In this document: piece after piece, positions 1-64,000 of the stretch
Layout: every line of letters begins with the position of its first letter
Position numbering within the stretch: position 1 is the stretch's first letter
Assembly: GCF_000524195.1 (NCBI RefSeq)
Contig: NW_020170445.1
Span: 393,969 to 457,968 of the forward strand
Source of the DNA: Echinococcus granulosus
Lineage: Eukaryota; Platyhelminthes; Cestoda; Cyclophyllidea; Taeniidae
Length of the DNA stretch: 64,000 bases
Direction of reading: 5' to 3'
Notes under the pieces: model-generated
Database searches by the model: none
Told to the model about the DNA's origin: nothing
What the model saw: the letters and a program-made list of their open reading frames with translations, nothing else
Position numbers and translations under genes: made by a program

Positions 1-574
1 CAAATCAAGACAACTGCAATTTGTGTTGTTGCACTAAACTCATTCAACAACCTGTGACAACGGAAGCAGAAGATTAGGCATGGAGGGCAGCAGAACTGAC
101 GCTCAGAGGAACCGAACGGCGATGTTAAGAATGAAACGGATGCTTCATTCCCTGTGGTTTTATTTGCCCTCTTGTCATTCCTATGGACATTTAGGCGTTA
201 TAAACACTAGACTTTCTCACCATCTACATGGTCTATTGCATCCTTGGTGACAATTCAGAGCTCTGCAGGATGCCTTCAAATGAACTAAATGCATGAGCAA
301 AGATGTACATTTGACAAATTTGAGTAGCTTACATATTTTTCCTTAGAAGGAAGTAAAAATAAGAGCAACTAACTGCTCCATCCCTTTCCCTATCCTCGCT
401 TTTGCTTATCCACATTCACAATGTGCCATTTCTGCGAATTTTAGTAGTCTTTTACAAACCTCATGCTCATTGGGTGACATTTTTAAACCTATTAACCCAT
501 TCAAATCTATTCATCTATAGGGGCTACAAGACTTCCTGCATTTCGACTTCTAAATCCAAATGAACGCATTTGTT

Positions 575-745
575 GTATAAGTCGAAAACCAGGTTAGTCA
601 ATGAGCACCGTTGGGTTGAATTCTTATGGCCGATTAATTGTGTCATTTCTGTACAAAAGATGTTTAAAAGTTGTCCACGAGAAGGGTTTCAAAAGTTAAA
701 ATTAAAGACAAATGGTCCATTGATGTACGATTAGTGGATTTAAGT
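575..745 (+). pseudogene. relic of a RING-CH exon (copy R0)
   Basis: The plus strand around 600-720 aligns by eye with the middle of RING1 exon 1, including the stretch encoding 'GRLI' and the stretch encoding 'VHEK'. The cysteines that bind zinc in the intact copies are mostly replaced, and the frame before the match holds a stop. I read it as an old dead copy. No second exon was found downstream. Confidence 0.55.
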
Positions 746-1440
746 ACAGAACGGACCTAAAAAAAAACAGGCTCTTTTGCAAAGGGTAAGAAAGCTAATT
801 TAAGTACACTAATTACACCAATTATATTTAAATCCATTTCAAAATCAACCACCTATTTTGTACCTCTATTTCAATGGCATCCCCTCAAATCATCCGAGCT
901 GTATCTATTCACTCCTTTTCCCACCTATCGGTTCCGCGTTCATTCATCCATGCAATACTGGAAAATTGGTTTCACGACCCATGGATTGGCATGAATTGTG
1001 ATTCACACCACTTCCTCTTTCAATGAAATTGCTGTTCCTTCTCTTCTGCAGAGCCACCATGCTGCACCTCGCACTCTTGGTGATTCAGTGGCTTTATTTG
1101 CCTTTTGTTTTCTTAAATCGCCAGCCCTCTTGTTTCACCACCTTAGGGCTTATGTGTGATGGCACTTTATGGCCCATATTATTACCTGCTCCGTCCGAGT
1201 TTTCGTCTATTGGACTGAATACCTCTGTCACTATAAAGGAGAATAGTATCAATTTAATGGACCGTATTGCAAGCTAACGACTTACTGCAATGACTTTTCA
1301 TTTAGAAGGAGCGGAAAAGTAGCAACAAATTATTTTCTACTCGACTTCTTCTATCGTCTAGCCAGAAGCACTCTCTCTAAACCGGTAGAATCTACGCTGA
1401 AATATGCCATGGTGAATAGAAAAGAAGTAAAATCTTGGGT
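745..1440. other. no recognisable gene
   Basis: AT-rich sequence. An 84-codon open frame at 1,023-1,277 encodes a hydrophobic N-terminus, but it has no recognisable domain and no paralogue in the window, so I do not call it a gene. Bases 1-575 are equally featureless. Confidence 0.4.
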
Positions 1441-1529
1441 GCACATACCATTATCCTAATTAGGGGTCGGTTAGAATCACAGATAAGGTCACAAAGGATA
1501 CTCGGTTGAAAGAAACTCTCTTAAGTTTC

Positions 1530-1780
1530 GTAGCTCTCCACTCACCCACCTCGATATGGAAATAGGAGGCTAAAATATTAGCAAAATATAAAGCATTTGT
1601 GACTTTTGCATTAAAAACATTTCCACATGCGCACACTCTGATTGAGGAAAAATGGCTTGGATTACAGAAGAATGACATAAGCTAGTGGTTTTAGGATGGG
1701 TGGATAAATGAATACATTCAAGGATGACTGGAATCAGGAAGGACATCCAAGGAAAGGAACCTCATTACTAACATTTGTCC
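1530..1780 (-). repeat. orphan 3' flank of a type II RING-CH gene
   Basis: This stretch aligns by eye with the sequence just downstream (3') of RING2 (13,080-13,340), RING3 (27,180-27,450) and RING4 (41,030-41,290). Shared landmarks are 'cacctcgatatgg', 'ttggattacagaag' and 'ctcattac'. No exon remains next to it at higher coordinates. It marks a copy whose coding part is lost, or a flank duplicated on its own. Confidence 0.55.
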
Positions 1781-1992
1781 TCTTCCAATGTCAGTTTTCA
1801 GGACCTACAGAGAGCTATACTCGAATCTACTTCTTTTTAGGTTGCTAGTTGATGTTAATTTTTGGGAGAGGTACTAATGTATGTCGTAGTAGGAGTAAAT
1901 GCCTTTCCACTGATTTCACCTCATAAATATCGTTGGCGTTTTAATCTTGCCGTGCCTCTGTCTGTGGATAGAAGCGCTCTACTTTATATCCT

Positions 1993-2945
1993 TTTGATCT
2001 TCTGCTGGGAGAAAGGTTATCAAACAGTGAATACCTTCCTTCTGATAGTGATTTTCAGTGGTGTCTTGAGATAACGGGCCATCGACAAGAGTGTCTCTTC
2101 TTCGCATTCAGGTTAAGTAAAGCGGCTGCATGGGAGGTCACTCTAAATGGGTCCACATTTGTGCTCAAAGGGAGGAGGAGGAGAAGGAGGCACCAAAGGC
2201 CTCCAAGGGGTTTGCTGATCTAACGTTTAAGTGCAGATTTTGCAGTCAGGTGAATTCAGCAGGTTTGGTATTATCTAAAGCTGAGAGTTTTGTGCTGTTA
2301 AGCTTAACTTGTGGTGTGAAAATTAGATAACAATTCCTGCTAAATAATGTTTCACTAAATGGAACCGGTTTGAGTGAGCTGCAACCGACAATTTAGTTGA
2401 AATCATTGGTATGTGATGATTATGATTTTAACTAGAAGGTGAAGTTTTGTCTGCAGCATAAAGGTTCTACCAATTCAAAGTGCATTGTTGAAGGAGTCAA
2501 CTCAATAACTATCACCATTACTTAGGAAGCGACCCTTTATCTTCCTTCTCAGCATGGTCGTAGCTCGAGCTATCGCAATATAGACTGCTCTTAGCTGAAG
2601 TGGTACTAATGGGTAAAAGCCTACTGGACTTGTAAATGCTTGCATGATTTTAATGGAGCCTTCCACCTTCAATTCCCAGTTAATCGATCTTGCCTAACCA
2701 GATGTAGTGGAGTGAAGTGTTAAAGCCTACAAAGTAGAGAATTCGGTAAACTGCGGACGCTTACTCTTTTTGGATGTCGTGGAAAGAAGGTGCAGTAATT
2801 TTTGCCTTGTGATGATTGGCTGGTCATTTCGATTTCCAAATGTGTCACTGTATTCTTCAATGTCGCTCACGCCAACAGTGTAAATCCTGATTGTCTTGAT
2901 TTACCTGTCTGCTTAAATGGCATTAGTGGACTGCTGGAGGAATAG
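1993..2945 (+). pseudogene. CZIB (DUF866) pseudogene Z1
   Basis: Three exons match the intact CZIB gene at 54.6-55.6 kb. Exon 1 (1,993-2,070) encodes a FDLLL... start and a DFQWCL end. A 41-nt intron follows, the same length as in the intact gene, but its donor reads AT instead of GT (2,071-2,072). Exon 2 (2,112-2,262) has TAA (2,118-2,120) in place of the first cysteine of the first CXXC; the second motif, C-R-F-C, survives, and there are four extra codons in a glutamate-rich insert. Exon 3 starts at 2,702 after an AG, meets TGA at 2,713, then shifts frame, although the final part still reads as the CZIB C-terminus up to TAG at 2,943. It has at least three independent disabling changes, so it is dead. 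Confidence 0.8.
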
Positions 2946-3560
2946 ACGAATGAGCATAGTGACGACGGTCAACGCTGCTTGGATATTTTTGAAGAACAAA
3001 CTAAAACCAAGTCGGTGAGTTAGGACAAATGGGCAGCAATCATTATGATCTACTTGTGATAAATTTGCGTTTGAAGGACTGAGGACGGAACACCGAAGGT
3101 GGAAGGTTATTAAACAAAGAGTGATCTTCACTTTATGACTATGTTTTGAGAGTTATATTAGATTTTGCCATATGTTGACAACGGTTGAGTCTACACGGAA
3201 AGAAGCTGAAATTGATGGGCGAAGTTCGTGTTTTGCGTGTGCGTCTTTCATCTGACGTGCTTATCTACCCCTTAGATTAAAAGGCGATTGCGTGCATTAA
3301 ACAGATATTTAGTTAGGAATGTTACTTGGCGGAAGGCTTTGGTCGTATGGGAGTGGACTTTGTTAATTTATAGTAATTCGGGTACTCCAGGGCTTCTACA
3401 CTCCTACCATTAAGAAAGGCGGCTTTATTACTCAAGATTTACTGCTTCTTCATTTGTCACTCGCTCTCGTGCAGACAGTTGTGACTCCTCATATCTTCCA
3501 TCCACTGACGGTGTAGAGACATTCTCTACCAGGTCTTACGAGGAAGGAGGACACCAATCA
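2946..3560 (+). repeat. 3' flank shared by the CZIB copies
   Basis: The sequence after the Z1 stop recurs in the same order after the other plus-strand CZIB relics (about 11,570-12,180, 17,290-17,760 and 32,560-33,130). Landmarks are a 'gaggac-gaacaccgaaggtgg' segment and a 'ttcttccatc...ctgacggtgt' segment. It travels with the CZIB exons and has no coding signal. Confidence 0.5.
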
Positions 3561-5500
3561 ACTCGTGCAAATGTATTTCATAGCCTCTGACGTTTCAAAA
3601 TACGCGTAAAAGGTGAAATTAAGAAAATATTTTGATGCTGTGCTCTGAAATGGATGAAATATTAGAAAAGAGCAAATCGTTGACCGTTCTTATTTAGCAA
3701 TTTCATTAATACGGGGTAAAAATGAGACAAAACACATCATTGCAATCTGCGACTTTTTAAATGACTTCAGAAATTAGACCCTTATTTTGTTTAATTGAGC
3801 GGATTAGTATAAATATAGGTGCACCCGAATTCACGTCCCCCATTTGTAGTCACGGTTTTGACGCAAAATCCGTCGGTGTAGAGTTAACATTAGGCATTAA
3901 AAATGTGTCGGAATCAGCAAACAAGGTGACAGCATACAAGATTTTGATAGATTTGTATAAGCTGACCGATGTCGTCAGGAGTAATTACGTGACAAGAAAC
4001 AATCAAGTATGTTCATATTAATTTAAATTGATGTTTGATTGGCAACCTTTTGTCAAATATGGTCTCTGGTGTCTTTTTTATTAAATACTGCGGCAAAGCT
4101 TAGGCGTCCTACAATTTACTGTCGAATCCGAACATATTAATTATTCTCATGATTACAATTTAAGTGTGTATTCTTCACTGACCCATTTCAGTGGAGCTTA
4201 TCCACCACCTTTTATGAAATTAGCGCTGATTTAGAGGCAAGTTCTTTGACAGCCTTACCTGTGTAAGGCTCGCATTTTATCAGTCCAAATGCACTTATTT
4301 ATATCGATTAAAATGTTCTAAATCTTCGTATCTTTGTTTATCTTCACATTTGTCCATTTATTCCTCTTACTACCCAATCACAGATTTTATTTCGCCTTGC
4401 TTTTTAAGTCGCAGAGACCAATTTGTAGCGAATGTATTAACAAGGTCAAAGGATGAAGAATTAAAAGTACCATCTGTCTAAATGATGTAAGAAATGATCA
4501 TTTGGGCGATGCCTGTGCGGCGGATGATTGAAATATGACCGCAAGTGATGTAATCAGCAATAAAAGAGAATCACTCTATCAGAAAGTACAAACTGTATCA
4601 TACTGGGTAAAGGGCGTCAACATGCTCTAAATTATAAAAAGGAATGAGGCTGCTAAAAGTTTAGGGAGAGCCGTATGCAAGTCTACCAAGTAGTCCCTGG
4701 TTTATCCACAAACTTATACATCAAAGGATTTGTCACAGAACCACCGCCTGGCTGAGTAATCGCATTTAATTTAAAAATGCATTCCTTCTACCATTCCTAG
4801 TTTACTCATCCATTTTGAAACCAATTATCGACTAAATCATCTGAAATTTTTGCTCCCATCCATTCATCATTTATATATCTCTCGGAGGCTTTGCTCACAC
4901 AACCATTGGAATGTCATGAATTGTGGTGGACGGTACTTTTCTCTCAGCGAAAAGTTGTCTAAGCTTGCAAAACAACTGTTCATGTTCTTTGTTGTATTTA
5001 AACCACAGAGAATATTACTTGCAGCATCGGTTTGAAGGTTGAATTACTACAGACCAATCTCGCCTTAGCCACTTGGGCAGTGTCATTTTCATTTGCGCAT
5101 ACTTGAGCAATAAACAAACCTTTGAAATTGATCAGGTTAGCCAGCAGTTCTTTTAAAAAGGGAGTTAAGGAGCTAAAATATATTTTAGTACCAAGAGTAC
5201 GAAAGATCTGTGTTTCTAGCACGTAGCCTAATAACCCAGTAAGTAATTAAGAAAAGAGCAGAAATTTACGCAGCATTTTTAAAGTATTTACAAACCTCAC
5301 TTATCGCTAACAAAAGTCATTTAATCTACAAAGAATAAAATGCAAAATCTGCATAAAGCTAATCCTAAGCAGAGATCATACGACCAATTCAATAAAGTAG
5401 GTAGCAATGCTAATTAAATGCAAAATTTCTTTAATGTTCAAAAAGTTCCTTTAGTTTACTAAGGTGGAAAGGGAATGCCGTAATTTCTCGTACAAATTTA
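3561..5500. other. no recognisable gene
   Basis: AT-rich intergenic DNA with only short open frames that show no domain, no paralogue and no splice context I would trust. Confidence 0.4.
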
Positions 5501-5539
5501 GGTGCGTGTAGATAAATCTGGTAATAATATAGCCACAAA

Positions 5540-6880
5540 TTGGGCAGTCTGTGCCAAGTCAACCCTTACAGTGACCATATTATAGCGAAATTTAAATTTA
5601 CCTACGCAAAACGTCTTTTTAGTCTAATATTCTCACCCGTGGTTTGTTTAAGTGAGCAGATTGGCTTTTATTTGTCGTCCAAAGTTTCGTCGATCATTCG
5701 CATTCACAGACTTGTAGTGAGTCTTGTTTTGTTATGTATTTCAGGCAAATACATGCAGTAAAATTTGATGGACGGAAAGTTGGGCACTGAGCAAATGGAT
5801 GAATTAGAGGAGTCCGCAAAGCACAAGCATTATTGCAAAGATGTGGTGGACTGTAACGTGCGTAAATTTAATCTTAAAAATTCTTTATTTGAATGTATTG
5901 ATGTTGCTAAGTTTTACATTTACGTGCACTTTTAAGGTTTTTGCACGTTGCTTGATCTTGCTGTTATGAATTGACACCTTGCTTTTCTGTAAATTGGTTT
6001 CTGTCGAATATTGCGTTGACAAGTTATCCGCAAAATTCGAAGGACATGAGTTTACTCGGTTGTAATACTTGCCGTTTATTGCTGCTGCTTTTTAGTGTAA
6101 TTTTTGTTTGCCAGCTTTTTGTATGAAAGCTCCATTTATTCGCCATGCACCCGTCTTGGTCAAACCACATTAAATGCTCTATGTTGCCATATTACAGTGG
6201 GTAATCTGTGGCCGAGAGTTTACTGCGACTGTGAACGCTTTCTTATTTGGCTAAACATTCGTGCATACCTTAACCTTAGCACCGATGTGCGCTAATTTGG
6301 ACGCAGCATACATCAAACAGTTGAGAAGAGTTTTCTTTCACACTTTCCACTTTCTTGCTTTCAATTTTAGATTTAGGATTGCAATAATCAATATGAAGAC
6401 TTTTTACATTTGGTATCCGGCATTAGTGTTAAATGGGACAAGGTGTATTCACATAGGGTAGCCTTGTTTGCTGCTGGTTACACTATTCGCACCAATTTGC
6501 TAGGCATGTGACGGCAAGCGTTTATGCTTTTTGACGGAAGTTTCTGTTTTCAATGTTTTCTCTAATACTCTCCTACATGTAATACTGCACTTGTGGAAAT
6601 AGCCATCTCACAATTTTTTGTTGTAATTACAATAGAATTATTCTCGTTAGAAGAACATAAGTTCGGTGTAGTGGATAGATAGATAGATGAAGTTCTGGGA
6701 AGAGCAAATGCATTGAGGACCTCGAGTAGTCGATTCTGTAGGTGTGTATCAAGATGTGACATTCCGGGCGTCAAATAGCCTTCTACTATCCATCACATGT
6801 TGGGTCCTTGAAATATGGAATATTGAGTTTTGTAGATTGAGGAGTTGTGATAAATGACTAGCATAAGATTCATGCAATAG
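5540..6880 (+). repeat. duplicated 5' region of RING1
   Basis: This upstream stretch aligns in patches with 56,500-57,558 in front of RING5. Shared pieces include 'ggtttgttta-ag', 'catt-gcattca', and a 'tagatagatgaagtt' segment (6,677 and about 57,300). No reading frame is conserved between the two copies, so I take it as non-coding upstream sequence that may hold the promoter. It includes a short GATA microsatellite at about 6,674-6,688. Confidence 0.5.
6879..6880 (+). promoter_or_regulatory. candidate trans-splice acceptor of RING1
   Basis: The motif 'catgcaatag' ends here, and the RING1 open frame starts on the next base with ACG. The same motif precedes the ATG of RING5 (57,549-57,558). 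In RING1 the ATG has become ACG and no other in-frame ATG precedes the RING finger. A spliced leader ending in AUG would supply the start in frame. This is inference. Confidence 0.4.
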
Positions 6881-7988
6881 ACGACCAATGTAGCAGAGGG
6901 AGAACAAAAGCAATTAAAAGGCGCTGACGGGACAGCAGATGGCAGGATCACTACACCTCTTCATTCTTCCTTCCAACTTTGCGCTGCAAGTGATGAAACA
7001 TTGCAATCGTCTTTCTCCAACTCTTTTATTGCACTCTCTGTGTCTCCCTGCTTATTCTCGCGTGGAACTGGGAATCTTCAATGTGTTGGATCAACAACCA
7101 GCATTAACAGTCATGGCTTCCCCTTTTGTCGAATCTGCTACGATTCTAATGAATCCTCGAAAAATGTGGCGTTGGATTCTCGTGGCCGATTAATTGCGCC
7201 GTGCCTATGTGACGGAAGTTTGAAATATGTCCACGAGAAGTGTATCCAAGATTGGTTTGAAATTAGCGAGTCGAGGATGTGTGAGGTGTGTCATTTTGTG
7301 TATGAGATGCGCAAATGCATGAAACCGTTGAGAGAGGTAAGGTTGTAAAATGTGTGAAGGAACTTTAACCATATCTACCAAAAGCTGATTGATTACTTGA
7401 TAAGCCCATGCATTAGACAATTTTTTACTAAACTCTCTACGCATCTGTCTCGATTACGTTCATTTGTTCATCATTGATGTGTCCATTCCACCTTCCACCC
7501 ATCAAAGGTCTTACCACGTGATGTATGTCTTTGATTTATCTTAAGTTGTTATATTTTTATCACTTTGTCATTATTATAGCCTTTTAATTTTCTTTTTTCA
7601 AAACTTCTTATCATTTCAGTGGGAAGATCTGCACGGTATCTTCTGCACTGTATTCGCCAACTTACTAATGCAAGCCTTCGTGTCGTGGATGCTCTATGCT
7701 CTCCTTTCCCTTCTGACACCTGCCTTCACATCGGCTTCCAAGTGCAGTTTTGTGCTGTGGTTGTTGATGCTTGCAATGCCCTTTGTTGCATTTGGCGTCG
7801 GTGTTTTTGTATTCAATCAGGTGCACTCCTTCTGTGAAATGTATCGATACTGCCGTCAATTGAATTGGGTTTGTGTGGTGCGGGAACCGTCAGAAGAACG
7901 AATTGCGAAGTTGAGGATGGAACGGCGTTTATCAAGTAACCAATTCTACACCGTTCATGAGGAGGACACCTTCACTGCAATGCCTTAA
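6881..7988 (+). CDS. MARCHF8-like: MARCHF1/8-like RING-CH membrane E3 ubiquitin ligase (RING1, type I)
   Basis: Exon 1 is 6,881-7,336, ending at donor GTAAGG; exon 2 is 7,620-7,988, after 'tcatttcag'. The intron is 283 bp and phase 0. The product is about 274 residues. The C4HC3 RING-CH finger is complete: C83, C86, C108, C110, H118, C121, C134, C137. A KPLRE-W junction links it to two membrane helices (about 159-183 and 195-216), then a basic, charged tail ending DTFTAMP. Finger, spacing and helices match vertebrate MARCHF1/8, which ubiquitinate membrane proteins in endosomes and at the cell surface. The odd point is the start: ACG stands where RING5 has ATG, and there is no in-frame ATG before the finger. 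It needs a trans-spliced or upstream exon, or translation is lost. All else looks functional; substrates are unknown. Confidence 0.85.
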
Positions 7989-8420
7989 GAGTGTGAGAAA
8001 AAAAGGTGGAAATGGCAGTGTCTACTGCCAAAAGGCTTTCCGTACTTCCAGTCATTCCTGGATGACTGTTTGTCCACCTATACTAAAACCTATAATTCCT
8101 GTTATCAATATGTAATCTTAGTCATTTTTCTCCTTCTGAAACAGGTGATAACGGTAAAACTTTTTATTTTAAAGGCCTCGGGGAATCTCGCACCACGAGT
8201 GCTGTTTCCACTGCATTAGTGGACTAAAATCACCGGTTTAATTTAGTACTTAGTCTCTCGTGGAAGTTGTGCAGACACATCTGTGATGGCTATCACTAAA
8301 ATATTTCATTGTGTAATCATCGGTCATAACCACTGATGATTTTGGAACCCCAGCTTCATGCTTATCGGTTTCATTTAGCACCCTAGAGATAGATTGGCCC
8401 ACAAAGCATTTCTTGTAGGC
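7989..8420 (+). repeat. duplicated 3' region of RING1
   Basis: The sequence after the stop aligns with that after RING5 (58,752 on) and with the orphan at 52,500-53,220: 'cttccagtcattcctg', then a 'tttctccttc' segment, then a run like 'aaacttttttattt'. A further piece with 'cacctgtgatgg' type sequence recurs near 12,390 and 59,700. It is probably the 3' UTR and downstream flank carried along by duplication. Confidence 0.5.
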
Positions 8421-9125
8421 TACGAGGGCACAGTATCACAACTGGAACGAGTGATGAAGGAATATGCCCCTCGAAATTCTACTGCAGTGCTAGCATATTC
8501 ATTTCACCCTCTGTTTTGCTTTTGTGTCGAAGTGTCTGCTAATCAAACACCAAATATACGAAGTAACACCTTGCAAGGACAACACAGCTGGCTATGCGAG
8601 TGCGTCATGTTAAGGTAAGACCGACTCATGGATTGAGTAGCAGGATGGATGAATGCAAAATGGGAATTAAACCCGTAATACTGTCGAAGTTCATTAACGT
8701 TTGAGCACATGTCTTACCAGACAAATTGGTAGGAATCAGGCGTGAGTTCGGCTATGGCTTTGCTCACTTATTCACATGACAAATCATCAAATAGAAAATA
8801 CTTTTTATAGCTATGTAGCCTTTTCAAAGGGTGTGGATAAACTGTATCGTAAAATAATTTTGTGGTTAATCAGTTTAATAAAGCCATACGCAATGGTAAG
8901 CTACTGTCATGCGAAAATTTTGTGTTTCGTTGCGGTCATCGCACACCACCAACGCACCGGTCATACTGATCATTGTTCAGGTGACCTTGTAAAAATTGTC
9001 CAACTTTTCTCGTTTTTACGTAGTTCGGCTGGTAGCACATTCAACACCAACGCCTGGGAGGAATCAATCACTTGAACTTGAATTGACATTTTCTCGACTT
9101 TTCCTTCCCAAGTCACTTTGATTAC
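8421..9125. other. no recognisable gene
   Basis: A 99-codon open frame at 8,776-9,075 has no recognisable motif and no paralogue in the window. I do not support it as a gene. Confidence 0.35.
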
Positions 9126-9133
9126 TTCTAGCA

Positions 9134-9215
9134 GAAATGCGCCGCCTAGATGCGTGTGGAAGGTGCGAGTTTGGGTACGAGGAACGTGTGTGTGCAACGC
9201 TGGAAGAGGAAATCC
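9134..9215 (+). pseudogene. possible fragment of a RING-CH finger
   Basis: After an acceptor-like 'acttctagcag', the plus strand reads a short peptide with C-G-R-C-E-F-G-Y-E-E-R. This resembles the end of the RING1/RING5 finger, C-E-L-C-H-F-E-Y-E-T-R. Only this half-motif is present. It may be a diverged fragment or chance. Confidence 0.25.
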
Positions 9216-9249
9216 TAGCATCTCCTCTGAGAAAGCACTTACAAGCATC

Positions 9250-11200
9250 GTCTTGATCTACAGGTATTGCATTTTAAGGGGTGAGACGTAGTAAGATGGG
9301 TGTTGTGGGTGGTAAAATTGATAATTTGGATGAAATGTGTCTGTCAGGCAGCGTAGTCACCGGATGACTTTGATCATCCTATGTGTGTATTTTTTGTAGT
9401 TTGTTTGAAATGGACAGCATTCACAGGAAGCTCGTTGCTCACTCTATGGAGAATTGACGACCATGATATGGACGTGGTATACACGGCTGAGTGTCGTAGC
9501 CAAAGTCGAAATGAGGCCGACAGCAGGCGATTCACATCACCACTTTAAATGGAGGAAGTGTCTAAGCGGTGTTATCTGGGAGTGTGGATGCAGTAACTAC
9601 AAGGCTAATGACTGCAAGTCAACGCACGATCACTGTTGATGCCCTGAAGAAGTAAGGGGGGGGGGGCCTAATGAATTTGCCACTAGTACCGGTTTTACAC
9701 TATCTGTAATACCAAATTACTGGAGTAATTTATTTGTTGATCTTACTTAGAAGTCGTACACTTGCATACATAAGTACTCACTTATTAGCAGAAAAACATT
9801 CTCCACTTAACTGGCCCAAACTCATCAGCAGCCTTCTATATTTGGCGGAAAAGAGTAGCAACGCGTGCAGTGGCAACCACTTTGTGTTCAACTCGCCATA
9901 CCAGGGATTTGCATGGATTAATAAAATTCGCGTGACCCCACGCTGATGAGTCACACGCCCTGTGTGTGTCATTGCTTCGGAGTCATTGTTCTGTGCGTCA
10001 CTGGGATTGAGGGTGGGGAAGGTCACCGCAGCATGTGTCTAGTTTTTCCAAGTTTAAGCGGAAGACTTAAATTTCCTCCTTTTAAAGTTGCGTGTTTGCT
10101 AGAAAGGTTACGTTTTAGCTATGAAATTGAATCCCAAATATATCAAGTGAATTATTTAGATTACAGATGGGGAAGAGGGTAGGAAGCTTTGGTTTATGGT
10201 GTTTGAGTGCTGCTGCATGGACTTCGCAACAACTCAAAACATTGCGCTCATGGCCTGTTAAGAGACGCGCAAGTCGTAGCTTTGAACGATGACGCCTTTG
10301 CAGTGGATGAGGTAACTTTTGATTGTGCAAGGGAAGTGTTCGTTAGAGGGCTGTGGAGTAATTTATCATCAGTGTATCTTAAATTGCTTCATTTTGATCG
10401 CTGTAAAAAAAGTATTTAGTGAATGCAACATAATGGTTTTTACTAGTTACAGTTAAACAAATTTAGGAAGAAATATTAGATTCTCCTCAAGTCTCACATC
10501 ACAAGGCTGCTTAATTACCCCTAATTCCACTACCAACAGAATTGTATATTGAAGTAACTAATTCGAATGTTGCATTCTCCACCGACCCATAGATGAAACA
10601 GGAACCGATTGCGCACCTGTTCTAAGGAGGAAGAAACTTAATTCGCAGTAGCAGAGAGAGAAAGGGATAGAGATAAGGCAAAGGAGAAGCCGTAGCAGGC
10701 GACAATGTCGCAGTAAGGAGTGCAGTAGGCAAAGAACCACTGAAATCTCTATTTGTATTTTACATCAAGAAGATCTGTACACAATTACTTTTGATGATTT
10801 TCACGCGATACTTCCCCACGTATAATAATGCATTCTCTGAATAATAATTCACCTCTCGATTTTTCCTCCGTCTGTTTAGGGACATACAAGCTCAGTGCAG
10901 TGGAAGGATGGATGGTTGACGTTCTACGTAGAGCAGTCGGTCCTGTCGGTGTGCATCTTACTGGTTTGAGGTCGGAACACTTTGAATGGGAATGCGTTAA
11001 GTCATTGAAACGTGGAATGATCAGTTCGCCGGATTGCTTAATTGTGGTAACTGATTGATATCCTATTCCATGAAGTTGATTTTTAACATACGACATAGAC
11101 AACTGAAGCAGAGGAGAAAGAACGAAGACAATTACGAGGCTGCAATGGAAGTGCGAATGGTGGAATCATCACCGTCCTTCACTCTTCCCATAAATATTCC
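9250..11200. other. no recognisable gene; one poly-G run
   Basis: Only short open frames without domains or paralogues. An uninterrupted run of 11 G lies at 9,656-9,666, unusual for this AT-leaning sequence. Low-level similarity to other flanks is possible but I could not place it. Confidence 0.35.
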
Positions 11201-11209
11201 ACTTTTGCA

Positions 11210-11575
11210 AGTTTAACTAAAAGTTGATCTTTCCTGTGCAGATTCAAAGATCATGCTTTTCAAAATACATAGATGGTAACATCAATTTACCATATATCCC
11301 CCTTGCTCGAGTAACGCCAACTTGTCTTTATCACATTATCCTTGCTCAAGCTGCAGTGGTAAAAACTGTGCTTAATGAAAGTATTTTTATTAAGTAAAAG
11401 CCCACTGAACATTAAAATGTTTGGATATTTAAATGAAGCATTCCACCTCCAGTGTTTGCTGATGTAAATTATGACTAATCTTTCACTTCTGCATTCACAA
11501 GACGTCGAGTTGTCTGGATTTGCCTGTCTACTTAAATGGCATATAAGAAGTGCTACTTTTTAATCAACTCACCTG
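11210..11575 (+). pseudogene. CZIB relic Z2 (intron plus C-terminal tail)
   Basis: The stretch 11,330-11,480 aligns with CZIB intron 2 ('aaaagcccactgaac', 'aaatgaagcattccacctcc'). It then jumps straight to the last part of exon 3, reading D-L-P-V-Y-L-N-G-I followed by a stop. Most of exon 3 is deleted and exons 1 and 2 were not found. The shared CZIB 3' flank follows. Confidence 0.55.
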
Positions 11576-12530
11576 GAAACACTGGAATGGAAGATGAAAT
11601 GCAAGATCAATGGTCATTGCTGAGTAGAGATGGACGAAGCGCGAAGTGCCATCAGGACGGTCAAAAAACTGGCGGCTGCAATTGTTCACAACAATCCAGT
11701 TGTGACGAATTTATATTTAAAGGAGTGAGGACTGAAGACCGAAGGTGGGTGGTGTTTCAGGGTAAATGCCCTAAAATTTGTGACAGCGGGCGACGAGTAG
11801 AATAAGATTTGGCAACATTTTAACAGCGGCCACAGCTACCTGGACAGAAAGCAAACTCAAATGCTGCAGTATACGTCTAAAGCTAGGTCCTTCATCTGAC
11901 GCACTCAACTACAAGTACAAGTAAGTGACACTTCGCAAACGCTTTCTTTTGCATGCAAGTGGAATTTCATAATTCCCAAGACATCAAGTAATACAAAACT
12001 TCCACTCTACAGCCTCTTGCAAAGGCAAATCAGGCGCTGATAAAAATTTTCACATCCACAGTAGACGCCTACTATCGTTAGGACAGTTGGCACTTCTCAT
12101 TTCTTCCATCTATTGGAAATGTCAATATATTCACTAGAGGTCTCAGGGGAGGTCAGATCGACAGTTGAAATTAACTATTCTCGGCATCCAAGTAGCTGTC
12201 TGCTGTCGACAAATAAATTCTGTCTTGTGCGCCACCGGTAAGTATTTAGAAGGGTATGAAGAGATTGTGTTACGGAGCCCAATGAAATTATGCACCACAA
12301 GGACTCATTCCACTTCGTCCTTGAGGCGAATTTAGTTGGAAAATTTAGTAGCATGTCCTACTTAGAAGTTAAATACACAGGTATACACACCTGTGATGGT
12401 TGTCAATAGTGTAGCTGTGTACTTATTAAACACACCATTTGCTCACTTCGGAGACTAACATTGCCTTAAGATGGGTATCTTCGACCCTTTGAGAGGATTC
12501 GGACCACAAAGCATTTTAAATAGACGGCGA
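11576..12530 (+). repeat. CZIB-type 3' flank and dispersed repeat
   Basis: This continues the CZIB flank seen after Z1, Z3 and Z6. It then passes into a dispersed repeat with a 'gaaattatgca-caca' segment and a 'acacacctgtgatggttgtca' segment, which also occurs near 46,000, 47,260, 53,115 and 59,600. No coding signal. Confidence 0.45.
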
Positions 12531-12539
12531 CTGCAAAGG

Positions 12540-13340
12540 ATCAACTCAACTCTTACCTTATCATTTCATCATTGGGAATGCACGTCAGACAACTTCTGAT
12601 GGTGAGCATCAGTCGAAATTTGTGTATCAGATCCAACGAAGACCACGGTCGAGCGTTGACTCGCAACACGTGACTTCCTTTCCTTTGCCCTACTACTTGT
12701 AATGTTACATACAGTCATTGGCCTTATAGTGAACGTATCTGCATTCCTCAACAATATCACCATTCAGTTGGAAGCCTCCATCATCTTATACCCCCTCAAT
12801 TACAAGTTGGCTATGGCAATCTACGTAAAGTGTACAATACACAGCACACATAAAGGTACCCAGTAGCGAATTCGCGCCAGCGATGATACTTCGCTTGCAC
12901 TAGCATAGATGGCTGGATTCGTACGCATTCGACGGATGGATGTGTGGGGCAAATAATGCAGTGATGGTCAGATGTGCTGCTGAAGGGACTGATACTAGTC
13001 AGCCAAAGAAATGGAGCGGTGGTTAATGGGCAGTAGCAGCCAAATAGGCATATTAAATTGTAAAGTTTACTCAGTGGGCAGAGACTGCCCCAAACCACGT
13101 GGTCTTATAATCACACACCTCGATGTGGAATTGAAGGGCTAAAAAGCATGTGGAAAATATCTGGCTTTCACAATCAAAAAGCCTTTACACGCAAGCACAC
13201 AATGGAGAGAAAATGCCCTTGATTACAGAGGGATACAATGGATAATTGGTGGTGGGATGGGTGGACAAACACAAGCATCCAAGACTGATAGGAAGCTGGA
13301 AATAAGTGCAGTAGACGATAACTCCTCCATCTCCTCTTCC
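12540..13340 (-). repeat. 3' flank of RING2, shared with RING3 and RING4
   Basis: This region downstream of RING2 aligns with 26,620-27,450 (after RING3) and 40,470-41,330 (after RING4), for example 'acttcctttcctttgc', 'cctcaacaatat' and 'cacctcgatgtgg'. It shows that RING2-4 duplicated together with at least 0.8 kb of 3' sequence. The RING3 and RING4 flanks are closer to each other than to this one. Confidence 0.6.
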
Positions 13341-13344
13341 AATC

Positions 13345-14329
13345 TCAAGTCATTGTATTCCGACGCAACTTCCTCATCCGCCTATTGGAGGGTTCTTGCA
13401 CCACGTAGACGTATTCCGATCGATCTGAGCCTTTTCTGAATTTACACCAGGCTGAAATCCCAAAGATGAAAAACTCGACGTAATTACCAAGTATAAGGCC
13501 CATTAATCCAGCGAAAAACGATGCCTGCAAAAGTCCTGACGAAGTACTGGTGAAGGCGACAGCACTATGCCAACTCAACCAGGCTGCGAGGAGTAGAATA
13601 ATGATTTCGAAAGCATAGAATTTCCACTAAATGAAAAAGATTGCATACGTCACACTCTACAATACACTGGTTGTGCGAACTAAGCTCGTGATAGATGGAT
13701 AAGTGGTGGATGGAGGAATGGATACATTTAAGATAAAATTAGGAGGCAGATGCCTTTAAAATGAGGAGACACATGATTGTTGAGTAAAGAAGGGCATTCA
13801 AATGGAGGCAACTACCCCAGATAGAGAGCGCCTAAGTGATTGTGAGAAATTGTTTGATGCATAGATTCACAAATGAACCAACAAATTGTTAGTACACACG
13901 CATAAGACACTTCCTTACTTTCCACAGCCTCACCCCTTTATTCTCTTTGACGTGTCTGCGTATTGCATACCTAAAATTGCACAACTCACACTTCCTCGAC
14001 CGACTGATTTTAATCCAACGCTGAATGCAGCACTGGTGGACATATTTCATACTTCCATCACATAGACACGGCGCAATTAATCGTCCACGAGACTCCATCT
14101 CCATATCATTTGATTCATCATTGGAATCGTAACATATTCGGCAAAAGGGGATGTCATGGCTGGAACTGGTGGGCGACGGCCCAAGCCTTTGAAGTTTGCT
14201 AGTTCCACGCGGCATTACGAAAAGAGAAACAGGGACAGTGGTGAAAGTGTAGGAGAAAGTGGTTGAAAGCTTTCTTAGCTCGCAATGAAACCTTGAACAG
14301 AGGATCGAAAGAGGCGGTAAATCGACCAC
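13345..14329 (-). CDS. MARCHF8-like: MARCHF1/8-like RING-CH membrane E3 ubiquitin ligase (RING2, type II)
   Basis: Exon 1 is 14,329-13,934 (minus), ending at donor GTGAGG; exon 2 is 13,626-13,345, after 'tttcatttag'. The intron is 307 bp and phase 0. The product is about 225 residues. The RING-CH finger is complete (C63, C66, C88, C90, H98, C101, C114, C117, counting from the first codon). Exon 2 starts W-K-F like RING5, has a first membrane helix at its start and a second, less clear one, then Y-V-Y-V-V-Q-E-P-S. It stops about 18 residues before the type I end, so the DTFTAMP tail is missing. The first codon after the acceptor 'ctgtag' is GTG; the first in-frame ATG is codon 39, still before the finger. 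Either a trans-spliced AUG or that ATG could start translation. The product is probably functional as a ligase; substrates are unknown. Confidence 0.85.
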
Positions 14330-14610
14330 CTACAGTTAGTTGAATCTTTGTGATCGCCTTCCCTCTTCCTCTCCTGCTTTAACCGTCTATTACAAGAAAC
14401 TTTCGTTAAATTTTTAAAAATTGCATGTCAGTCTGTTACTACATGTCTGCCATCTACAAAGCCTATCACTTCACACTGCAGTGACTCAAGTTCTTCCATT
14501 TGTAACCATTAGTAGCAGCGACTGCTGCAAGTCCACAAACAATTTGCTCTTCATAGGACTTCAATAATCTCTCTACCCACTACACTGAGCATTAAGCATG
14601 GCTATACTAA
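14330..14610 (-). promoter_or_regulatory. conserved 5' flank of RING2
   Basis: The sequence upstream of RING2 aligns with 50,230-50,620 (upstream of a dead copy) and 59,985-60,290 (no gene beside it). Shared pieces are a 'cacctaca/cacctgca' start, 'ccgtctatt', 'ctgccatct' and 'cactacactgagc'. Conservation in three copies suggests a promoter or 5' UTR region, but common descent alone could explain it. No TATA box is certain. Confidence 0.4.
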
Positions 14611-16480
14611 AATGGTGAATTTGGGATGGCCAAAGTGGAAGTAAGGAAGATTACTAGAACCTTGGTATATTACAATAAAGGCACCTCAATAAATCATCTT
14701 AAAAAGAAGTGTTGAAATAAATCTCAAAATATATGATAGAGTGAACATATAACCTTGAGTATTTTGTAAAGTATTCGTCAATTAAGGAATCGACAAGGGT
14801 CAACTTACGAAAAGATTTGAAGCAATGTAAGGTGGAGCGAATAAAATTCAAATTTTGCACGAAAAGTTCAACTCAGCTACAAGGGTACATTAAAACATTT
14901 GGATCTTTAGAAAGCATGTTACAATGAGAAATTTAGATTTTATTAAATAATATAATGCATTACCTCGTACCAGTTGCACTTGTGTTTGCCACTTGCTTCC
15001 ATTTCCTCTACATCCTTGGTGCACCACTGTCTGCCCATCAAATTTTGCAGCGGGTATCTTCTAGAACGATACTACAACAAACAATATTCGCTGCAGATTT
15101 GCAGACGCAAAAGATGGACAAACTTTATCATGATGAATAAATATACACCTGCGGAATTAAACAAAACATGGTTGGCTATTAAGAAAAAGATTTGTGAAAA
15201 AACTCATCTCTATTTGTGTAAGTTGGCTCAAATTGTTCCGCTGTGACATGCATTTTACAAGAATAGAATGGAAACCATTCCAGACGATATTGTAATGTAT
15301 GTTTATTGAAAAGCGTCTTAGAAGAAAAAAGGGCTCCGTGATTCCAAATCTGGAGGAGGAGTCGTCATGATTGCGCGAACAGGAGGAGAGATCGAAACGT
15401 GCACTTCACTGACTCGTGTCCACCATATTCACGATTACAAATAAGTATGACCTGGACAAACACTTTCGCTCATTCAAACGGCTTGAAAGCCAAGAAAGAA
15501 GAGCTGAATAAGGAATCTCCTTCAACATGTTAATATTTCATTGCTAGTATTAAGCCCTCGTCAGCAAAGGATATCTAAAAGCAGATTTTTTTAGTCTTCT
15601 GCTATTAACGATGCTAAACCTAAGGAATATGTTCTCGAAATTTGCATTTGATTGGCATTACTACGAACTACTTCGGAAAGTCTTATATTGGCTTTGCGGT
15701 TTAGCTTCATAATGCCTTTGCAGTTTTGTCTTTTGCGAGTGAATGACTGTTCACCGAACAACTACGAGACTACGGAAAACTTGAAGATGTCGTTTAAGTC
15801 AAATAATTAAAAAAACTATTTCCCAAACATGCAATTTTATCTCTTTTTCAAAAAGTCTGCACACTAAACTCGAGAAAAGATTAGATAATCTGATGTAGCC
15901 CGTTCGGCTTGCCATTTCTTCACAATGTGTAGGTGAGAATGAGATTGTTGGGGTCGCTAAGGCGAGACTGGCCAATATCAGCCTGTCCTTCAACAACTCT
16001 CCCTGTTCGCTGGTGTTGCAAAACCCTTTCCAATTTTGAGATTGTTTGGTCTCACAAAAGTAAAGATTGGGAATCGACACCTTCACATATTACACTTTGC
16101 TAGAGTGAGAAACTAACTAAAACTTACTGTGTCTATCCTCTGTACTATCAATTGGCAATGGTTGTCATATCCTCGCTCCGCGTTTTATTCGTGAGTGGCA
16201 GATCAGCCTTGATGATTCTACTACTCCTTCGTGTATCTGTCACATAATAACGTGGTGAGTTGTTGGTGCTACTTATCGGTAAAAATTTTAGGTAACATCG
16301 TTGACTCATTGGCACAACCTCATGCATATCGCTGATGTTTTGTTGTTGCTGTGCCCTTGTCTTCCGGTATTCACGTATTCGTGTTCTCACTCTACAGCCC
16401 TTTGATGTCCTGCTGAGAGCCAGGTGAGTGAAGTATCTCCTTCCGACGCCGAAATTTAGTGGGGTCTTGTGGAAACAAGG
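14611..16480. other. no recognisable gene
   Basis: Open frames of 95 codons (15,799-16,086, minus) and 111 codons (16,148-16,483, minus) occur, with no domain, paralogue or splice context that I can support. The rest is AT-rich. Confidence 0.35.
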
Positions 16481-16494
16481 CATCGATGGGACTG

Positions 16495-17290
16495 ATCCTG
16501 CCTTGCAAATACATGGGGCTCAAACTAAATAGGTCCCCGTTTTTTCTAAAAAGTACGAAGTAGATGCGATTAAAGGGTTCATGGGATCCCCCAACCCAAC
16601 ATTAAAGTATCAATTTTGTGGTCGTGTAAATTTGGTACGTTTAATGTTATCTGAAAATGAGTTTTATGCTGTTGAGCTTCATTTGTGGTGCGAAACTGGT
16701 TCAGAAATTTCGGACAAAAGATAATGAGTGAAGCAGAATGTATGTGCTAGATTACTTTGTAATCGCTAATTTAGAGCATTTACTTCTGCTAGCTTTGTCC
16801 TTCCAAAGTGTCAAGCCGTTGAATATCGGGATCACACATGAGACGTAATTTTTTCTTCTTGCCCAAATGCTTGCCGCCCAAGCTGTCGAAGTAGACTGTG
16901 TTTAATTATAGTGTCGTTAATGGGCAAATACCTACTGGACATGATAAGGCTTGCATCATTTGAAGGAATTGCCGTCTCATTATTCATTGAACCCTATAAA
17001 GAGAATAATTTGGGAAAATTGCTGTCGATTGTTAGTTTAAAATGTCTTAGAATTAAGTCTTAGCAATTTCCATCTCGTGATGAGTAGTGGGTTGTTTTAA
17101 ATACCAAGTGTGTAACTGGCCTCTTTGATGCCAACCCAACCGACTATGTGAGTCGTAAGTATCTTGATATACCTGTCTACTTAAATGACATAAGTGAAGT
17201 GTTGCCTTTAATTAACATCACTAAAATTGAAAGAACGGATGACAGAACACGATGACGATGGGCAGTGTTGCGGCGAGATCGCCGAGGTGC
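16495..17290 (+). pseudogene. CZIB pseudogene Z3
   Basis: Exon 2 (about 16,500-16,636) matches the intact gene but has TAG at 16,530-16,532 where the conserved tryptophan of D-K-W should be. The first cysteine of the second CXXC is tyrosine (Y-Q-F-C). Exon 3 (about 16,985-17,220) keeps almost the full length and reading of the CZIB C-terminus, for example P-Y-K-E near its start and L-D-I-P-V-Y-L-N-D-I near its end, but holds two in-frame TAG codons. No exon 1 was found. It is a clear pseudogene with the frame still largely traceable, so decay looks fairly recent or slow. Confidence 0.75.
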
Positions 17291-18455
17291 TGACGAAAAT
17301 TAAGTTGTAGAGTTAGAAACAAGCAAAGTAATAACAGCATTCTTCTTCCGATAGGTTTGTAGTTGTAGGAGCAAAGAGTGAACGCTGAAGGTGGGTGGTG
17401 TTCTACGGCAATTTTCTATAATTTGCGACTGCGATTGTAGCGTTTATTAGGTTTTGCCATACTTAAACAGCAGTTACTTTCGCTTAAACAAAAGATGAAA
17501 CCGAATATCATAATTTACGCCTTTCACCTTGTCTGCATTGCTACCTCTTAAACTAGTCAGCATTTGTGCGTGTTAAAATGGTGTTTGCTTATAAATGATA
17601 CCGCTGCTTTGAAAGACACTTTTGTTAATCATTTGATTCATCTCTTCCACATTTGTCACTCATTATTATTTAGGCAGTTATGACTTCTCGTTGCTTTTGC
17701 CCTCCCTCGATGCCTCCACCTTCACTACGACGTAGTGTAGGGTTATATTTAATCAACTAGCAGTTCTAGGTAGGTTGCTGTTCCATTCGCCATCGAAATA
17801 CCTTCAGCCGTACAAAAACGCTTTCAACAAACCACCCTCTTAATGACCTCTATCAGAGAACCTCAAAAAAAGAGTTAACACGGGGAGTTTTTGAATGCAT
17901 TTGTTAACTACTTTTCTCTTTTCAGTCCAGTGCTGGACTATTTTCATGTATCAATTTTGGTTGTCTTCGAAACATTAGGCCAATTTAGACAAGCCTCTAG
18001 GGTTCACGATATTTGTGTAACAAATTCTGATTTCTTAGATTAAAATGCTTGCTTCTTTCCGGCACAGTAAAGAAATAATCGCTGGGAAGAGAAGAGTAAC
18101 CAACCTCCGGCTTGATTTCTAAGTTTATAGCCAACCCTTAACTATTTCGCTTTTGGGAAATGGGTATCACTCGCAAAGGAATGATACTCAAGAAGTCCAC
18201 CAAAACGATTTATACTTTAATATTGCATAAGAAAAGTGCAGTTGTGATCTGCATAAAAGAAAAACAGTCTGCTGCAGGTTTGTGGTTAGTGGCATGCCTC
18301 AAAGACCATTCCAATGGACAGAAGTTTAACCCGCGAAGACTAAGGGAAACACTGCATTTACACATTGGCGATACTATCCATGCGATTCTTTGATCTTGTC
18401 ACACAGCTAGAAATTGATTGGACTCTCATTAAGATCACTCTACACAAACAATCGT
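17291..18455 (+). other. CZIB 3' flank, then no recognisable gene
   Basis: Bases 17,291-17,760 are the shared CZIB 3' flank ('gtgaacgctgaaggtgggtgg'). A 77-codon open frame at 18,160-18,393 has a lysine-rich start but no known motif and no second copy, and is not supported as a gene. Confidence 0.4.
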
Positions 18456-18459
18456 GTCC

Positions 18460-19640
18460 ATTACGATGGCATTGCCATTATACTTGACATCAGAAATTTG
18501 GTTGTCATGCTCTGTTTGCAACCGCGGCAGTTAAATTCACCTACTTGGAGAAGTCTTTGTGCATGAACATGGAAGATCCCAACGATGACGAAAATGTAGG
18601 CAGCAGCAGCATTCATGAAGGCATTCATAACCATTTTGATTGCAGAGAGGCTCCTTTCCCTACAATTTCGTGGTCTGGTAAATGCAGTGACCATAGGATA
18701 TCCTGCAAGGTAACACTGACCACAAATGGAAGGTGCAGCGACGATTGTCAGAGAGGAAGGCAGGATGCTCCGTAGTGAAGGACCCAAGTAATGCGACCAT
18801 CAAGAAAAGAATTTGGGTGATTGACATTAAGGACAGACTTTCAAAGCCAAGTGAGGTGATGTGGAGGTGGCGACGTAAAGAGATTGGTGTGAGGAGAGTG
18901 CAGAAACTGTAGAAATAAAGACTTTAAGGACACGAAACTCGAGTTTGTAGGCATGACAATCGCCGAGGATGATATCTCTCTAGTTCGAAACGATTAAGAG
19001 TTGGAAAGTGTGCGATAGTGTCAGTGTGATGAGGAGCGTCTTGGAGAGCTGTCTTGCAACGTGAAGTGAAAGTATCGAAGGGGTTTTGATCAGATTAATG
19101 GATCGCAGCAGAGCAGCAGTGTGAAACAGAGCTGAGCAGACGCTGGTTTTTAAATAGCCTCTTGGCCAATCGTTGTGACACTTTGTCCTCCTTTACCATG
19201 CAGAAGTCATTGCCGACTGGTCCTTCTCGGTGGTGCTAAATGAAATCGACCTTACGGGATTGTCATAGTTTAGAATTAGCAGTGAATGCTTGGTGAGTAC
19301 ACTGTTAACTGCTTTAGCGACAACCACAACAGATGTTTTTGTGTTTGTGTGTGACACCATAGTTAGATGATTTACCAATTTGCACCAATAACTACTCCAA
19401 ATGGAGAGGGTGGGACGAGTCCTTGTGATGCACAGAATCAGCAGGCCCCAGTCAAAGCTACCACCAAAACACCTCATAACTTTCGCTACAAAAATTGTGG
19501 AAAGCAATAGTCTTAGTTTTAACTGCTTCATTTACATGGAAATGGAGCATTAAATGCCAGTTTTAAAATGCTCACTCTCTAGGTCACAAATATGCTGAAC
19601 AATAAATTGACAAATGCTCTGCTACAGAACTGACTAACCT
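18460..19640 (-). repeat. block A: paralogous block with unrecognised coding potential
   Basis: This block aligns over about 1 kb with block B (37,540-38,560), for example 'cctcttggccaatcgttgtg' and 'gaccttacgggattgt'. On the minus strand both read related peptides: LTKHSL-(L/M)-ILN, NPVRSISFST and RRTKCHNDWPRG in one, and TIVAAPSI-x2-QCYL in another, all broken by stops. A stretch at 18,560-18,650 predicts a membrane-helix-like segment (M-N-A-F-M-N-A-A-A) that also occurs in block C (about 48,650). I do not recognise the protein. It could be a decayed membrane-protein gene or chance open frames in a non-coding repeat. Confidence 0.45.
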
Positions 19641-19789
19641 TCAGTGCTTACTCTTCATTCCTTACAATAAAAATTGTCAAAAGTAGAATGCTGTGGTCAT
19701 TTTGATTTGCCTTAATTCAACGACTTAATTTAAGTTTACACTTAAACAGTCGACACCCAGCATTGCCCATCGTCATCGCATCCCGTCAA

Positions 19790-20480
19790 TCATTTCGCCA
19801 ATCCTGGTGATGTTGGTTGAAATCTACACCTCACTTATGTCATTTAAGTAGACGGTCAAATCAAGACACCCATCACATACCGGTGGTTCGATCGACGTCA
19901 GAGGGGACAGAAGCAGCTCACCAGCCAATCACAAAGTGGGATTTGCTCGGAATTCACTTCAAGACATCAAGACACCGCGGTTTTTCCTAATTCTCCTCTT
20001 TTTGGATTCAAAACTCCCATTCATCCACCTGCATCTGGCTGAGTCAAATCAAATAAGCTAACATTGAGCGTGACTACACACCATCTCAATATTCAAACAT
20101 TTTCAAGTCTAGTAAGTTTTCATTCAATAACAGCACTTCAATTAGACGCAGTCTCTTCTACGACAGCTTACGCAACGACCAAATGAAAGAGGGAGGTAAA
20201 TTGTCGTTTCTCGAAGTAACGGTGATAATTAGGGAGTCCACTGCTCCATTCATGCACTTTAAAGGAAGAATCTCGATTGTGCAGCTGAAACACCATCTTC
20301 CATTTTAGCTACTTCCAGCACAGAGTAAGCATAGGCTAGTAAAACTGAAATGTGACATGATGCTTCATACTCGTGGTCAAAGCAGAATGTTTCGTGGACC
20401 AACTTCTCCTGACAACGACGATCAAAACTGATCTTGAGCTAAGAATGGGCTCCGAAATCGTTGATGGCAGAGGCTAATTC
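19790..20480 (-). pseudogene. CZIB pseudogene Z4
   Basis: On the minus strand an acceptor ends at 20,035 and exon 3 follows (20,034 to about 19,800). It reads out of frame with an early TGA, but the nucleotide match to the other copies is clear: 'cagatgcaggtgga', 'tttgtgattggctgg', and the tail 'cgtctacttaaatgacata'. A degraded trace of exon 2 may lie near 20,400-20,480 at the spacing expected from the intact gene. It is a pseudogene. Confidence 0.6.
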
Positions 20481-20499
20481 AAACCGAGGAGAGATTTGA

Positions 20500-21275
20500 G
20501 GCAGTACTTGAGATGCGCAGTCTCAAGAGGCTCTTACTTACTCCATAAGCTTGTCAAACACACCATAATGGCTTATTCGAATTGCCGCTTAATCACACTA
20601 TTGGTTTGCAATGAAAGCCCTCCATAGCATTTATTTTAATGTTCAACACTAACTTAGTGAAAGCGGAGCACTCTGCAACGGCTTTTTCGTGCTAAGTAGG
20701 GGGGAATCTACAAGCCTTACATTAAGTTAACCCATGTTCTGAATACAGCTTGCACCGAATCATGTCGCAGACGAAACGAGTGCGTTGTAGACAAACATGG
20801 CACCAGTGAAATCATCTTGATCAGAGCATAACTGATTCCCTTCGTTTCCCAAACACAGATTCGAATTAATCAGGAAAGCAATGATAGCTAGGGTCACACA
20901 AGGATAACAATACATGTCTTAATTGTGCCAACTTGCATACATGATAGACATCCTTGTGGCGATTGTGTTTATATCGCCATTGGATGAACGAAATGGAAAA
21001 ATTCAGCTACTTAAATGAACAACTTTGTGGCCAGTATTCATGCCAATGACACAACAAAAATTGCTAGATATAGTGCTTGAGAAATGTAAATATAACCACG
21101 CTGAATGGGTGTTACTGTCATTCCATGCAATTATCCATTCATTTACGAATTCTTTGAATACTCTGAAACAGCACTTGCACATAATGCGTCCACAAGCATA
21201 ACCCATTTCTGCAAAAGTGCGAGTGAGTGCTGTCCAATGAGCAGTTTCCATGGAACCTGCCAACTCCCAATATCT
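20500..21275. other. no recognisable gene
   Basis: No domain, relic or clear repeat seen. Confidence 0.35.
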
Positions 21276-21279
21276 GATG

Positions 21280-21920
21280 CGAATGAGTATGTATGGGTTT
21301 AAAAATGTGCATGCCCATTCATCCAGGCGACCGTAAGATCAGACGCTGGAGTGGTGTGCGCCTTCATAAATTACTCACTTACTTTGGCTAGAGCTCCAAA
21401 AGTAGCAATTGTAGCACACGGGGTGCGTCTCTAATCTTGTAGTATTTGGCACTCAGATGTCGCATTGCTCACCTCACAATTGCCATTATTCCGCATTCCA
21501 CCAAGGCCACGCCCATTCGGTATACTTGATGATCCGCACAACCTGCGGGAGGATCAATCGAGTGAATCAGTGGCTCACAATCAGGCAGAAAGTTACCTGC
21601 CTGCGTGTGTTTGAATAAAATTATCGTAAAATGCCATTGAATTTAATTAGAATGACTTATGCAAAATAAATATTCTAAATAGGCTTATTTTACTTGGTAA
21701 TTTTAATCTTATAATTTCACCGGGTGGTATATTCCAGCCTATTCAATGCTTTCAAACGAGCAAGCGTAGCCTTCTTGGCCATTATTTGTGACAGAGGATA
21801 TTTATCTAAAACCACTGGAACCAGCACTGAGATAAGGACCACGATTGGTGGAGGTGAGTTCGGATGCACACAGGTTTACACCATTTAACTCAACTTAGTA
21901 AACTGGGGAATGCATTTGAC
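21280..21920 (+). repeat. duplicated segment, copy 1
   Basis: This aligns with 38,700-39,320: a 'ggtgcgtgtctaatctcgtgg-atttggcagtca' type segment, 'cacaatcaggcagaaa', 'gtgtattccagcttat-aatgctt' and 'ttcggatgcacacag'. Shorter copies of its first part lie at about 36,230-36,360, 42,480-42,620, 46,960-47,200 and, inverted, 48,900-49,110. It forms part of the large 18.5-31 kb versus 37.5-44.7 kb duplication. No coding signal. Confidence 0.55.
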
Positions 21921-24050
21921 AATCAATTTCGATAGTGCCTGTGTGGCAGGATTTTGGAATGTGTCTATGAGGTAGTGAGCATAAAATTTAGATGTCCTCA
22001 TAAAACAACGTCAACCTCGTCAACAGCAGCACATAGAAGGGATAGCAGTATTTTAAGTGAAATTCACGTGCGTAACGATGCGCCACCTCGACGATTCGCG
22101 CTTATGATTTGCAGTCTCCTCCGATTCATTCATACCTCTTACACACAAATTTGCAGCTACTAAGTTTTGCAGCAGATATTTACCCAAAGAGCACCATCAA
22201 GCAGTTATCTCTCCGAAAATGTGAATTCTAAAAAGCGATGAAGAATTGGACAATAAATAGCAAAAATCACACTTAATGAACGATGGATGGTAAGTAATGA
22301 ACCGATTACCAAAATAAATTTTTCTGTTTGTTCTGGATGGCCCTGAGTGCCATAAGGTGATATGCCTAATGCAGGAGTAGATTAGTAAACAGACCAAACG
22401 ATGTGGCACCTGTTTGTTACCAGTCTCTCACGACAAAGAAAAACTTATGCAAAGCTGTTTCCACCTCATTCAACGGGTAGTCAAGAGTTGCAACAGTTTA
22501 AGAACGCATTATTGCAAGTATGCACTTATTTAGCATTGATACACATACTGTTAAAGAAATTTTATTTTGACATTTAATTTCAGCTTTACTACACTTTTGT
22601 AAATTTGTTCGTTTGGATCAAATGGATATTCAACAAATAATTGTGAAATTGGTGAAAATTCCAAAATATTCCAAATTTGTGGTCATTTTAGATGTCAAAA
22701 ATATGATAAATGGTTAAGGTGCCACGGAAAGCCACGCAAATAGCTCATTTGCGAGTGGGCAAACGTAGCAGAACATGAATGACCGGGAGGACGAAAGATA
22801 TCAGGTAGAATGTGCTGCATCCGCATCTAGCTCTCCCTCTCACACATAAGGCATTACAGCAAAGGTACCCTTCTGCCCACGAACGATGGTTGTGTAGGGC
22901 GAGACACATGTGAATTCATAACTTTACCCGAGAGAGTGGCTTATTCAAATTCGGCCTAATGACTAAAAGTTACCATCAACGATTTAATGGCTTTGGAACT
23001 CATTGCTCAAAAATACTTTGTCTTCTAGACATCTATGCTTGACTACACTTCCTCCACTTTCTCAATAACTCCTTCCTCCAAGTGTTTAATGGAATACTTA
23101 TTGCAGATACCGCTATTAATCCAATTGAAAAGGGAATCTTGTATCAGAACAGCAGTTGTGATGTGGAACATCTTATCTTCCTACTTAGGAATTCGAAATG
23201 TGAGAAGACAATTAAAAGTCGTCTAGTGATGTTCTTCCTCATGATCCAATACGATTGCAAAATCGCATCCCCTCTTCTCTTATCCGATCCTGTTGTGAAG
23301 GCAGCCCTTTGACGACTACACTTCTACACAAATTGTTTGTGTCTACGAGTCCAAATTAGGTTTATTCATCCACTGCTAAATAAGCCGCTATCAAGACTGG
23401 CACACCATACCTAAATCGTTGCCTATCTGTCATCATTGTATGAATCAGATGCTACAAATCTGCCAGAAGTGGATCAGAGCAAACACACGTGGCCTCGATA
23501 ACTAGCGTTGCACTCCATCTTCGCACCTCAGACTACGAATGTGCAAGGAACCAAGAACGACATGCAAGCACACTGTTTCAATCGGCCTTCTCTCCCGATT
23601 TGAGGGGATTACACGGACAAAGTGAATGCCCGCATTCGTCCATTTCCAGCATAGTCGTTAATAACGACTTGGAAGCTTGCTATTTGGTCTATTTTGGACA
23701 GATTCATTACATGAAATTATTCAGATCTTTTTCTAATGCTTCTCGCTGTGAAACATATGCTCAAACTGATTTACTCGAACGGTGTGTGATTCAATTTGTC
23801 AGCATTTTTTGTTTTTACTCATTTCGACACTTGAGAGCACTTTATGGGCTCATACATGCAGCGCGTCGAGTTCAGCCTGAGTTCTTATGAATTCACAGTA
23901 TGACAGGAAATATATTTACCTAAATACAAAAGGATCGAGAGGCTGCCGACACGTCTCGAAGGCCGTAATGCTATGCGGAATGCAACCAACGGAGGCCTCA
24001 GTGCCTACGTGGTCGATTGCAGAGCTAAACAAGCTATTAAGGCACAACAC
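21921..24050. other. no recognisable gene
   Basis: A 133-codon open frame (23,489-23,890, plus) has no recognisable domain. The stretch falls where the first copy of the large duplication is longer than the second. It might include the unrecognisable 5' part (gag, reverse transcriptase) of the retrotransposon that follows, but I see no motif for these. Confidence 0.35.
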
Positions 24051-24055
24051 TATTT

Positions 24056-25400
24056 TTGCCTTTCTGCGTACTTAAAAGCATTTCCACATACTTAAATGCG
24101 AGTCATAATCCAGACGAAAATGCATTTGAGATGCGAGGATGGGTTGCATATTCTGTACCTTACTTCGATTCTGGCACCCCATCATTTGTACTGGAAACTA
24201 ACACTAACGATGCTACCGTGGCCAATGTACGCTTTCAAAGGGACAAAGAAGGAAAAACACACCTCACTACTGACACAAGCAACACACCTGATTCGCTGTC
24301 TGTACAGCATTCAGACAATTTAGACATTACCAGATATTCGCCAAAACTCACAGTGAAAACGAACCACCACGCACTGACGTGGATGAAGACAGTGAATGAG
24401 ATAGACCGTTACGCAGCACTTTATTGCAATGAGCTGCAACAGTACAAATCTGCAGTTTTGGCAGGCCCAGGTGATGTTATCGTGTATACCATATTCTTGA
24501 GCAAAACCCTCCAAGGGTTATTGGATGTAAACGCAGAGTACTGATTTCGACACGGCTCTGGTATACGAGAGGTTCTCCACATCTTTGCACAGACCCACAG
24601 AGAACCAGATGACCTCACCGAGGAAGGTACACAGATGGATATGGTAGAAGTGGTTGAAACGCCCTCTAGAGAATATGGTCTAATAGTATCAATCTGGTGT
24701 TTGAGCTTTCAAGCGCCTACTTACAACTGGCTCATTGGTACAAACAGCTCTCCATGGGATGCATGAGAAACTTCTCCGGGGGAGGAAAAATGAAGATGCT
24801 AGGTGTCTCAGGCAAGAAGTACTGATAGATTGTACAAACCCCTGACATATTTGATTTTTGCCAGAACTGCGTTACTTGCAACAGCTTTAAGGCCTCTCTT
24901 CGCGGTGATCGCTCAACTTCAGTCTATGCCCTTGGGGTTCCCATACGAGGGGGTCGGTTTTGACACCGTGGGTCCTCTACCATCTACTGATGGAGGAAAC
25001 TCATACATCATCATTATGGTAAAACTCTGGATGAATGTGGCTGAGATGACAGGACCTGAGAAGACACAAGACGTCGAAACGGTTGTTTCAACTTTCTTCA
25101 TTAGATGGCTATGTCTGCACTGAGTGCCCGAACGCTGAATAAGCGACTGTTTACTGAACTACTCAGTACCTTACTATTCCTAAGCCAAACATGCCATCTG
25201 GACAACGTTAAGGTAATGGACAGGTGAGGAGATCAAACTGAACTCTGGTTGGACTTGTGGTGGCTTTCAACTGCAATGTACAACCGAAAGACTAAAATTT
25301 ATACCAAAGACAGCCCCTTTTGAGTATACGTCTACAATTTATTTACCTACTAAGGTTTCTCTAGTTAAGATGCTACCTGATCATGAATTGAGAACACTGA
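24056..25400 (+). mobile_element. decayed Ty3/gypsy retrotransposon pol fragment (RNase H to integrase)
   Basis: The first frame (24,056-24,544) carries the RNase H region of Ty3/gypsy pol: an F-V-L-E-T-N segment, where the family has the catalytic T-D, then T-N-H-H-A-L-T-W and a E-L-Q-Q-Y segment. At 24,700-24,900 pieces of the integrase zinc finger follow in shifted frames, including C-Q-N-C-V-T-C. The integrase core starts near 24,950 with G-F-D-T-V-G-P-L-P, which holds its first catalytic aspartate. Degraded core sequence can be followed to about 25,400. Stops and frameshifts separate the parts, so it is inactive. No LTR, gag or reverse transcriptase was found. Confidence 0.85.
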
Positions 25401-26600
25401 CCGGTATTTTCTTACTAAACATGGAAGCAGTTAACTTCAAATTCCCAACCTACGTACTGCGACTGAAGGCTGAGATAGAAAAGTGAAAAAAAGGCGACTA
25501 ATACACTAAAGGCAGCGCTGGCGGACGATCCTCTTTTAAGGACAACATGAACTTTAAAATGTAGCTTTAATATGCCCGACTTGACCCCTGATTCTGCCCG
25601 CAACATCACAGAGCTCTTACCACTTTACGTATCCTCCACTAAAACCTATTCTTGGCCGCAGTGGAGGCCGGTATAACAACACACACCGAGTTGCGTGAAT
25701 GCTGTGCTCACCTTATTGTAACTCGTCATTAATCAGGAAGAACAGACACTCCCCGGGGCGAAAACGATGTGGAGTACGCTACTGTCCTCTAATTGATAAT
25801 AGAAAGGGCTTTCCTTACCCTATTTCCCATTAGAATTGTGGAATGACTATCATTCACTTCAGATACGGAGTTAGACCACCAGATATGGTTAAGACACTCC
25901 ACTCTACGGCACCGATACCAACTCCCTCGGAGAGTTAGTGCATTTTACAGGAGAAGCCTCAGAAGCTGCTGCCGTGACTCCATAATATGTCTTAAAAACA
26001 TTGCACGGGGAAGGGGAGGCTGTGCATCGTCCCACCTTCACAGACCTGGCTATTGGCTGCGGTGGTTCATGCACTAGGCCCTGTGTTGATTACACTCCGA
26101 AGTTCCCTACGTAAAATGCTCAAATTATTTGGACATTCTTTATTGGGTTGGCTGGATATAGTCAGTGTGATCCGGTTGTTGTTGGTGGTATGTAGTGACC
26201 ACCACAAAACACGACCTTTTACAAAATTGCTACATCAACTGCTAAGTCGACAATTTAATTTGGTTTCCAGTTTAGCCACCCAAAATCCTCCATTTGAGAG
26301 GGTTATGTAACTACGTAAGTGTGACAATTATTGTAGGGACTGTTTTAGTAATAAAGTTTTTGTTCCATGCATTAGTTGGTTTTATGAATAAGTTGAGTAG
26401 TGAAAAATCAACGCCTAATTCGTGTCAATGTATCCCACTTTATCAGTGCATCAGATCTTAGCATCATCCCACATCCATTCATTTATTCATCCCGTGTTCA
26501 TCTCTTTCCCAGCTCAATAGATCAATTGCCAGTATTAATTCTCCATTTTCCTACAGACACCATCGTGGCAAACTCATTCCTTCCGTGAAAGTGCGTAGTT
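25401..26600. other. no recognisable gene; perhaps the rest of the element
   Basis: No motif is readable. The stretch lies inside the extra DNA of the first duplication copy and may be the 3' remainder of the gypsy element, but this is inference. Confidence 0.3.
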
Positions 26601-26619
26601 GAAATGCGGCATTAGAAGG

Positions 26620-27450
26620 CGCGCCCATTTAAAGGCTTAAGGCTTTCAAGATCTGCATCAGTCATTTCCTTTCCTTTGCATTACACAACATCACATTGCA
26701 TTACACCCATAGAGCAACGAAAGCACCACTAATTCTGTTTCTACATGCAGCTGCTGGCCTTGTCGTAATTGCATTAACTGGCCTCAACAATATTACTTAA
26801 ACAACTCTTATCCATTTCAAGTGGCAATGTCATTCACCAGCTCTGTGCCTCAATTAGCCGTTGGCTCTAGCACTCCGCCGTTTAGACCATTTCCACGTCA
26901 GTACCGTCAATTTCTTAGGAAGGGTTCAAGATGGACCACATATAACTGGGCCCAAAAGCCACATCCCACGATCACTGACTGCAATCGGGTGTGGATCATG
27001 CATCCAGAATGAAAGTATGCATGCATATGGGACAAAGGAATATATGAGGGAAGGAATGCACTGATAATCAGATGCGGTATGGACAGATGGATATTGGTCA
27101 GAAGGGGGGCTGGCGCAATGCTGGATAAGTGGACGTCAGTTGAAGGCACTCATCAGATCATACAAAAATGCCCAGTAGGAAGAAATTGTCTCATACCTCG
27201 TGGCCTTCCAATCGCACACCTCCATATGGTAGTGAAGAATTAAAACGAAATATTTAACAAATTGTAGCTTTTGCAATGGTTTTTACACACATTCTGAGGG
27301 AGGGAAATTGACATGGATCACAGAAGAGTGGCAAGGATTGCTAGTTTTTAAATGGGTAATTAATGTAAAATGTTGTGAAATGATTGAAAGCTCGAAAGAG
27401 CCAAGAGAAGGCACCTCATTACCTCATCTCATCATGCCATTCACACCCTC
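26620..27450 (-). repeat. 3' flank of RING3, duplicated with RING4
   Basis: It aligns closely with 40,470-41,330, for example 'cacgaaagcaccactaattctg', 'ctacatgcag-tgctggcctt' and 'gaccatttccacgtcagt', and more distantly with 12,540-13,340. It has no conserved open frame. Confidence 0.65.
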
Positions 27451-27455
27451 GCAAT

Positions 27456-28414
27456 TCACTGTCTAGAGGGATCCTGCACCACAGAGCCATATTTTACTTT
27501 ATAACCCAAAGAGCGTACAGTCAAACAGATGAAAATTGCAACAAAATAAAGAAAAAGGAGAGCCATTAAAGTAGCCAGCACATATATACCCCAAGACAAG
27601 GAAGCAGGAGGAATGGCGGTTGAAGAATGGCAAAAGGTAAAAACAAACCACCAAATAACTAAGGCTGCAAGGAGTAAAACTGTGGGTTCGAAAGCCAAGG
27701 CCATGCCTAGCTCCTCAACAGAGATGTCACGAAGATCTCGCTAAAAGAAAAACAAATTGTCAAACATCATAATTCATGACACCGAATGGGTTGTGCACAC
27801 TAAGATATTCGACAAATGAATGAATGGGTATAGAGACACGTTACCTTAAAATTAGATAGCGAATAAAACCAGTACAAGATCAAAAGATATTTTGGTTATA
27901 AAGAAATGGACAAATGGATACAAGATTTACTGCGGGTGAAGCAATGTATTCGAGAACTACATGAAACTTAGATGGTTTTAATCTAGGGACTTCCATATGT
28001 TTTATAAACTCACCTTGCGCATGAGCATTGCCCGTTTGCTCATCTTAAACTCATAATGACACAGCTCACACTTCTTCAATTGACTGATATCAAGCCAACG
28101 CTGAAGGCACATTCTGTGGACATACTTCAAACTCCCGTCACACAGACATGGCGCAATTAATTGACCACAAGATCTCGAGTCTGAATCATGGCAAATTCGA
28201 CACAAAGGAATGTCGGGACTGGAAATAATGGGCACAGATCGAAATTCTTGAAGATTTTCGCCCTCATGCCAACTCTGGTCTCTAGGCATGGTGGACGTAG
28301 TGGAAGAATTGGAGGGGGATGACTGCAAAGAGGAAAGTCGTAAGGGGTAATGTAGGAGAGTAATGTTGAAACAAGCTGCTGCTTTCTTCTTTCTGCCTCT
28401 TTGGCGTCCACCAC
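27456..28414 (-). CDS. MARCHF8-like: MARCHF1/8-like RING-CH membrane E3 ubiquitin ligase (RING3, type II)
   Basis: The RING exon is 28,322-28,014 (minus), with acceptor 'cctctttgcag' and donor GTGAGT; the membrane exon is 27,740-27,456, with acceptor 'ttcttttag'. The intron is 273 bp and phase 0. The product is about 197 residues. The finger is complete: C41, C44, C59, C61, H69, C72, C85, C88. Two hydrophobic helices follow. The tail ends at V-V-Q-D-P-S-R-Q because TGA (27,458-27,456) stands where type I genes have CGA; the next bases still match the lost tail. A further 42-nt 5' exon (28,414-28,373) could join through a 50-nt intron, in frame. Otherwise translation starts at a trans-spliced AUG or at codon 12 (ATG). 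Probably an active ligase with a truncated tail. Confidence 0.8.
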
Positions 28415-28429
28415 CTATTAAACGAATCG

Positions 28430-30180
28430 CAATTTAACAACCTTAAATTGTACGTCAATTTACAATCACATCTCAGCTTATTATAAGCACATTAATATAC
28501 GATCCAATAATACATCCGATTGGCAATATAGGTGTTTCAAACACAAAAAGTAAAGCTTTTGTTGCCCTAATTGCCACACTGACAAGGTGGACAAGTCAGG
28601 GTGTTAAAAAGAACTAGAACATAAGAGGAATCCATCTATCCAGCACAATGAGTTGCGTTGGCTGAGAAGCATGGCAAAAATATTCTATTGGCATTCGAAA
28701 AAAAGTTGTCAAAAGTAGTGAAAAGCATATAAAAAAGAAAACATATGGCACTAAAAGAAAAATTGCAGTGCGAGGCTACCACATGGGCATGGGTGCTGTC
28801 CCATTCAACAGTGGCGAGATCAGACACCCATGTGAGGTGTGTCCACACTAACTGCCCTCACCTTCAATACGCGATTTGAGACGAGTCGGTGAGAGGTGCA
28901 AACAAATTCGTCTCCTCCCCATCTCCGGAACTCCACTGCGTCCACATTCGCGTACACGCATGTTGAGGTCCAAGCATGCACAAATGTCCCTCCATCTAAA
29001 GCTACCCATTCATCTACAATCTGCAGCGCCCAAATAGGTCCGCGTCGCTTTCACCCTCCAATTAATTCCGCACGATTAATTTCTTGCAAGCGCCATCTAA
29101 CGAATGGGACATTCACCTCATCCTACTACCATCAGCAACACTTTTCCCACCAAAATATGCAAACGCAGCGCTAAGCTTTACTTAACGAAGATACTTCACT
29201 CACCTTTGTGTTTGGACTAAAAGGCACCGCGTTGTAAAGAGGAGAGGTGTTGTACGGCACACCTGCTCCTTCCTTCTGTCCACTAAGTGGTCTTCTATAT
29301 GGATCCTCTTCGTCCGACTTCTATAGCATGGGTGATAAATTAAGCTCGCTAAATCGCATGCCAGTCAACTCTTGCATTACATTCGTCTAATCCCTACTCA
29401 TTTCACATTTCCATGGCATTTCCACTCACAAATTTACCAGTCCTGGCAAACAGCTTTTGCATCACATTCGTTTTATCCTCATACCTTTTCTTCCAATACA
29501 CCTTTTTTATTTCCTCGAATATCTACAGCGTCTTCCATGTTTGAGGTAAGCGTCAATCTCTCTCCTACGAATAAATCACATATCCACATGCTCGTAGCAC
29601 TCTCAGACAAAAATTGCATATCTTAATGGATAAACATTTTACTATTTTTTAGTTAACGAGGTTAGTTTACTTGACGTTTTTAAAGTTTTTTTGCTTTCTA
29701 ATTGCTTATTTCTGTTTTTTTACAGGAGTCGCAAGTACCAACCACTTCAATCAAGTTAGTCAAGTGGCATAAGTTATCAGTTTACATAAGTGTAGGTATT
29801 CCAAGTATCACTGTGGCAACACATTAACACTTGAGACTACAATAATTTTTAGTGCACATTTCGGCACCACACAATACACTTCATTCTTTAACGTGTATGT
29901 CTTACAGATGCTGCGTGGAGTACGCCTCCTTCAAGCACCACAATCCGCAGTGTCACTTCATTTTACTTCAGTCGCTTTAGCCGTGTCATCCTTCCTTTGC
30001 TTATTCACTGCTTTCGAGTGGAAAAGTGGGTAGCCGATTAATGATTTAATGGCTTCCCGTCAAGCAGGAAGGTGAATTGCCTATGCATGTGCATGCCGTT
30101 TGCAAGTAATCAACAACACTACGTCTGAAATCGTCTGAGAGGGGGACCACAAACAATTCACATCCTAGTTGCTTAACCAG
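28430..30180. other. no recognisable gene
   Basis: Only short open frames without support. Part of it (about 28,800-28,900) resembles 50,830-50,920 in patches, so it also belongs to the duplicated flanks. Confidence 0.35.
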
Positions 30181-30189
30181 AAAATGACA

Positions 30190-31280
30190 ATAAAGACATC
30201 TCATCCAAACTCTGCATTTGCACAGACTTAACTTTCAACCTACGTATCAAGCTCTGTCTGTCATGCTTCGATGTCTTCCCCTTACGACTATTTTGCACCC
30301 ATTTCCTGCCACCCAGTTTAACTACTAACCCTGTGACCACAACACAAATCCTGCGTTATTTAGCAATCATACAAAGTAGTTCATGTCTCAAACAAATTTG
30401 TGGGGCAAAATATGGAAATACGAAACACTAATACAGTTTATCAGCTGCAAGTAAACGCGGTTTGACAAGCACAGCGAAGGTCAATAGCAGCCAAATTAGG
30501 AAAAGCTATCGCAAACTGAGCACAAATACCCTTTCGGCTGCGGAGAATACCATATTTATTGCACCGATGGGATATATACGCATGACAAACAAAACTTTTT
30601 CAAATACTGGCCAGGTGTGAAGTTGAGATCTGATCACTTAATAAACAAGTCAAACGTAACCATTCCGTAAGTAGAAAGCATATCAATGACAACTAAATTT
30701 TATAAGAATAGCATGCATAAAATTATTTTATTTGAAATATCATACCCCTGAATTTCCTGCCCCGCCATCATTCCTGGCGGTATTTTCCAGGTTAGCCAAA
30801 TCCCCAAAAATACCAGGCATCACCTCTTGATCTCTCCGTTGTGACATTGCTCTGCCTGAAACTCGCTCACAACCGGCGGAAGCAACGCTGAACCAGTGAT
30901 TGCGAATGGAGTACGTGTTCTAGTAAGTACATATATTTGAGCTAATCTACTCAGTCAAACAAACCAAAATCTTCCAAAAAAGTAGATTTTTTTAATGCAT
31001 GATCACATTAATGCACCTAACTTTAAATTGGTCAAAATAACCAACGCACAGAACGATCGTTCTTTTATAACACGATGGAAATCCTAAGCACAAATATCGT
31101 TTTGAATGCACTGACTTGCAGTCATTTTCATTTCTGACTTAATAATTACGGCAAACACTTATGTCATAACACCAGAGGCACATCCCATGCATTATTTTGC
31201 CAAATCGCTTAAGAAATCCGTCTTACTTACTTCTTTGTCAAAGGCAAAATTGCACAAGAATAAGATGGATAAGAAGACCA
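30190..31280. repeat. segmental duplication, copy D1
   Basis: This aligns well with D2 (43,190-44,720): 'acttaactttcaacctacgt', 'ttgcacccatttcctgccac', 'agcatatcaatgacaactaa' and 'catcacctcttgatct' occur in the same order. D1 lacks two insertions present in D2. No gene is visible; the conserved stretches could be non-coding. Confidence 0.75.
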
Positions 31281-32470
31281 GATAAAAATGTGACATTTGA
31301 ATTCGCAAAGGAATAAATATACGATGAAAAATGAGTCGTTAGCAAAATTCTAAAGCATCTAATAAATACTTGAAAATTTAAGTGATCGGAGTGAGCCTAC
31401 ACTGGTTCACCACAGCCTGCTCACACATTTGTCTAATTTTCTCGCGTATTTTGCTCTATTTATGCCTTATGTAGTAGTCCTTGAGGCATCTCCCAAAACC
31501 AACTCTTTTCTTACTTTCTCTGAATTGTCTATTTGCATTATTCATCGCGTGTTTTTCAAGCATCCGTATTTCCACTTCCACGTTATCGTATGAATTTCAG
31601 TTGCTCGAATTCCTGCTTCTCCTTCCTGCTTCGCACCTCACATGGGCGTACAGTGCACACAATTACCCATTTAGCAAACACCCTTTCATCTATCTGCCCG
31701 ACCTGCATTTGTCTACCCATTCATCCATCAATCTACTCAATGATGTCCATATCCAATTCACCAGTGCATGGGGTCCAAACCAGGAGTGCTGGGAATAGTG
31801 ATGTCAGAGGTAACGATAATCGGAGTTTTTTTGGCCATTCACAGCTGAGTAGTGGAAGCGGTTTGAGGAAGAGCTAAGTCTAGCTGGAACAGGCCAGTCT
31901 TGCCCTAAGCAACTTCTCTCCACAAAACAATCACCACAGAATCATTCCCAATTCACTCCTCTTTAGCATCTCTGTCTCGGTCCCAAATCAGTCAGCGAAG
32001 GAATGCAATACACCAATCTAGATGTGGAAAACTTTGATGTCACATTTGCAATGAATGTGATGCGAGAATTATCACAGTTAACCGCTGTGACTGCGAAGGT
32101 GGAAGGATACGCAACCTCAGTCTGCATTGGTATTAATATTTCTCGTGGGGTCTATGGAGGAAAGCTGGAACTCGATGCTCATCATATCGTCAATATATTG
32201 GCAAAGTGGAGTTCTGGGGAATCCGCCATATTTGATGGCATCATGCAGTGCTCTAAGTTATCAACCAAGGTGCGGGTGGCCTTGCTAATAGTAAGAGGGT
32301 TGGGTGTAAGGACGAGGTGGATGTCCAAAGTGTGTACAACAAATGAAACAGTGGAAAATGGAGAACACGTGTCATTCTCTCTAACGACATGTGATTCGCA
32401 TGTGTGCTGCCCCAGACGCTCTCCAACACAGATCTTCACCTCTGGCAGTCATGAGTAGTCGAATAAGCTG
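31281..32470 (+). other. unrecognised 151-codon open frame
   Basis: An ATG-started open frame runs from 32,003 to 32,458. The predicted product is hydrophilic with scattered cysteines. I recognise no domain, see no signal peptide or membrane helix, and found no paralogue. It ends just before CZIB relic Z6. It may be chance. The rest of the interval shows nothing. Confidence 0.2.
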
Positions 32471-32484
32471 ATATCAATAACCAG

Positions 32485-33200
32485 AAACGCAGTTGTCTTG
32501 ACTCGTCTGTCCACCGCAATGGCATATGCGAGGTGTCGCTTTACACCACTTCACTGCTACATCAGGCATGGATGACGGAGCACGATGGCGACTGTCAATG
32601 CTGTGTGGAGGGTGTTGAATTGTAAACTGCCATCAAGTCGATGAGTCAAGACAAATGCACAACAATGACCACAATCGACTTGTGATAATTTTGCACTTGA
32701 AGGGGTGAGGTCTGAACACCGAGGGTGGGATTGTGTTCACTAGCAACCACTTCTCAATTTGTGGTTGTAGTTGAAGACTGGAATAGCATTTTGCCAAATT
32801 ACACAACAATTGCGTCCACTCAGACAGAAGAGGAATTTGGATGCCGCAGTCTGCGCCCAAAACTCCCGTCATACTAGTCAAAAAATGTAGTATGAGGTAC
32901 GCGATTCACTTAGAAGTAATAATTATTGCATGCTGTCAGTTGGACGGGATCCAAAGTTGATTATTGTTAAGTAGCTGGGACGTCCAATCCTTCTACTCTA
33001 CTGCCACCGCATAGAAATACGTCCTGCACTACCATATTTTTCGTCAATCCCTTAGTAGTCACTTGAGATCGGGTATCACTGATGCAGTTGAGACAGCTAA
33101 CTCCTTCCTTCTTCCCTCTGACGGTGTCAACACGTACGATACATAAAATCTCGAAGGATGATCAATCAATCCGTGGTTTGAGGTAGGTCACTTAATTGTT
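32485..33200 (+). pseudogene. CZIB relic Z6 (C-terminal tail and 3' flank)
   Basis: Only the last 60 or so bases of exon 3 remain, reading C-L-D-S-S-V-H-R-N-G-I, followed by the CZIB 3' flank with 'gatggcgactgtcaatgctg', 'gtctgaacaccgagggtggg' and the 'cttccttcttccctctgacggtgt' segment. It is a truncated relic. Confidence 0.55.
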
Positions 33201-35375
33201 TTGCCGTCAAAGAACCTTCAGCTGTACGAACCCGCTTCGAATAACCCGCTTTTTCCATGACTCTTATCATAAGACCACAGCCAAATAAGGGTTTGCATTG
33301 TGCGTTTCTAATGCACCTCCTCAACTGACTCCCTCCTCTTCACTATGTCGTTGGCCCAGTTGTGTGATTTGACTTTGGCTATCTTCGCAAAGTGGGATGA
33401 ATTCGGAGAAGTCAAATGGGTGTTTGCTGGTGGTGGAGGGGTAACTGCCATACTGCCCGCTCTTTTAAGTAGGTAGCTCATCCTTCGAATTGCGCGGTTT
33501 GAAAAGGGTGTCTCACTCAAAGAGATGAGTCAATGAGACTTTCACAGGTCCACCTTATGACTGAGTCATGATGCCAGCTCCTAACCCTGGCACACGTCAT
33601 GCCCGTTCCAACACGCATACGTCTCAGTTGTCATATTTCCTTTATCCGTTGACTTACAGTGTTACACCTTTACCTTCTCCATTTCCCTCTTTATCCTGCT
33701 AAGCGAGCGAGAAAAGCGGAAGCTTCATTCCCTCAAGGGAGTGCTTACAACTACCAACGAATTGACCAGGCCTGTGAGTCTATAATTTGGCGCTCTGTGA
33801 GGCGCGAAAAGACCAGAACAGCCAAGGTGGTATGGGTGGTCAGCAAGAAATCAAAGCCACGTGCACCTTCAGAAATCCACCATATGCCTCCTACAAATGA
33901 ATAAGACGTCAAGAATTCTCAATTCTTGTTTGTAAGGTGGAGATGAATAGTCTTCTGCTCCTTTGAAATGTCCACTCTTTTCCAGTGTTTGGCGTTATAG
34001 AGTTAACTAAGGGCGATTCTATCAAATTTTCTCCATTATTGGCTCCATCTTCCATTGGAAAAAGGCTAGAATTCGTGCAAATATACAGTTAAACTAGTAA
34101 TTCGACTGGTTAAACAAATGAAACTTGTACAGTATGTCACAGCAAAATGTGGAGGATTTGCTTGTGCAACAGAAGGAAGCTTGGTCTTAGTTTTCTATCG
34201 GTACAGACTGTACAGACTGGAATCTCGCATGCAGTGGCACCATTAGCGACGCTTCAGTGGCTCTGTGGTTGCAATGTAGTGCAAGGGAACGTAAAGGTCC
34301 AGTACAAATAGATGCTTGATTGTGGTTCCTGCATTGAGTGAGTACGTAGGGGCTGAATTTAATGTTGCGTCTGCACTAGTGGAGCTAACCTCTTCATGGG
34401 GTTAAATCACCAGTGCAATTTGGTGCTTGGTCCTACTTGGCAGTCACACAGACGCATACAACTACAACGGTTTTCACAAAACACTGTATGCTACCCTTCC
34501 ACATAGGTAAGTTCTCTTTGGCACCTTCAAGGGAGCAAGTTTTACCAGGCATTCAATGTAGCCCACGGGGGTACAGCATTACAGTGGCAATGAGTGATGG
34601 ATGGTTCAACTTACTCTTAAAACCTACTTAACTATGTACGTTCTCATCCATCTTTCTTGGCGCATAATTCTCGAAGTGTATGCTCCGTTGACAGCTTGTG
34701 AAAGGAGGAGCACATTTTTTAACTACCTGATTTTGTTTTCGCTACCACGAGACAAGTGTTGCGGAAAAGGGCAGGAGGTGTAAGTATCGGATCTGCCTTG
34801 AGAACTCCTCCTAGTAAATAGGATGACACCACCAGTGGGTGTAAAAATGAAGAGCCATGACTGCCTGAACGATGGATGACGACTAAAGAGGAAATGACAA
34901 ATCCTGTGATTAAGGTTGCCATCCTTCGAAGCAGCTGCTAAGTAGAAGGCTTGCAGTGCCCGAAGTGATGCAAATCATGAGGATATAAGTCACGCACTAC
35001 CATAAATGCTCAGTAGTACCATTTGAAACCAACGACTGTATCAGCACGCGCAACCATCGAATAGGATGGAGGGCAAATAAACACGTCAGATGGAAGACGT
35101 ATCCTTAAGGCGTAAACCACTATATTCGAACTCACCTTTTGATGAAGTGGATGTAACCGGTGTGCAAATATGGAAAAATCTAATTTCACCCCTCACCCAC
35201 AGTAACAACTTGAAGCGCACTTGGTGCTAAAAACGGGTGCTACGTGAGGGGTTCAGTGCTCCATCCTTCATTAGCAAATCCACCACAGGTGGGTTATTGC
35301 AATCATTTGCTTTCGCCTTAGCACAACAACTCGATCTCCGGTGTTACTATAGCAATCTCCATGCAGCATTGACTG
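33201..35375. other. no recognisable gene; patches of dispersed repeat
   Basis: A segment near 34,370-34,470 resembles the dispersed repeat at 8,210-8,290 ('actagtggagct...aaatcaccagtgcaatttggtgcttggtc'). Nothing else is recognised. Confidence 0.35.
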
Positions 35376-35379
35376 TCGT

Positions 35380-35650
35380 CACTGTATTCCGTCGACCATT
35401 CCTGCAATTCTACAGGAGCTGATTATGAACAATTTACCTAGGCCATTTAAGTAGAGAGGTATACCGAGACGCTTACGACTCACAACGTCGGTCTGATCGA
35501 CGTCAAAGGAGACAGTGACACGCTCGAAATGGGAAATGGCCCACCACCCTTCACAATGTGCTAACTAATGTGACTTCGTTCCAAGCCATTTGGATTCCGG
35601 CAATTGGCCTCAATGTTTCTGAATGCCTGTTTTTCCGAAGACCTCAAGCA
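35380..35650 (-). pseudogene. CZIB relic Z7 (exon 3)
   Basis: On the minus strand the second half of exon 3 is open and reads T-V-S-F-D-V-D-Q-T-D-V-V-S-R, then L-Y-L-N-G-L, matching the intact copy. The first half is frameshifted and has stops, and exons 1 and 2 are absent. It is a pseudogene. Confidence 0.65.
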
Positions 35651-37535
35651 AATTGTTGTTCAAGCCTCACTAAACAAGCTAAGCTCTAAATAGCAGGGAC
35701 GTAAAAGATTTAGGGCAGGACGAAGGAGTAATTTAGTTTTGGCCCTCAAAAACATGCTTGGTGATGTAGAAGAAAGAGACAGACATAAATGCGAGACGAG
35801 TTGATGTGAGCCCAATAAACGATTGACATGCTCATTTGAACTGCCATGTGTCTGGTAAATGCTGTATACCATTGCCATGTCATATTTTGGCACCCGCATC
35901 TCACATGCTGCTTTGTCTTTTTCATTCGCATTAATTCGTTTTGAACCATTGCTAGCTGCCTGTGTATATGAATGCAGCGTACTACTCTCGTTGTTGGTTT
36001 AACCCTCGATTGTGTTTCAGCTGGCACTCAAGACTCTGCAATTGCACTTTTGCTGAAATCATGGCATCCGGCCATGACAGCCACGTCTAGTCCATCTGCA
36101 TGTCGGCAACTCTATCTCTCCTCTAGCATTGCGACTTCTTTCGAATTGAGGGAGGACCTTGTTAGCTGTAAAGACACCCTAGTACCGCGTGCTTGCATAA
36201 ACCATCCTCTCGCCTTGACTGGAGGTCCTAATGTGGCGAATGGAGTACCCACGGTGTGTGTCGAATCTCGTGGTAGTAGGCAGTTAGTTAATGCAGTGCT
36301 CACGTCACAATATCCATTCTTCTACATTGCACTGGAGCAATGCACACCCAGTCAAAACGCCACGACACTACTTGTCGATACCTAAGAGTTGACAGGTGGG
36401 CATTCAGGTGAATCCACATCTCACAGTGAGGCAGAAAAACAAAACGTTTGCGCTTGTCCTTGTGTACGATAGAAGGTCTGCACACAAATACTACGATTCA
36501 TTTGAAAAATGTCCATATTCTCAACCTGGCAACTGTCATTGTGTCCACATCTTCAGGTGGCATTTTCAGCTTATTCAAATCGCCCAAATTATCAAACATT
36601 GCCCTCATGGCCATCATGTGGAACAGCAGGCATTCAGCTAAAACGCCCTTTGAACAATGAACAAGAGTGATGTGCGTGATTTCAGATGGGACTAATCCCT
36701 CTCCTCCTATCCAAATTATCTCATTTTAACCTTGCGTTTATCAAAGCCATGATGGTATGCCTAACTCTCGGTTTTGGTTTGGGTGGCATCTAAGACCTTG
36801 GCATTGTGCATGCACTGAGCCTCATGGCCTCCGAGGCACGTCAGTTGACACTCAGTCCTTCCGTGAGAAGGCAACGCACCATCATTTTTGTTCTATGACT
36901 TCTTTTGTCTTTGGTAACAATTCAAAGTGCTAAACAACTACTTGAGCATGTGACCATTGCGTAATGTTTTTGTGATGTATGTAAAGGAACTCCCTCGGAT
37001 TGTTCCTGACATATGACCTCCTTAATTTCCTTGTGAGACGTGAGTGCCAGTGCCAATTTATAGCATTCATACAAATGTTTAATAAGTTTTCACTCCTTCC
37101 ATAAGGCCAAATTTGCAGAAGTTAAATTAGAAAGACACAAACAGACACCTTTGAACTCCATCCGACTCCGTGACGATGCCAAGGAACGCATCTTACCCAG
37201 AATGCACTTTTCATATCCGACATTGTTGAACTCGCACTGAAAGGTAAAGGCAACTTCCCACGCATCCTTTGTTGTGGTGAGATTAAGACTTCAAAACTTC
37301 TTACTTGTTAAAAGCATTCTGGATGTTTACTGGAAAGGGACGTGAACTCTCAAGATGTAGCTATTATTACTTTGCATTATTGGGCAGATTGGTTTAAACA
37401 CATGCTTTGCCTTATTAACACCAACAGGTGTGCTCACTTGTGCAGGTGCGAATGCATCGGTCTAGGGCGTGTTTCAGGTAATAAACAGCTAGCACAAGTG
37501 ATGGATTGGAAGGAGGTGTTTGACGATTGGGATGT
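35651..37535. other. no recognisable gene; short repeat fragment
   Basis: At 36,230-36,360 lies a fragment of the 21.3 kb/38.8 kb repeat ('acccacggtgtgtgtcgaat', 'tccattcttctacattgcac'). A 137-codon open frame (35,972-36,385) overlaps it and has no known domain. Nothing else is supported. Confidence 0.35.
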
Positions 37536-37539
37536 ATTG

Positions 37540-38560
37540 AATAAGTAGAGGACGCTCCACAAAACTGCTTGTCATCTTGCATGACTGAATATATACCACC
37601 TTATTCGAATAGGGAAATGGCTTTCGTGAGGTAACCAATATGAGGTAACACTGACTACTTATGGAAGGTGCAGCAACGATTGTCGGATAGGAAGGGAGGA
37701 TGCTGCATGGCAAAGAAATGAAGCAATGCCATCACCAAGTAAGGAATTGGATGACTGAGACTAAGGACAGGCTTCCTAAGCCAAATGAGGTGATGTAGAG
37801 GAAGCGAAGCGAAGGAAGGAGAGGTATGTGAGGAGACTGCAGAAGTCGTAGAAATATAGACTTCAGGGACATGAAAGTCGGGTTTGTGGGCATGACGATC
37901 GCCGTGGAGGATACCTCTCTGGATGGGACAATTACGAGGGTCGAAAAGAGAACAGTAGTGGTAGTGTGATGAGGAGTGTCTGGCAGAGCCTCCTTGCAAC
38001 ATGCAGTGGAAGTATCGAAGGGGTGTTTGATCCGATTAATAGAGCGTAGCAGGGCAGTAGTGTGAAAGAGAGCTGAGTAGACGCTGGTGGTTCAATGGCC
38101 TCTTGGCCAATCGTTGTGACACTTTGTCCTCCTTTTCCACGCAAAATTCATTGCAGACCAGTCTTTGTCAGCGGTGCTAAATGAAATTGACCTTACGGGA
38201 TTGTTAACGTTTAGAATCATCAGGGAATGTTTGGTGAGTAGAGAGTTAATTTCTGCTTTAATGACGACCATAAGAGATTTCTGCATTCGCGTGTGCCTTC
38301 CGGGTGAGACCATTTGTTAACTTACACCGGTGACTTCCCCAGATGGAGTGAGTGGAACAGGTCCCTGTAATGCTCAAGACCAGACGACCCCATCTAAGCT
38401 TTCGATGTGTCAGCCAGGCTTCTATGGCCTACTCGAAACTAGTAGGAGGGAATGGTCCCAATGTTAAATGCCTCATTTCTATGTAGGTGGTGCATTAAAT
38501 TTCCTTCTCAAAATGCTCGCTATCTAGTCACAAATGTGCTTCACCTCCTATCAATTCATG
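37540..38560 (-). repeat. block B: paralogue of block A
   Basis: This is the partner of 18,460-19,640. The minus strand holds a 115-codon open frame (38,002-37,655) and a 73-codon one (38,313-38,092). The latter includes NPVRSISFST and continues past a position that is a stop in block A (the A-W stop of A reads A-W-K here). Two independent copies with related peptides hint at former coding sequence. I cannot name the protein. Confidence 0.45.
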
Positions 38561-38699
38561 TCGCAGATGCTGCTTTAATTTCTCAACATTAGGTAAATAA
38601 ATAGAGAAAATCATGTCAAGTACAACTGACAGCGTTTACCATGTACCGCTTTCCAGTAACTACTGCTTCAGCACCACCAATAGGGAATAAATTGAAAGG

Positions 38700-39320
38700 T
38701 AGGTAGACTGTCATCAACTGATGCAAACGAGTGTGGGTACGTGTATGTGTATGTGCATGCGTATGCTTCACGGCTACGGTGAGATTCGACACCCGATTAG
38801 TGTGCATTTCAATAAATTATCCACTTGCTTCGATTCAGACTCCAAAAATAGCGAATGGAACACCCGAGGTGCGTGTCTAGTCTCGTGGCATTTGGCAGTC
38901 AGTTAGTACATCGCTCACCTTACAATATCCACTCTTCTACATTCCACTGAGTCGACATACTTTCCTTCTACTCGATGATGCACAAAAGCCGAGAAGGGAT
39001 GAACCAAGCAACACAGTGGCCCATAATCAGGCAGAAATACATAGCCTGTCGGTGTGTGCATGCATTATATTTGGTAACACACCACTGATCTTTTACTTCA
39101 ATTTCACAATTACATGCTTGATGATCATGATCTTGCAATTTGCCCGGACAGTGTATTCCAGCTTATCAAATGCTTCTAAGCAATCACACGTCGATTTTTG
39201 TCTAAAAGCATTGCAACCTGCACTGAGATTAGGATTGCGAATGGTGGACGGGAATTCGGATGCACACAGATTTACACCAGCCAACTCAGTTTGACAAAAT
39301 GCCGATCGTATTGGGTAAAT
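38700..39320 (+). repeat. duplicated segment, copy 2
   Basis: Partner of 21,280-21,920; see there for shared landmarks. It starts with a TG-rich stretch (38,730-38,760, 'gtgtatgtgtatgtgcatgc'). Confidence 0.55.
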
Positions 39321-40465
39321 CAATTCTGCGAGTATTCTTAATTGCACTGATGCACCTTATTTGAAGTTGGTCCATATGGAAACACACGTCGTTGCAAAGG
39401 CTGAATAAGCACCGTGATCCACATCATCACAGCGCATCACATCTCATCATCAGCCCACACGCATTCACCCACCCATCGCATAGCCACCTCTGTTTCAGCC
39501 TTATAGTTTAGCTAATAGTTTTGGTTGATGCAAGATTAATTCTCCACTTTCCTGCAGGCAATGACGTGACAACCTCATTTCTTCAGCTAAAATGAGTCTT
39601 TGAACCGCACCATGGGAAGGCACGCTTGTTTAATGACTGAAAGTGTAAAGGAACTTTTATTCACTGACAGCTACTACGCAGCTTCATACTTCTAGGCCTT
39701 GTCAACGGTTGAAGTCAGTGAGATTACAATATGGTCAGATTAACAGCGATAGCTCTTGTGCCTTCTCCCAAGCCGCGAAGATGTCGACAAAGATACAACA
39801 AACGGCGTAGAACACACCTTAACCATTTGCTATCATCATTCCTGCATTAGGAAACACAAGAGAATGCAATGACAGATTATTCCCATTACGAATGCTCACC
39901 ACAAACCCCACTATCTGTGACCGCATTACCACATTCAATCTGACATATACAGCGTTTGGTGTTGAAGTATGGCCTGCCTCATGCCCAAAAGCTCATACAC
40001 ATAAACACACCCACGCACACATCTGCTACTCTTCCACAGCATTCCACTGATGCTGATCAAATGAACACCAGATTACTAGCACTTGTGCTTATTCCTTCAC
40101 TAGTTGTCGAAAGGGTAGAAGCTCCAAGCAAAAGGCACAACCGAAGATGAAATGATAAGGCTAGTAGTTGAGTAGACTTTCCCAGTTGTAGATTCATTTA
40201 GCACTCATCCCCATTGTAATCCTTCATCCTCTTCGTCTGTGCAGAATATCAGGTGGACCGGTCCCTCTCGAGGATGTCAAGTGAAATTGGTGTTCATGTA
40301 AAGATGGAATGCAGGAACGGGATTGGATGTGCTTACTGATAAGCGCCACAGATTAAGATCAAGTACTGCATCACATCTGTAATTTCCCCTTACGAAGAGA
40401 TTGAAACCAGTACTAGCGGTGGAAAACTTCATTTGACCTCCACTCGCCACCTCAATGCAACAACC
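39321..40465. other. no recognisable gene
   Basis: No domain or relic seen. This interval is much shorter than its counterpart in the first duplication copy (21.9-26.6 kb), which carries the gypsy fragment. Confidence 0.35.
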
Positions 40466-40469
40466 AGAA

Positions 40470-41330
40470 TGATGCGCTGATTTGCATCAACCCTTCCCTT
40501 TCCTTTGCGTTACACTACATCACGTTGTATTACGCACATACAGCCACGAAAGCACCACTAATTCTGCTTCTACATGCAGTTGCTGGCCTTGCCGTGATTG
40601 CATTCACTCTCCTCCACAATATTCCTTAACCAACTCGGATCCATTTCAAGTAGCGATGGCAATCGCCTGCTCTGTGCTTCTATCAGCCGTTAGCTATAGC
40701 ACTCCACCGTAGAGACCATTTCCACGTCAGTGTCGTCAATCTCTCATGGAGTGCACATTGCAAATCATACGTGAATGCGCCCAATAGCTACATCCCACGA
40801 CCGCTGACTCCATTCGGATATGGCTCATGCATGCAGAATGGGTATATGGATAAATCCTCATATGTTTGACAAAAGAATGCATGAGACAAGAAAAGTATTG
40901 ATGATCGGATGTGGTATGGACAGACGGATATTGGTCAGAAGGAGAGGTGGTGCAATGTTGCATAGGTGGGCGTCAACTGAAGGCACTAGTCCAATCATGA
41001 AGGATACTCGGTAGGAAGAAACAATGCCAAACCCAGTAGCATTCTAATCGCATGCCTCTATCTAGTACTGAAGAATCAAAAATACTCAACATTTTATGAA
41101 TTTTACAATGAAAACTTTCTAAGCGTATACATACTCTGAAGGAGGGGAATTGACACGAATTAGAGAAGGGTGGCAGGCATTGTTAGTTATGCGATGGGCG
41201 AAAAAAACTAAAACGTTCAGAGGTGACTGAAAGACTGGAAGACAGTTAAGAGAAGGCACCCCATTACCTCATCTCGTCATACCATTCGCACCCACGCAAT
41301 TTTGCTGTCTAGGGGGCTCTCGCACCACAT
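40470..41330 (-). repeat. 3' flank of RING4, duplicated with RING3
   Basis: Partner of 26,620-27,450. Its end at 41,311-41,336 still encodes, on the minus strand, V-Y-V-V-R-E-P-P: the former tail of RING4, in frame with the gene but beyond its stop. Confidence 0.65.
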
Positions 41331-41385
41331 AGACGTGTTCTACTTGTTGCCATTTTTACTAACAATGCAAAAGGATTACAAACCA

Positions 41386-42340
41386 CTAGCCGAAAATTCC
41401 GGCAAAATACAATAAAGCAAGCTGTGTTGAAATAAGTGCCACACAGAAATGACCGACGGAGTAATGACTTGTACAGTATGGTGAACACTTAGCCATAAAC
41501 TGAATGAACCAAAAATCTAGGGCGATGTAGAGCAAACTGACGCATTGGAAAGCGAGGAATATGGGTATCTTCCAAAGGGAGAACGCGGAACACTTTCGCT
41601 GAAAGGTAATTGGCAAACAGTACACTGTGCTTTTTGCAGATAAATGCCTGGGCAAATTCCAAAAAAAAATATAAAATAAATACTAGATGAGAGTAAATCG
41701 AGGTGAAATGACAGACAGTTGGCTTTGAGTTGAATAATAGAAGATTTACAAGCTAATTTATGTATTCACATTTGGTACAACTTGCGGGTGCTGATAATAA
41801 ATAGATGGTTTTTGAAAAAAATAGCTTGATGCACAGGCCTATCAACAACTCCATGAAACTTTGGCAGGTGTTGTAAGGAGTTTTTCATATATTTCATAAA
41901 CTCACCTCGTGTTTGGGTTTTACGCAGATGCGCCTCTCAAACTCAAATTGGCACACCTCACACTTCCTCAATTGACCAATTTCAATCTGACGCTGAAGAC
42001 ACTCCTCATGGACATATTTCAAACTTCCCTCACACAGACACGGTGCGATTAATCGTCCGTGAGTATCCAAGTGTGCATCATGGGAGATTCGACAACAGGG
42101 TAAGTTGAATGAGGGAATGGAGATCGGAGGGCTAACCATTTCATCAGCCTGACGTCTGAGTGAACTTATATCGGTGGACTCAGAGGAGGTAGTTGAAGAA
42201 TTGGAAGACGATGACTGCGAGGTTTTTGAGCCTGCTGATTCCGGTGGAGTAGAGGGAGGCAGTGAAATGGTAATTCGAACGCCTCCTGTTTTGCTGCGTC
42301 CTTCTGATGGTATCTGTTCTTCCTCTTCTACGACGACCGT
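41386..42340 (-). CDS. MARCHF8-like: MARCHF8-like gene with a damaged RING finger (RING4, possibly a pseudogene)
   Basis: Exon 1 is 42,340-41,906 (minus), ending at donor GTGAGT; exon 2 is 41,598-41,386, after 'attacctttcag'. The intron is 307 bp and phase 0. A serine-rich N-terminus (about 35-60) precedes the finger. The second zinc ligand is serine (C83-R-I-S86, TCC at 42,085-42,083) and the conserved tryptophan after the first half is glutamine (Q118); the other ligands remain. Exon 2 stops with TAG about 70 codons in, although the lost V-V-R-E-P-P segment lies in frame 50 bases further after two more stops. The frame is open over both exons, so it may still be expressed as an inactive or altered protein. 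The homologous start position is ACG after 'acacag'; an ATG lies 21 codons upstream in frame (42,403). Confidence 0.65.
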
Positions 42341-42399
42341 CTGTGTAGAATGCATGTATAAGGAGGAGTGCATGTATGAATGAACGCATGCTTGTTCTT

Positions 42400-43185
42400 T
42401 CATGTAACACCACAAAGAGCCACCTATGTAGCGCGTTCCTACACAACGTATGAACTTGTATTTTCCTGTATCCTACCATAGCAAATGGAGATAGGGAAGT
42501 GTGCGTGTATTCGTGTCAAATCTCGTATTGCCAGGCATTTGTTACATTGTTTGCCTCACAGTTTTCACCCATCTCCATTCCACTGTGGGTACGCATTACA
42601 GTCAAACGCATACAACACTACCTATCAATTCATACAAGATACGAGTGAAGGACTTCAGACATTGTGTGATGTGTATATTCAGGTTGCAAATGGTCAGCAA
42701 TATTGTATCCCAAATTACTCGTAAAAGAGACTGTAAGTAGTTCCGACCCTGGCAATCTTATCACACCTACTCAATGTCAAATAATTTATTTAAACGCACC
42801 CTTTATATTCATATCTCAGCCCTATAACCACTTTTCCATCTACTCCTTCCATGCGTTAATACGCTGCAATGACCCAAACAATATCACCACTTAATAACCT
42901 TATATTTACTACTAAGGTAAGTACAGATGAGATCTTACATTGTCGGATGTTGTAAATTAATAAAAGCAGAGCACACGGTCGCAGTTTTATCATGCATCAT
43001 ACACCGATTTAGTCAATGGATTATAAATCACCCATTTTAGATACATGGTAATTTAATCAAAGTTTAATTCATCTTGGTAAATGTGGCTGAATTTTCAGCG
43101 GTGAAATTAATCGCAAGCTCTTCGAGTGAGTATTCGAACCCCTTCAAATATTGCCATATATTAGGTGACGATTCAATGGATGTTA
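42400..43185. other. no recognisable gene; repeat fragment
   Basis: At 42,480-42,620 lies a fragment of the 38.8 kb repeat ('gtgtcaaatctcgtattgccaggca'). The remainder is AT-rich without signals. Confidence 0.35.
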
Positions 43186-43189
43186 AATT

Positions 43190-44720
43190 ACGGTATCATC
43201 TCATTCAAACTATGCATTTGCTTAGACTTAACTTTCAACCTACGTATCAAGATCTGTCTGTCATGCTTTGACGTCTTCTTCTCAGGACTATTTTGCACCC
43301 ATTTCCTGCCACCCAGTTTAACTACCAACCCTGTGACCCCAACACGAATCTTGCGTTGTTTAGCAATCATACAGAGTAGTTCTTATCTGGAACAGGCTTG
43401 TCTAATAATCAGCAAAAGCAGACAAAAAATAAGCTTTTTGAAGGACACAATGGTTACAACAACCGTGATGTTGAAATTTGTGACGCAGGATATGCAAATA
43501 GGAAATATTAATGCAGTTTATCATTTGCAAGTTAACGTAACTAGACAAGCATAATAAAGGTGAATAGCATCTAAACTAGGAAAAGTTATGTCTAACTGAT
43601 CACAGATACCCATTAGGCTACAGAGATTACCAAATTTATTGCATTGATGGCATACATACATATTTGACAACCAAAACTTTTTCAAATACTGGTTAGGTAT
43701 GGAGTAGGGATCTGACCACGAAATGAACACGTTCAACATAACCATTCCGCAAGTAGGAAGCATATCAATGACAACTAAAGTTTATAGAAATAGCATGCAC
43801 AAAATTATTTTCACTGAAATAACATACCCCGGAATTCCCTGCCTCGGCATTATTCTTGAAGATGTTTTCCAGGCTAGCCAAATCCTCGAAAATACCAAGC
43901 ATCACCTCTTGATCTGTTGGTTGTGACATTGTTGTGCCTGGAACTTGCTCAAAACTGGCAAAAGCAACGCTGAATCAGTGATTACGAATGGGTACGTGAA
44001 TTAGGATGCACCTATACTTGAGCTGATCTACTCAGTCAAACAAATTAAAACTATTTTTAGTAGATTTGAATATTAAAGCATGATCGCATTGGTACAGTTT
44101 GCTCTAAAAAAGTCAAAATAACTAATGCACAGCATTAACGACTTTTTACAACGCAATGGAAATCCTAAGTGCAAATATCCTTTTTGATATTACGAAGCAT
44201 GGAACTCAGGGCAGCTGAAGATTTATAAAAGCTGCCTATACTCCATAAATCTGCAATAACGTGGCGTTGTCTCTGGCTACGTGGATGAATACAAGCTCTC
44301 GATTTAAGTTTCGTTTGACCCTGAGTTCGCTATTTCGTCAGCATGGAATGAATGCAGGCAACTCAAACAGCTTCCTGAATGCACTAACTTGTGCAGTCCT
44401 ATTCATCTCTGACTTTATAATTATTGTAGCCTACTGAGACTTCCCTGAGGACAAAAGAAGACATAGTACTCACGTAGAATATACATATTTGAAGAAATAC
44501 ATGTTACCATGGCTACTGGCTCGGCTCGAAGGCCAGCCCACCTGGCTTGGTACAAAGGCTAGGTCAAGAGTGGCTCCTCACTAAGGCCGCCAATTCAACA
44601 ACCAACTTATTACTTTACGATGACTAATTATGTCATAACATCAGAGGTACATCCTGTACATTATTTTGTAAAATTGCCTAAGAACTCAGTCTTACTTATT
44701 TCTTTTTCACAAGAAATTAT
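43190..44720. repeat. segmental duplication, copy D2, with two insertions
   Basis: Partner of 30,190-31,280. Compared with D1 it carries two extra stretches: about 44,190-44,375, which can fold into a long stem-loop, and about 44,425-44,630. The flanking sequence continues in register on both sides, so both look like insertions, or D1 lost both. Confidence 0.7.
44202..44328. ncRNA. candidate structured RNA or small inverted-repeat element
   Basis: The 10-base arm GAACTCAGGG (44,202-44,211) pairs perfectly with CCCTGAGTTC (44,319-44,328). Inside, GGCAGCT (44,210-44,216) pairs with AGCTGCC (44,230-44,236). The two helices share the base at 44,210-44,211, so they may compete. The element sits in a stretch absent from the duplicated copy D1. 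It may be a small mobile element or a structured RNA. I know no family that fits. Confidence 0.3.
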
Positions 44721-44774
44721 GCATTCGATTGATAAACACAGACGATTAGCAGTGGTCCAATATCAATGAATGCA

Positions 44775-44945
44775 AATGAGGGAGTAAGTGTTTTGTGCCA
44801 TTTTAGTCATGCGATGGGCAGACACGCGATAGGGAATGAGGAGGTGAGGCTGTGGAAAGTAGGGAAGTGTCTTATGCGTGTGTACCAACAGTATGTTGAT
44901 TCATTAATGAATTTATGCATCAAACAATTTCTCACAAAACCTACT
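44775..44945 (+). pseudogene. RING-CH relic (end of exon 1 and start of intron)
   Basis: The plus strand matches the last part of RING2 exon 1 and the first 70 or so bases of its intron, including the donor region 'gaggtgaggctgtggaaagta' trimmed to its core and 'cttatgcgtgtgta'. Only V-L-C-H-F of the finger survives. It is in the opposite orientation to RING2. No other exon lies nearby. Confidence 0.7.
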
Positions 44946-47900
44946 CTGTAGTATCTATCTGGATGGCCTCGCTCCAAATCTATGCACCGAATGAGAGTCG
45001 ATTTGTTGGATTCGAGCCCATTGGCAGAGAGAATCAGCTGACAAACAAGTGAGGGAATGTGGAGAACAGGATGACCGAAATCTGAGCTGTGATGGCGATT
45101 ATGTTGGAGTAAATGTTCACCGTACTCATGCCTGCCTAACATCACCCAATCCGCTTTCCTAAAGTGTAATTTTAGCAATTTCTAATCTAACATTGTCAGT
45201 CCCCCTTCATTTGTCTATCTTCCTTGGGAAATTTATCGCGTACAACCAATTCATTGTCGCAATTTTTGGGGCATAATAATTGTTTTCGTTCATCGGAAGC
45301 GTTGTCATTTTCAGTCTAATCGACTGACATGTACTTCAATTGCAGTACCACCATCCTACTTTTGATTGCCTTATTGTTTTGGTGGCATTTTGTCGCCTTT
45401 CCCTGCTCTGTAATCGCTTCACCACTTTGATGGTTGTTTGCAGTAGCTTGTCCAACTGACTGTAATGTAATCGGCTTCAGTGGGGATTTCATCGGTTGAT
45501 TCAAGGGCCTTAAAAACCATTTGAGAATAGCATTATTTGACACACGTAAGTGCGGCGCAAGATGCTCCTAGACGTTTGACTTTAATAACTTGATAATCGG
45601 AAGGAACGGTTGATGGTAGAACTGTGCTATTGCCCGAGGATGCCACCACCTAATACTTCCTGTTTCATCAATTTTAGATCCATGCCTGGAAAGTGGAGGG
45701 AATCAGTTGTGCTCTGGCAAAAATCATTCGATGACTACCATCTTTGTCTGCAACTCGCTTTTTTCCTCCAAGACTTGATTTGGTATACACTGCAGCCAGA
45801 ACATGGATCAACTTGATGTATGGCCTGTTGGTTCCCCACCAGTGAGCATGATAAATTCTGCCGAACCACGAGATAAATTCATTGTACGGCTCTCACAGCA
45901 ACACTTTAGGGTTGTTAAGTGGCGGTTCGATTTGGTGATTGCGGTGTGTGTGACGCATTGCTGGGGAAAGTGGAAGCTTGATGTCCTTATGCATCACAAG
46001 TACTCGTTCCACTCTCTTTGCCAATCCAAATGACCTCTGTCATTCAGATGCTTATCCTACTTAGAGGGCACATACACTCATGCATAATTGGGATGTTTGT
46101 CAACGAGACAGAAATTTGTGTACTCACCAAGCACTACCATCTATGGTTTTCGAGCCTGACCTTCCCTCAAGTTCGGTTTTATTTGGCATTGGCAAAGGAG
46201 GTTGGTCCACGAAATATTCTGCTATGACCGCGATAGGTAGTGATTGATTCTACTCTTCTAAAGTACCAATGAGCTATTTTCTCTTCCATTCCAACTTTAA
46301 CTAGGCATCCATCTCGTCGGTACTGATTGTTGATACGTGGGAGGCATGGTGACACTGATGAAGGGAGATATACTTGACATTTTTTTATCTTGAGAACGAT
46401 TAATTGCAGAGCCACGAGGGAGAGCGGTGGAAAGGCTGCTTACTTCTACTTCAAAGCCTTACGGTTCCCTCCATCCCTCCCGTCTGTTACATGTAACGTG
46501 AGTGAGCTCATTGCAATCGCATGATTCGTGTCAGTCAACTGCCCTAAGTCATAGGAGTTTACACAATTAAATGAGCTTTACCATTGGGTGAACGCAAATT
46601 TCCGCAATTGCTCCATCCCTATTGTAAAGTAATAATTTAGTAAATATGCTTGAATAATAGGTTGATATACAAGGCATTAATAACATTGCTGATTCTGTAG
46701 TTATTTCCTCGATAATTTGTCACCCCGCTACGAATATATCACTGATGCCAATTTGATGCATGGGATGTTTCGGTGAAATTGGCGCCGCCTTCAGAGGATG
46801 GTGCAAGTGTTCCCGATCCAGTAAGTCAAATTTGCATACCTTATGAGGGCTTACACAGCTCTAATGAAAAGGCATTTTGTTCCAGAATGGGAGCCAGTAA
46901 GTTTTTTTACTAACACAGCTAACTTTAATGCTATTTATTTTGCTAGATGAATGGAGAAGAATTATAGTAAGGCCAGACACTTAAGTGGTGTGTGCCTTCA
47001 TAAGTTATACACTTGCTTTGATTCGACCTCCGAAAATAGCGTAATGGGAAATTAAAATGCATGACGAGGATCGTAGTGATTGACAGTCAGTCATCACATT
47101 GGTTACCTCACAAAAGTCATTTCCCCTTTTCGAATAAGACGGCATGCCTTCAGCCAGTTTTGATCCACTTCTTCACGATACGTACAAGTTGACAAACAGT
47201 TTCGAGGAACCTCCTTAACTAAATTAATGTAGGAAGGTAAAATTAGAGAGACCAATAAAATTATGCACCATGAGTACTTATTCCAATTCATTCGTAAAGC
47301 AAATTCACCCATTAAACTTACGAGTGTGACTTTATATTTACACGAATTTGGCTTATTTTTCAATGGAAGATACAGCCAATCATCAAGAACAAATGGTTTG
47401 AACTCCCTGATTCAACTTTTTAACTCCCAAACTGGGGAATCAACTATTTTAATTTAGTTGAAACGTAATCTCCCCACAAACAAAATTGAACTCTTCTGAT
47501 GACTGAATTAAGCTTGTAAAAGTGAGCCATAGGCGAATTTAGGGGATTTCCTTGTTATGCTTTCACCAAAGTCCCCTCACCCTCTCTTTCTCCTTTTGCC
47601 TACTGCCCCCGACGCTTCCTACTGGTCAATCATCCATCTCGGCCATCGCAGTGTAGTTGGTACTTTGCAAACCACCCACTTTGGCAGTTAATAGCCGTCA
47701 TACAGTACAAGGGATTGGGACATTAATCAAAGGTAGACGTCCTATGTAACACTTCTGCTTGAGAATCGACACAGAAATACTCATCCGCAGGCAGAACCCC
47801 TTTGCTATACTGGTAAGATTTTGTATTCTGTCACAGGAGACAAAGCATCTATTTGTTTGGATTGGGTTTGCTTCCCTTTACTATTAATATGCTGCGCCGT

Positions 47901-48615
47901 GTCCTCCTTAAATTCGTAATCAGCCTAAGTACTGTGAATGAACACGCAGTAGAGGCATTACCAGGAATTCATTTCACTAGGTGGAATTGCAGCCTGCGGA
48001 AAATGTCAGAGCTGCTGAATCCACGCACCTACTCTACTATCCTCACTACTGTTCAGTCTTGTCACAACATCAGCAATTGACTGGATTTCATTCAATTCAT
48101 TCATTCAATAGCAGTACAATTTCATTCGACATCAGTGGTTTAGTTTTTAGCGAAAATTCGTCCCTCATGGCTTTTAATATGAGCATGGAGGATCCCAGCC
48201 TTTACCAACAAGAGATGGTAAGAGGTTTGACGACAGAAGAATGCTTGTTCTAGTCGTTTATACTTAAGGACGGTAAAATCACGCAAATAGGATGAAAAAG
48301 TAGGCAACACTACTCTATGAGTGGAGAGATTGCAAAAAATGAATCCATTGTGGCATAAGCTACTTTCCTTAACTAACGTGTGCATTTCTTTGTCAAGAAA
48401 AAAAAAGTGACCTTAGTACTGTAAGTTCGAAGATGTACCACTGCACACGAATTGTAATTGACCAAATCAAGTAATGCCTCAGGGAGGGGAAGTAATAAAT
48501 TCGTGAGGAATAAAGGTGTCAACGCCATGGCTCACATCTAAAGAGCTTACGAAACAGGCTCCAACAGTATTTACAGGTTGATCGCTACCAATCAAACGGC
48601 TGCTATAATCACCTA
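44946..48615. other. no recognisable gene; repeat fragments
   Basis: Fragments of the 38.8 kb repeat lie at 46,960-47,200 and of the 'ttatgcatcac-agtact' repeat near 45,985 and 47,260. A CZIB-like flank piece may lie near 47,560-47,700. Short open frames (for example 47,853-48,080) have no support. Confidence 0.35.
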
Positions 48616-48617
48616 GA

Positions 48618-48990
48618 GAGATCACAAAATGTGGATAGCAGCAGCATTGGCAAAGGCATTTATGGCCATCTCAAAGGCCAATTCCGTGATCTTGTTAACT
48701 GTAATGGCCAAAACGACATCTCAACATTGTGATAATCCTTGACAGACTGCCTCCACGTAGGCCACTGCACACACAGTCCCCGCAACTGGGATAGAACGGT
48801 CCCAAGTGATGTTCGCTAATATGGAGGCAGTGGATAACTGAAGTTGGTTCCTCAAATCTGTCTGCCAACTTGTACGTACAATCAAGAAGTGACCTAGTGC
48901 TAACCGGAAATGCGTCACCTCAGTCGAGTGAGGAGTAATGGACTTTGTGGGGCAAGCAATGTGATAACTGACCACCAAACGCCACAAGAT
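48618..48990 (-). pseudogene. block C: long minus-strand open frame with one internal stop
   Basis: From 48,987 to about 48,620 the minus strand is open except for one TGA (48,720-48,718). The second part predicts a helix-like segment, A-F-E-M-A-I-N-A-F-A-N-A-A-A, that resembles A-I-K-M-V-M-N-A-F-M-N-A-A-A in block A. The first part contains a small-residue-rich hydrophobic stretch (I-P-V-A-G-T-V-C-A-V-A-Y). It may be an exon of a membrane protein of the same unknown family as A and B. I do not recognise it. Confidence 0.35.
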
Positions 48991-49110
48991 TCGACATGCT
49001 CTTCGAGTTCTCTATTTGCTATTTTCGGAGGTCGAATCAAAGCAAGTGAATAACTTATGAAGGCGCACACTACCTAAGTGTCTGATCTTACCGTTGCCTG
49101 GATGTGTACG
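48900..49110 (-). repeat. inverted copy of the 46.97 kb repeat fragment
   Basis: 'ttttcggaggtcgaatcaaa' (49,023 on) is the reverse complement of sequence at about 47,020-47,040, and the match continues through 'acttatgaaggc'. The two fragments face each other about 2 kb apart. Confidence 0.6.
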
Positions 49111-49785
49111 TATGCACGTACTCACGCCTTCATTCTTTCACACTTGATGATGAATATTGAAAGGGTTCGTCAAAATTTTCCCATTTCACGACAATCACGT
49201 CCCATTACGAACAAGTGAATTGTGCTGTTGAAAGTTTCAGTTGAGCAGGTTGCTGCCTTGGGTAAATTGTGCTTGCAGTCCCGTGACCTGACGGGTGGCT
49301 TCGCCTTACCTCCGTCCAAATAATGAATGTCGGTGTGTGGGACTCAAACTCACCAGCAGATAAAGGAATATGTGAGCGAATAGACGAATTCATAGGATGA
49401 CCCGAATACATTTAGTGTCCAGACAGTACTCAGAGTAGAAGAGAAGTTCGCGTCCAGAAAGCCCATCTCACATGACCCAATTCGCATTCAAGTAAAATTT
49501 GCAGCAACTGTTAATCCCGTATCATCAGCCTGCATCCACTCATTTGGGGCACTTCCTCCTTACTCGGCGGCATTGTTAACGGCTTAACAATAGCACTATT
49601 TTAAAGCGAAGGTAATTAGTGCTCCGACAGCCACTATGTACAAGTAATGGCTTTGCAAAACTTTGTCCAGTAAATGGCCACTTATTGAATGGCACGCGTG
49701 CATCATCCTAAGCAACCTTAACACCGCACTTCCCCAAAAAATATCTTACATCCTCTCAGGTTTCCCCTCATTCGCCGCCCGAAAT
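49111..49785. other. no recognisable gene
   Basis: No domain, relic or structured repeat seen. Confidence 0.35.
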
Positions 49786-49789
49786 GTTA

Positions 49790-50640
49790 CCCACTGGTAA
49801 ACAGTAACAGAACTGACTGCTCTAAGTGCGCAAAGCATTCACTCACCGTAGAACTTCAGTTCACTACACTGAGCGTCACGTGCAGCTAAATACTGCAAAT
49901 CTCTTGCCACAACAATGGAACTAACGAATTTCAACCCAACGTTGGATACACTTCTCACGGTCGTACTTTACACTTTACACAGGCTCGACACAGTTAATCG
50001 TTCACATGGGTCCAGCTACATACCATTTGTGGAATCATTTGATTCGTGACACATGCGAAAAAAGGAAAAGCCATAACTGTAAATGGTGATCAGAAATACA
50101 AAACTAAAAATTTGCAGGGCCATGCGACATTAGGTGGGGGGAGAGAGGAAGTGGTGAAGGTGTAGGAGGAAAATGGCTACAACGTTTGTTCGCTTGCAGC
50201 CGAATGACGAATAGAGAAACGAGTGAAGGTGGGGGAAACCATCACCTGCAGTTCTGTCGTAGCCGCATGATTACTTCCGATTTTCCACTTCCGCGGCGGC
50301 CGTCTATTGCGAGCATCGCGGTATATTATGAAAATCATTGTTAACTTAACCAACTGTAAAACCTGCCATCTCCAAGATTCATCATTCCATATAACAGTGA
50401 TCCAACGCACTCCTACTCGGTACGATCCAATCTAGGGAAAAAAATAAACCAAATGCCACCTAAAATGTTACACCTTGATAAACATTGACAGGATCAACGA
50501 CTCAAAGTCCCCAAGGCATTTGCTCTTTGTAGAACTTTATCTATCTACCAAACTGAACCTTGCATTCTCCCAAAGGCCGCAAACAGGTTGTCATAACAAT
50601 GGGAAAGTGAGCTAGCTATTCCAAGAACGTATTATTCTAT
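49790..50640 (-). pseudogene. RING-CH pseudogene (type II) with its 5' flank
   Basis: On the minus strand 50,075-49,925 aligns with the RING finger of RING2, including F-F-x2-C-H-E-S-N-D read across two frames and a 'gtatccaacgttgg' segment. Stops and frameshifts destroy it and several ligand cysteines are gone. Leader sequence resembling RING2 lies at 50,130-50,230 and the conserved 5' flank at 50,230-50,620. A second piece of 5' flank lies at 49,790-49,880 on the other side. No membrane exon was found. Confidence 0.75.
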
Positions 50641-52385
50641 GTAAGGAAGAACAGATATTGAAAAACTATCTCAAGCAGATCCTTCTGACAGAAAATGCAT
50701 TATAAAACGAATAAACATTTGCCGCCGCATGCCAAGCAAATTAATGCAAGGGATGTGCTCGCACTGGATAACAAACCTCCACTCCCTGCCCATACGCATT
50801 CTTCCAATCAACAGCGAGAACAAACACAAATGTGAGGCATGCTGACATTAACTGTCGCAATCCTAAAATAGCAATTCGAGTCGAGTAAGTGAAGGGCATG
50901 AACCAAGATACCTCTTCACAACATTCTAGCCTCTGCCTGCTGCGTCCAGATTAGTTTACAAAGATTCTAAGATTAAAGCATGCACTTGCTTTCCCTTAAC
51001 TAAGGAACAAAACATTTACACTCCTGTTGTACTCTCCGCCACAAATTACACATGGTACTATGGTGACACAAAGTGCCGAAAATGGAATGGCGAGAATATG
51101 TATATGGAAGATTGGTAGGACCTTGATTCATACAGATCAATGTAGTCGAACAAATAAAGAAATATAATAAGTAGGGAGTATCAGCGGAAGCAGTACCACT
51201 AAGTGTTGCAAAGAACCCATGCATTAAAGATCCGACAGATATTAACTTGCAAATAGTTTGGGGTATTTGTTTAAAGGAGCAAGGCGAAGTAGCTCGTATA
51301 AAAATAAAATATTTTGAAAAGAAATGAAGCTCTTAATAATAGTGCATGAAAGGATTGGCATAGTTAAAATAAAATTTACCTGCGTGATGACGACCACCTC
51401 GTTATATTCGGCATTGCTTTGAAGTCTCCTCCAGTTCATCTAAATCGTTGGTGTAAAACTGCGTCCATCAAACTCTACAGCAAGCACTTACTTGGAGCCC
51501 ATTTTAAGAAACAAACCACAGCGCCAAACCATGACTTTAAAAAGGCGACGGGAATTCGAATGGTACTAAACTGCACACTCAGCCAACCTAAAATGGAAAT
51601 TAATAGAACGAACTAAAAATAGTTTTCCTCTGTCACCACTTGATTTTAATTTTTCGAAATAAGATATGCATTACCATAATTAATCAACAGGCATATTATG
51701 CGATTTGTTACTGTTTTTGTTGCCAGATTTTTTGTGACAGCAAAGGTAACGTGAAGAAATACTTTCACCCCACCTGAGGACGTTTTGCCATTGTTCGTTT
51801 TTCAAAACAAACTCAGAACTTTGGACTAAATTATTGCTGGTATTTGCTCTACTAAAAAATCTTTCTCTAGTCTTTTGCCTTAGCTGTGCAACACTTGCAT
51901 TTTACTTACTTATATTAAATAAATTGTAAAGTAAATTAAAATTCACCACTTTTTTACTCATGTTTGCACTGTTTAAATAGTGGAATTTATATACCACGTG
52001 GTAAATCCGCGAATATTTCTTATCTGTGCACCTTATCTTTTATTTCAGCCCCCTCACCCGTCTTTTTAAGGGAAGTTATCAATAATCAGATATGGCCTGG
52101 TTGGTTCGCAAGGGTTTTACGATGAACATGCGAGAATGGGATTGTCCGGGTGGCTATAGCGAGATTGACCAGCATCTATTTGTGTTTTAACAGCTCCAGG
52201 CTTTGTTTTGTGTGACAAACGCCTCCCTGTCTTGCATGAAATCGGGGGCACAAGAGTGGTTTTTAAAAATCAACACCCGCAGACGGTTACTACTTTGGTA
52301 GCATAAGAAGCTAGCCAGAAATATCCAATCCTCTCCCCTATCTTACCCATTGGATATTGTTGCCTTTCTCGCATCTCGAGCCTTG
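50641..52385. other. no recognisable gene
   Basis: AT-rich. Open frames of 65-74 codons have no support. A very AT-rich stretch lies around 51,650-52,000. Confidence 0.35.
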
Positions 52386-52389
52386 TCCC

Positions 52390-53220
52390 CATGTATAGAT
52401 TGTCTTTGAAATTCTGTTTCCTGTTTTTCTGCATCGTTATGACAATGCCGTTGAGTTTTTGTCGTCACTGTGATGGTAGAAATAACTGCGTTCCCATTGC
52501 CTTACCCTCTCTTGAAGTTGGAAAAGAAAGGAAAGACAGCAACGGTGTGCCCTCTACTAAATGCCCCTCGTGCTTCCAGTCACTCCTGTAACATTGTTTT
52601 TGCACCTATTTTAGAACCGATAATTCATGTAACCTTTCTGTAAGCCATTTCATTTCTTCTTTTTCAGACTGTGTACTCTGGAAACCTTTTCCAATGCTAC
52701 AGTCAAAAACTGTAAAGTATTTTACAAAAATGCTTTGGCCCTTCAGTCTCACATCAGTATGCAAGGTTTGAGGGAGTTTCTTCCTACAGAGTATCTTTTA
52801 TAACTTTACCTGCTATTCAACTGCCCCCGCCTATTTAACAGCGCTCCATCTCTCCGTCTGATCAGTACCCTTCTAGCCGAATGGATACACTCATTCATCC
52901 TGGATGCAAGTGACGTAACTGAATGCAATCAGCGCTCGTGAGAGGTGGCTATTGGATGAGGTTATGTGTGGACTATGTTAGTCTTTTCCACTGAAATTGA
53001 CTACTGCAGGGTGGAAACCGCCTACACCGCCGTTTGCCATAGCCAACAGCTAGTTGAAGTGGGTAGTAAATGTTTGGCATTGCTATCTAAAGTGGAAGAA
53101 GATGGACGCCTAATGGAATTATGCATCACGAGTACTTGTCATCTAGCAGTTAAAAGTAACACACACACACCCACCATATGTCAACAAGATAGTTAACTGT
53201 GTACTCACTGAGCGTATCCA
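52390..53220 (+). pseudogene. 3' remnant of a type I RING-CH gene
   Basis: The interval aligns with the RING5 3' region (58,740-59,720): 'cgtgcttccagtcactcctg', 'tgagggagtttcttcctacagagt' in core, and 'ctccatctc'. At 52,411-52,460 a faint match to the last coding bases of exon 2 may remain. The 66-codon open frame here (52,391-52,591) does not encode the RING tail. It is what is left of a lost gene copy, or a flank duplicated alone. Confidence 0.55.
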
Positions 53221-54605
53221 TAGACGAATTTGGAGTCAAATATCCCCTTAAGTTCCTTGTCACTTGGCACCTTTGAATTTGATTCGTCCACGAAGCATTC
53301 CATGCAGATCACAGGAACCGCACTTCACAATGATAATGCGTGAATCCCCACTTGAAAGCCTGTTCAACTGCTAACTTTTACACTTTACCTCCAGTCTTGC
53401 ATTCATGTCAAAGATTCTGTCCCTCCCCCCCTCCCTCCTCCTCCCGATATTTACTAAACTGTAGCCAACATTATTCAAAGGTTGAGGAAGGACACCATAG
53501 GGGAACATGCGTTAGTTCTTAGTGTGCCAAATTACTAAATTAATCTTTCAATTCCGAATTGCAGAATGCGTAGAATGCGCGCCGCATAGTCTCATGGGGT
53601 CTGCAAATACCCTGCCGTTGAGTTAGCCACACACCAACTTGCACAACTTCGCGAACGGCCTTTGACAACATCCTCCAAGGTAAAGCGACAATACAATCAC
53701 ATTCAGTGCCCTCAAGGCATTGACGCACGCAGAGCGTGGAACTCCGTGAGTAAGAGATCCGGCAAGTCCCATCGGTCAAAGCGAGTCGAAAACGAAGCGA
53801 TGTCAATTGTGCGTAAAACGTGGAAGGCTGCCAGCCAGACGAGGGCAGCTATCTATTTATGTACGCATATGCGCGTGTGACTTCTAGGTTGGACGAAATA
53901 CTAAATCACACGGCTAATTTAGCCCACGAATAAAGCGGAATAAGTACTCGCGGTGCATAATTCTATCAAGCTATAATACTAACCTTCCACATACTTCCAG
54001 CTACTTATCTGTGGTGCGAACGACAGAATTCATTTGCTGATACCAGACAAATACCTGGAGAAGGAGAATTGGTAGTATCAGCTGTCAATCGGATCCTCCC
54101 CGTGACCTCAAATCGTACGTGTTGACATGCTTAGTGGACGGAAGGTGAGGATTTTCAACCGCCCAAACGATAGTAAGCAGAAGGATTGGAATACCCGATC
54201 TCGTAGACATTACAAATTTGGAGTTGCATAGAACCAAAAGCGTCCACCACTTGTCATTTGCAAGTAAGTATTGCTTCAACACTTACAACTTCCAATTTTT
54301 CTGAGAGGTAGTGAAAGACATCAGAAGGAAGACCCAACTTTTGGGCATAAACCATGACATTCGACTTCATCATCTGGCTGGGTAGACGTAACCGCTGTCA
54401 GAATGACAAGATCGAATTCCACGCTTCGACTGCAGCCGCAAACAGAAGGACACTCGTTGTTGAATACTGTCCTACCCTCAGTGTTCAAAAACCGCACTTT
54501 TAAAACAAATCTTTTACAATAATACTGATGTCTTCAATTGACTTTGCCTTAACACACCGACTTGATTTCAGTTTGCACTTCAAGTATCTCTACGCAGCAT
54601 TCACC
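53221..54605. other. no recognisable gene
   Basis: A pyrimidine-rich run (53,420-53,450) and short open frames only. An AC-repeat (53,157-53,171) lies just before it. Confidence 0.35.
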
Positions 54606-54612
54606 GTCTTCA

Positions 54613-55610
54613 TCATAGTCCGTCCATTCCTGTAATTTCAGTGAAGCTGATTAAGAACAACACTTCAGCTATGTCATTTAAATGGGCAGACAAATCTAGG
54701 GAACTCTGACTCACTCCGTCGGTTAGATCAACATCCGAGAAGACAGTGGCACAATCGGAATTGGAAACGGCCCGCCAGCCATCACGAAGCGAGAATTGCT
54801 GCGGCTCCATTCCGCGACATTCAAAGCGAACAATTGGTCGCAGTTTCTCCGAGTCCTCCTCTTTGTAGGATTTTACACTCCCCTCCACTACATCTGAATG
54901 CGTCAAATCAAATAATTCAACATTGGATGTGTAATGCTCCATCAAAGTACCCAAACATTTTAGGTTCAGTGGGTTTTGTCCAATAAAAACACTTCAACTG
55001 AACACTGTCTTTACTACAACAGCATGAGCAACAAACGTATTTGTAGGAAAGACAGGGTATCTTTGCTCCAGCAATGGCGGTATCAGGTGAGCTGACTCCT
55101 CCATCAATGCACTTTAAAACGAAAGGATCTCGACCCTACAGACAGAGCATCAACTTGCAGTTAAACTGAAATTCAATGCATAGCAATAAGAGGCAAATAC
55201 CTCTGAAATGCGCTAAACTACAGGCGGCCAAATGTTCTAACATACTGTGGCATATTTAACGTCTTCAAATGGAAAGTAAGCCCCAGAAATCACACATCAA
55301 AATAAGCTCAGCAGTGCTGAACTCGGGGTCCCAGATGACAACAAACCTGCCGAATTCTCACGACCACAGAATCGGCACTTCAGCTTCAGGTTGGTAAATC
55401 CCCTGGAGCCCTTAATTGCCTCATGCTTTTGAGCACAAATGAAGACCCATTTATCATGCACCTCCATGCAGTTGCTGCATTTTACCTAGATTCAGAGAAG
55501 AAGTACTCGTGATGATGCGTAGTTACCTTAAGGCACCATTGAAAATCATCGCCAGAAGGAGACAGTTCACTGATGTTTGTTAACCTAGCTCTCAGCAGGA
55601 GATCAAACAA
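54613..55610 (-). CDS. CZIB: CZIB, CXXC-motif zinc-binding protein (DUF866/UPF0587)
   Basis: Three minus-strand exons: 55,610-55,527, 55,485-55,347 and 54,893-54,613. Introns are 41 nt (phase 0, GTAACT...CTAG) and 453 nt (phase 1, GTTTGT...TTCAG). The product is 167 residues against about 160 in the human protein. Exon 2 carries both zinc-binding motifs, C-S-N-C and C-R-F-C, and the D-K-W between them. Exon 3 carries F-E-C-R-G-M-E-P and V-F-S-D-V-D-L, both family signatures. CZIB is a small soluble zinc protein of poorly known role; the human protein is reported to interact with the copper chaperone CCS. Exon 1 begins with TTG right after an acceptor, one residue short of where the family has its methionine, so the AUG must come from a spliced leader or a tiny upstream exon. 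It is the only intact copy in the window. The last 35 residues diverge from the family. Confidence 0.92.
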
Positions 55611-55612
55611 CT
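55611..55612 (-). promoter_or_regulatory. candidate trans-splice acceptor of CZIB
   Basis: A pyrimidine-rich 'ttttttctcacttcgtag' ends here on the minus strand. The next base opens the CZIB frame with TTG. A leader ending in AUG would give Met-Leu-Phe-Asp, matching the family N-terminus in length. The alternative is a short upstream coding exon that I could not see. Confidence 0.45.
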
Positions 55613-56495
55613 ACGAAGTGAGAAAAAAAATGCGCCAATGCCAGACATGAGGAAATAAATGTACGAGGTTAAGTAATGAGTGGAGCTACTAACTCACCGG
55701 CATTGTAATAGGGATGTAACCTAAAAGGAAAAAGATTTTCCAATGATACTCCAGTATGTACGAATAATTCAAGGATCGCGGATATGGCGGCCAGAGCCCA
55801 TGGGTAATATTAAGGAAATAAGCATTTCTGGTTTGCCTCTTACTCTATCCAGATATTATCGATGTGCAAATGTCAACTCCCCACCACCAACTTCGTAGCC
55901 CACGATCAGCATGCACACGGAGTCGCTGAAGGGCAGATTGCCATTGATTAATCTAGTACATGCTCTAGTGTATGGTGAAACAAAGATGAGTCGAGCAGAA
56001 TGCCTTGGAGAAATGAGGTGGTTCTGGAATTTTGTGGATGGGGAGGCTAAAATACGAGATTAGGTGCAAGCGTACAAACTATAAGTAGGTTCTCGAAACA
56101 GTCTAAATATTTCATTATAATTTCGGGAATTAGATTCAATAAGAATCTACTGGTATCCTTAAATCACAAGTAATCACACAATTGTTTAGCATAGATTCAC
56201 TTATTTAAAAAAAAGATAAAAAGTCGGCGACATTGTAAAGCCAAATCGGTGACAAATATTTTTTTCGAAATTAGGTAGTTGCTTTCGCCAAAGTAATACA
56301 AAATTATCAAAATGCACTGCAATCTAGTGTTATTTTGAGGTGGAAACAGGTAGAGCCTGCAAACTTCTCGTGATTCTTCTGCTAACTTATGCCCAAAGCT
56401 GGTAACAAATCTTTTGATCGGCTTCCTAGTCAATTTTCGTAATGCTCAATTTGGCGCGAACTCTTTTAATCTATTTTGCATGAATGCAAGGGTTT
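55613..56495. other. no recognisable gene
   Basis: Lysine-rich and hydrophobic short open frames only. This interval should hold the CZIB promoter, as the gene reads leftward from 55,610, but no motif stands out. Confidence 0.35.
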
Positions 56496-56499
56496 TCAC

Positions 56500-57558
56500 C
56501 TAAACAGATTTATTAATTTTCCTCCGTGGTTTGTTTAAGCGTGTAGAAAGGTATTTATTTTTTGGCCAAATTTTCGTCGGTCCTTTGCATTCATAACTTT
56601 GTTGCTTTTTGTTTTGTGATGAGCTTCAGGTAAATATCTATCGTAAAATTGAATGGATAGAAAGCTACACTGCAACGGTTCGGATGGGTCAGAGGAGAAT
56701 GGGAAATGTGGGTGTGAACGTAAGGAGGTGGTGCACCATCACGTATGTTGATTTGAATTTCGTGTTAATATTTCATATGCTGCTATTGGCAAAGTCTCCT
56801 TTTCTCCAAAGCATTTGGCATCTAAATACGTTACTTCACCTTGCTATTATGAACAGGTACTTTGCATTTTCATAGGTTGATATCTTCTGAATCATTAATT
56901 GATTAATTCTCCCTAAAATTTGAAGTCCATAGAGCCCCTCGGTGGTAATGTTTGCGATAAACTCCACTTCTTATCACTTTAAGTTGATTTGTTAGACCTC
57001 ATTTTTTTGTAAATATTGAAGTTTGTTATCCGGTCTCACAAGTGATTAGAGAATACTTATGCGCATGAGGGAGCTCTGTTAATCGGTGCATACGCGCCAC
57101 TCACATGAATTCGCTTGGTGTATTGGCCAATATTTATTCATTCAATAATGCGTTTTTTGATGGAAGGCTTTGTTCGCAATACTTTAAGTGTTTTGACATT
57201 TCCTTACACAGAATGATACATTCTTGGGAAAGCCACCGCATAATTTTCTTGCTATGACAGCGAATTTGGTCTATTTATCAGCAATAGTGCTAGGTGTAGT
57301 AGATAGGTAGATGAAGTTTTACTGAGTACAAATGCTTTAGTGGCTTGGGGTAGTCAGTTCTACTAGTGTTTATTATGGCGAAGTATTTCAGGCAGCAAAT
57401 GATTTTTACTTCACCAGAAATTGGAAATTTTTGGGTGGGCATGTGTTGAATCATTTAAATGTTGGAATGTGACTTTTTTAGATGACCGAGGTTCGGTAAT
57501 TGTTTTACTATTCCATTTCGTGCATTTTTATGAAGTTGACTTGCGATTCATGCAATAG
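56500..57558 (+). repeat. duplicated 5' region of RING5
   Basis: Partner of 5,540-6,880 upstream of RING1. It ends with 'cgattcatgcaatag', the same motif as in front of RING1, which sits directly before the RING5 ATG and is the candidate trans-splice acceptor. Confidence 0.55.
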
Positions 57559-58751
57559 ATGGCCGAAGTAGTAGAGGAGGAACCAAGGCAATCACGAGAA
57601 TGGATCGGAACTTCAAGTGGCCGATTCACCACCCTCCTTCGTTCCTCTCTTAGACTTTCCGCTCCAGCCAAAAAAAAGTTGAAATCAACTTCCCCCAACG
57701 CCCCTACCACTGCTTCTGTGTCTCCCCGTCTAGCATCGCATGGAACAGGAAGTCCTCAAAAAATTGAAACAACAGCCAGCATTTCCAATTGTGATTTCCC
57801 CTTTTGTCGAATATGCCACGAATCTACAAATGACGTGGCGTTGGATTCGTGTGGACGACTAATTGCACCGTGTCTGTGTGATGGGAGTTTGAAATATGTC
57901 CATGAAAAGTGTGTTCAACGTTGGATTGAAATCAGTCAGTTGAGGAGGTGTGAACTGTGCCATTTTGAATATGAGACGCGCAGTTACACGAAACCGATAA
58001 GAGAGGTGAGGCTGTGAAAAGTAAGGCTGAATCTTGAACATGTCTATTAAGTTCATTGATTCCTCGATGAAACTATCTATCAAGCAACTTCTCACAGTAC
58101 CATCTACTCGATATCTAAGCTAGTTGAGTTTGTTTCGAATATACTTCGCTCATAAATCTTTCCATTTGCTTAGAAGTAAGTCGCCCATTGCTGCATTTTA
58201 AATTTTTGCCCACCCACCTATCCGTACACTACACATCCATTCATCACTGATCCACCTATCAATTCAGCTTGCTATTCTATCTCCTTCTTATTTATCAAAT
58301 GGTGGAAAACTTCTTGAGCAGGGACGGTAAATAGTCACCTATTTTTTTTTCAACTTTTCAGTGGAAATTTTTTTTAATGGATTGTCGGCACCTGCGTAAA
58401 CTCTTCTGTTTTATCACAATTTACCTACTAATCCAAGCCTGTGTATCATGGGCGCTCTACGCTCTCATTTCCAATCTGTCATCCACCGGTATATCGAGTT
58501 CTGAACGCAATTGGCAGTTCTGGCTGAAGGTCTTCGTCGTCTTTGTTGGTATGTTCAGCGTCGGCATTTTTGCGTACGTTCAGACGCGCTACTGCTGTGA
58601 CATATGTCAACGTTGGCGTCAGTTGAATTGTGTCTGTGTTGTGCGAGAACCGCCCAAAGAACGAATTGCGAAGATGCGGAGAGAACAGCGTTTACCAAGC
58701 AACCAATTCTGCATAGTTCATGAAATGGACACCTTCACCGCAATGCCTTAA
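57559..58751 (+). CDS. MARCHF8-like: MARCHF1/8-like RING-CH membrane E3 ubiquitin ligase (RING5, type I, most intact copy)
   Basis: Exon 1 is 57,559-58,005, ending at donor GTGAGG; exon 2 is 58,362-58,751, after 'caacttttcag'. The intron is 356 bp and phase 0. The product is 278 residues. The RING-CH finger is complete: C83, C86, C105, C107, H115, C118, C131, C134, with W122 in place. K-P-I-R-E-W links it to helix 1 (about 163-185, C-V-S-W-A-L-Y-A-L-I) and helix 2 (about 203-222), as in MARCHF1/8, followed by N-C-V-C-V-V-R-E-P and a charged tail with SNQF and DTFTAMP shared with RING1. The role is to ubiquitinate membrane proteins; substrates are unknown. The ATG directly follows an in-frame TAG that is also a plausible trans-splice acceptor, so this start is firm. 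It is the best reference copy of the family here. Confidence 0.94.
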
Positions 58752-59720
58752 GAGTGCGAGGCAAGGGAAGATGCGGATACAGCATCTTTTGCCGGATGTC
58801 TTTCGTGCTTCCAGTCATTCCTGAATAATTTTTTGCCCACCCTTAACAGAACCACTGGTGCATGCCACCCCTCTACAATGCAAATCATTTTCTCCTTCAG
58901 AGTGTGTAAGAATGAAACTTTTTTATTTCAAAAGTCAAATTACAAAACATTCTGTAAATACGCCTTGGTCCTTCAATTCCACACCATTGCGTCAGGTTAG
59001 ATGGGTGCAGAGTTTGAGGGAATTTCTTCCTGCAGAGTGTCCTTTATGATTTGAACTTTGTATTCAAATGCCAACATCCATCCCCACCTATTCAAAATTT
59101 CTCCATCTCCCTGTTCAATCAGTGTCCGTCTATCCATACCATATCTGAACTGTAAGGTAACCCTTGCTCTATATATCTATCTGTCCAATGCTTATGGGTT
59201 CATCCATCCTGAATGCCAGCAGTGTATCTGATTACAAGCGACACTCGCGGAAAGTGGCGATTGAACGGAGTTTTGAGGTGAAGTGAGTCGTTTGTCCTGT
59301 TGAGAATTGACGAATGGTACGCGGAAATGGTCTATATGATTGACTGCCACAGTCAACGGCTAATTAAGGTGGGTAGAAAGCGATTGACAATGTCTCTTGA
59401 CATGGAAGAAAATGCTTAAGTGACATCATCGAGGGCAGCGGATGCAATCACCACAGGGCTAGCAGCTGCATATAGCATCTCAATTGGCAGTGTTTTTGCA
59501 GCTCTATGGGTGTAATATAATGGGGAGGGAAGGAAAGGAATGAGCTGATGCAAATTAGCGTACGGTCCTGGTTGATGGATTGAAGGGGCGCTTGGAGATC
59601 TAGTAGAATTATGCATCTCAAGTGCTTGTTCCGCTCTCTATTTGGGGGGAGATTACCGGTGCCGTTTAGCAATTAACTTCAGTTAGAAGTCACACACGCA
59701 CACACACCTGTAATTGTTGT
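58752..59720 (+). repeat. 3' region of RING5, shared with 7,989-8,420 and 52,480-53,220
   Basis: It begins with the probable 3' UTR and runs into a dispersed repeat ('tagaattatgcatctcaagtgcttgttcc', read in parts) and an AC microsatellite at 59,693-59,708. The match with 52,480-53,220 covers most of its length. No coding signal. Confidence 0.55.
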
Positions 59721-59984
59721 CACCTAAATAGCTAATTTTACGTACTCCAAATATCCATCAATGATTTTTGTGTGAAACATGGCCATATGCGGTATGGATA
59801 GACGGATACAGATTGGACTAGTAGATGGGGACATTTTTTACTAAGCGAAGGCAATTGAGTGCACAGCTAAAATAATTTGTGGGTGGGTGGAAACGCTCTG
59901 AAAAATCACGATTCTCTAATCGTACGCTTTGATGCTATGGAAAATCAAACAGAGGAAAAAAACATTGTTGTAAATCTGTCACCT

Positions 59985-60290
59985 GCATTTCCGTTGTAGC
60001 CATGTGATTGTTTCCTTCCTCTTCTTCATTCGTCATTCAATTGTCACATCTCAGTCATTTACAAAACCTATCATTCCACATTCCAGTGACGCAACGCATC
60101 TCTACTCAAAAGGCGTCAATCTTGGATGAATAGGAAGCTGTTTATGGCTTGAAATGTTGCATTTTGCTAAGCATTGCCAGGATTGACGGCTCCAAATCCG
60201 CAAAGCATTTACTCATCCCGGAAATTCAGCTACCCACCACACTAAGCTTTATATGCTACTATTCACCGCAAATCGGTTGTCATAACAACT
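59985..60290 (-). repeat. orphan 5' flank of a type II RING-CH gene
   Basis: It aligns over about 300 bases with 50,240-50,610 and with the RING2 flank: 'cacctgca-ttc-gt-gtagcc', 'acctatcattccacattccagtgac', 'gcaaagcattt' and 'ggttgtcataacaa'. No RING exon is present at lower coordinates, where the gene should begin. Confidence 0.6.
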
Positions 60291-60299
60291 AGAACATCA

Positions 60300-63200
60300 T
60301 GAGATGGCTTTTTTTCTGAATGCATTATTATATGTGTGGAAATATAACTATAAAAATCATCACAAGCAAATACAAACGGAATCTTATGTCACAAAGTACA
60401 GCTGGCTGATTCAAAGGATTCCTTCTTTAAGTACTCTATTCTCTTTTGCCATCTGGTATTCTCCGACAGCCTCTCCTGCTTCTTAGCTCTGTCCCTTTTC
60501 TTGTCTGCTATTGTCATGCAAATTCTATCAGTCGCGCAATAAATGCGCCATCAATTCGTGGGCCATCTACTGGTTGTTGTAGTTTGCAACAGTTGAACAA
60601 GTTTTGTCATTATGCAAGGTTCTGCTTATGTATTTCTTGACAGGCTACAACATCATTGTTTCAAGCTGAAGCGCCGTCTGTGTGGCTACTTTCAAAAGCC
60701 ATAAATTAAATTCCGCCCCCTTTTATGCCCATGTTTTTCACAAGTTTCACCTTTGACAGTTCGAATTCTATTTCGAAATCAAAAGGTACCTTTCATTAAC
60801 AAGAGAACTAATTCAAAATGTGAAAGTTTGGACTTTCGTATTTAAATCCACAGGTTATGAGTAACTTTTGAAATCTCTTCACTCATCGGTCTGTGTCAAT
60901 AGCAAACCTAAGATACAATTTAATCACACCAGCCCAGTGACCCACACGACGCGTGCGTCTCCCAAGTCGCCTCAATCCAAGCCAACCTGTGCACAGGTGA
61001 GTCAAACAAACATGACGCTCATTTCTACGTGGTGTCCACTGCAAGCATTGGTTGCTCCTTTTCCCCTCAAACATGGAAGCCTGTCGGTCAGACGAGACCA
61101 GCTATATGGTCTACTTTTGCCAATGATGCATGCATGTGAGTGTGGACTTTGGTGCAGTGTATGAGGTGGTTAATGCCAAATAACCAAATACCGCGTATGT
61201 CAGTGTGAATATGCTAATGCAATCACAGATGATGGGGATTGTGGTGAGCAGTTGTAATGGTATGTGATGGAATACGCATTCCCCTGACAATCACAATCCC
61301 ATCCATCTCCTCGATGCGTAGGTTCATCGTCAATTGGGAGGTAGTTTGTAGTTTGCTGGAGAGGCATAGTGTTGCAGTGAAACGTGCCTCATGGATTGAA
61401 TAGAATCAGCGCTAACAGAATGTGGTTATTAGACGTAGTCGTGTAAAATGCGTTGTGTACTTACTGTGTAATGGAAGACAAGGCTGAGGGTCATTGCAAA
61501 CGGCTGACTGAGGCAGCATTTTGGTTAACCTTTTAATGAGAAGCATATCTTTCATTTCATTTCCTTCATTTATAGCATATTTTAATTAGTAGCTCTTGTT
61601 AAAGTCTGTATTTGGGCAAAAATATTGGTGTAGAGACCTGAGTCGTCCATAAATACGAAAAACGTTATAGTTCAGAGAAATAAAGTTTATCAGAGGCGCA
61701 CTTGAGCGCTAAGAGGCTAGTAACTTCGTGCGAAGACCATGCCGTCTGGTGATAGCATAGAGTCCATATCTATCAATGCTCGCAAAACCAAAACTAAGAG
61801 CTGAAAGAATAATCAAACCACTACGCAGTCACTCTCACCTTTTGAGCGTCGTACTCAGCGCTCCCGGTACAACCCTCCTGCATCGGTCATCACAAAGCCG
61901 ACAGCACTGTAAGTGACACCCACAAATCATCAGCACCAGTCGTTGAATGCTCTAGCGATAGAGGAGATGATTGACCGCAAAGTCACTGGCCCCTCTTGGC
62001 AGTCCCACTGGATCTAGAGTTTCTTCTTATTTTAAAACTCTATTAGGGAAGGCTAAATGTGCAGGATATCATTTATGTCCGTTGCTAGCCGTAGGAGCAC
62101 TGGCCTACAAATGAACTCCTATAAAAAAGGTCGAGTTTAACATAGTTCCATGGAGATAAGATTTCGCCTCTATTCCTCCTCGACACTTGGTTTCTGCTTC
62201 AGAGCTGTCCAATCACATCTACCTGGGTTCTGTCCCACTGATAGAGTGGTGGAGGAGGTGCCGCATCTTCATATAAGTACCGAAGACGGCTCCGAACCAA
62301 ACTTTTCAAAGTGGTTTTCGGCTATTGTTGCTTTAGTTGTTGATAGCTTTCTTGTAGAATGTAAAGCCCTAGTGGGTGCTGAAAGTCCACATCATTTTTA
62401 ACCCTTCAGTTAGGGAATAACAGTAATGCTTTCCCTTCTTACGTAGAGTTAAGGTTTAGCATCCAGTAGTCGGAATCAAGGTAGTTTATCCTTTGAGATG
62501 GGATTTGCTTTACGCTACCACTAATGTAGCCCCCCAATCCTATCCTGAAGACAAAAGAAGTCATAATACCAGGATAGAATGTGTAATGCCGATGTGCAGA
62601 AGGAATGGGGCTATTGGCATGGCCCAAAGCCCATGCGCGTAGAAGAAATACAAAGGCGGGGCCTTAGGTGTTCACGAAACCTAAAGGAGGAACTAAATAA
62701 ATTATCAAAAATTACAGAATCTCCACGATAGACAGCAGTCAAGCACCGTTATTAATTACCTCAGTGGAAAAAACCACGCCAATAGGATCAGTAGCAGGGA
62801 GATGTAAGAGCCTCACCATGTCATGCCCCTGTCTCTCTGGCTACAAATCTACAAATAACTTACTTAATGACTATTTTCAGACTTCAGACTGATAAATTAT
62901 ACCACAGATTGTAATAATCAAAGCAACAAATTTAGCAAGGGTGAGATTTATCTCTCCAGATTGCCTAAATTTGAAGCAGATTCCAGGTGCTTTACATTCA
63001 TCTCTGCTTACGCGTAAGGGGAGGTTGAATTGAAACTTTGTGACAGCGCTAATTCGTTATTTACTCTATACAAGTGCTTTACAGAATCAGCTAACTGATT
63101 CCCATGACATTCCCACATCACTAGTGAGTTTGCACTAGATCACACGGGAGTGGGGTCACCAAACAATGTAAAAAGAGGCGTTTGGATTCATCAAGTCAAC

Positions 63201-63350
63201 TAGTCACATGACGGCGTGTTCATAGTACTCTCTTTTCATGTGGAACTTTGGACGGATCACGAGAAACTACTCACTTGTACGGACTTACATTGTTTTGTGG
63301 GCAAAAACACTAACCAATAACAGGTAAGTTCACCTTTACGAAAGTATAAG
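60300..63350. other. no recognisable gene; one repeat shared with the 44.4 kb insertion
   Basis: At 62,527-62,640 a stretch shares 'tgtagcc', 'cctga-gacaaaagaag-cata-tac' and a GGC-rich hairpin-like part with the second insertion in D2 (44,426-44,560). Within it CTATCCTG (62,539-62,546) can pair with CAGGATAG (62,570-62,577). Open frames of 83-98 codons in this interval have no support. Confidence 0.4.
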
Positions 63351-64000
63351 ATAGATAAAACATGAGAGCCAAATCCAGTAAAGTAATTATAAGATTAAGA
63401 TCATTTAGTGTCCAAATTACATTTAAGAGAAGTCTGTCTCAATTACCTTCCATTAAATATGCCTTAAGGCTGATGATGGAGCGCTCAGTAACTGCGATCA
63501 AGGCCATTTGGCAGACGCCAATGTTACGGAGGCGATTGGACAAGCGTCTGTACGTCAGTGGCATTCCTGGATTTTTAGGGTTCCGTTCCCGGCCTACGGC
63601 GCGGCACAGTACAGCACAGCAATCATTCTCTCGAAAATCGAGGTAGTGAGTTGAATACTTACCCGATCCGGGTAGTCTAATAAACCCATTATTAATTTGC
63701 CGCGCCGCAACACAAGGGACGGGATTTTTTAGATAGCGGAGAACGTGGGATTTCGAAGAGCTCAATCACTTCCGCACCAATAACGAGGTGAAAGAAGTTA
63801 CTTTAGACTGCCAACTATTTGTTGAGCCTCAATCTGCCTTTTAATTTGCAAACCTACGTCAAGGTAGTGTGCAAGTGCAAAAATGTAGACTGTGTTGTTT
63901 GGTCCTCCCTTTGATAAAAGCCAAAACTCCGGTTTTATTTAGACGTCTTTCGCAGTTGAATAATCGTACCCTTATCTATTGTCGACGCAAAGATGGGCTA
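63351..64000. other. no recognisable gene; GC-rich patch
   Basis: The part around 63,520-63,720 is richer in GC and CpG than the rest of the window and is open on both strands for 94-108 codons (63,362-63,646 plus; 63,765-63,439 minus). I recognise no domain. It may be a fragment of another repeat family entering from the right. Confidence 0.25.

Follow-up and report, generated by a model that had tools for sequence, protein, structure and literature searches.

The window analysed here, a 64-kb stretch of Echinococcus granulosus DNA, contains five RING-CH exons in a RINGv search (E 1e-14 to 3.8e-10), of which three are encoded on the minus strand and the other two on the plus strand; we refer to the copies as R1 to R5. 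In R1, R2, R3 and R5 all eight zinc ligands of the RING-CH (C4HC3) finger are present; R4 fails (CRIS). A GTRAG donor in phase 0 occupies the same alignment column 3' of the finger in all five exons, and an AG acceptor is found in all four copies with a readable membrane exon. Hydropathy gives two peaks each in R1, R2, R3, R5 and the relative P0017, directly C-terminal to the finger, and a Pfam scan of two of the membrane exons returned sub-threshold matches only. The arrangement on both strands and the common intron position and phase are thus as described in the first-pass annotation. Its five readable copies correspond to the five RING-CH exons, but judging by their sequences only four genes (R1, R2, R3 and R5) look intact, and R4 is a pseudogene.

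R1 lies on the plus strand. Its 5' coding exon (5768-5857, 30 codons, ending at a GT donor) is 100% identical to residues 1-30 of the database protein P0007, its RING-CH exon (6881-7336; RINGv E 1e-14) is 100% identical to residues 31-182, and its membrane exon (7620-7988), which encodes two hydrophobic helices by hydropathy and ends with the stop codon at 7986-7988, is 99.2% identical to residues 182-304. The existence of 5' coding exons, overlooked in the first reading, is indicated by published gene models; for R1 the upstream exon rules out that the start codon was lost, as the ACG opening exon 2 might suggest. R2, on the minus strand, has a RING-CH exon read from an ATG (MPRGT; 13934-14215; RINGv E 2e-14; a donor, a match to P0028 and 94.9% to P0029) and a membrane exon with an acceptor and two hydrophobic helices by hydropathy (13345-13626; 87% to P0029). 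A remnant of its 5' exon is found at 14961-15038 (minus; P0029 1-26), where, as judged by eye, the donor of R1 and R5 is not kept. The N-terminal part of R2 has single-base gaps relative to R5, and the published model P0028 begins MPRGT; the 5' coding part of this gene appears to have been lost.

R3, also on the minus strand, consists of a first coding exon of the MSQRRDQEV type (30746-30847; 100% to P0024 1-34), a second exon (29204-29320, its end derived from the donor) that is included in model P0024 and not in P0027, a RING-CH exon (28014-28322; RINGv E 1.7e-14; P0024, with the start taken from the acceptor and the models) and a membrane exon with two hydrophobic helices by hydropathy (27456-27740; 100% to P0024 177-270). 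R4, on the same strand, has an R3-like first-exon remnant (43828-43929; 67.6% to P0024 1-34, E 3e-8), a RING-CH exon (41909-42331; RINGv E 3.8e-10) and a membrane-exon relic (41223-41607; E 1.3e-21 with the nucleotide profile described below). In its finger CRIS replaces CRIC, removing one zinc ligand, and Gln replaces the conserved Trp after the sixth ligand; its membrane exon has stop codons in every frame on three-frame reading. R4 is a dead copy, and this damage rules out five working copies.

R5 is encoded on the plus strand by a 5' coding exon (56653-56742; 93.5% to P0001 1-31), a RING-CH exon (57559-58005; RINGv E 9.9e-14; 95% to P0001) and a membrane exon with two hydrophobic helices by hydropathy (58362-58751; 96% to P0001). 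A structure model of the R5 type (mean pLDDT 65.6) has helices at residues 187-219 and 225-267. Foldseek returned no match for it at E 0.001 or better; the top entries, and the sole ones under E 1, were the MARCH8 finger (2d8s, E 1.9e-3) and Doa10 (E 3.1e-3). On the same strand, 47-53 nt past the stop, the R5 3'UTR carries the heptamer GTCTTTC (58798-58804), the complement of the miR-71 seed as given by the consensus in the available part of PMC10458147; a miR-71 site is reported for EmuJ_000154000 in the available part of PMC6957206. Expression is indicated for the inferred R5 orthologue only. A search with one cestode spliced-leader sequence found no site, even with up to 3 mismatches allowed.

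Relics were located by running a nucleotide profile built from the four intact copies on the window. Besides R4 and its membrane exon, the profile recovers another seven relics of the RING exon (E 1.5e-60 to 2.5e-7) and another four of the membrane exon (E 5.8e-8 to 1.6e-4), more than the minimum of four in the earlier description. The reversed window gave zero matches, and the best match in 20 dinucleotide shuffles had E 0.17 (RING) and 0.019 (TM). Three weaker rows, RING at E 9.8e-4 (at an R3 5' exon), RING at E 0.1 and TM at E 0.0055, are not counted. Pairwise blastn against single copies backs all but one of the seven RING relics (best E 7e-21 to 3e-4); the exception, at 46.3-46.5 kb, and both membrane relics tried gain no support from it and are seen by the profile alone. 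On the plus strand, RING-exon relics lie at 607-695 (profile E 2.8e-8; blastn to R1 E 2.8e-9), 4496-4688 (1.8e-9; blastn 2.6e-4), 11055-11204 (1.7e-14; blastn 1.5e-6) and 44749-44888 (5.5e-17; also by blastn), the last being R2-like (84% over 158 nt). The first and last of these share their strand with membrane-exon relics unseen by pairwise blastn, at 1037-1258 (profile E 5.8e-8) and 45282-45403 (E 1.5e-4), respectively. A further plus-strand membrane-exon relic at 52518-52588 (E 1.6e-4) and one on the minus strand at 22774-22858 (E 2.1e-6) also come from the profile alone. The remaining RING-exon relics are on the minus strand: a possible one at 46339-46523 (E 2.5e-7), one with a stop codon at 49920-50323 (E 1.5e-60) and an N-terminal part at 59933-60036 (E 4.8e-9; blastn 2e-4).

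Copies of two neighbouring genes accompany these relics. A gene for a CZIB/C1orf123-like CXXC zinc-binding protein lies head to head with R5 (54549-55705, minus strand, ends approximate; PF05907 E 4.1e-12), and the genome's two matches to this family both fall at this gene. Of the eight CZIB relic rows found, one lies in L009 and the other seven fall in the window, among them relics with stop codons at 1981-3170 (plus; E 4.4e-115; tblastn) and, head to head with R2, at 16362-17460 (plus; E 5.7e-76; tblastn), and a relic at 19627-20356 (minus; E 1.3e-62). ALG10 has an open frame at L010:4685-6034 and three relic places inside the cluster, all on the minus strand: 18587-19174 (E 2.6e-51), 37641-38130 (E 1.3e-44, spread over two frames) and 48543-48806 (E 3.2e-19). 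Repeats at 54.5 kb and 18.7 kb, considered as mobile elements, are instead CZIB and ALG10 copies. No whole gene was recovered among the co-duplicated ALG10 and CZIB copies. Since copies of both genes lie within the cluster, whole segments must have been duplicated.

Elsewhere in the genome, a RINGv search in which 15 candidates were scored yielded three further genes, each a different MARCH type; one of them (C231, on a separate contig with one match there) joins MARCH2/3 in the tree (100). The 40 kb preceding the window on its left side, ~4 kb of which are masked, contain no match. For R5 the best named non-cestode MARCH1/8 match has E 7e-33 and the best named MARCH2/3 match E 9e-17, in line with the earlier assignment to MARCHF1/8, and its membrane half is 28-33% identical to MARCH1/8 as against 12-16% to MARCH2/3. 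By these measures R5 is closer to MARCH1/8 than to MARCH2/3, the other MARCH type compared. The finger and two helices had been said to match MARCHF1/8. For the membrane half this stands for R5 (mean identity 31% to 15 animal MARCH8 sequences) and weakly for R1 (21%), but not for R2 and R3 (13-14%), whose similarity to MARCH8 is no better than to MARCH2/3; only their fingers and their orthology place these two among the descendants of MARCH1/8. Some of the 15 "MARCH8" sequences are so named at source and others (e.g. P0019, P0020, P0044 and P0048) are labelled by similarity, and two are near-identical Trichinella entries. The tree alone cannot place the cestode genes with MARCH8 or MARCH2/3, because a third group serves as its root. 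With animal MARCHF1/MARCHF8 the tapeworm genes share the RING-CH finger, two close membrane helices and the best named non-cestode matches, but the membrane half averages 77% identity among the 15 animal sequences, whereas the tapeworm genes are clustered and share 13-31% with them; according to the first-pass annotation, most animals have one or few such genes. MARCHF2/MARCHF3 likewise have a RING-CH finger followed by hydrophobic helices, but are 38-54% (finger) and 7-16% (membrane half) identical to R1, R2, R3 and R5.

The age of the copies can be read from a tree of 44 sequences. It leaves out 10 of the 37 relatives (fragments, near-duplicates and further Trichinella entries: P0008, P0011, P0021-P0023, P0026, P0027, P0029, P0035 and P0037), and several Taenia gene models are imperfect. 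R1 falls with three proteins from Taenia (98) and R2 with T. asiatica (100); R3 is joined by T. solium, T. asiatica and one further protein (81), and a sixth type from E. multilocularis by two proteins from Taenia (100). Since R1, R2, R3 and the sixth type have Taenia orthologues, the copies predate the Taenia-Echinococcus split. The cluster proposed as a local expansion in a parasitic worm is present, but by these groupings the expansion is older than the species and common to Taenia. Of named cyclophyllideans outside the taeniids, six were found, with one protein each. The sixth type, present in E. multilocularis and Taenia, was not found in this genome, which may reflect an assembly gap; that the relic at 49.9-50.3 kb is its remains is unsupported, the best blastn match being R1. 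The records of P0007 (R1) and P0024 (R3) have a longest contig of equal size (12,340,804 bases), as do, at 163,096 bases, four relatives from T. solium; from the equal sizes we infer that R1 and R3, and likewise the four T. solium relatives, lie on one contig. Intact and dead copies of differing age thus lie at one locus and differ between species. This supports the original reading, in which genes derived from MARCH1/8 form a birth-and-death cluster in a parasitic worm; of the two findings named there as contrary to it, collapsed haplotypes and best matches outside MARCHF1/8, neither was made. We found no earlier description of a MARCH cluster in tapeworms among the literature titles listed, where subscription journals are thinly covered and an earlier account is possible. 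Other taeniid expansions (gp50, HSP70 and E2 ubiquitin-conjugating enzymes) likewise arose by gene duplication in the same lineage, but the ubiquitin enzymes named in the available parts of PMC5036155 and PMC5327563 are E2s and not E3 ligases of the MARCH type; 'march' is absent from the main text of PMC5327563.

In R1, R2 and R3 the two exons have changed very differently. Between Echinococcus and Taenia, R5 is 83-87% identical in the finger and 83-84% in the membrane exon; R1, R2 and R3 are 75-83% identical in the finger and 38-48% in the membrane exon. This contrast is significant by Fisher's test in five R1-R3 orthologue pairs (p 2.8e-6 to 7.5e-5) and in two sixth-type pairs (p 0.010 and 0.016), and absent in two R5 pairs (p 0.8 and 1). 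P0018, whose model continues into the intron, was excluded from the comparison; its figures are 75% over 48 columns in the finger and 13% over 31 in the membrane part, at a distance of 1.13. In the 105 pairs among the 15 animal MARCH8 sequences the membrane half averages 77% and the finger 74%. Between paralogues in the window, NG86 dN/dS is 0.10-0.27 for the finger over six pairs of intact genes and 0.48-0.56 for the membrane exon in five pairs, with 0.20 in one where dS is saturated; with YN00, finger values range from 0.39 to 0.68 in the four intact pairs that yielded an estimate, and the membrane exon stands at 0.94 in R5-R1 and 0.57 in R1-R3. We quote NG86, by which the finger is under constraint, because YN00 gave no value for many pairs, and the contrast in dN/dS depends on that method. 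In neutral simulations of each copy's own branch, ignoring indels, frames stayed stop-free in 2 (R1), 9 (R2) and 2 (R3) of 1000 runs.

How far could such patterns arise without new function? An assembly artefact or collapsed haplotypes would make the copies themselves spurious, and the window does end at a contig end. However, the window is without N, the same proteins occur in other records, R1, R2 and R3 differ from R5 at ~30, 40 and 47% of aligned coding nucleotides, and the copies are 43-61% (RING exons) and the intact ones 18-43% (membrane exons) identical as proteins, so they are not collapsed haplotypes and we regard an artefact as extremely improbable. Gene conversion of the finger exon between copies would make finger similarity a result of homogenisation rather than constraint. 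In R2 the finger exon is indeed nearer to R1/R5 and the membrane exon falls with R3, and separate exon trees disagree on the sixth type, but the exon mosaic hinted at by these comparisons is unsupported by AU tests, in which a single history for both exons is not rejected (p 0.318 and 0.102), and the finger is also kept in orthologue pairs across genera; conversion therefore seems quite unlikely to us.

The copies R1-R3 could instead be slowly dying, with a membrane exon that drifts because it is unneeded and a finger conserved only since a zinc fold tolerates little. Membrane-exon dN/dS of ~0.5 (NG86) and 0.94 for R5-R1 (YN00) would fit, many sister copies including R4 are dead, R2 has apparently lost its 5' part, and fast membrane-exon change with hydrophobicity kept is equally expected from loss of specific function. 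Against this, the frames were already open when Taenia and Echinococcus separated and have remained so, both genera have predicted orthologues, all zinc ligands are kept in the R1, R2 and R3 fingers, and co-duplicated ALG10 and CZIB were never recovered whole whereas the R1-R3 frames remain open; on balance we think slow decay unlikely. A somewhat less doubtful alternative is positive selection on the hairpins by fast-changing substrates, e.g. parasite surface proteins that meet the host. The finger/membrane contrast, which is strong for R1-R3, is weaker for the sixth type and absent for R5, and related viral RING-CH proteins target host surface proteins (available part of PMC8319528), but no dN/dS above 1 was found among pairs of intact genes, and in these codon data, all from this species, synonymous sites between paralogues are near saturation.

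As against relaxed constraint, the favoured reading of the sequences is that the membrane halves were retargeted. According to the available part of PMC8319528, MARCH substrate specificity resides in or near the membrane domains. Starting from what was obtained directly, i.e., the cluster, its gene structures and relics, the co-duplication, the age, the open frames and the contrast in conservation between finger and membrane exon, we consider it likely that a MARCH1/8 neighbourhood was duplicated, with R5 ancestral and daughters that keep the finger and have a changed hairpin, most likely for other substrates. The tapeworm ancestor would have had a single MARCH1/8-type gene, today R5, probably near a CZIB-like gene and ALG10; R5, the conserved parent gene by sequence comparison, would retain the ancestral role. 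In the Taenia/Echinococcus lineage the neighbourhood would have been duplicated piecemeal and repeatedly, placing copies of MARCH and its neighbours on both strands, after which the neighbour copies and many MARCH copies decayed and at least four MARCH copies were retained in E. granulosus. From knowledge of the family, the retained genes are predicted to encode membrane E3 ubiquitin ligases, in which an N-terminal cytosolic RING-CH finger would recruit an E2 and the two-helix hairpin would recognise the membrane part of a substrate, leading to its endocytosis and degradation. The daughters would have kept the catalytic finger and altered the hairpin, most likely to handle other worm membrane proteins.

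A more specific version, which we hold only tentatively, is that two or more divergent hairpins have come to share one catalytic finger, each copy clearing its own surface proteins, perhaps during tegument remodelling at a change of stage or host. In a tree of the membrane exons the hairpins of R2, R3 and the sixth type group at 93, apart from the R5/R1 type. These genes might then be a worm counterpart of retargeted viral ligases: in the viral RING-CH proteins (ORF K3, PDB 1vyx; MIR2) the finger is kept and target recognition is unlike that of cellular MARCHs, and the K3 finger matches R1 (E 5e-6), but the viral proteins act on host proteins whereas those of the tapeworm are cellular.

The copies of ALG10 and CZIB, which have decayed, serve as a built-in control for which duplicates were kept by selection. 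Because MARCH1/8 membrane sequences are strongly conserved in the other animals compared and the hairpin has changed here, the taeniid paralogues would amount to a natural experiment on how a ligase chooses its targets, in the clade to which the parasites causing hydatid disease and cysticercosis belong, where turnover of the surface matters for survival in the host.

The window, which is the final 64 kb of a 458-kb contig (genome 103.6 Mb) and has no N bases, contains five RING-CH exons, R1–R5. Full gene structures were obtained by matching published proteins back onto it: each of the three R1 exons is 99–100% identical to E. granulosus P0007, and R3 is 100% identical to E. granulosus P0024 in its first and its last exon. 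In R1 and R5 the coding sequence is spread over three exons, a short one at the 5′ end and then the RING and membrane exons; R3 has four in model P0024 and three in model P0027. R2 keeps a remnant of the 5′ exon; aligned with R5, its RING exon shows single-base gaps in the N-terminal part, and its published model begins at MPRGT. The first-pass annotation counted five readable copies; five RING-CH exons are indeed present, but R4 is damaged, with CRIS instead of CRIC and Gln for Trp in the finger and stops in the membrane exon. The intact genes R1, R2, R3 and R5 all carry a phase-0 intron at the identical column between the finger exon and the membrane exon, and R4 retains the donor, bearing out the shared position and phase noted earlier. 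CAG acceptor-like sites lie just before the first-exon ATG of R1 (∼5745), R5 (∼56629), R3 (∼30856) and R4 (∼43938), the pattern expected of a spliced leader or a non-coding exon.

A nucleotide profile of the four intact copies, run on the window, matched R4 and, besides it, relics of seven RING exons and four membrane exons; at two places (607–1258 and 44749–45403) a RING and a membrane relic follow each other in gene order on the same strand. The reversed sequence gave no match, and no match in 20 shuffled controls was better than E 0.019. Pairwise blastn backed 6 of the 7 RING relics; two membrane relics were also put to it, and neither was supported. The 40 kb left of the window, part of which is masked, gave no match. 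The relics are more numerous than the at least four originally described.

DNA self-comparison of the window reveals old duplications of 64–91% identity, for example 26.6–31.2 kb (R3) against 40.5–44.7 kb (R4). The blocks without MARCH are copies of the neighbour genes ALG10 and CZIB. ALG10 is an open gene ∼14 kb left of the window (L010:4685–6034; PF04922, E 3e-94), with relics at three places inside the cluster (18587–19174, 37641–38130 and 48543–48806). The CZIB-like gene (54549–55705; PF05907), head to head with R5, holds the only two matches to its family in the genome, and eight further nucleotide relic rows were found, seven in the window (1981–3170, 11209–11464, 11506–11812, 16362–17460, 19627–20356, 32487–32796 and 35170–35629) and one just left of it (L009:9709–9997). 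Because copies of both neighbours lie inside the cluster, segments rather than single genes were duplicated; MARCH alone of the three is present in more than a single intact copy. For the aquaporin-like (MIP) gene between ALG10 and the cluster (L009:5902–6744), the window shows no relic at E 1e-3. The downstream flank of ALG10 was copied too (47.5–48.5 and 33.4–34.1 kb among others), and 24041–24544 looks like the remains of a retroelement, matching RNase H weakly and under the cut-off (PF17917, E 0.0023).

The first similarity search returned 37 proteins, several each from Taenia and Echinococcus and one each from Hymenolepis diminuta, H. weldensis, H. microstoma, Rodentolepis nana, Anoplocephala perfoliata and Mesocestoides corti, counts that are provisional as matches are 90%-identity clusters and P0011, P0022 and P0030 carry no species assignment. 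Searching from the M. corti protein gave 31 proteins and no additional named cestode. In the proposed tree (44 sequences, 162 columns), R5, R1, R2, R3 and a sixth type each pair with Taenia proteins. R4 shows weak kinship to T. solium P0031 (77 in the finger tree, no pair in the full tree). T. asiatica P0012 is a fusion of an R3-like and then an R2-like protein, an order that agrees with the minus strand of the window. The sixth type (P0014, P0016, P0017) occurs in E. multilocularis, T. asiatica and T. crassiceps and no copy was detected in this genome, where its best match is R5 (52%); either it was lost or it falls in an assembly gap. The other RING-CH genes found in this genome, L001 (C231:304680), L006 (C245:174669) and L008 (C260:5237), look like one each of the MARCH2/3, MARCH5 and MARCH6 types, the last two labels being tentative and based on sequence features.

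PMC6957206 names EmuJ_000154000, 'MARCH8', as one of 16 potential miR-71 targets whose levels rose when miR-71 was knocked down in E. multilocularis cells; its 7mer-m8 site, at 3′UTR 33–54, is conserved across T. solium, E. canadensis and E. granulosus. Judged against the miR-71 consensus, the R5 3′UTR has GTCTTTC (58798–58804), 47–53 nt past the stop and with no following A, i.e., a 7mer-m8 site ending at 54, in the place of the reported one. We infer that EmuJ_000154000 is the R5 orthologue and is expressed. The heptamer was not found in the first 300 nt past the stop of R1, R2 and R3, which would have escaped miR-71 control; one-base variants are seen by eye at the matching place in R1 and R3.

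Comparing Echinococcus with Taenia orthologues (identical/aligned columns, finger then membrane exon), R5 gives 41/47 and 81/96 against T. solium and 39/47 and 80/96 against T. crassiceps. The daughters give 36/48 and 31/82, and 31/38 and 38/89, for two R1 pairs; 40/48 and 33/81 for one R2 pair; and 40/48 and 43/90, and 38/48 and 39/90, for two R3 pairs, single values being approximate because of flaws in some Taenia models (P0015, for one, is missing part of the finger). The sixth type gives 36/46 and 55/96, and 35/46 and 51/96; one more R1 pair, P0018, was left out for its faulty model. Tree distances over the same split are 0.15–0.19 for R5, 0.76–0.90 for R1, R2 and R3, and 0.48–0.53 for the sixth type. 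In animal MARCH8, by contrast (15 sequences taken as such, 105 pairs), mean identity is 77% for the membrane half and 74% for the finger, and the membrane half is conserved at least as well as the finger in 74 of the 105 pairs. In the suggested dN/dS check, by NG86, the finger gives 0.10–0.27 in the six pairs of intact copies, indicating constraint, and the membrane exon 0.48–0.56 in five pairs (R5–R3 0.20, with synonymous change saturated), but this difference carries less weight than that between orthologues because YN00 is patchy, many pairs giving no value and the rest 0.39–0.68 for the finger.

The R5-type structure model shows a finger plus two long helices (pLDDT 65.6 on average, with blocks of 65–92 in the folded part), and among solved structures it comes closest to the finger of human MARCH8 (2d8s, E 1.9e-3). 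According to PMC8319528, the substrate specificity of MARCH ligases lies within or close to the membrane domains, so preserving the finger while altering the hairpin is consistent with a ligase whose clients have changed; retargeting of the daughters' membrane half is a plausible reading. In neutral simulations stop-free runs were rare (R1 2/1000, R2 9/1000, R3 2/1000), which argues for functional R1, R2 and R3 frames but does not speak for positive selection. The cluster is real, predates the species and, by its open frames, is under selective retention.
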